Position numbers and translations under genes: made by a program | Shown here: positions 1 through 21,308 of the stretch, piece by piece | Position numbering within the stretch: position 1 is the stretch's first letter | Layout: each line of letters opens with the position of its first letter | The notes under the pieces: generated by a model | The model's input: the letters and a program-made list of their open reading frames with translations, nothing else | The model's database searches: none | Told to the model about the DNA's origin: nothing | From: a virus | Reading direction: 5' to 3' (one strand) | IMG/VR virus record: IMGVR_UViG_3300006037_000046 | Coordinates: 1 to 21,308 of that record | DNA length: 21,308 nt

Positions 1-721
1 TTGTATTATTCGGAATAGTACTTTTTACAATGTCGCCATTTTCAAGCTTTACGGTAGAGCCAATATCATACCCAAGCGGCTTATTCCGCCATTTAGCACC
101 ACCAAAATCGTTGATTTCTTGCTGCGTTGATCCATCCGCCGATACGATAAATGAAGCAGCCCAACCGCGATCAATTACGACTTGTGCGAGTTGCTGCATT
201 AGATAGCTGTAATATTCTTCCAGTTGATCAAGCGCAACGCCTTGTTCCTGAATTGCATTTAAAAGATAATTTCGAAGTTCATCATCCTTGTCATCAACAT
301 AATTTTTTAAGCTATCAATATTGTCTTGCAAGACATTATCTTGCTTATCAACATAAGCACGCAGATCATTAATGCGATTACTTAAAATCCAGTCTGCTAC
401 GCCTAGTTCCTGAAGTTTAAGCCAGATTTTATCGAACCCATTATTTACTCCGGGTGGACGAAAGGAATTATCATAGCTTTGAAAGTCTTCATCACGTCGG
501 AACGGTGTATTTCGCTGAATAATAATTTTTAGATTATTAGATGGCACAAAACTGAATACTACCGAACCAGACAAAAGTGACCAATCGGATATATTCGGCT
601 CCACACCATCAATTGTTACGATTAAATGCTCTTTTTTTTCGCAATCAAATTCTAATTGATAATTTGTTGCCACCCCATTTGCAACATATTCTATATACGG
701 CGTTTGCTCTGATACTGCCAT
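1..721 (-). CDS. Tailspike / capsule depolymerase, N-terminal part (runs off left edge)
   Basis: I translated this by hand: 240 codons remain open to the left edge, so only the N-terminal portion is present. Residues 1 to about 110 look like the virion-attachment adapter of podoviral tail fibres, with TPFRRDEDFQSYDN and FDKIWLKLQELG. Residues 115-180 are a probable trimeric coiled coil. Residues 205-240 (GGAKWRNKPLGYDIGST, then LENGDIVKSTIPNNT) resemble the linker before the beta-helix in Acinetobacter prophage tailspikes. In that family the missing C-terminus binds and often cleaves host capsule; the specificity cannot be read here. The ATG at 721-719 has an AGGTGA ribosome site (726-731) overlapping the terminase stop codon, so translation is probably coupled. 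An out-of-frame ATG at 726 is not used. Tailspike role is firm; depolymerase activity is inferred. Confidence 0.82.
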   Translation of the reverse strand, partial: MAVSEQTPYIEYVANGVATNYQLEFDCEKKEHLIVTIDGVEPNISDWSLLSGSVVFSFVPSNNLKIIIQRNTPFRRDEDFQSYDNSFRPPGVNNGFDKIWLKLQELGVADWILSNRINDLRAYVDKQDNVLQDNIDSLKNYVDDKDDELRNYLLNAIQEQGVALDQLEEYYSYLMQQLAQVVIDRGWAASFIVSADGSTQQEINDFGGAKWRNKPLGYDIGSTVKLENGDIVKSTIPNNT

Positions 722-729
722 TTCATCAC

Positions 730-2379
730 CTAATTATTAAAGTCCAAAGTGGCTTCAATCTCACCACCGTTTGTTCTCCAATTAGGCGATTCATTCGCTT
801 CAAGTTGTCTGTGTATTTTTCCGATGCGTTCTGGTGAGTCAGTTACAGCACCAGCCAATGAATCCAGCTCATCATCTTCTTGATCCGTAATCGCTGGATT
901 GAACATGCGCATTTTCTTATATTGTGGCGATGTATTCTCACCTTGATCTGTATCAACAACAGAGGCGTGCACCCATAGCAACCCTGAAACCAGTGGGCCT
1001 TCTAAGGCATCAAGAATGCGCTTGTTTTTTTGTCCTACAGAATGATGCTCTGAAACACCGCAACGGATTTGCCTTTTCTTCAATGCAGCTTTAAGAGAAG
1101 CTGGTGCAAAATTACCAATGCCATTAATTTCAACCGTGATTTTTGGTATGTGAAATTGTTCAATCAAGTCGCATAGCTGCCAAACTTGCCCACCTGTAAT
1201 ACCACCATGATCATCAGTCGTAATCACCTCACCATTCAACGCTATTGATCTATGCCAATACTTCACACCAAAGTCATCATGCAGAACCAATGCCACCGAT
1301 GAAATATCCGATTTAAGTTTGCCCGATGATGGGTCCCATCGTGCAGTCATTCCAACAATCTGACGCTCACCCAGCATCATGATGTGTTTGCCATTGGCGC
1401 GTTTTAAAGTTGGCTCACAGTCATAAACAATCATTTTGTCAGGGTCAAGGCGCACGTTACCTGTGGGTTTAGCGTGTAATTGATACTGAGAATCCCATTC
1501 ATTAAGCGTGCGGCATTCTCTACGCCGATCTTCCATGACTTTCGGTGTAAATCTATCAGGCCATAAAGCCTCACCGTAAATATCAATAAGAAAATGCGAT
1601 TCTTTAAATACAATCCTGTAGATATTGCCCTGCTGAATACACGTATAATCAATGCCATCTTTAAGCAATCTTGCATTTGCGCCAATACCACTAAAAATAT
1701 AACGTGGGTCAAAATCAATAATTGCTTCGGCTATATTTTCAAACCGTTTTTCATGTTCAAACATTTTGAGCACCAAACATTTAGCACCTATTTTTTGAAT
1801 GTGCGTATAGAGTGAATCATGCGTGTGTGGTGTGCCGACAAATAGTTTTTGCCCACCTGGTATCAGAATGTGTGTTTGTTCAGAAAGTCGATATCGCAGC
1901 TTTTCACGCGCTTCTGGTGTACCAATATTGGATGGTACTTCCACGTCATCGTTTTGGATTTCGTTAGCACGCGAACCAGTAACGTTTGAAAGGATTCCAC
2001 GTGCATGAATCGAACCATGACGCACATCATTTGAACCAGTCACCCACCACTTTTGAGTCTCACCGCGTTCTTTTTTAATATTGAATAATTGGCAAAGCGG
2101 ATGCCGTTCTAATACTTGCTCTGTACCACGACTGACTTTGTAGGCATCGGGATCGGTTGCACCTTGATGTAGAATTAAATGATTAGGATTGTTATAAAGC
2201 TTCCATGCGTTATAAATATCAAGAATCGTTGATTTACCGTGACCACGAGGCATCATCAATAAGCCAAGCGTGCCGTAATCCTCCAAGAAATCACAGACAT
2301 CTAAATGGAAATCAGGAACGACCCAGTTAAGCGTTTCAGCATAAACGAGATAGAACGCAGCAAAGCTGACTTGAATCAT
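730..2379 (-). CDS. terL: Terminase large subunit (T7 gp19-like)
   Basis: This is the DNA-packaging motor: an ATPase that pumps DNA through the portal and a nuclease that cuts it. Its 549 residues fit the family. The Walker A motif is PRGHGKST (44-51). The acidic NDDVEVP (143-149) fits the Walker B motif of T7 gp19-type terminases. VGTPHTHDSLY (181-191) fits the coupling motif. The C-terminal RNase H-like nuclease has candidate metal ligands D349 (RWDPSSG), E417 (VEINGIGN) and D503/D506 (DDELDSLAG). The gene begins 3 nt after the preceding small gene and ends 8 nt before the tailspike start, so the three are probably co-translated. All key residues look intact. The assignment is secure; packaging mode (cos or headful) cannot be judged from the sequence. 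Confidence 0.95.
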   Translation of the reverse strand: MIQVSFAAFYLVYAETLNWVVPDFHLDVCDFLEDYGTLGLLMMPRGHGKSTILDIYNAWKLYNNPNHLILHQGATDPDAYKVSRGTEQVLERHPLCQLFNIKKERGETQKWWVTGSNDVRHGSIHARGILSNVTGSRANEIQNDDVEVPSNIGTPEAREKLRYRLSEQTHILIPGGQKLFVGTPHTHDSLYTHIQKIGAKCLVLKMFEHEKRFENIAEAIIDFDPRYIFSGIGANARLLKDGIDYTCIQQGNIYRIVFKESHFLIDIYGEALWPDRFTPKVMEDRRRECRTLNEWDSQYQLHAKPTGNVRLDPDKMIVYDCEPTLKRANGKHIMMLGERQIVGMTARWDPSSGKLKSDISSVALVLHDDFGVKYWHRSIALNGEVITTDDHGGITGGQVWQLCDLIEQFHIPKITVEINGIGNFAPASLKAALKKRQIRCGVSEHHSVGQKNKRILDALEGPLVSGLLWVHASVVDTDQGENTSPQYKKMRMFNPAITDQEDDELDSLAGAVTDSPERIGKIHRQLEANESPNWRTNGGEIEATLDFNN

Positions 2380-2382
2380 GGC

Positions 2383-2718
2383 TTAACTTGGACGCTGTTT
2401 ACGTTCTTCTAGCTTCTGAGCCACAGACTCCAATATCTTTGCTGCCTGCATCTCAGGCGTAATTTGTCGATTACTTGGGTCGCCCACAGACAATTCATCA
2501 TCATTGAGAATGCGCTTGAGTTTTTCCATACAGGTCAAGGCTTCTTTAGCACCCTTATACAGCCAAACTTTATCGCCACGCCCCTCTTTATCAAACAAGT
2601 CTTTGCTGTAAGCCTCTGTCATTAAATCAACGGTATCTGCCGCTGCCATTTCCAAACAAAGCTCAAGCTTTTCTTTTGTTTCAGGCTTTAAGTGACCAAC
2701 TTTCTTTTCGATAGACAT
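2383..2718 (-). CDS. Putative terminase small subunit
   Basis: A 111-residue, mostly helical, charged protein that I do not recognise by sequence. The case for a small terminase is positional: it sits 3 nt upstream of terL in the same operon, and its size suits T7 gp18-type subunits. The N-terminus (MSIEKKVGHLKPETKEKLEL) is basic and could bind DNA. The C-terminal helix (about 90-110, AAKILESVAQKLEERKQ) could contact the large subunit. No clear helix-turn-helix is visible. The ATG at 2718 is preceded by GAGGG at a spacing of 7 nt, and that GAGGG lies in the 3' arm of a strong hairpin, so initiation may be regulated. An accessory packaging factor is the main alternative. Confidence 0.55.
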   Translation of the reverse strand: MSIEKKVGHLKPETKEKLELCLEMAAADTVDLMTEAYSKDLFDKEGRGDKVWLYKGAKEALTCMEKLKRILNDDELSVGDPSNRQITPEMQAAKILESVAQKLEERKQRPS

Positions 2719-2722
2719 ATAA

Positions 2723-2757
2723 AAACCCTCGTATATATCAACAATCTACGAGGGTTT
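2723..2757 (-). terminator. Hairpin with U-tract overlapping the ribosome site of the putative terS
   Basis: The arms 2723-2733 and 2747-2757 are perfectly complementary over 11 bp around a 13-nt loop. On the minus strand the hairpin is followed by TTTTT and then the ATG at 2718, the layout of an intrinsic terminator. The 3' arm contains GAGGG, the only plausible Shine-Dalgarno for the next gene. It could terminate, attenuate, or mask translation. Confidence 0.75.
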
Positions 2758-2766
2758 GTGGTGCGT

Positions 2767-2777
2767 TTTGTTGGGTG
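2767..2777 (-). repeat. Boundary motif copy C (CACCCAACAAA)
   Basis: On the minus strand CACCCAACAAA lies 1 nt after the stop codon of the two-helix membrane protein and 9 nt before the hairpin. The same 11-mer occurs at 15681-15691 and 20313-20323, each between a stop codon and a hairpin. Function unknown. Confidence 0.7.
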
Positions 2778-2778
2778 T

Positions 2779-3036
2779 TTAATCTTTTGGTTTTTCACCA
2801 ATAACTTTTTTGCCTGAAGCATCAAAATAATATGGTTCGTATTCATTGATGCAGTTTTTATAAATCAAATAAATAGCTAAAGTAACAACAATAAGATTCC
2901 AAGGTGAAAGCCAATTAATATTAATGCTATTTCCCCACATAGTAAGAGCAGGCGCACCAAATAAAAACGCAATAATGCCAAGCGCCGGCACAATATCAAA
3001 ATAATAATATTTATCTTTGTATTTCCAGTTAATCAA
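2779..3036 (-). CDS. Small protein with two transmembrane helices, possible holin
   Basis: An 85-residue protein with two predicted membrane helices, about 13-34 (IVPALGIIAFLFGAPALTMW) and 44-60 (SPWNLIVVTLAIYLIYK), and a hydrophilic tail ending GEKPKD. Size and topology fit class II holins. The position next to the packaging genes recalls T7, where the holin gene lies between tail fibre and terminase genes. I see no holin family motif, so the role is inferred. The start is TTG (3036-3034), overlapping the TGA of the preceding gene, with GAGAGGG at 3044-3050 spaced 7 nt. The next in-frame ATG falls inside the first helix, which favours TTG. A membrane component of DNA ejection is an alternative. 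Confidence 0.55.
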   Translation of the reverse strand: MINWKYKDKYYYFDIVPALGIIAFLFGAPALTMWGNSININWLSPWNLIVVTLAIYLIYKNCINEYEPYYFDASGKKVIGEKPKD

Positions 3037-5567
3037 TCCACAACCCTCTCAAAATCAGGCGCCTGAATGTCACCCCAATCATCGCCTAGCCAACGCGTCC
3101 GACCGTGTTCATTTTCTGCTTTTTGTAGCAGCTTTTGACGGTAATCAGGTGCAATCATATCTTGAAATTCATCAAAAATTAAACGGTTTGTTGCAGCTTT
3201 TGTATACCACAAGTTTTGAGCAGGTATTTTTCCTTTCAAATATTTAAATGTTTCATTGCCTGCATTAGTGTCAATACCATTGGCTGCTTGAGTGGCGTTA
3301 CCTACTGTTAAATTTAATATGGTTTTGAAGTCCGAACCGAATGGCCCACCTAAAAAGTCGGTTGCATCACGACCACTGGTATCAGTACCAGCAACTAAAA
3401 TATCTCCCAAAACTGGCAAGCCACCACCTGCCACAAATGAGCGTTTGAAGAAATCTGAATCAATACCGGCTGTATACCATTTTTCACCATCCCACATTTC
3501 AGAAGGATCATTACCATTTACCAGCTCTTTTAACTGAACAACCAAACCGCCTAAAACTGTGGTCATAGCGATCAATGAAGCAGCATAAGTAGCTTTACCT
3601 TGTACTGTTTTCTGAGCCATTGCACGAGAACCATGACGCATTAAAAAGGCTGCCGAGAACGATTTAAATTGCAGCATGGATTTTACAATCTCACCCATAG
3701 CTGTTCCCTTTTTCATGCCAGGTGCCATGAATGTTCTTTCACGTAACCCAGCCTCAATTACAGCCATGCCTTGCTCATCTAACAAGTGGGCTTGAAAACT
3801 TGAAGCAACTTCATCTTTGACTTTTTGAGGGTCTCCAAACTTGGTTAATTGCTCATCTGGAATTTCATAGATAGATCGTGCTGACATCAACTGATTGCCC
3901 TTTCTATCAATCACAGGTTCAGCCAAGCGCATGACTTCCCACGCTCGTTCACTCAATCCTGTTTTTTCCATCATTTCACGGTCATTGGTATTCAATTCAG
4001 ACCATGCTTTATCACGGCTTAAACGTCCGTATTTCTCCATCAGCATTTTAGTAAAGCCAACTTTTGAAGCGGCTGTTAAAGCATTCAGTCCAGATACACG
4101 CATAACTTGAGATGCTATGCCACTCGACACACGTGCCAGTTTTTGCGACTTACCATGTACAGAAGTCAACCCATCATCAGCCCAACGATTGATAGAGCCG
4201 AGCATTTCCTCAGTGGCCAAACCTAAACTGTGTGCTAATTCCCGATCTTCTTTATTTTTTGGGTTTAACTGTGTGAGCAATTCACCGAATGTTTTACGAA
4301 AAGCAATATTGTGAATCGAAGCAGTTTTGGCAATCATAGCTTGATCTGTAATGCTTGATAGAGTTGTACCACCCAACATAGCTGCAACGTTCATAGAGCG
4401 ATACGCCAAGCCTAAATTGGCTAGCACTTCGGACTGTGGTGTATTCTGCCCTGTAAATTCATCAAACATCGTTTGTGCGCGTTTACGTGACTTTCCTGTG
4501 CTATTCGCATCTATACCTTTGAGCCAATCTTTATTTCCTGCTGCATCCATTAAAATACGCATGGCATTTTTAGGACTACTTCCAAGACTTTCTACAAGTG
4601 CAATATCTTTAGATAAGCCGTTTACGTGTGCTTCCACCAAGTCCACAAAAGGCATACCACCAAAATCAGATTGATAATCTAGCCAGGCATCAGCATCTTT
4701 AAAATGCAGCACACGACTTTCAGAATGACGGCTGGTTACTTTTGAATTGCCACCAAATGATTGACGACCTATTTCTGTTTTATTTGCGCCGTTACTTGTG
4801 AGCGTATCAAACGAGTATTCGAGTAAATCACGTATTTCTTGCTGTGAATAAAATGTACCATCTTCATGCACGTACTTTGATGTATCAATCAGATTCTCAG
4901 CTTTATCTACCCAAGCTTGTTTACCTGCTACTGCAATTTTTTCTAGGTTGTGCGTTTGCGGTAAACCCCAATCATCAAGCTTTCCAATATCACCGCCTGA
5001 TCGATTGAAGCGTTCACGCATCCCCTCAAATACATCGCCCATCTTGTCGGATATTTTTTTAGCCAAAGCATCGCCAGTATCTTGACCAAAGCGTTCACGT
5101 ACAATTTTTTGAACTAAATCCTTGTCAGTAAATACACCTAAGCCGCCTTTAATGTTGGTGTAGAAGTCAACCAAGTCACCACGGTAAATAGCTGCAATTG
5201 CACGTGCTTTTGAATCCAATGATTGAACTCCCGACATATCACCATGCGGTGCAACCATGCGGTCTACAACTTCACTGGCTGATAAAGTTGCATGGTCAAG
5301 CTGTGCCAAGTTTTTAGATTGAGTGAGAATGTCATGCGCTGCGATTTTATGCTTGCGTTTTAATTGCACTTGAATATCAATTGCAACCTGCTCACTGGCT
5401 TGTATCAGCTTTTCAGATTCAGATAAATTACGCCAAGCATCAAGGTCTTTTTTAGCCAAGGATTTCATCGCATCTTTAATGCGCTGTTCGATTTGCTTTG
5501 CTTCCTGTTGATTTAATGAAGCCTTGCCTAGTGCTTGCGCTACAGCTTGTTTGCATTGTTCTTTCAT
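3033..5567 (-). CDS. Large internal virion / DNA-ejection protein (844 aa)
   Basis: A large helical protein of a family often found beside polyvalent or transglycosylase ejection proteins in podoviruses and prophages; I recognise it by its C-terminus. Landmarks are a hydrophobic stretch at about 658-680 (YAASLIAMTTVLGGLVVQL), then NGNDP (684-688), GGGLPVLGDIL (714-724), DFLGGPFGSD (737-746) and NLWYTKAATNRLIFDE (785-800). The N-terminal 100 residues are a charged helix. No catalytic motif is visible. The ATG at 5567 follows the preceding stop by 3 nt, with GGAGAA just upstream, so the two are probably made together. The likely role is in the capsid core, being ejected to form or line the DNA conduit, like the C-terminal part of T7 gp16. 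Family recognition is moderate; the role is inferred. Confidence 0.65.
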   Translation of the reverse strand: MKEQCKQAVAQALGKASLNQQEAKQIEQRIKDAMKSLAKKDLDAWRNLSESEKLIQASEQVAIDIQVQLKRKHKIAAHDILTQSKNLAQLDHATLSASEVVDRMVAPHGDMSGVQSLDSKARAIAAIYRGDLVDFYTNIKGGLGVFTDKDLVQKIVRERFGQDTGDALAKKISDKMGDVFEGMRERFNRSGGDIGKLDDWGLPQTHNLEKIAVAGKQAWVDKAENLIDTSKYVHEDGTFYSQQEIRDLLEYSFDTLTSNGANKTEIGRQSFGGNSKVTSRHSESRVLHFKDADAWLDYQSDFGGMPFVDLVEAHVNGLSKDIALVESLGSSPKNAMRILMDAAGNKDWLKGIDANSTGKSRKRAQTMFDEFTGQNTPQSEVLANLGLAYRSMNVAAMLGGTTLSSITDQAMIAKTASIHNIAFRKTFGELLTQLNPKNKEDRELAHSLGLATEEMLGSINRWADDGLTSVHGKSQKLARVSSGIASQVMRVSGLNALTAASKVGFTKMLMEKYGRLSRDKAWSELNTNDREMMEKTGLSERAWEVMRLAEPVIDRKGNQLMSARSIYEIPDEQLTKFGDPQKVKDEVASSFQAHLLDEQGMAVIEAGLRERTFMAPGMKKGTAMGEIVKSMLQFKSFSAAFLMRHGSRAMAQKTVQGKATYAASLIAMTTVLGGLVVQLKELVNGNDPSEMWDGEKWYTAGIDSDFFKRSFVAGGGLPVLGDILVAGTDTSGRDATDFLGGPFGSDFKTILNLTVGNATQAANGIDTNAGNETFKYLKGKIPAQNLWYTKAATNRLIFDEFQDMIAPDYRQKLLQKAENEHGRTRWLGDDWGDIQAPDFERVVD

Positions 5568-5570
5568 TAA

Positions 5571-8500
5571 TTATTCTCCAAACTGTAAAGCACAGCTAAT
5601 TGCGGTTTGTGTGGCAAGTGTGTCTTGTTCCGCTTGTTTCGCTTCAGCTTCTAATTCATCCAAGCGTTCACGCAAAGTCATGGTAATTTCTTCTGCATTG
5701 CCATCAGGATCATAACGAGTCACACTGATATGCTGATCAGGATTTTGCATGATGGTATTCGCCACCGCATCTCCTTCCAAAACATCGTCAAACAACGAAG
5801 TCACGCGCACTTGCTCAGCCCCAAGCATGCTATCCATTACAGCAACAATGTCTTGTGATAACTCTGCTCTAGGCGTTTGCATGATTAATGATTGCAAAGT
5901 TTTATAGGCTTGTATCATCCAAGATTTAAACCGGTTAAACACATCTTTAAGCTCTGGCGTTGGTGCATTGCCAGAAGATAAATATTGCTCAAAAGTTTCG
6001 GCAAATTTCTCATGCAAGTTTAGTGACTGCTCAGGCGTTAAATCCTTAAATTTAGCACCAGATAACCCCGCCCAATCCATTACCACATCCATATCTTTGC
6101 TTAGGTTTTGCGGCAATGCCCCTTGCTCTTTAAGCTGCATGTGCATTTCTAAGAAATGATGCCCAAGCTCATGCACAAAGGTAGAGAAATCGGCATCTTT
6201 GTTTAGCGTAATTGTTGAGCCATCTTTAGCGGGGCTAAAAGTGATAGAGCCGCGCGTGCCGTCTTGATGCAAGGTTTTATCGGCAGACTCCCTGTACATT
6301 GTTTCCCATGTTTGGAATACCTTGTTTTTACCTTTATTCTCAACAAAACCAAACTTCTTATAAAACGCTTTTAGTTTTGAAACATTCCCGCCAAAATCAC
6401 CAGATGGCGTTAATGCAATATGCTTACTATTCGCATCGGCATAATCAATTAACTGCTGCATTAGGTTGCTACCTTTGCCTGTGCCGCGTTCGTTTTGCGA
6501 AACAACAATTTTGCTTAGGGTTATGATATCGCCGTTCTCATGCACTGATACTGCTACGCCTATTTCCTTGGCTTGCTTCTCAAAATCATCAAGACTTTGA
6601 ACGCCACTTTTGGACTGGTGATAAATATTCGGATTTTCAGCATCAACCTCTTGTCGCTCTAGGGTGCTTTGCTTGTAAGTAGAATTAGATTGATCTAAAT
6701 CTGCAATCCGCATCGGAAAGCGTGCAAAAAGCTCATCCGCCGTGATGCCCATTTTTTTAGCTGTAGAGTGATAAACACTTGCGGCAACTTTTGCAGCATC
6801 GTTGATATAATCAGCACCGTATTTGCTTGAGTTGCTGAGCATTTCAACAATTTGATCTTGTACCGATTTTACCTGTGTTAATTCTTCACCAAACAAGCTC
6901 CCCTGTCTTGGGTCGCCCATGCTGTCAATTTCATCAATCTTGCTTTGAATATGCTCGCCAATAGCTTTGACACTGCGTTTATTGGCATCAAATACGTTTA
7001 AGAAATCACGTGCGCCTACGCTCAAACCGTCATCAATTAACTGACCTTGATCTAAATAATCACGTACTGTTTGACCACTGGCTTTAATATCACTCAATTT
7101 TTGCGCTGCTTGTGCCAAGTCTGTTGCAATCGTATTGGCATGCCGACCACCCTGCTTGACCAGTCCGCCAAGTTGCGACAATTGCGGCGATGCACGTAGT
7201 AAAGCATTCAAAACATTCTTACTGTCATCGTCCAAATTCTCAGACAATCGAGCAACCAAATTACCGTCGCCATAAGTATTTTGCGCCAAAGCGGTTTCAA
7301 TGCGGCGTTTACCATCTTGAGACAATCGACCGTCAGGTGTTTGCATATTTGCACGTTCTGACTGCGGCAATTGGTCAATAAATCCACGTACAAAGCCCAT
7401 GCTTTGATCAAGATTGATTGAGCCATCATTATTCACATTGATAAGTGAGGCATCGGGTAAGCGGTCAACATCGGTTTTAGCACGCTCAGGTGCGCTGAAT
7501 TGCGCTACATCAGCTTCATTGGCTAACTTGGTGAATTGCACACGGTCAGTATCAGTTAAGCGTGTACGCACTAATACAGGCTGATCTATGCCTGAAATAT
7601 CCATGCCACGAGTTGCAGCATAGTCATTGACCATTTTTAAGTATGCATCCGCCTTGCCCTCTGCATAGGCTTTGCCAATCGCCAATGTGCGACCGTTGCC
7701 CGATTCAACCACACCATCCAAACCTATAATTGGCGCACCATCGGATAATTTAGGCGAATCTGCTAACCATTCAGGGCGTAGATCATTTGCCATACTTTCA
7801 ATCTGCTGGCGTGACGCTGCACGTGTACGGTCACGTGGCTGTAGCTCTGCTGGATAATTAGGATTCACCCCATAGAGCGCATCGTTGGACGTAATCAATT
7901 CAGACAGTGGACGTATTTCTGCTGCCACATCATAACTTGAGCCGTCCATGCCAACGGCTGTACTTGTTCCATTACCGCCATAACGCGAGCTTAAACTATT
8001 CCACTTAGTTTGCCATTTACCGATCGCTTGCCCCACCGTTAAGCCAGACATGCCGTTATTGTTCACAATGGCATTGGCATTCTCAGAATCGTATTTGCGC
8101 ACAACATCAATCAGTCGTGCATTAGGATCAGCCTTTAAAACTTTTGCTGCCACCCCTGGTCCAAGTAAGTGACCCAAATATTGTTCATGCGCTACTGGTT
8201 CACGTCCAAGACTTTTACGCATAGATGCATTGGCATTCTTAATATGTTTTAAGCCCTGTTTAATTTGCTCATCCACATTGGTTCGATCACCGCCGCCTTG
8301 ACCTTTCCAAGTTTTATTGAGAATTTGAAATAATCCATGCGCTGTTGATGTTGGATTTTTAGCTGTATGACTAAATGAACCGCCTGTTTCAATATGACTA
8401 ATCGTTAATGCAACACTTGGGTCTATACCCTCTTGCTGTGCTTTACGTGCAATTGTTTTTGCATTGGTCGGTAAAGCCATAGATTCATAATTTACAGGCT

Positions 8501-9545
8501 TTTGCTTTTCTTCACCTTTGACTTCATGAATCACATTCACTGGTCGTCCAGCTTTCAGGTTTTCTGTGGCATGGTTTAGGTTTTTAAGATGGTTATTTTG
8601 CTGCACTGGGGCGGCTGACTTTACAGGACTTGCAGCATCGTCAAATTCCATCCGATTGACTGCCAGCGCACTTTGCACCACCGTTGCTTTCTGATCTACA
8701 TCCTTATTTAATGTCTCAAGTTCTTGCTGAATTTGCTTATCCGCATAATGCGAATAGCCACGTGCTGCACCAAACAACAAGGCATTTAATGCAAGGTCAG
8801 TTCCAATACTTTGACCAGTGACTTGATACTCTTTGGCTTGTTTGTCGTAACCCCCTGATTGAAGTATTCCCCCGCTTGCCGCTTGCCCTGCGGTGGATAA
8901 AGCAGTTGCGCCACCAATCGATAAAGCGGCATCTTTTGCTACACCACCAACACCTTTTAAGCCGTATGAAATCGGCAATACCGTTGATACCGCAGCAACA
9001 CCACCATCCACCAAAGCCACCTTTGCAGCCGTGCCGCTATCCACGCCTTTATTGGTCAAGTCAGTGTATTTATAATTGGTTTCGGACGTGCCTGTTAATG
9101 CGGCCGATCCAACTACGCCACCGCCCAAACTACCAATTAACGCACGAGTTGCATAATCACCAACACCAAAGCCAATCTGACCTATAGTGCCTGTGTTCTG
9201 CTTATCCTCTAATTTCTCAACTGCGCCCAGAATAAGCTCATTTCGAGCATCATCCTTTCGATCTAAATACTCACCTGGACTTTCTTTTCGCACATCCAAT
9301 GGCTTAGAAAAATCATCTTCATCATTGATTGAATAAGTTAAGTGATCAATAACACGGTCAATCGGTGCTGCCAATGTATCCGCCGCTTTAGCAAAGCCTG
9401 CCGCTGCACCACGCAAAGGACTTGAAGCTGCACCATCAAACAAGCCAACTTCTTTTTTAACAGGCGGCATCTGTTTAAGCGGCTTCTTCTGCAATTCTTC
9501 AATTGCTAAGGTTTCATCATCGGCAAAGTCATTAAACCAAGTCAT
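5571..9545 (-). CDS. Polyvalent virion protein: transglycosylase + ddrB/ParB-like + GNAT-like + metallopeptidase
   Basis: A 1324-residue protein where T7-like phages place gp16. Residues 120-260 are Gly/Ala-rich and hydrophobic, perhaps membrane-active. Residues 360-495 are a lytic transglycosylase fold with catalytic glutamate E386 (HIETGGSF), then HGLFQI. Residues 556-700 match the ddrB-like ParB domain (YPAELQPRDRTRAAS; SDGAPIIG; VVESGNGRTLA). Residues 975-1085 look like a GNAT acetyltransferase, with NERGTGKGSNLM and FYKKFGF. Residues 1120-1190 are a zinc metallopeptidase, HELGH at 1125-1129, with E1183 (FAETFEQYL) a possible third ligand. A charged helix closes the protein. The ATG at 9545 overlaps the preceding TGA (ATGA); an upstream TTG is disfavoured. 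The virion probably delivers it, to open peptidoglycan and then act on host targets; this is inference. Confidence 0.85.
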   Translation of the reverse strand: MTWFNDFADDETLAIEELQKKPLKQMPPVKKEVGLFDGAASSPLRGAAAGFAKAADTLAAPIDRVIDHLTYSINDEDDFSKPLDVRKESPGEYLDRKDDARNELILGAVEKLEDKQNTGTIGQIGFGVGDYATRALIGSLGGGVVGSAALTGTSETNYKYTDLTNKGVDSGTAAKVALVDGGVAAVSTVLPISYGLKGVGGVAKDAALSIGGATALSTAGQAASGGILQSGGYDKQAKEYQVTGQSIGTDLALNALLFGAARGYSHYADKQIQQELETLNKDVDQKATVVQSALAVNRMEFDDAASPVKSAAPVQQNNHLKNLNHATENLKAGRPVNVIHEVKGEEKQKPVNYESMALPTNAKTIARKAQQEGIDPSVALTISHIETGGSFSHTAKNPTSTAHGLFQILNKTWKGQGGGDRTNVDEQIKQGLKHIKNANASMRKSLGREPVAHEQYLGHLLGPGVAAKVLKADPNARLIDVVRKYDSENANAIVNNNGMSGLTVGQAIGKWQTKWNSLSSRYGGNGTSTAVGMDGSSYDVAAEIRPLSELITSNDALYGVNPNYPAELQPRDRTRAASRQQIESMANDLRPEWLADSPKLSDGAPIIGLDGVVESGNGRTLAIGKAYAEGKADAYLKMVNDYAATRGMDISGIDQPVLVRTRLTDTDRVQFTKLANEADVAQFSAPERAKTDVDRLPDASLINVNNDGSINLDQSMGFVRGFIDQLPQSERANMQTPDGRLSQDGKRRIETALAQNTYGDGNLVARLSENLDDDSKNVLNALLRASPQLSQLGGLVKQGGRHANTIATDLAQAAQKLSDIKASGQTVRDYLDQGQLIDDGLSVGARDFLNVFDANKRSVKAIGEHIQSKIDEIDSMGDPRQGSLFGEELTQVKSVQDQIVEMLSNSSKYGADYINDAAKVAASVYHSTAKKMGITADELFARFPMRIADLDQSNSTYKQSTLERQEVDAENPNIYHQSKSGVQSLDDFEKQAKEIGVAVSVHENGDIITLSKIVVSQNERGTGKGSNLMQQLIDYADANSKHIALTPSGDFGGNVSKLKAFYKKFGFVENKGKNKVFQTWETMYRESADKTLHQDGTRGSITFSPAKDGSTITLNKDADFSTFVHELGHHFLEMHMQLKEQGALPQNLSKDMDVVMDWAGLSGAKFKDLTPEQSLNLHEKFAETFEQYLSSGNAPTPELKDVFNRFKSWMIQAYKTLQSLIMQTPRAELSQDIVAVMDSMLGAEQVRVTSLFDDVLEGDAVANTIMQNPDQHISVTRYDPDGNAEEITMTLRERLDELEAEAKQAEQDTLATQTAISCALQFGE

Positions 9546-11578
9546 TTCGTAACCCCATGCATTTTGACACGCCAAATAGCATTATCTTTGATGAGTTTCT
9601 GCCCCTGCTCATTGATTAAATCATATTGAATTTCGCCCTTATCTGACGGCTTGCCCTGAACCAATCGGAAACCTTGAAGGTCTGATACACTAATGCCTGT
9701 CTGCTCTGAAATTCTGGCATAACCATCTTCTAATCGATTCTCAAACTTTTCATCTGACATGCCATAAGGTTTCGTTACTTTCCAACTTGACGTTTTGACA
9801 CCACGATAATTACGATAATCATCAGGCTGGTTATAAACCCCACCTGTTGCCATTTCTAAAGCAGTTTTTAGAATGTTTTTATCAGGGTTAGCATCTTTTG
9901 TTGTGTGACTAAAACCACGCTCAGCCATCGTATCAGCATAAATTGCTTTAAATGTTTCATAGGCTGTATTCGCTTTTTCACCTTGTAAAGTATTCCCAGC
10001 ATAAACGGTGAATTTCTGCCGCATGATGTCCTCTTTCGGCATCATTAATTGCTTGTTTTTAAGCAGATCTGTTCCAGTTAAAATTGACTCCGCCACATCA
10101 CGACCATCAGAAGAAATAAAGCCTTTTGCCCTTGCCATTCCTGCCGCAATGTAGTTTTTATTGCCACCGCCAAGCTGCTCTAATGTCGCACCCCAAATTT
10201 TATTACCACCTGCAATACCTTTGCTTTGGTTGACCAATGCCGCAATAAAATCAAGTTTCTTATCAGCCGGCATTGCATCAAATGCTTTTTTAGCTTCAGG
10301 TAAATCTTCAGTAGAGATTGGCTTAATAGATAAATTTTCATCCTTCAAAGCCGCCTGTTTTGTGGCATTGCCGATGATCTTTTTTACAACACTTTGCGGA
10401 TTGGCTTTTAACTCTGCACCAGTGATTGAATTAACTTCTAAACCGACTTCACGTACCGCTTGATTCGGGTTTTCTTTAATTGTTTTGAGCTTTTCGTCAT
10501 AAATGGACTGATATACCCCGAATATTTTGTTTTCAGTCACAGGGTCATTTGATGTCGTGTTTTTAGAGTTTGCCTTTTGTGTGTTTAATCGCTTTAGCAT
10601 TTCAGGCGTGGATAAATTGCTAAACTTTTGAAAATTGCCCGAATGCTGTTTATAAAACTCATACTCGCTTTCGTACTCAGTACCTTTAACTGCTACACCA
10701 ACATCTGTCGAATAAGCATCATCGAGCGCACGACCTGTCAGCACTTGCGATTTATATTGATTAAATACCGTCCCTGCGCTCTGCACACGCTCATTTTCAA
10801 CCACTTGCGCACGATGATTCAAAGCTTCAATGCGGCTTGTAATTGTGGATTTAAACGAATGGATTGTCTGCCCATCAAGGCTGTTGAACTTACTATCAGG
10901 CTTATCTAATTCCGCATAAATCTTCTGCAAGCCTTGAATATCTGCCTTTTGAGTTGAAGTAAGAATGCTCTCATTTATAGTATTTATACTTTGGTTTTGC
11001 TTATACTCTTTTGCGTATTCCAGTGCTTCGCTAGGAGATAGATATTTTTTACTTGCCTGAATAGTCTCTCCAGCATACTGATCTGCCATATCCGAGTTTT
11101 TCATTTTGGCAAGATTATCTAATGTGAGTTTTGCACTTGTCCGCGCTGTATCCGCTTCGGTTTTTTGACCAATATCATAAAATGAACTGATCTGACGATT
11201 ACCAAAATCAGTAAACTTAGGCGCAAAGTCCTTTCTCACTGACTCAGGTATTTGTGACAAGGATTCATCCAAACGTTTTGCAAAATCCGTACTGAACTCA
11301 CGGTCAATTACAGTCGCATCTTCCCCCGATGCAACACGTTGACGGTATTCACCAGCCATGTTCTCAATATCAAGACTGAAACTGCTTGCGACCGTCGCCC
11401 CTTGCAGTCGATCTTTTTCATTTTGTTCTTGTTTGCGTTGCTGTGCAACCTGACCAGCCACTTGACCAATATTCTGCAAAGCTCCTGCAATCATCTGACC
11501 AGTTTGATTCTGTGGCATTTGGATACGTTCAACCTGTGGCATAGATTGACCGAAATTGCCCATAGGAATTTTAGCCAT
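9542..11578 (-). CDS. Internal virion protein, T7 gp15-like by position
   Basis: A 678-residue helical protein with no signal peptide or membrane helix. It begins MAKIPMGNFGQSMPQ, then has a Gln-rich segment (GQVAGQVAQQRKQEQNEKD) and long amphipathic helices. The C-terminal part contains YGMSDEKFENRLEDGYARI, a form common in ejection proteins placed between a gp14-like and a gp16-like gene. The order gp14-like, this gene, transglycosylase protein matches the T7 ejectosome order 14-15-16, and the length is close to gp15 (about 750). The ATG at 11578 overlaps the previous stop as TAATG, with a G-rich ribosome site just upstream; a GTG at 11587 would also fit but is less likely. The inferred role is a periplasmic conduit subunit for DNA ejection. 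The residue-level match to gp15 is not obvious to me. Confidence 0.68.
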   Translation of the reverse strand: MAKIPMGNFGQSMPQVERIQMPQNQTGQMIAGALQNIGQVAGQVAQQRKQEQNEKDRLQGATVASSFSLDIENMAGEYRQRVASGEDATVIDREFSTDFAKRLDESLSQIPESVRKDFAPKFTDFGNRQISSFYDIGQKTEADTARTSAKLTLDNLAKMKNSDMADQYAGETIQASKKYLSPSEALEYAKEYKQNQSINTINESILTSTQKADIQGLQKIYAELDKPDSKFNSLDGQTIHSFKSTITSRIEALNHRAQVVENERVQSAGTVFNQYKSQVLTGRALDDAYSTDVGVAVKGTEYESEYEFYKQHSGNFQKFSNLSTPEMLKRLNTQKANSKNTTSNDPVTENKIFGVYQSIYDEKLKTIKENPNQAVREVGLEVNSITGAELKANPQSVVKKIIGNATKQAALKDENLSIKPISTEDLPEAKKAFDAMPADKKLDFIAALVNQSKGIAGGNKIWGATLEQLGGGNKNYIAAGMARAKGFISSDGRDVAESILTGTDLLKNKQLMMPKEDIMRQKFTVYAGNTLQGEKANTAYETFKAIYADTMAERGFSHTTKDANPDKNILKTALEMATGGVYNQPDDYRNYRGVKTSSWKVTKPYGMSDEKFENRLEDGYARISEQTGISVSDLQGFRLVQGKPSDKGEIQYDLINEQGQKLIKDNAIWRVKMHGVTK

Positions 11579-12039
11579 TATTTCCACCCCCCACCAGTTG
11601 AGCCTTTATTATTCTGAGAGAGTGAGCTATAACCACTTGCACCAGCAGATACGGTATTTAAGGCACCAGTTGCAGCAGCAGTACCAGCATTGTTTTTATG
11701 CACGCTCGCTTCCGCTTTTAAGCGTTGAGAAGAATTATATCCAGTGACCTCTGCCATTGCCGCATCATAGTTGCCTGCTTGCTCAATTGAATCATTGATG
11801 ACAATGGACGTACCCTCATTTACATCAAGCCCATTACCAGCCGCAGCCGCACGTGCGGCGGATTGTGCTTTCCCTTTTTCCTTTCGGATGCGTTCCGCCT
11901 CAAGACGACCACGCGCTTTTACAGCATCAGCATCTGCTTCCGCTTGTTCGCCAGCAGCTTTATTATTCTGATAGCTTGAATATCCAGTGATTGCCGCACT
12001 CACAACCGTTGCGGCAACTGCAACATAAGCCATGCTCAT
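11578..12039 (-). CDS. Virion core / DNA-ejection protein, gp14-like
   Basis: A 153-residue Ala-rich protein. Residues 3-20 (MAYVAVAATVVSAAITGY) form a hydrophobic helix, followed by a long charged helix (about 28-65) and the signature GKAQSAARAAAAGNGLDVNEG (57-77, cited in part), which recurs in gp14-like virion core proteins. The C-terminus is Gly/Ser/Ala-rich and ends GSTGGGWK. In T7, gp14 enters the outer membrane during ejection, and the N-terminal helix here fits such a role. The ATG at 12039 overlaps the preceding TGA (ATGA); a second ATG two codons later could also serve. Position directly before two larger ejection proteins supports the call. Confidence 0.75.
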   Translation of the reverse strand: MSMAYVAVAATVVSAAITGYSSYQNNKAAGEQAEADADAVKARGRLEAERIRKEKGKAQSAARAAAAGNGLDVNEGTSIVINDSIEQAGNYDAAMAEVTGYNSSQRLKAEASVHKNNAGTAAATGALNTVSAGASGYSSLSQNNKGSTGGGWK

Positions 12040-12545
12040 GCAATAAACTCCTTATCTTGATATCCAATACTCGCTAGGAAATTATCAATTTCACTTTCAG
12101 GAATAGTTAGATCATCTTCTAGCTTTTCAGTATTGGTTTCATTTAACGTATTTGGATGGATGGTTAGCCAAGAGCTATCTTCATGAAAATATCCAATTCG
12201 CTTAGTCCCTGCTTTAGACAGCATGACTTGACCAGCATATACATCCTTAATGCCATCTTCGGTAATCAGTGAAACTGCACCTTTAAGTAAGATATTAAAA
12301 TGCTCGGTACTGTGCATTTTGCTAATAACCAACGTTCTAGCTTTAGCATCCATCTGACGCATGTAAACATCAGGGCCAAAGTGGTGCTTTACAGGTGGAA
12401 TTACTTCATCAATCTGATTTTCTTTAATCCCTGCTACAAAGTAATTTTGAATCTTTTTAACCACTTCGATATACGTTCTACGCTCAGGATTGTCTAAAAT
12501 TTGCTTTAATAAATCAGTGTTATCTTGCTGAATAATATCGCTCAC
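12036..12545 (-). CDS. Cupin-like phage protein between tail and ejection genes
   Basis: A 169-residue protein whose middle (about 53-130) reads as one cupin beta-roll: HHFGPDVYMRQM, then VISKMHSTEHFNILLKG (74-89), EDGIKDVYAG, AGTKRIGYF and SSWLTIHP. H78 and H82 lie in the first cupin motif, and H121 and H130 are further candidate ligands. I recall similar small proteins next to acetyltransferase genes in podoviral tail modules, with no known function. The N-terminal 50 residues and acidic C-terminal 40 are helical and unrecognised. The start is GTG (12545-12543), overlapping the TGA of the acetyltransferase gene as GTGA. A structural or assembly role is as likely as an enzymatic one. Confidence 0.6.
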   Translation of the reverse strand: MSDIIQQDNTDLLKQILDNPERRTYIEVVKKIQNYFVAGIKENQIDEVIPPVKHHFGPDVYMRQMDAKARTLVISKMHSTEHFNILLKGAVSLITEDGIKDVYAGQVMLSKAGTKRIGYFHEDSSWLTIHPNTLNETNTEKLEDDLTIPESEIDNFLASIGYQDKEFIA

Positions 12546-12997
12546 GCTTTTAACTCCAAATCCAAAACAGTGCCGTATTGCTTAAACCCAAAACTTTCAT
12601 ACAGTCGAACGCATGATTGAGATTCAACACCAGTCGTTGTACCGCATTGGATACGACTTGCCCCCATAGCAGCCGCCCAACCAATGAACGCCTGAATAAG
12701 CATCTGTGCTGCACGTGATTTACGATACTCAGGAACGACATACAACACATCATCAAAAGCAATCTTGATGTCATTGAACCAATCACCACCGATACGGCCA
12801 ACAAAACCGCCAATGATCTGCTCATTTAGTTCAACTAGAAAGATCACCCCGCCGCCTTTGATCAAGTAAGTGAAATGCTTGGCTGCATTTTCCGCAAGAT
12901 ATGGACGGTTTTGATAATTAGGGGCTTCTTTTATAAACTCACTCCCCAATTCAACCATGACAGAAACATCGGAAAGTGTTGCTGCACGTATTTTCAT
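12542..12997 (-). CDS. GNAT-family N-acetyltransferase
   Basis: A complete 151-residue GNAT domain. MKIRAATLSDVSVMVELGSEF (1-21, cited in part) is the usual first strand and helix. Motif A runs DVLYVVPEYRKSRAAQMLI (83-101), where RKSRAA occupies the acetyl-CoA pyrophosphate loop, though it lacks the canonical glycines. Motif B is LYESFGFKQYG (132-142). The substrate is unknown. Stand-alone GNAT genes occur among podoviral tail genes, and their purpose there is unsettled. The start lies 2 nt after the tail tubular protein B stop, and the end overlaps the cupin-like gene, so all three are probably translated together. The missing glycines in the pyrophosphate loop could mean altered cofactor binding. 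Confidence 0.85.
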   Translation of the reverse strand: MKIRAATLSDVSVMVELGSEFIKEAPNYQNRPYLAENAAKHFTYLIKGGGVIFLVELNEQIIGGFVGRIGGDWFNDIKIAFDDVLYVVPEYRKSRAAQMLIQAFIGWAAAMGASRIQCGTTTGVESQSCVRLYESFGFKQYGTVLDLELKA

Positions 12998-12999
12998 GG

Positions 13000-15069
13000 C
13001 TATTTCTCATTGATTGACAATTGCATAGTGATAGCTTGCAAGTGAAACGGCAGAGGTTTGTTGTGTGAAATGATTAACGGCATTTTATGCAAATCCTCCC
13101 AATGCCCTCCCTCGTGTAAATGATAGCCAGTGTGCGGCTTTCTTGGGTCGAGTGGATTATCGTCAAAAGTAAACAGTTCAATCATTTCACCGTTGATTTC
13201 AGGGGCAATCGTCTTATTAAAAAAGAATGCGATTCGATCAATTTTTGCTTTGTGCATCATTGTAGATAACGGTGCTTGAGTTAGCTCAGGTGGGAAAAGC
13301 TCAACGATGCATTCGATAGTTTCACCAAAGCTAATCTCTTGACCTGCCACGTCTTGAAACGTCATTGTCGAGCCGTTATCTACAAATCCAATCTCATAAA
13401 TAGCTTCACCCTCTAGCTGATAAACCGCAATATCACTAAGGTAAGGCGCACCCTTACTCACAGTGTTTGTGAGTGGTGTAATATTGCGCTGTGAATCAGT
13501 GTATGCGTCGAAAGATAGCTCTTCCAAGCAAACTGCGGTGTTACGCTTAATCAGCATAAATGAACGATCTGCACCGAGTTGCGTAGGCATTGAACACATG
13601 CTCTTTACTTCGCCACCAAAATCATGCTGCGCCCATGCAACTACTTCTTGATCACGATTGAACGTTATTGATGCAACCCTACCATCGCCAAGAACACACC
13701 AAACCAAGTTTTCAGGCTCTTGCTGATATGAGATTTCATTCACACCTTTGTGTAATTCACCAATATGAGAGGACAAAGAACTGATTTCAGGAGAAACTAA
13801 TCCATCGACTTCAAAGCGATATGTCAAAGCACGTACACGTTCACCGCCACGCTGCACGAATAGCAACTCATTACCGACTCGTTCAGGGCGCGTAATAGGA
13901 TAAACACCGTATGCACTATGCTCATTGATGTTTACTGTTGTCGGCGTTAATGCGCCATCGGAATCAACCATGTATTCACCGCCTGACGTTAAACAAACCA
14001 CGCCACGCTGTGCCTCCAAGAATAAAATGCTATTAGCTAATCCTGAAGCTGAAACGATACTAAATGCATCTGCATCTTCTGTGGTTTCAAGAAAATCACC
14101 ATTATTACCAACTGCACTAAACCAAATTTTATTAGGCGCTTTCTTGGTATTTGCTATAACTAATCGTTGTTTATAGAACGTACAGCAACGTGGATACCCA
14201 TTTTCAGCATTAAAAGCTGGTGGAATAATTCCCCAAGAGCGTTCGATTGCCAAAATATCAGCATCTAATTTTCTAAGAATCTCCCCTTGCACCTCATCAG
14301 CATTAATAAATTTAGTAATTCGCAGTATGCCGCCATTCACTTCAATGTAATTGCCTACATCTGCCGCTGAAAATACAGCACTTGTTTCCGCAGTTGTTAA
14401 TATCCAGTCTAACGTTTCTGTGTCGGGTTGCTTATTGGTATTACCACGCAATGCTTGATAATACGCCCCCAAATATGCAACAACATCACCTGTCAAATAC
14501 ACTTGTATGTTGTCCCAATCACTTGTTGCATTTAATTTAAATGAAATAAAAGCCCCTAAATCCTTGCCCGACGGCTTGCCTTTTCGGAATGGATAACGCG
14601 CACTCTCTGAATCTGTAGGTGCATGTGTGTATGCAAATTGATTGATCTGCCAATCTGCAAAACTAGGATTACAAGAAACTTTCTGCACGGGTAAATCGCT
14701 ATGCGTCATGAACATTTCATAGCGATATTGTACAAACTGAATGTCAGAGATTTGTTCATCGGTATAAGGTGTCACAACGGATGCAATGATTAAGTTGGTT
14801 CGGGGATTAAAGACTTCTAACAGCAACGGCTTCAAAATTAGCATGAATGAACTTTCAGAATTCACAATGAATGGAATGATGCGCACCGCCCCTGCTTGCT
14901 CACTTAAAAACAAAGTACCTGGTCTTTTTCGCACCCCACCCTCAACCAATGGAATTACATTTTTTAAGGTCTTTGCACCATTGCCATATTGCTGAATATC
15001 AGTACGTGTATACAGTGCTGGAGCTAACTCCCCCGCACTGAAATTATTCTTCATGATGAACTGTTTCAT
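13000..15069 (-). CDS. Tail tubular protein B (T7 gp12-like nozzle)
   Basis: A 689-residue protein with the family's N-terminal signature: NFSAGELAPALYTR (9-22), YGNGAKTLKNVIPLVEGG (28-45) and RKRPGTLFL (47-55). The central region has the beta-propeller type repeats of gp12, for example RLVIANTKKAPNKIWFS and LLFVQRGGERVRALTY. In the virion six copies form the tail nozzle below the gp11 ring, closing the channel and carrying the tailspikes. The start overlaps the previous stop as TAATG; an in-frame ATG five codons later (MKNNFSAGEL) is a plausible alternative. The length is somewhat under T7 gp12 (794). Confident assignment. Confidence 0.92.
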   Translation of the reverse strand: MKQFIMKNNFSAGELAPALYTRTDIQQYGNGAKTLKNVIPLVEGGVRKRPGTLFLSEQAGAVRIIPFIVNSESSFMLILKPLLLEVFNPRTNLIIASVVTPYTDEQISDIQFVQYRYEMFMTHSDLPVQKVSCNPSFADWQINQFAYTHAPTDSESARYPFRKGKPSGKDLGAFISFKLNATSDWDNIQVYLTGDVVAYLGAYYQALRGNTNKQPDTETLDWILTTAETSAVFSAADVGNYIEVNGGILRITKFINADEVQGEILRKLDADILAIERSWGIIPPAFNAENGYPRCCTFYKQRLVIANTKKAPNKIWFSAVGNNGDFLETTEDADAFSIVSASGLANSILFLEAQRGVVCLTSGGEYMVDSDGALTPTTVNINEHSAYGVYPITRPERVGNELLFVQRGGERVRALTYRFEVDGLVSPEISSLSSHIGELHKGVNEISYQQEPENLVWCVLGDGRVASITFNRDQEVVAWAQHDFGGEVKSMCSMPTQLGADRSFMLIKRNTAVCLEELSFDAYTDSQRNITPLTNTVSKGAPYLSDIAVYQLEGEAIYEIGFVDNGSTMTFQDVAGQEISFGETIECIVELFPPELTQAPLSTMMHKAKIDRIAFFFNKTIAPEINGEMIELFTFDDNPLDPRKPHTGYHLHEGGHWEDLHKMPLIISHNKPLPFHLQAITMQLSINEK

Positions 15070-15632
15070 TAGTTGCGCACCGTCATAAGAGTTGGAACAT
15101 AATCAGCGACAAAGTCTTGCGCTGGACGCTCTTGACCGTTGATAGCGCGTGCTTGCTTCAATAGATTTTGAAGTTTTTGCCATGCACTATCTGCTTCGGT
15201 TTGGCTGCCTGTGATTGGCTTTGCGAGTTTATGAACCAAGTACAACGCCATGCACTCACAAAATAATGAATCCCAAGTCTGTTCGTTATCATTGTCTGAA
15301 ACGTAGACTAAGTTGATCAAATTCGAATTTGCTAGAATATGCCGACCCTCTACTTCGTAAAACTCTTGCCCTGTGTCAATCACTCGTAGGAAATCGTTAG
15401 GCAATGGAAATGCGTGTGAATAGCCAAATGATGGATGCGTCACCACTGGAGCAAGCTGCTCACGTTTACGAGCAAATGACCATGGGTGCATACGCAACAA
15501 TGCTTTACGTGATGAGTCGTAAACCGAAGCACAACGACGTGCATTTTCTGTGTTGTCATCAAAGGATTGAATCGTTTTAGCACCGATCATGCTCAGCGCT
15601 TCATTGCAGATAGATATGCTTGTAGTTGTCAT
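15069..15632 (-). CDS. Tail tubular protein A (T7 gp11-like gatekeeper)
   Basis: A 187-residue protein of the gp11 family: ICNEALSMIGAKTIQSFDD (8-26), then ARRCASVYDSSRKALLRMHPW (31-51, cited in part), LAPVVTHPSFGYSHAFPLP (60-78) and DFLRVID (80-86). It forms the ring joining the portal to the tail nozzle. I set the start at the ATG 15632-15630, preceded by GAGGG at 8 nt. A longer reading from a TTG at 15647 would begin inside a hairpin arm and lack a ribosome site. The hairpin at 15636-15671 covers that GAGGG, so this first gene of the tail module may be regulated at initiation as well as by termination. Stop and next start overlap as TAATG. Confidence 0.92.
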   Translation of the reverse strand: MTTTSISICNEALSMIGAKTIQSFDDNTENARRCASVYDSSRKALLRMHPWSFARKREQLAPVVTHPSFGYSHAFPLPNDFLRVIDTGQEFYEVEGRHILANSNLINLVYVSDNDNEQTWDSLFCECMALYLVHKLAKPITGSQTEADSAWQKLQNLLKQARAINGQERPAQDFVADYVPTLMTVRN

Positions 15633-15635
15633 AGA

Positions 15636-15671
15636 AAAAGCCCTCAAGTTTTAATGATCTTGAAGGCTTTT
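15636..15671 (-). terminator. Hairpin with U-tract before the tail module
   Basis: The arms 15636-15648 and 15659-15671 pair over 13 positions around a 10-nt loop. The one imperfect position is G-U on the minus-strand RNA but C-A on the plus strand, so the structure serves leftward transcripts. On the minus strand UUUUU follows GAGGGC, then the ATG at 15632. The GAGGG is also the ribosome site of tail tubular protein A. Confidence 0.8.
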
Positions 15672-15680
15672 AAGGTTAGG

Positions 15681-15691
15681 TTTGTTGGGTG
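15681..15691 (-). repeat. Boundary motif copy B (CACCCAACAAA)
   Basis: On the minus strand CACCCAACAAA directly abuts the TAA of the Gp49-like gene and continues ACC, ending 9 nt before the hairpin. It is identical over 11 nt to copies at 2767-2777 and 20313-20323. Function unknown. Confidence 0.7.
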
Positions 15692-15919
15692 TTAGCCACG
15701 GAACAAGCGATAGCCTTCCAATTCCCACAATTTGTTTTCTGCAGTTTTTAAAGCGTCCTTGGATGCGTACCCAATACCAAGCTCTTTGCTAAAATTTTCA
15801 GGATTAACTGCTTTTGACATTGCCGTTGCTAGATGAAAGGACCCATCAAGCCATGCATCCGCGCGAACGTATTTAGTCGGTGTTTCACCAAAAGTAAAAT
15901 GCAATTGCACGCGGGCCAA
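15692..15919 (-). CDS. Gp49-like (N4 Gp49 / Sf6 gene 66 family) protein, start uncertain
   Basis: A 75-residue reading whose C-terminal half matches the phage Gp49 family as I know it: VNPENFSKELGIGYASKDAL followed by ENKLWELEGYRL. The family's function is unknown. The start shown is TTG (15919-15917) with AAGGA (15924-15928) 4 nt upstream. The reading frame stays open 16 codons further, to 15967, and those codons read EKAVAPKVTPEQIKEL, which resembles the usual family N-terminus. That stretch has no ATG, GTG or TTG and is closed by a TAA at 15970-15968. The ancestral start therefore seems lost, and the protein is either shortened or begins at a non-standard codon such as the ATT in this extension. 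It follows the capsid gene and is the last gene of the head module. Confidence 0.6.
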   Translation of the reverse strand: MARVQLHFTFGETPTKYVRADAWLDGSFHLATAMSKAVNPENFSKELGIGYASKDALKTAENKLWELEGYRLFRG

Positions 15920-15972
15920 TAATTCCTTAATTTGTTCCGGTGTGACTTTTGGTGCTACTGCTTTCTCTTAAA

Positions 15973-16003
15973 GACCTCACACCCTGCTCAGAGGTGTGAA
16001 GCC
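15973..16003 (-). terminator. Hairpin after the major capsid gene
   Basis: The arms 15993-16003 and 15973-15983 pair over 11 positions around a 9-nt loop on the minus-strand RNA, using two G-U pairs that would be C-A mismatches on the plus strand. UUUAAG follows. The hairpin begins 11 nt after the capsid stop codon. It is a weak terminator, attenuator or RNA-stability element that could lower downstream expression relative to capsid. Confidence 0.65.
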
Positions 16004-16014
16004 AAAGTTGACTG

Positions 16015-16914
16015 TTAGACTACAAAATCAATCGCAACCACTTTGGTTTCATTAGCACGACCCGCACCAAACGAATGAACACCACCAACCTGCTTCATGT
16101 TCTTTTTGTCTGGACGCGTACTGATGTCAAAGCCTGTAATATCTGCATCACCAAAATGCACCGCCGAACCACAATATGCAACGGTACGACGCTCAGTAGC
16201 ACCAGCTGCACCATTGTTTAATTTTTGGTAAGGAATCCAGTTAAAGCCTAACCATTTACCACCGACACCACCTTCTTGCAGCATTTTCCCTGCCATAAAA
16301 TCAGCGGATGTGAGCGTGGTATCACCTAAGATTTTCTCAAGCATTACATCGGTGTAAAGGATGTATAGCTGCTCACCGTTATGCTCATCATTTTCAGTTT
16401 TGCGGAAAATTGATTTAGCTTTTACAAGTTGCTGCTTCAATGTGCCGAAGGCGGATAGAATGATTTGACCTGCGGGCAATACAACTGCCGACGTAGAAGA
16501 TACGCCTGCATCATCAACCACTTTACGGCTTACCGAACCAACTGCCGCTTGATAAATAATATCGTCAATTTTACGACCACGTGCACCCAGCAAAAGCTTC
16601 ATGTATTTATCTTGTGGATTGGCTTTTAACTTCGGAACATCACGCGGTTCAATCGGGATAAATAGATCAAAGTCATTCATTAAGACCGAGCGCATACCTG
16701 CATCTGGAATCGTCCAAGTCGTGTTGCCCATACGAGCACCTGACGCTGACATTTCCACTTGACCCATATCATTGATGGTAAAAGACTCACCAGTGATTTT
16801 ACCGCGATTTACAACTGTTTTAAGTAAGCGAGATTCATTCTGTGCTGACGCAATCTCATAAGTGTCATGAAACTGCTGAACAAACGCTGCTGTGATTTTG
16901 TTTTCGTTAGCCAT
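16015..16914 (-). CDS. Major capsid protein
   Basis: A 299-residue protein consistent with the podoviral capsid family often listed as Phage_capsid_2. Recognisable parts are ITAAFVQQFHDTYE (7-20), MRSVLMNDFDLFIPIEP (74-90) followed by RDVPKLKANPQDKYMK, then GRKIDDIIYQAAVGS, which lie where the HK97-fold long helix is expected. The C-terminal half contains ILYTDVMLEKILGD and FNWIPYQKL. It directly follows the scaffold gene, and its AAGGGGAT ribosome site gives a strong start at 16914. A hairpin directly downstream may let it be made in excess over tail proteins. No decoration domain is visible. Position and family features agree. Confidence 0.88.
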   Translation of the reverse strand: MANENKITAAFVQQFHDTYEIASAQNESRLLKTVVNRGKITGESFTINDMGQVEMSASGARMGNTTWTIPDAGMRSVLMNDFDLFIPIEPRDVPKLKANPQDKYMKLLLGARGRKIDDIIYQAAVGSVSRKVVDDAGVSSTSAVVLPAGQIILSAFGTLKQQLVKAKSIFRKTENDEHNGEQLYILYTDVMLEKILGDTTLTSADFMAGKMLQEGGVGGKWLGFNWIPYQKLNNGAAGATERRTVAYCGSAVHFGDADITGFDISTRPDKKNMKQVGGVHSFGAGRANETKVVAIDFVV

Positions 16915-16925
16915 GTGCTATCCCC

Positions 16926-17591
16926 TTATTTGTATGTTTTGCTGTAGTAGCGTTCAACTTGCGCCGACACAGACTTATGATCTGGGTGCTTATCGTTTAA
17001 ATAAGCTTCCGATGCCATCAATGATTGAACATCTACAGTTCCGCTTTGTTGGGTATTTGAGGGGGGCGTATCTTCACTCAACTGCTGCCCAAAATATGCC
17101 GCCATTTTCAAGACCAGTGGATTATTACCAAACTCAGGGCTATTCACTTCTTCCGCAGTTAAAATGCCGTTCTGAATTGCGCTGTTTGCAGCTGCTTGTG
17201 CAAATCCGAAATTAGTATCTGTATCTGCACCCCACGTTTCTTTCATTGCAGCCACACAGCCTTCGGTGTCTAAAGCTGCATTGCCCTCCATGATTGCAGG
17301 TAGCAACTGGCTGTATTCGCCCAATAAGAAGTTCAAACTCTTACTATCAAGCCCTGCTTCACGTGCACGTTCTAAAAACTCTTGATTTTCAGGAATAGCC
17401 TTAAACTCGTCATAGTTAAAGCCTTCCACGTTGACTTCATAGCCATCGATAGAATCGGGAACGGCTGCTACTGGTGCAGGTGTGTCAAGTGGCGGTTCAT
17501 CACCTAGTGGAGTTGGTTCAGGCGGTGTAGCAAGTAAACTGTTTGGTGTTGGTTCTTCATTTGGTACTGGTGTATTTGCTTGTTCAGTCAT
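16926..17591 (-). CDS. Scaffolding / capsid assembly protein
   Basis: A 221-residue acidic protein in the standard place between portal and capsid genes. Residues 1-50 are Pro/Thr/Glu-rich and probably disordered. Residues 58-175 are helical, with ENQEFLERAREAGL and QAAANSAIQNGIL. The C-terminus SEAYLNDKHPDHKSVSAQ, ending YYSKTYK, has the form often seen at scaffold C-termini, a basic tail that binds capsid subunits. It guides assembly of the procapsid and leaves before DNA is packaged. The ATG overlaps the end of the preceding gene by 8 nt, and AAGGA lies 8 nt upstream. The downstream gap to the capsid gene is 11 nt. No protease motif is visible. Confidence 0.83.
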   Translation of the reverse strand: MTEQANTPVPNEEPTPNSLLATPPEPTPLGDEPPLDTPAPVAAVPDSIDGYEVNVEGFNYDEFKAIPENQEFLERAREAGLDSKSLNFLLGEYSQLLPAIMEGNAALDTEGCVAAMKETWGADTDTNFGFAQAAANSAIQNGILTAEEVNSPEFGNNPLVLKMAAYFGQQLSEDTPPSNTQQSGTVDVQSLMASEAYLNDKHPDHKSVSAQVERYYSKTYK

Positions 17592-18057
17592 TTACTTCTT
17601 CCTTATAACTTGGGTCATTCGCCCGATTAATGTTGTTTACGATGAAATTAACAACGCTCTGCTGCCCCAATCGGTGGCATGTTTCACGCTCTGAATCTGT
17701 GAATGCATCACGACAAAATACTTGCGTTAGATGCTCTAAAATGCGGTTGCCGTTAATATCGAGATCAAAGACATTGCGGTATGTTTCTGCTGTTGCTTTA
17801 GTCACTCGATGCCGCCTGACATAGTTGCCTTGCTCTTGCTCCCCACTGGATTCATCAACCAGTGTTGGCTGTTGCAGTTCATCAAGCTGTTCTTGAAGTT
17901 GAATGCTTAATTGCGTGAAATGATCTAAATCTTGCTGAGCATCAAAATGCAGTCGTGTTTCATCCCAATATTTGACTTCCCAATCATTAATTTTGTGTTG
18001 TTGCCGAACAATCAAAACAAAGGCAACAAACAACATAAAAATAAGGAAATAAATCAT
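17584..18057 (-). CDS. Bbp19-like protein with N-terminal membrane anchor and coiled coil
   Basis: A 157-residue protein in two parts. Residues 2-17 (IYFLIFMLFVAFVLIV) are a clear membrane helix, followed by a probable coiled coil (20-63, heptad-like SIQLQEQLDELQQ). Residues 93-145 (YRNVFDLDINGNRILEHL, then RLGQQSVVNFIVNNIN) match the Bbp19-like domain known from Bordetella phage BPP-1 and commonly encoded just after the portal gene; its function is unknown. A linker at 64-92 is polar. The start overlaps the portal stop as ATGA, and the end overlaps the scaffold gene. Membrane anchoring is unusual for this family as I know it. An i-spanin-like fold is possible for the N-terminal half, but gene position argues for a head-assembly role. 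Confidence 0.68.
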   Translation of the reverse strand: MIYFLIFMLFVAFVLIVRQQHKINDWEVKYWDETRLHFDAQQDLDHFTQLSIQLQEQLDELQQPTLVDESSGEQEQGNYVRRHRVTKATAETYRNVFDLDINGNRILEHLTQVFCRDAFTDSERETCHRLGQQSVVNFIVNNINRANDPSYKEEVND

Positions 18058-19688
18058 TGCATGGTCTCCGTTGCCATTTGATTCTCAATACCTTTAGCAA
18101 CTGCACCACCAGCCATTTCCATCATTGCTTGCTGTTGCTGTGCTTGCTTCGCTTCGGCTTGAGCTCTTTCACGCGCTTGACGTAGTTCTTGAACTTCTTG
18201 AGCTGTACGCATGATGTTTTGTGGAACACCACGACCATTACCAACAAACACGGCTACAGCATCAAAATCCACATTGTCTAAAATGGTTTGATCAACTTGT
18301 GCAAACTGAGAAAGACTCATGACGTATTGTTCTGTTGCAGTGACTTCTTCCATTCGTTGTGAGCGTGCCATTGGTGATACAAACTTAAATGAGAGATTGC
18401 TACCCAGTAGTTCTTCGGGCGGTTGCCCTAAAGCACCTGAACGCAATGCCAAGCCGAAACAGCGGTCAAGAATGGATTGCAAGTATTCAGTTTGTAGTCG
18501 TCCGTACATGGGTCCAAGCATCTGACGAATCAGTTCAACGCGTGTATGAATCTCTGTTGCCGTCATTTGCTGTGTGCCAATATTCGGCAATTGATCAGCC
18601 ATCAATTTGCGACGAATGCCGCCTTGAATGTTGGTGAGTAGATAATCTGCGATTTGGAAATTAGTACCGTCATCCAAACGCTTCATTGAATCAACGCTAT
18701 TCGCCACGATGACTTTACGTGGGCCAATACGCACCGTATGCGGATTTAATACGCCATCATCTTCTGCAATCCACATGCCGCCAAGTTGTAAATCTGCAGA
18801 ACGAACTGTGTTTTTCATCAATTCATTCGCCATCTTTGCATCAGGCAATGCAATCGTCATTTGACCGTTGCCATAAACAGAATTTGGCAATCGACGCAAC
18901 CGTGGCACTGAACAAGGGAACTCGTGATAACCCGATTCTTTTAAGATGTGATTGTTATTGATGTCGATATGATATGAAGCAAACGGCATTGCCTTATTAA
19001 TCTGCCCTGAACCCACCTGTTTTCGTGGTTGAATGACGTGAAGCAGCTTCATCTTGTCATCGGGTGACGTTTTGGCTTTCTCAATCACACTATGATGACA
19101 ATTGTTTTCACCGTATGTATTGATCATCGCTTCTACAGTCATTTCATGTTCACGATAAATCGTGTCAATGCGACCATCAGCGCGTGTTGAGCCAATGAAG
19201 CAATTGCCTATATGCCAAGACTCGAACACATAACCGCCACCTGCTTCACGGTCAATATCGGTGTAAAGCACACCCCAACCAGCCGCAACAATGTCCGTCA
19301 CAGTTTCAAAACTTTCGCTGTCAAAATTCGCAGCATGAATATTGCGCCACATGAATTGCGCTGCATCTTCCAGCCATCGCTCTCCATCTGTTAAAACGGA
19401 TAAATCATCCACACCATCAGGTTGAGCTTTGAACCAAATCGCATTTGCTGGCGTTACACCGTTCATGATCATAGACACAAGCACTTGCAATGCATCAGAT
19501 GCGGTTGAATCATATAAATCTGTTCGCTCTGTTTCACGCTGTGACTTCACATCTGAATCAGAACTAAAGTTTTGTTGACGCTCAGGCGCACCGTATTTGT
19601 AGCAATCTGCCCAATGCGATTCATACTGACTTCGCGCTGACTTGAGTTGATTTAATCGTGCACAAAACTTACGAGCGTCATAGTTCAT
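18054..19688 (-). CDS. Portal protein (T7 gp8-like head-tail connector)
   Basis: A 544-residue protein of the podoviral head-tail connector family. Typical features are SQYESHWADCYKYGAPERQQ (19-38), TDLYDSTASDALQVLVS (56-72), GVTPANAIWF, GWGVLYTDIDREAGGG and a C-terminal Gln/Ala-rich helix (ARERAQAEAKQAQQQQAM). Twelve copies would form the ring through which DNA enters and leaves the capsid; it binds the terminase during packaging and tail tubular protein A later. Its length matches T7 gp8 (536). The start overlaps the preceding stop as TAATG and the end overlaps the Bbp19-like gene as ATGA, so the head genes are tightly coupled. Confident. Confidence 0.93.
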   Translation of the reverse strand: MNYDARKFCARLNQLKSARSQYESHWADCYKYGAPERQQNFSSDSDVKSQRETERTDLYDSTASDALQVLVSMIMNGVTPANAIWFKAQPDGVDDLSVLTDGERWLEDAAQFMWRNIHAANFDSESFETVTDIVAAGWGVLYTDIDREAGGGYVFESWHIGNCFIGSTRADGRIDTIYREHEMTVEAMINTYGENNCHHSVIEKAKTSPDDKMKLLHVIQPRKQVGSGQINKAMPFASYHIDINNNHILKESGYHEFPCSVPRLRRLPNSVYGNGQMTIALPDAKMANELMKNTVRSADLQLGGMWIAEDDGVLNPHTVRIGPRKVIVANSVDSMKRLDDGTNFQIADYLLTNIQGGIRRKLMADQLPNIGTQQMTATEIHTRVELIRQMLGPMYGRLQTEYLQSILDRCFGLALRSGALGQPPEELLGSNLSFKFVSPMARSQRMEEVTATEQYVMSLSQFAQVDQTILDNVDFDAVAVFVGNGRGVPQNIMRTAQEVQELRQARERAQAEAKQAQQQQAMMEMAGGAVAKGIENQMATETMQ

Positions 19689-19930
19689 TAGCCACCACCG
19701 AGTTTTGATTTGCCTGTTAAGCGACCTAGAATTTCATTTTTATCGCCCATTTTTTGCCAAACACTCCCGCCTTGTTCATCTTTCGGCATCAGTGCTGTAG
19801 CTGTACTACTTGAGCCAATACCGCCACGCCGCATAGACTTCTTCACATTTGCTTCGGCGGCAGCTTTTTCAGCAGCTCGGCGAGCATCCCCTTCAGGGTC
19901 TTGCTGTACAACTTTAGGTTTGCCGCACAT
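19688..19930 (-). CDS. Small phage protein before the portal gene, function unknown
   Basis: An 80-residue protein reading MCGKPKVVQQDPEGDARRAA, then a short Ala/Glu/Lys helix, SMRRGGIGSSSTATAL and KNEILGRLTGKSKLGGG. Small proteins with this layout (CG-PKV start, charged helix, Arg/Ser-rich middle, Gly-rich end) occur just upstream of portal genes in related podoviruses; I know of no defined role. I chose the ATG at 19930 because GAGG lies 9 nt upstream and the ATG follows the preceding TGA by one base. A GTG at 19966 would add 12 residues inside the neighbouring gene and is disfavoured. The stop overlaps the portal start as TAATG. A minor head component is possible. Confidence 0.65.
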   Translation of the reverse strand: MCGKPKVVQQDPEGDARRAAEKAAAEANVKKSMRRGGIGSSSTATALMPKDEQGGSVWQKMGDKNEILGRLTGKSKLGGG

Positions 19931-19931
19931 A

Positions 19932-20249
19932 TCAGTATTCCTCAGAAGTCCAGCCGTGTTCGCCACAAACTTGACGAGTGCGTTTAGTTGCTACAGCTTG
20001 ATCTGCATCTTTCATCACAGGTTCAGGATTGGCTAACTGCCCTTTGTTTTTGCGCCACTCAAGAAACTCTGCATATTCCTTTTGAGCATCTGCATCACTT
20101 GGAGTTTCGAGCGTAGCTGTTTGTGTTGTATCTGCCGCAGTGCTTACAGATTGATCTGCCGCATCGGGCACTTGTTGGTTGTCCGTTGGTGTTTCGGTAG
20201 GTTTGGCTGCTTCGGGTGCGCCTGGTGTTTTTGTTTGACGTGCTGCCAT
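19932..20249 (-). CDS. Ala/Thr/Pro-rich acidic protein of unknown function
   Basis: A 105-residue protein I do not recognise. Residues 1-55 are Ala/Thr/Pro/Asp/Gln-rich and probably disordered (for example TETPTDNQQVPDAADQSVST). Residues 56-75 (AQKEYAEFLEWRKNKGQ) form a short amphipathic helix. The C-terminus RQVCGEHGWTSEEY has a lone Cys and His. It opens the head module: its ATG at 20249 is preceded by AGGG at 8 nt, which lies in the 3' arm of the hairpin at 20256-20288. One base separates its TGA from the next start. Possible roles are a scaffold-like or head-assembly accessory protein, with no direct support. Confidence 0.65.
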   Translation of the reverse strand: MAARQTKTPGAPEAAKPTETPTDNQQVPDAADQSVSTAADTTQTATLETPSDADAQKEYAEFLEWRKNKGQLANPEPVMKDADQAVATKRTRQVCGEHGWTSEEY

Positions 20250-20255
20250 AAGAAA

Positions 20256-20288
20256 AGCCCTATTCAGTGGTAAATGGTGAATAGGGCT
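20256..20288 (-). terminator. Hairpin with U-tract before the head module
   Basis: The arms 20256-20266 and 20278-20288 are perfectly complementary over 11 bp with an 11-nt loop. On the minus strand the hairpin is followed by a U-rich run (TTTTCTT once the last paired base is counted) and then the ATG at 20249. The 3' arm contains the AGGG serving as ribosome site of the next gene. This is the first of three such cassettes in transcription order. Confidence 0.78.
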
Positions 20289-20312
20289 AGTGTTGATGTC
20301 TATGTATTGCGG

Positions 20313-20323
20313 TTTGTTGGGTG
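20313..20323 (-). repeat. Boundary motif copy A (CACCCAACAAA)
   Basis: On the minus strand CACCCAACAAA, continuing CC, lies 9 nt after the stop codon of the helix-turn-helix gene and 24 nt before the hairpin. It is identical over 11 nt to copies at 15681-15691 and 2767-2777. Function unknown. Confidence 0.7.
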
Positions 20324-20332
20324 AATGTGATG

Positions 20333-20758
20333 CTATTTTTTAATTTCTTCATCCAATTCAGCAATCACTTGATCACACAACCCGCCATCATCAAAAATAT
20401 CCATCTGTCCTACTTTGTATTTGTATGTCATCCACTCGCCATCACGCGGAAAGCGGACTAACCCTAATTCCATCTGCCAAAGTTGAATAAACGCATCGCC
20501 ATTGTCGTAATTTGGAATGCCTCCACGCGCCCATTCACTCACAGTTGATGCACCCGAAACTGGCAATACATCAGCAATCTTTTCATGTGTCCAGCCAAGG
20601 TTGCATAAGTCTAAAATCATGCGGTTGAAGTCTGGTCTTATGTACTTGCGACGCTCTACCAAAAAGGCTTTCACTTTCTTTTTTGTGCGTTGATTGAGAA
20701 AACGCGCGCGCGCGCGAGGGGAGTCCACAAAAGCCATCGTATCAACCGTCATGTCCAT
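20333..20758 (-). CDS. Helix-turn-helix DNA-binding protein, possible late regulator
   Basis: A 141-residue protein with a likely helix-turn-helix at about 45-80: FNRMILDLCNLGWTHEKIADV followed by SGASTVSEWARGG (68-80), in the manner of Cro/CI-type repressors where the second helix reads the DNA. A basic segment precedes it (RTKKKVKAFLVERRKYIR, 24-41). The C-terminus is acidic (ELDEEIKK). Placed between the resolvase gene and the virion genes, where lambdoid phages carry their late regulator, it may control the late operon; this is positional inference. The ATG at 20758 has GGAG at about 8 nt and overlaps the RusA gene by 17 nt; later ATGs at 20752 and 20737 are possible. Residues 15-19 (RARAR) come from a (CG)7 tract. 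Confidence 0.65.
   Translation of the reverse strand: MDMTVDTMAFVDSPRARARFLNQRTKKKVKAFLVERRKYIRPDFNRMILDLCNLGWTHEKIADVLPVSGASTVSEWARGGIPNYDNGDAFIQLWQMELGLVRFPRDGEWMTYKYKVGQMDIFDDGGLCDQVIAELDEEIKK
20703..20716. repeat. (CG)7 dinucleotide tract
   Basis: Fourteen bases of perfect CG alternation lie within the 5' coding part of the helix-turn-helix gene, in an otherwise AT-rich window. It encodes Arg-Ala-Arg-Ala-Arg. Such tracts can slip during replication, and CG alternation is the classic Z-DNA-prone sequence. Confidence 0.9.
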
Positions 20759-21266
20759 GCTTTAACTCCATAACTTTCAGTTTAATTAATCCACCCTTAA
20801 CCACCTCGCCACGTCTAACTGCAAGCTCATCGAACTGCTCATCATCAACGCAGAAACCACACTTCACTAAACTGTCGATTGTTGCTTTCAAGTAGTTGTC
20901 TATGTCTCTAATTTTTCTGTCGGGAAAATAGAAAATCACATCCAATTTAAGTCTTGAATTTGTGTATAAATTTGGAACTATTGTCTGAACATATGCATGA
21001 AAAGCTTCCGCTCGTTTGCTTAAAAACCGCTTCTTTCCTTTCACCCCCCAATATTTATTTACTGACGGAGGAATCATCCAAATTTCTGCATCTAAAATTA
21101 AGTTTTGCTCTATTTCCACAATTGGCTCTGATTTGAGTTTTAAGCGTATTTTAATTCGACCTAGTACCTTTGCATCATTTTCTTTCTTTTGTCGATCCTG
21201 CGCTAAATTAGCCTTGTTTCTGTGCGCATTTAGGTGTGCTTCTAACTGTTCGTTGCTCCATCTCAT
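20742..21266 (-). CDS. rusA: RusA-family Holliday junction resolvase
   Basis: A 174-residue endonuclease that resolves Holliday junctions in phage replication and recombination intermediates. The RusA domain covers about 58-168: MIPPSVNKYWG (64-74), LKLDVIFYFPDRKIRDIDNY (106-125) and FCVDDEQFDEL (138-148). Candidate catalytic aspartates are D121 and D123 (RDIDN) and D141 or D142 (DDEQF), matching the arrangement in E. coli RusA. The first 55 residues are an unrecognised charged extension; E. coli RusA is about 120 residues. I chose the ATG at 21266 because it overlaps the upstream TGA as ATGA and has GAGGGGG just before it; a GTG at 21302 would add 12 residues. The end overlaps the helix-turn-helix gene. 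Confidence 0.92.
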   Translation of the reverse strand: MRWSNEQLEAHLNAHRNKANLAQDRQKKENDAKVLGRIKIRLKLKSEPIVEIEQNLILDAEIWMIPPSVNKYWGVKGKKRFLSKRAEAFHAYVQTIVPNLYTNSRLKLDVIFYFPDRKIRDIDNYLKATIDSLVKCGFCVDDEQFDELAVRRGEVVKGGLIKLKVMELKHGHDG

Positions 21267-21308
21267 GCACACCCCCTCACCAAAGCTACTGCCAAAATGC
21301 ACATCAAA
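21263..21308 (-). CDS. 3' end of an upstream gene (enters from right edge)
   Basis: The last 15 codons or so of a gene entering from the right edge, read LMCILAVALVRGCA then TGA. The stop overlaps the RusA ATG as ATGA, the junction type used throughout this operon, which is the main reason to believe it. Nothing can be said about function. Confidence 0.4.
   Translation of the reverse strand, partial: LMCILAVALVRGCA

What the first reader, a model, noticed from the sequence alone, without database searches (positions are those of the whole stretch)
2719..20332. Three matching boundary cassettes (stop, CACCCAACAAA, hairpin, ATG) split the late operon into functional modules
The 11-mer CACCCAACAAA (minus strand) occurs at 20313-20323, 15681-15691 and 2767-2777; I noticed no other copy by eye. 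Each copy lies 0-9 nt after a stop codon and 9-24 nt before an 11-13 bp hairpin that ends in a U-run and a start codon. The hairpin sequences differ, so the layout is conserved rather than one recently copied block. The three sites fall between regulator and head genes, head and tail genes, and ejection and packaging genes, while genes inside modules mostly overlap. Possible meanings are a phage-specific antitermination or processing signal (motif plus hairpin, as in nut sites), a Rho or S1 loading site (C-rich, G-poor), or linker sequences that promote module exchange by recombination.
Basis: partly seen in the sequence, partly recalled or inferred. Interest (0 to 1): 0.78.

Follow-up and report, generated by a model that had tools for sequence, protein, structure and literature searches.

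The report
Tagged terminators fencing phage accessory genes
A family of Acinetobacter phages repeats one short sequence tag followed by a transcription-stop hairpin at every point of the virion-gene operon where a swappable accessory gene sits, so the hairpins probably fence those genes off from the virion genes; what reads the tag is unknown.

Summary
CACCCAACAAA occurs exactly three times in the window, always on the late-gene strand, followed by a hairpin, U-run and ATG; shuffles give none. Relatives show five equivalent sites, not three: A (start of head module), B (capsid/tail), C (before small terminase), D (between ejection genes) and E (tail spike/lysis). The degenerate box [CT]AC[CTA]CAACAAA plus a terminator-type hairpin occurs 119 times on the late strand of 43 phage sequences, and never on the other strand or with scrambled boxes. 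Hairpins covary at each site. Upstream sequence is unrelated from phage to phage (about 45 gene families, including acyltransferases, EpsG and SieB) right up to the stop codon; conservation starts at the box. Box and hairpin are gained and lost together at D. The scaffold-gene copy of the 11-mer is a protein-coding coincidence.

Best reading: a composite element, sequence tag plus intrinsic terminator, closing accessory-gene slots in the late operon. Late transcription must then pass up to six terminators, so antitermination is inferred. What the tag does is not shown. Exchange of cassettes between sites, and a ribosome-standby role, are poorly supported. The same element also occurs in some Acinetobacter siphophages.

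The parts
20313..20323 (-). Site A box CACCCAACAAA, 9 nt after the stop codon (20333-20335) of the HTH regulator gene
   Evidence: conserved at 24-nt spacing from the hairpin in 39 of 45 distinct site-A elements
20289..20312 (-). Site A spacer, 24 nt, C/A-rich and nearly G-free
20253..20288 (-). Site A terminator hairpin AGCCCTATTCA/TGAATAGGGCT with U-run; AGGG in the 3' arm lies at Shine-Dalgarno distance from ATG 20249
   Evidence: covariation in relatives
19932..20249 (-). First late gene (105 aa, unknown), downstream of site A
   Evidence: homologues in 21 of 25 relatives
15681..15691 (-). Site B box, directly after stop codon TAA 15692-15694
   Evidence: box within 3 mismatches in 39 of 40 orthologous junctions
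15635..15671 (-). Site B terminator hairpin AAAAGCCTTCAAG/CTTGAGGGCTTTT with U-run; start ATG of the tail gene at 15632
   Evidence: covariation
15692..15919 (-). Accessory gene in slot B (75 aa, N4 Gp49/Sf6 gene 66 family PF13876)
   Evidence: position empty or filled by other genes in relatives
15968..16014 (-). Region of the first terminator (T1) right after the capsid stop codon (CACACC...GGTGTG); no box
   Evidence: sequence; T1 without box in 23 relatives
2767..2777 (-). Site C box, 1 nt after stop codon TAA 2779-2781
2721..2757 (-). Site C terminator hairpin AAACCCTCGTA/TACGAGGGTTT with U-run; ATG of the putative small terminase gene at 2718
2779..3036 (-). Accessory gene in slot C (85 aa by the listed TTG start, membrane-like)
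   Evidence: replaced by other genes or absent in relatives
5567..5574 (-). Site D position (end of the 1334-aa ORF, start of the 844-aa gene): bare here, 3 nt apart, with no box and no hairpin
20333..20758 (-). HTH-type regulator (141 aa); with CI the only non-structural family found in all 25 near-complete relatives; candidate late regulator
   Evidence: predicted structure too poor to use

Best explanation
Each site is one composite cis-element: a box (consensus YACHCAACAAA, usually CACCCAACAAA), a G-poor C/A-rich unstructured spacer of site-specific length, and an intrinsic terminator. At sites A-D the descending arm of the terminator also carries the Shine-Dalgarno sequence of the next virion gene. 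It closes a slot in the late operon where accessory genes (such as SieB, acyltransferase and EpsG genes) come and go. Proposed working: in the lysogen, and early in infection, the terminator keeps transcripts of the slot gene, or of the regulator region at site A, from running into virion genes. During lytic growth RNA polymerase must be made termination-resistant to cross up to six such terminators. The box is a sequence-specific recognition site, most likely read in the nascent RNA, that conditions the terminator next to it. Shown: the composite element, its conservation, its late-strand restriction, its coupling to hairpins, and variable cargo upstream. Inferred: that the hairpins terminate, antitermination, and a factor reading the box. 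The factor is unidentified; the 141-aa HTH protein is the only phage-borne candidate by distribution.
For: 74 exact copies in 30 of 32 related records, all on one strand per genome, 0 reversed-control copies. Degenerate box: 119 late-strand copies with a terminator, 0 on the other strand, 0 for scrambled boxes. 98 of 153 strong late-strand terminators have a box within 40 nt, against 3 of 86 on the other strand. Orthologous junctions ascertained without the motif: site B 39 of 40 within 3 mismatches; at site D box and hairpin occur together and the bare junctions have neither. Stems change on both sides while staying paired. Upstream similarity is at background (0.25-0.35) to about 5 nt before the box; about 50 upstream families, including SieB, Acyl_transf_3 and EpsG. 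Empty B slots have two terminators in a 104-nt gap before an essential tail gene, which argues for antitermination. The box is more degenerate in empty slots (stratified permutation p 0.003). 14 of 16 Acinetobacter genome hits are full elements, control 0.
Against: No transcript data: termination, readthrough and antitermination are unmeasured. The terminator right after the capsid gene has no box yet must also be crossed, so the box is needed neither for terminators in general nor for crossing them. The spacing between box and hairpin differs between sites (24 versus 7-13 nt). A relative of the HTH protein occurs in a Yersinia phage without the box. Accessory genes do not systematically carry a recognisable promoter. 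The empty-slot test is not corrected for phylogeny.
Confidence: 0.5

Rival explanations
1. Local antitermination site (nut- or put-like): a phage or host protein binds the box in the nascent RNA and lets polymerase cross the adjacent hairpin during lytic growth.
For: Late-operon restriction, sense-strand only, box always 5' of the terminator; up to six terminators in series; a conserved regulator gene just upstream of site A, the place held by Q in lambdoid-type temperate podoviruses such as YA3 (PMC7326022).
Against: Known nut sites act once and processively, whereas here every slot terminator has its own box. T1 after capsid has none. No boxA or boxB resemblance was demonstrated. Spacing is variable.
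Confidence: 0.2
2. Recombination linker: the shared box and hairpin promote exchange of gene modules.
For: Upstream genes change with breaks at the box edge; for example two site-D loci regain identity 4 nt before the box. A few slots have a box-like copy on the 5' side too.
Against: Only one weak cross-site similarity was found among upstream regions of 118 sites. A 5' box copy is no commoner than expected except in three related phages. Breaks at the edge of a functional element are expected from selection alone.
Confidence: 0.1
3. Translation control: the box and G-poor spacer form a ribosome standby site, next to a hairpin that hides the Shine-Dalgarno sequence.
For: At sites A-D the Shine-Dalgarno sequence lies in the 3' arm and the start codon follows the U-run; the leader is nearly G-free.
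Against: At site E the box is kept although an unmasked Shine-Dalgarno sequence and start codon lie well beyond the terminator. The bare D junction uses an ordinary Shine-Dalgarno sequence.
Confidence: 0.1
4. 3'-UTR signal of the accessory mRNA (for example Hfq or another RNA chaperone binding to the box plus the U-tail), stabilising the transcript or releasing a small RNA.
For: The box directly follows the stop codon of about 45 different genes and decays when the slot is empty; it contains AACAAA upstream of a U-tailed hairpin.
Against: It is still recognisable in empty slots. Ordinary Hfq sites do not need a fixed 11-mer. No Rfam family matches.
Confidence: 0.1

Closest known systems
PeSLs (promoter early stem-loops) of T4-type phages
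   Same: Repeated composite intergenic element with a terminator stem-loop, tied to gene shuffling (described second-hand in PMC4503421; original papers not held)
   Different: PeSLs contain an early promoter. No promoter-like site was predicted inside the three elements here; here a non-promoter box precedes the hairpin and the element lies in the late operon
Start-associated sequences (SAS/ESAS) of Cluster K mycobacteriophages
   Same: Short, one-orientation, phage-group-specific repeat before gene starts, with inverted repeats at some sites, attached to different gene families, function unknown (PMC3203893)
   Different: SAS is GGGATAGGAGCCC, 3-7 nt from the start codon, in non-structural regions, and its inverted repeats do not covary. 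Here the box is roughly 60-75 nt from the start, the hairpins covary, and the sites lie among virion genes
Morons (accessory genes with their own transcription signals in temperate phages)
   Same: Variable accessory genes, including lysogenic-conversion and exclusion types, inserted between late genes and closed by a terminator
   Different: A common sequence tag precedes the terminator at all slots; dedicated promoters were not seen systematically
T7 terminator after the capsid gene (Tphi) [own knowledge]
   Same: Terminator between capsid and tail genes; T1 here holds that position
   Different: Site B adds a second, boxed terminator after an accessory slot; relatives are integrase/CI-bearing temperate phages whose two annotated genomes list no phage RNA polymerase
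Lambda nut / Q-type antitermination
   Same: Late genes behind terminators; regulator gene just upstream of the late operon
   Different: No boxA or boxB found; a tag at each terminator; regulator not homologous to Q by the searches made

Membership tests
Intrinsic (Rho-independent) terminator | GC-rich stem followed directly by a U-run | tested here: met
   family-wide
Intrinsic (Rho-independent) terminator | Transcripts end at the U-run in vivo or in vitro | not testable with these tools
   no RNA data available
PeSL of T4-type phages | Early promoter within the element | tested here: not met
   no sigma-70-like site within the three elements
SAS/ESAS | GGGATAGGAGCCC 3-7 nt before the start codon | tested here: not met
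   different sequence and distance (searches compared with PMC3203893)
Moron | Accessory gene present in some relatives and absent in others at the same junction | tested here: met
Moron | Own promoter upstream of the accessory gene | tested here: inconclusive
   TATAAT-like leader in several D slots, nothing systematic at B or C
nut-type antitermination site | boxA-like sequence plus a small boxB hairpin bound by an N-like protein | tested here: inconclusive
   hairpins are terminators with long loops and U-runs; sequence resemblance to boxA judged by eye only, protein binding not testable
Q-type late antitermination | Q homologue upstream of the late operon | tested here: not met
   the regulator matches no Pfam family and only an unknown PHROG and a weak repressor PHROG

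The most novel reading that the evidence does not exclude
The box is a previously undescribed sequence-specific signal that conditions individual intrinsic terminators (on in lysogeny, crossed in lytic growth), read by an unidentified phage or Acinetobacter factor and shared by at least two unrelated phage types, so that accessory genes can be slotted into a virion operon without disturbing it.
Probability: 0.3. Interest if true: 0.8.

Novelty: new variant of a known kind. Interest (0 to 1): 0.6.

Why it matters
Temperate phages carry accessory genes inside operons of essential virion genes; how the two are kept apart and how such genes are swapped safely is mostly inferred from single cases. 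Here one short tag plus terminator marks the same five slots across dozens of phages, giving a ready handle for finding accessory-gene slots in Acinetobacter phages and a testable signal for conditional termination. If the tag is read by a factor, that would be a new local termination or antitermination signal.

Tried and rejected
Scaffold-gene copy of the 11-mer about 131 nt before the capsid start: rejected as an element because codons vary synonymously around a conserved NTQQ peptide. Rfam: no match. AlphaFold model of the regulator: mean pLDDT 57.6, so no fold search was made. MAFFT-based covariation for sites B and E: alignments out of register (in 62 the +1 slide fits better than the structure I named), so stems were counted from the terminator base instead. 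Promoter search at slot starts: nothing systematic. Both-sided box flanks as a sign of cassette insertion: only three related phages. Literature: the 11-mer appears in 16 papers; the 5 listed are unrelated to phages; no paper on TPWB-05; PeSL originals not held. Complementarity of ACCCAACA to a universal 16S rRNA stretch was considered from memory and not pursued, because box position 4 varies.
Full report
WHAT WAS CHECKED. The 11-mer CACCCAACAAA occurs exactly three times in the window, all on the minus (late-gene) strand, and never in 100 shuffles. The anatomy is as described: stop codon, 0-9 nt, box, 9 or 24 nt, a stem of 11-13 bp, U-run, ATG. Each hairpin folds well below its shuffles (z -6.6, -4.8, -4.1). 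The built-in terminator scan missed them because it allows loops of 3-8 nt.

WHERE IT IS. The window is a 21.3-kb virus record with virion genes of a T7-like podovirus layout: portal-type head-tail adaptor, major head protein, two tail proteins, internal virion proteins, large terminase. Its nearest annotated relatives are Acinetobacter phages TPWB-05 and MD-2021a and 'Alcaligenes' phage Piluca. TPWB-05 and Piluca carry CI-type repressors and Piluca an integrase. A relative with 93% capsid identity lies in an Acinetobacter chromosome contig, so this is a temperate family.

HOW GENERAL IT IS. In 32 related records the exact box occurs 74 times, on one strand in each genome, with 0 copies of the reversed control. 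Reading the sites gives five site types. A lies before the first head-module gene, B between capsid and tail, C before the small terminase position, D between two internal virion genes, E after the tail spike and before lysis genes. Allowing three variable positions, box plus terminator occurs 119 times on the late strand of 43 sequences and never on the other strand or for the control patterns. In 119 Acinetobacter genomes 17 matches of box plus TTTTNATG were found against 0 controls; of 16 distinct ones 14 are full elements. Among strong late-strand terminators 98 of 153 have the box within 40 nt, against 3 of 86 on the opposite strand; 23 of the late ones without a box are the terminator right after the capsid gene.

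IS THE BOX SELECTED? Junctions chosen by the downstream gene, not by the motif, give the unbiased answer. At site B 39 of 40 have the box within 3 mismatches; the exception is Yersinia phage YeP5. At site D some phages have directly abutting or overlapping genes with neither box nor hairpin (the window is one), and those with the hairpin have a box-like sequence (one with 4 mismatches); box and hairpin come and go as a unit. Spacers diverge in sequence but keep a length typical of each site (A: 24 nt in 39 of 45) and are G-poor (5% G, 42% C). Stems are conserved by pairing: several positions hold three or four different pair types at orthologous sites. Those stems were picked for complementarity, so the informative part is the double changes, not the percentage paired.

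WHAT LIES UPSTREAM. Identity is at background until about 5 nt before the box, where the stop codon lies, and then jumps (box identity there is partly by selection). About 50 unrelated upstream families were found over about 100 sites; at B, C and D the slot can also be empty. Identified cargo includes acyltransferases and EpsG-type membrane proteins at E and SieB at D, which are typical lysogen-expressed functions. The box is on average more degenerate in empty slots (1.5, 1.5 and 2.0 mismatches against 0.8, 0.8 and 1.15; stratified permutation p 0.003, no phylogenetic correction).

FALSE LEADS REMOVED. Many relatives carry the 11-mer inside the scaffold gene before the capsid start. There the peptide NTQQ is conserved but its codons vary freely (ACC 18, ACA 17, ACT 3), so it is coding coincidence.

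MECHANISM. Shown: a composite box-plus-hairpin element, late-strand specific, closing variable slots. Inferred: the hairpins terminate, because they have the canonical form. In empty B slots two such hairpins stand in a 104-nt gap before an essential tail gene, and G012, for example, has boxes at all five sites plus T1, so late transcription must be termination-resistant. The box most likely serves as a recognition site conditioning its terminator; whether it helps termination or readthrough is open. Only two non-structural families are present in all 25 near-complete genomes, CI and the HTH protein encoded just upstream of site A in this window. The second is the natural phage-borne candidate, but a diverged short relative occurs in YeP5, which has no box, so a host factor is equally possible.

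RIVALS. Ribosome standby is disfavoured because site E keeps the box although the start codon and its own Shine-Dalgarno sequence lie well beyond the hairpin. A recombination linker between sites is disfavoured because only one weak cross-site similarity was found among 118 upstream regions. A nut-like local antitermination site and a 3'-UTR function remain possible.

BEYOND THE FAMILY. An unrelated Acinetobacter tailed-phage group (major tail protein phrog_158) carries the same arrangement: L121 with the exact box, and L506-L508 with a box variant and a hairpin almost identical to the site-E one. The element therefore moves between phage types or answers to a host factor.

KNOWN THINGS. Closest are PeSLs of T4-type phages (known here only second-hand) and SAS/ESAS of Cluster K mycobacteriophages. 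Both are repeated intergenic elements at gene borders; neither has this box, this order, or this late-operon location, and this element fails a tested defining feature of both. Literature searches turned up no description of this motif in phages, within the open-licence library only.

Noticed in passing
L121:267-330; L506:7237, L507:7283, L508:7238: Box plus hairpin also in an unrelated Acinetobacter phage group, upstream of a slot before its major tail protein gene; in L121 the slot holds a Rha-like regulator. The L506-L508 hairpin nearly equals the podovirus site-E hairpin.
   Followed up: partly
L513, L521-L524 and relatives, just before the major tail protein gene: That tailed-phage group has its own recurrent terminators ending in TTTTTTTATGCC before the major tail protein, after variable genes, mostly without the box: possibly a parallel slot design.
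   Followed up: no
site D cargo starts in G004, G008, G009, G013, G017, G018, G019, G029, W01: Several site-D accessory genes share a leader of about 80 nt with a TATAAT-like start and a conserved hairpin (AAGGCATTTAACCTGAATGCTTTCC), which may be their promoter and 5' UTR.
   Followed up: partly
window 20333-20758: 141-aa HTH protein with a basic, almost invariant N-terminal stretch (SPRARARF...TKKKVK); present in all 25 near-complete relatives; candidate late regulator with no Pfam match.
   Followed up: partly
L039 (Alcaligenes phage Piluca): Recorded host is Alcaligenes faecalis, but its site A-C sequences are nearly identical to those of Acinetobacter phages; the host assignment deserves a check.
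   Followed up: no
G095 contig C1, about 0.995-1.018 Mb and 1.076-1.096 Mb: One Acinetobacter chromosome carries two sets of these elements about 80 kb apart, apparently two related prophages with the same site-E element.
   Followed up: no
G031 contigs C88, C131, C143: Several complete elements on different contigs of one draft genome, suggesting more than one such prophage or remnant.
   Followed up: no

What the first reader, a model, noticed from the sequence alone, without database searches (positions are those of the whole stretch)
5571..9545. Polyvalent ejection protein with four different enzymatic or binding domains
One 1324-aa chain appears to hold a lytic transglycosylase (E386), a ddrB/ParB-like domain, a GNAT-like acyltransferase and a HELGH metallopeptidase. 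It sits between a gp15-like gene and an 844-aa ejection-type protein, so it is probably packaged and injected. Polyvalent proteins are known from phages and conjugative elements as multi-effector proteins. What is notable is the joining of a cell-wall hydrolase for entry with domains that could act on host or foreign targets inside the cell.
Basis: partly seen in the sequence, partly recalled or inferred. Interest (0 to 1): 0.72.

Follow-up and report, generated by a model that had tools for sequence, protein, structure and literature searches.

The report
Phage ejection protein with effector cartridge
A virus of Acinetobacter-type bacteria carries one long protein, probably shot into the cell with its DNA, that joins a cell-wall cutter and a DNA-binding-type domain to a small enzyme cartridge that most of its relatives lack and that other phages seem to swap freely.

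Summary
Window 5571-9545, minus strand, is one intact 1324-codon gene. Its order is: an epsilon15 gp16-like N-terminus; a phiKZ gp144-type lytic transglycosylase (E386); a DdrB-ParB domain with its helical companion; a ~55-aa linker; a GNAT; an HELGH metallopeptidase-type domain (E1126); and a 60-aa tail. It lies between the epsilon15 gp15- and gp17-like genes, so packaging and injection are well supported by orthology, though not shown.

Transglycosylase plus DdrB-ParB in Acinetobacter prophages was already reported (PMC5512222). New here is the linker-GNAT-metallopeptidase block. Of 89 full-length orthologs (28 clusters at 90% identity), only this phage's cluster has it; 16 orthologs in 149 genomes of one Acinetobacter genus sample all lack it. 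The same block occurs inside unrelated 2000-2800-residue polyvalent proteins. In close relatives there, flanks are 92-96% and peptidases 97-99% identical while the stretch between linker and peptidase is swapped.

I read it as an injected ejection protein that has taken up, or kept, an exchangeable effector cartridge with a processing peptidase. Targets, processing and direction (gain or loss) are unproved. The GNAT's best structural match is AcrVA5, a Cas12a-acetylating anti-CRISPR, without sequence support. New variant of a known kind.

The parts
5571..9545 (-). Whole gene, 1324 aa, ejection/polyvalent protein
   Evidence: Open frame, ATGA overlap with the upstream gene; identical protein on two other contigs
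8511..9473 (-). N-terminal helical part, residues 25-345, epsilon15 gp16-like
   Evidence: phmmer to epsilon15 gp16, E 5e-13 (28-262 and 268-344); core profile E 3e-23; phrog_1145, 25-354
7971..8477 (-). Lytic transglycosylase, residues 357-525, E386
   Evidence: phiKZ gp144 by sequence and structure, Z 17.6; Foldseek E 7.6e-5
7560..7946 (-). DdrB-like ParB domain, residues 534-662
   Evidence: PF18763 E 1e-38; ESGNGR motif and R660/R662/R668 invariant or nearly so in 27 rows
6885..7559 (-). Helical DdrB companion region, residues 663-887
   Evidence: Shared with P1 DdrB and phrog_5143/2299
6699..6866 (-). Linker, residues ~894-949
   Evidence: Shared with BPP-1 Bbp10, L218 and 2000-2800-residue polyvalent proteins
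6276..6665 (-). GNAT, residues ~961-1090, RxxGxG at 1020-1025
   Evidence: PF13508 E 8e-7; fold
5808..6299 (-). Zincin-type metallopeptidase domain, residues ~1083-1246
   Evidence: HELGH plus H1178/E1179/E1186 invariant in 38 of 38; phrog_9880 E 3e-70 over GNAT and peptidase
6159..6173 (-). HELGH motif, residues 1125-1129
5574..5756 (-). Conserved C-terminal tail, residues ~1264-1324
   Evidence: At the C-terminus in all 92 ortholog frames that matched the tail profile, and in Acinetobacter phage 4316
9542..11587 (-). 681-aa gp15-like ejection protein
   Evidence: epsilon15 gp15 E 4.5e-9; phrog_992
3033..5567 (-). 844-aa gp17-like ejection protein
   Evidence: epsilon15 gp17 E 4e-67; phrog_684
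11578..12039 (-). 153-aa gp14-like internal virion protein
   Evidence: epsilon15 gp14 E 8e-7; phrog_418

Best explanation
This is the epsilon15 gp16-type ejection protein of a podovirus-like phage or prophage of Acinetobacter-type hosts, enlarged by an effector cartridge. Inferred order of action: (1) it is packed in the head with the gp14-, gp15- and gp17-like core proteins; (2) on ejection the N-terminal helical part helps build the envelope channel and the transglycosylase opens the peptidoglycan; (3) the DdrB-ParB part enters the cytoplasm with the DNA and acts there on or beside DNA; (4) the metallopeptidase-type domain cuts the chain, most likely itself, so that the GNAT and DdrB parts are freed from the envelope-bound part; (5) the GNAT acetylates a host protein early in infection. 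Shown by computation: the domains, the orthology, the cartridge's absence from relatives, its presence in other polyvalent proteins, and exchange of what lies between linker and peptidase in those proteins. Inferred: packaging, injection, processing, target.
For: Gene-by-gene match to epsilon15 gp14, gp15, gp16 and gp17, in the order of the annotated record. Domains. Peptidase signature invariant in 38 of 38 rows, GNAT motif R in 35 and both G in 36 of 36. Among full-length orthologs 1 cluster of 28 has the block (alignments). In 149 genomes of the genus of Acinetobacter sp. ANC 3781, 16 ortholog places in 15 genomes, all in frames of 937-991 aa, none with the block. The block occurs contiguously in other polyvalent proteins, including 3 of the same 149 genomes as 2283-2291-aa frames. 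Slot exchange between 92-96% identical upstream flanks and 97-99% identical peptidases, with ART, PBECR1, PBECR3, LPD3 or GNAT in the slot. P1 DdrB, a relative of the DdrB part, is detected in P1 heads by mass spectrometry (PMC9024508, table passage).
Against: No virion data for this phage. The metallopeptidase is matched by no Pfam or PDB zincin at a convincing score, and its fold search was filled by GNATs. Processing is not general: PMC5512222 notes that the N4 RNA polymerase and some plasmid proteins travel uncut. Direction is open: L218 has the order transglycosylase, DdrB, linker, peptidase without GNAT, the window's peptidase is its sister (99/88), and a tree with the window outside all other orthologs is not rejected (p-AU 0.067).
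Confidence: 0.62

Rival explanations
1. The block is ancestral: the forebear of the family had DdrB-linker-effector-peptidase, as in L218, and the ~950-aa orthologs lost it. The window is then a relic, not a new acquisition.
For: L218 order and sister peptidase, 99/88; DdrB identity to L218 of 41.5% against 51-53% for the peptidase is what common descent of the whole block could give; base of the DdrB tree unresolved.
Against: In the core tree the window groups with four orthologs that lack the block (89/93); under that placement several losses are needed. The tree with the window outside all others is 4.2 log units worse.
Confidence: 0.3
2. The metallopeptidase-type domain attacks a host protein and does not process its own chain.
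For: PMC5512222 names this as an alternative (section 8); the domain also occurs behind slots of only 5-42 aa, where there is little to release.
Against: It directly follows the exchangeable effector in many proteins, with gaps of 0-15 residues, as expected of a processing unit; the same paper's reasoning on P1 DdrB.
Confidence: 0.3
3. A purely structural role: the enzyme domains are inactive passengers and the protein only builds the DNA channel.
For: Only the N-terminal part is shared with epsilon15 gp16; three orthologs do not align Glu at the E386 column.
Against: Catalytic residues are conserved in all enzyme parts; three orthologs with a diverged transglycosylase region still match an SLT model.
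Confidence: 0.07

Closest known systems
Acinetobacter prophage polyvalent protein with DdrB-ParB and lysozyme (WP_005204948, PMC5512222)
   Same: Same two domains, same kind of host, late-gene context, same injection argument (passage)
   Different: The passage mentions no GNAT or metallopeptidase in that protein; I did not see that record itself
Epsilon15 gp16 ejection protein
   Same: Orthologous N-terminus and gene position
   Different: 634 aa; the match ends at query residue 344, before the enzyme domains; the epsilon15 transglycosylase is annotated on gp15 instead
Phage P1 DdrB
   Same: DdrB-ParB plus helical region, 35% over 527-910; head protein (PMC9024508); annotated possible metallopeptidase
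   Different: No transglycosylase match; no match to the linker in my test
Bordetella phage BPP-1 Bbp10 and the Acinetobacter-type proteins L191-L221
   Same: Linker, exchangeable slot and metallopeptidase in the same order
   Different: About 2000-2800 residues, no transglycosylase-DdrB core except L218; BPP-1 has PBECR1 in the slot
Phage phiKZ gp144 lytic transglycosylase
   Same: Fold and sequence of residues 357-525
   Different: A separate protein, not fused to DdrB, GNAT or peptidase
AcrVA5 anti-CRISPR acetyltransferase
   Same: Top structural match of the GNAT, Z 10.8 over 93 of 95 residues
   Different: No sequence match; a free-standing small protein; fold shared by many GNATs

Membership tests
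Polyvalent proteins (Iyer 2017) | Two or more domains of disparate activity in one chain | tested here: met
   Transglycosylase, DdrB-ParB, GNAT; peptidase motif
Polyvalent proteins (Iyer 2017) | Encoded among late/virion genes | tested here: met
   Between gp15- and gp17-like genes, with portal, nozzle and internal virion proteins nearby
Polyvalent proteins (Iyer 2017) | Delivered into the host with the DNA | not testable with these tools
   Inferred from orthology only
Epsilon15 gp16-type ejection protein | Sequence similarity and synteny | tested here: met
   E 5e-13 single sequence, 3e-23 profile; same order gp14-17
SLT-type lytic transglycosylase | Fold and catalytic Glu | tested here: met
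   3bkh Z 17.6; E386 in 24 of 27 rows
DdrB-like ParB (PF18763) | Profile match and conserved arginine | tested here: met
   132.6 bits against cut-off 27.6; R619, R660, R662, R668 in 27 of 27
GNAT acetyltransferase | Fold and RxxGxG acetyl-CoA motif | tested here: met
   PF13508 29.8 bits against 27; Z up to 10.8; both G in 36 of 36 rows, R in 35
Zincin-type metallopeptidase | HExxH plus distal Glu on a second helix | tested here: met
   38 of 38 rows; HELGH and HEKFAETFE both fall on predicted helices
Zincin-type metallopeptidase | Zincin fold | tested here: inconclusive
   The listed structural matches were filled by GNATs; no convincing profile match
AcrVA5-type anti-CRISPR | Fold | tested here: met
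   6iuf_B top of the VIA list, Z 10.8 against 9.2 for the next GNAT
AcrVA5-type anti-CRISPR | Sequence similarity | tested here: not met
   Not among PDB hits up to E 0.1 or E 10
AcrVA5-type anti-CRISPR | Cas12a acetylation | not testable with these tools
   Needs the enzyme assay

The most novel reading that the evidence does not exclude
Linker-slot-metallopeptidase is a general, exchangeable effector cartridge of virion proteins: the linker and the peptidase stay, the effector between them turns over like the toxin tip of a polymorphic toxin, and the peptidase frees it after injection. In this phage the cartridge sits in an ejection protein, so a channel builder doubles as a delivery vehicle, and its GNAT is an AcrVA5-like acetyltransferase that disarms a CRISPR or other defence protein before any phage gene is expressed.
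Probability: 0.12. Interest if true: 0.78.

Novelty: new variant of a known kind. Interest (0 to 1): 0.46.

Why it matters
It gives a natural with/without comparison: ~950-aa ejection proteins that lack the cartridge next to one that has it, at one defined position in front of a conserved tail. In related Acinetobacter-type prophage proteins the slot is swapped between nearly identical flanks, which suggests that phages change the effector they deliver on entry as a unit. That makes two open questions directly testable: whether embedded metallopeptidases release the domains of polyvalent proteins, and whether virion-borne acetyltransferases act on host defence. One published structure-guided anti-CRISPR screen left out large proteins (PMC10799925, passage), so domains like this GNAT would not have been seen there.

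Tried and rejected
Rejected: that the long frame is an artefact (identical in two other contigs); that the GNAT is a copy of the phage's solo GNAT gene at 12542-12997 (no significant similarity, E 6.3); that AcrVA5 kinship is shown (fold only). No PADLOC defence-protein match at E 0.01 for the three proteins tried.

Led nowhere: rooting the cartridge's origin. The DdrB tree with outgroups is open at the base and has long branches. Pfam and PDB profile searches for the metallopeptidase gave nothing convincing. No zincin appears in the listed structural rows for the cartridge model, because GNATs fill the list. The DdrB-ParB part is barely tested by structure: the listed rows span 349-527. The core model is of modest confidence (pLDDT 69.9, pTM 0.39).

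From the ortholog count I left out frames open at the 3' end of the contig (L034, L049, L057, L088), the split L087, repeats L011/L012, and frames of 850 codons or less; repeats of one contig under other locus ids remain in the 89 but fall together among 79 distinct and 28 clusters. L007, L111, L175 and L272 were dropped from the tree for long branches. In one search weak GNAT-only and peptidase-only rows (domain E above 1e-12) were dropped; A5 then used 55 of the 74 dereplicated rows. The gain-or-loss clade tested was named after earlier trees had been seen.

Papers: PMC5512222 abstract, passages and sections 8, 11, 25, 32, 33, 34; PMC8954989, PMC12391199, PMC9024508, PMC10799925 and PMC9503650 passages only; PubMed 24286036 not held, known only from a record note. 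Others were seen in search listings only. That T7-type wall cross-linking affects the need for the transglycosylase is from a passage of PMC8954989.
Full report
OBSERVATION. Window 5571-9545 on the minus strand is one open frame of 1324 codons, starting at an ATG that overlaps the upstream stop. The opposite strand is full of stops. Two other IMG/VR contigs encode the identical protein. The window itself is a 21,308-base virus record.

DOMAINS. Pfam gives ddrB-ParB at 534-662 (E 1e-38) and a GNAT at 990-1069 (E 8e-7). The transglycosylase is missed by Pfam in this protein but matches phiKZ gp144 in the PDB at E 3e-5, or 3e-7 with a profile of 27 rows. AlphaFold models were made for residues 1-889 (pLDDT 69.9; blocks 361-440 at 84-92) and 880-1324 (pLDDT 78.6). 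The first gives phiKZ gp144 (3bkh) as best match, Foldseek E 7.6e-5, VIA Z 17.6 over 156 residues at rmsd 2.3; the next is 12.3. The second gives GNATs: Foldseek's best E is 6e-3, and the VIA list is led by the anti-CRISPR AcrVA5, Z 10.8 over 93 of 95 residues, followed by other GNATs at 9.2 and below. In BFVD, 27 matches have E of 0.001 or less; the top ones are large phage proteins.

ACTIVE SITES. In the ortholog alignment E386 is Glu in 24 of 27 rows; L082, L084 and L099, whose transglycosylase region is diverged, still match an SLT model. D572, R573, T574, E614, S615, G616, N617, R619, R660, R662 and R668 of the DdrB-ParB part are invariant in 27 of 27. In the cartridge alignment the GNAT motif's two glycines are present in 36 of 36 rows with letters there and its arginine in 35. 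H1125, E1126, H1129, H1178, E1179 and E1186 are present in 38 of 38. HELGH lies on predicted helix 1120-1140 and HEKFAETFE on helix 1171-1191 (numbering shifted by 879). That fits the zincin core as described in PMC5512222 (section 8). No zincin profile or solved structure was matched convincingly, so I call it metallopeptidase-type.

ORTHOLOGY. Compared with ten epsilon15 proteins, the 153-, 681-, 1324- and 844-aa proteins match gp14 (8e-7), gp15 (4.5e-9), gp16 (5e-13; 3e-23 with the profile) and gp17 (4e-67), in the order of the annotated record. The portal, tail tubular and nozzle-type proteins match gp4, gp11 and gp12. Epsilon15 gp16 covers only residues 28-344 of the query. Epsilon15's transglycosylase is annotated on gp15; here it is on the gp16 homologue. 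The review PMC8954989 (passages) describes such swaps of activities among ejection proteins.

THE CARTRIDGE. Orthologs align over residues 1-887 and again over about 1247-1324; residues ~890-1260 are missing from them. Of 89 full-length ortholog frames (79 distinct, 28 clusters at 90% identity), only this phage's own cluster has the stretch: a 1336-codon frame against 870-984. In 149 genomes drawn from the genus of Acinetobacter sp. ANC 3781, 16 ortholog places in 15 genomes have frames of 937-991 aa and none has it. The 60-residue tail stands at the C-terminus in all 92 ortholog frames that matched the tail profile. Apart from further copies of this phage, the only other protein with it was that of Acinetobacter phage 4316, which carries a lysozyme-type protein without DdrB.

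WHERE ELSE IT OCCURS. The cartridge is linker (894-949), GNAT (~961-1090), peptidase (~1083-1246). Among the loci examined, linker-GNAT-peptidase occurs in 44 frames other than this phage's ten repeats, plus 5 with a second peptidase match, and linker-peptidase without this GNAT in 40. These counts include repeats of one contig and come from capped samples; in some of the 44 the GNAT and the peptidase are separated by more than 100 residues. The complete frames are mostly of about 2000-2800 codons; BPP-1 Bbp10 has PBECR1 at the GNAT's place. In 3 of 149 genomes the full cartridge lies in 2283-2291-aa frames at 45-47% identity, and in 2 more only the peptidase matches.

THE SLOT. In four close relatives (L204, L212, L210, L208) the 250 residues before the linker are 92-96% identical, the linker 93-95% and the peptidase 97-99%. 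Between L204, L210 and L208 the slot is 22-34% over short alignments, that is, unrelated. L212 shares L204's GNAT (97%) with 238 further residues after it. Pfam on ten slots found ART-PolyVal in two, GNAT in three, PBECR3, PBECR1 and LPD3 in one each, and nothing in two. Eight proteins have 5-42 residues there. So the slot is exchanged as a unit in those proteins. That it works the same way in the ejection protein is inference.

GAIN OR LOSS. L218 encodes a 1662-aa protein with SLT 21-112, DdrB-ParB 550-679, linker 913-965 and peptidase 971-1117, without GNAT. The window's peptidase is its sister (99/88) inside a clade with Acinetobacter phage Ab9 and L200-type proteins (100/100; bootstrap not settled). 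L218's DdrB part is about equally far from the window (41.5%) and the other orthologs (42-44%). In the core tree the window groups with four orthologs lacking the cartridge (89/93). A tree with the window outside all others is 4.2 log units worse, p-AU 0.067. Gain by recombination with an L218-like protein is favoured, loss elsewhere not excluded.

PRIOR WORK. PMC5512222 defines polyvalent proteins, proposes that MPTases release their domains, notes two GNAT families of RimI kind, and reports DdrB-ParB fused to lysozyme in Acinetobacter prophage proteins (sections 8, 11, 25, 32, 33, 34 and passages). My searches for polyvalent/ejection/DdrB, Acinetobacter/prophage/polyvalent, and polyvalent/effector/metallopeptidase/variable listed no paper that, by title or the passages I read, describes a linker-slot-peptidase cartridge; the library holds open-licence papers only. 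PMC10799925 (passages) found a Cas12a inhibitor by AcrVA5-like fold without sequence similarity, after leaving out large proteins.

MECHANISM. Packaging, injection, peptidoglycan opening, self-processing and host acetylation are the inferred steps. The first three rest on orthology and fold, the last two on domain order, active sites and precedent. Verdict: a real and well-conserved multi-domain ejection protein, a new variant of a known kind, with a cartridge whose exchange makes clear experiments possible.

Noticed in passing
window 12542-12997, minus strand: A second, solo GNAT gene (151 aa, phrog_1249) at the place where epsilon15 gp13 is also annotated as GNAT-like; not similar to the fused GNAT.
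   Followed up: partly
L204, L208, L210, L212: Nearly identical polyvalent proteins with exchanged effectors between linker and metallopeptidase; a clear case of a polymorphic slot.
   Followed up: partly
L153, frame from 2295: One frame of 2672 codons with three GNAT matches in a row.
   Followed up: no
L007:2946-5558 and L090: 870-aa orthologs in which the region after about residue 690 is replaced or lost; in L007 the DdrB motif GNGR reads GSVR.
   Followed up: no
L087:5890-8375: Ortholog split into two frames of 253 and 599 codons, so broken or misassembled in that contig.
   Followed up: no
L084, L082, L099 around residues 390-490: Orthologs whose transglycosylase region is diverged from the rest but still matches the SLT model, even better than the window does, as if this domain too is exchanged.
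   Followed up: partly
window 12036-12545, minus strand: 169-aa protein matching PHROG 'tail fiber adhesin' placed inside the ejection-protein cluster.
   Followed up: no
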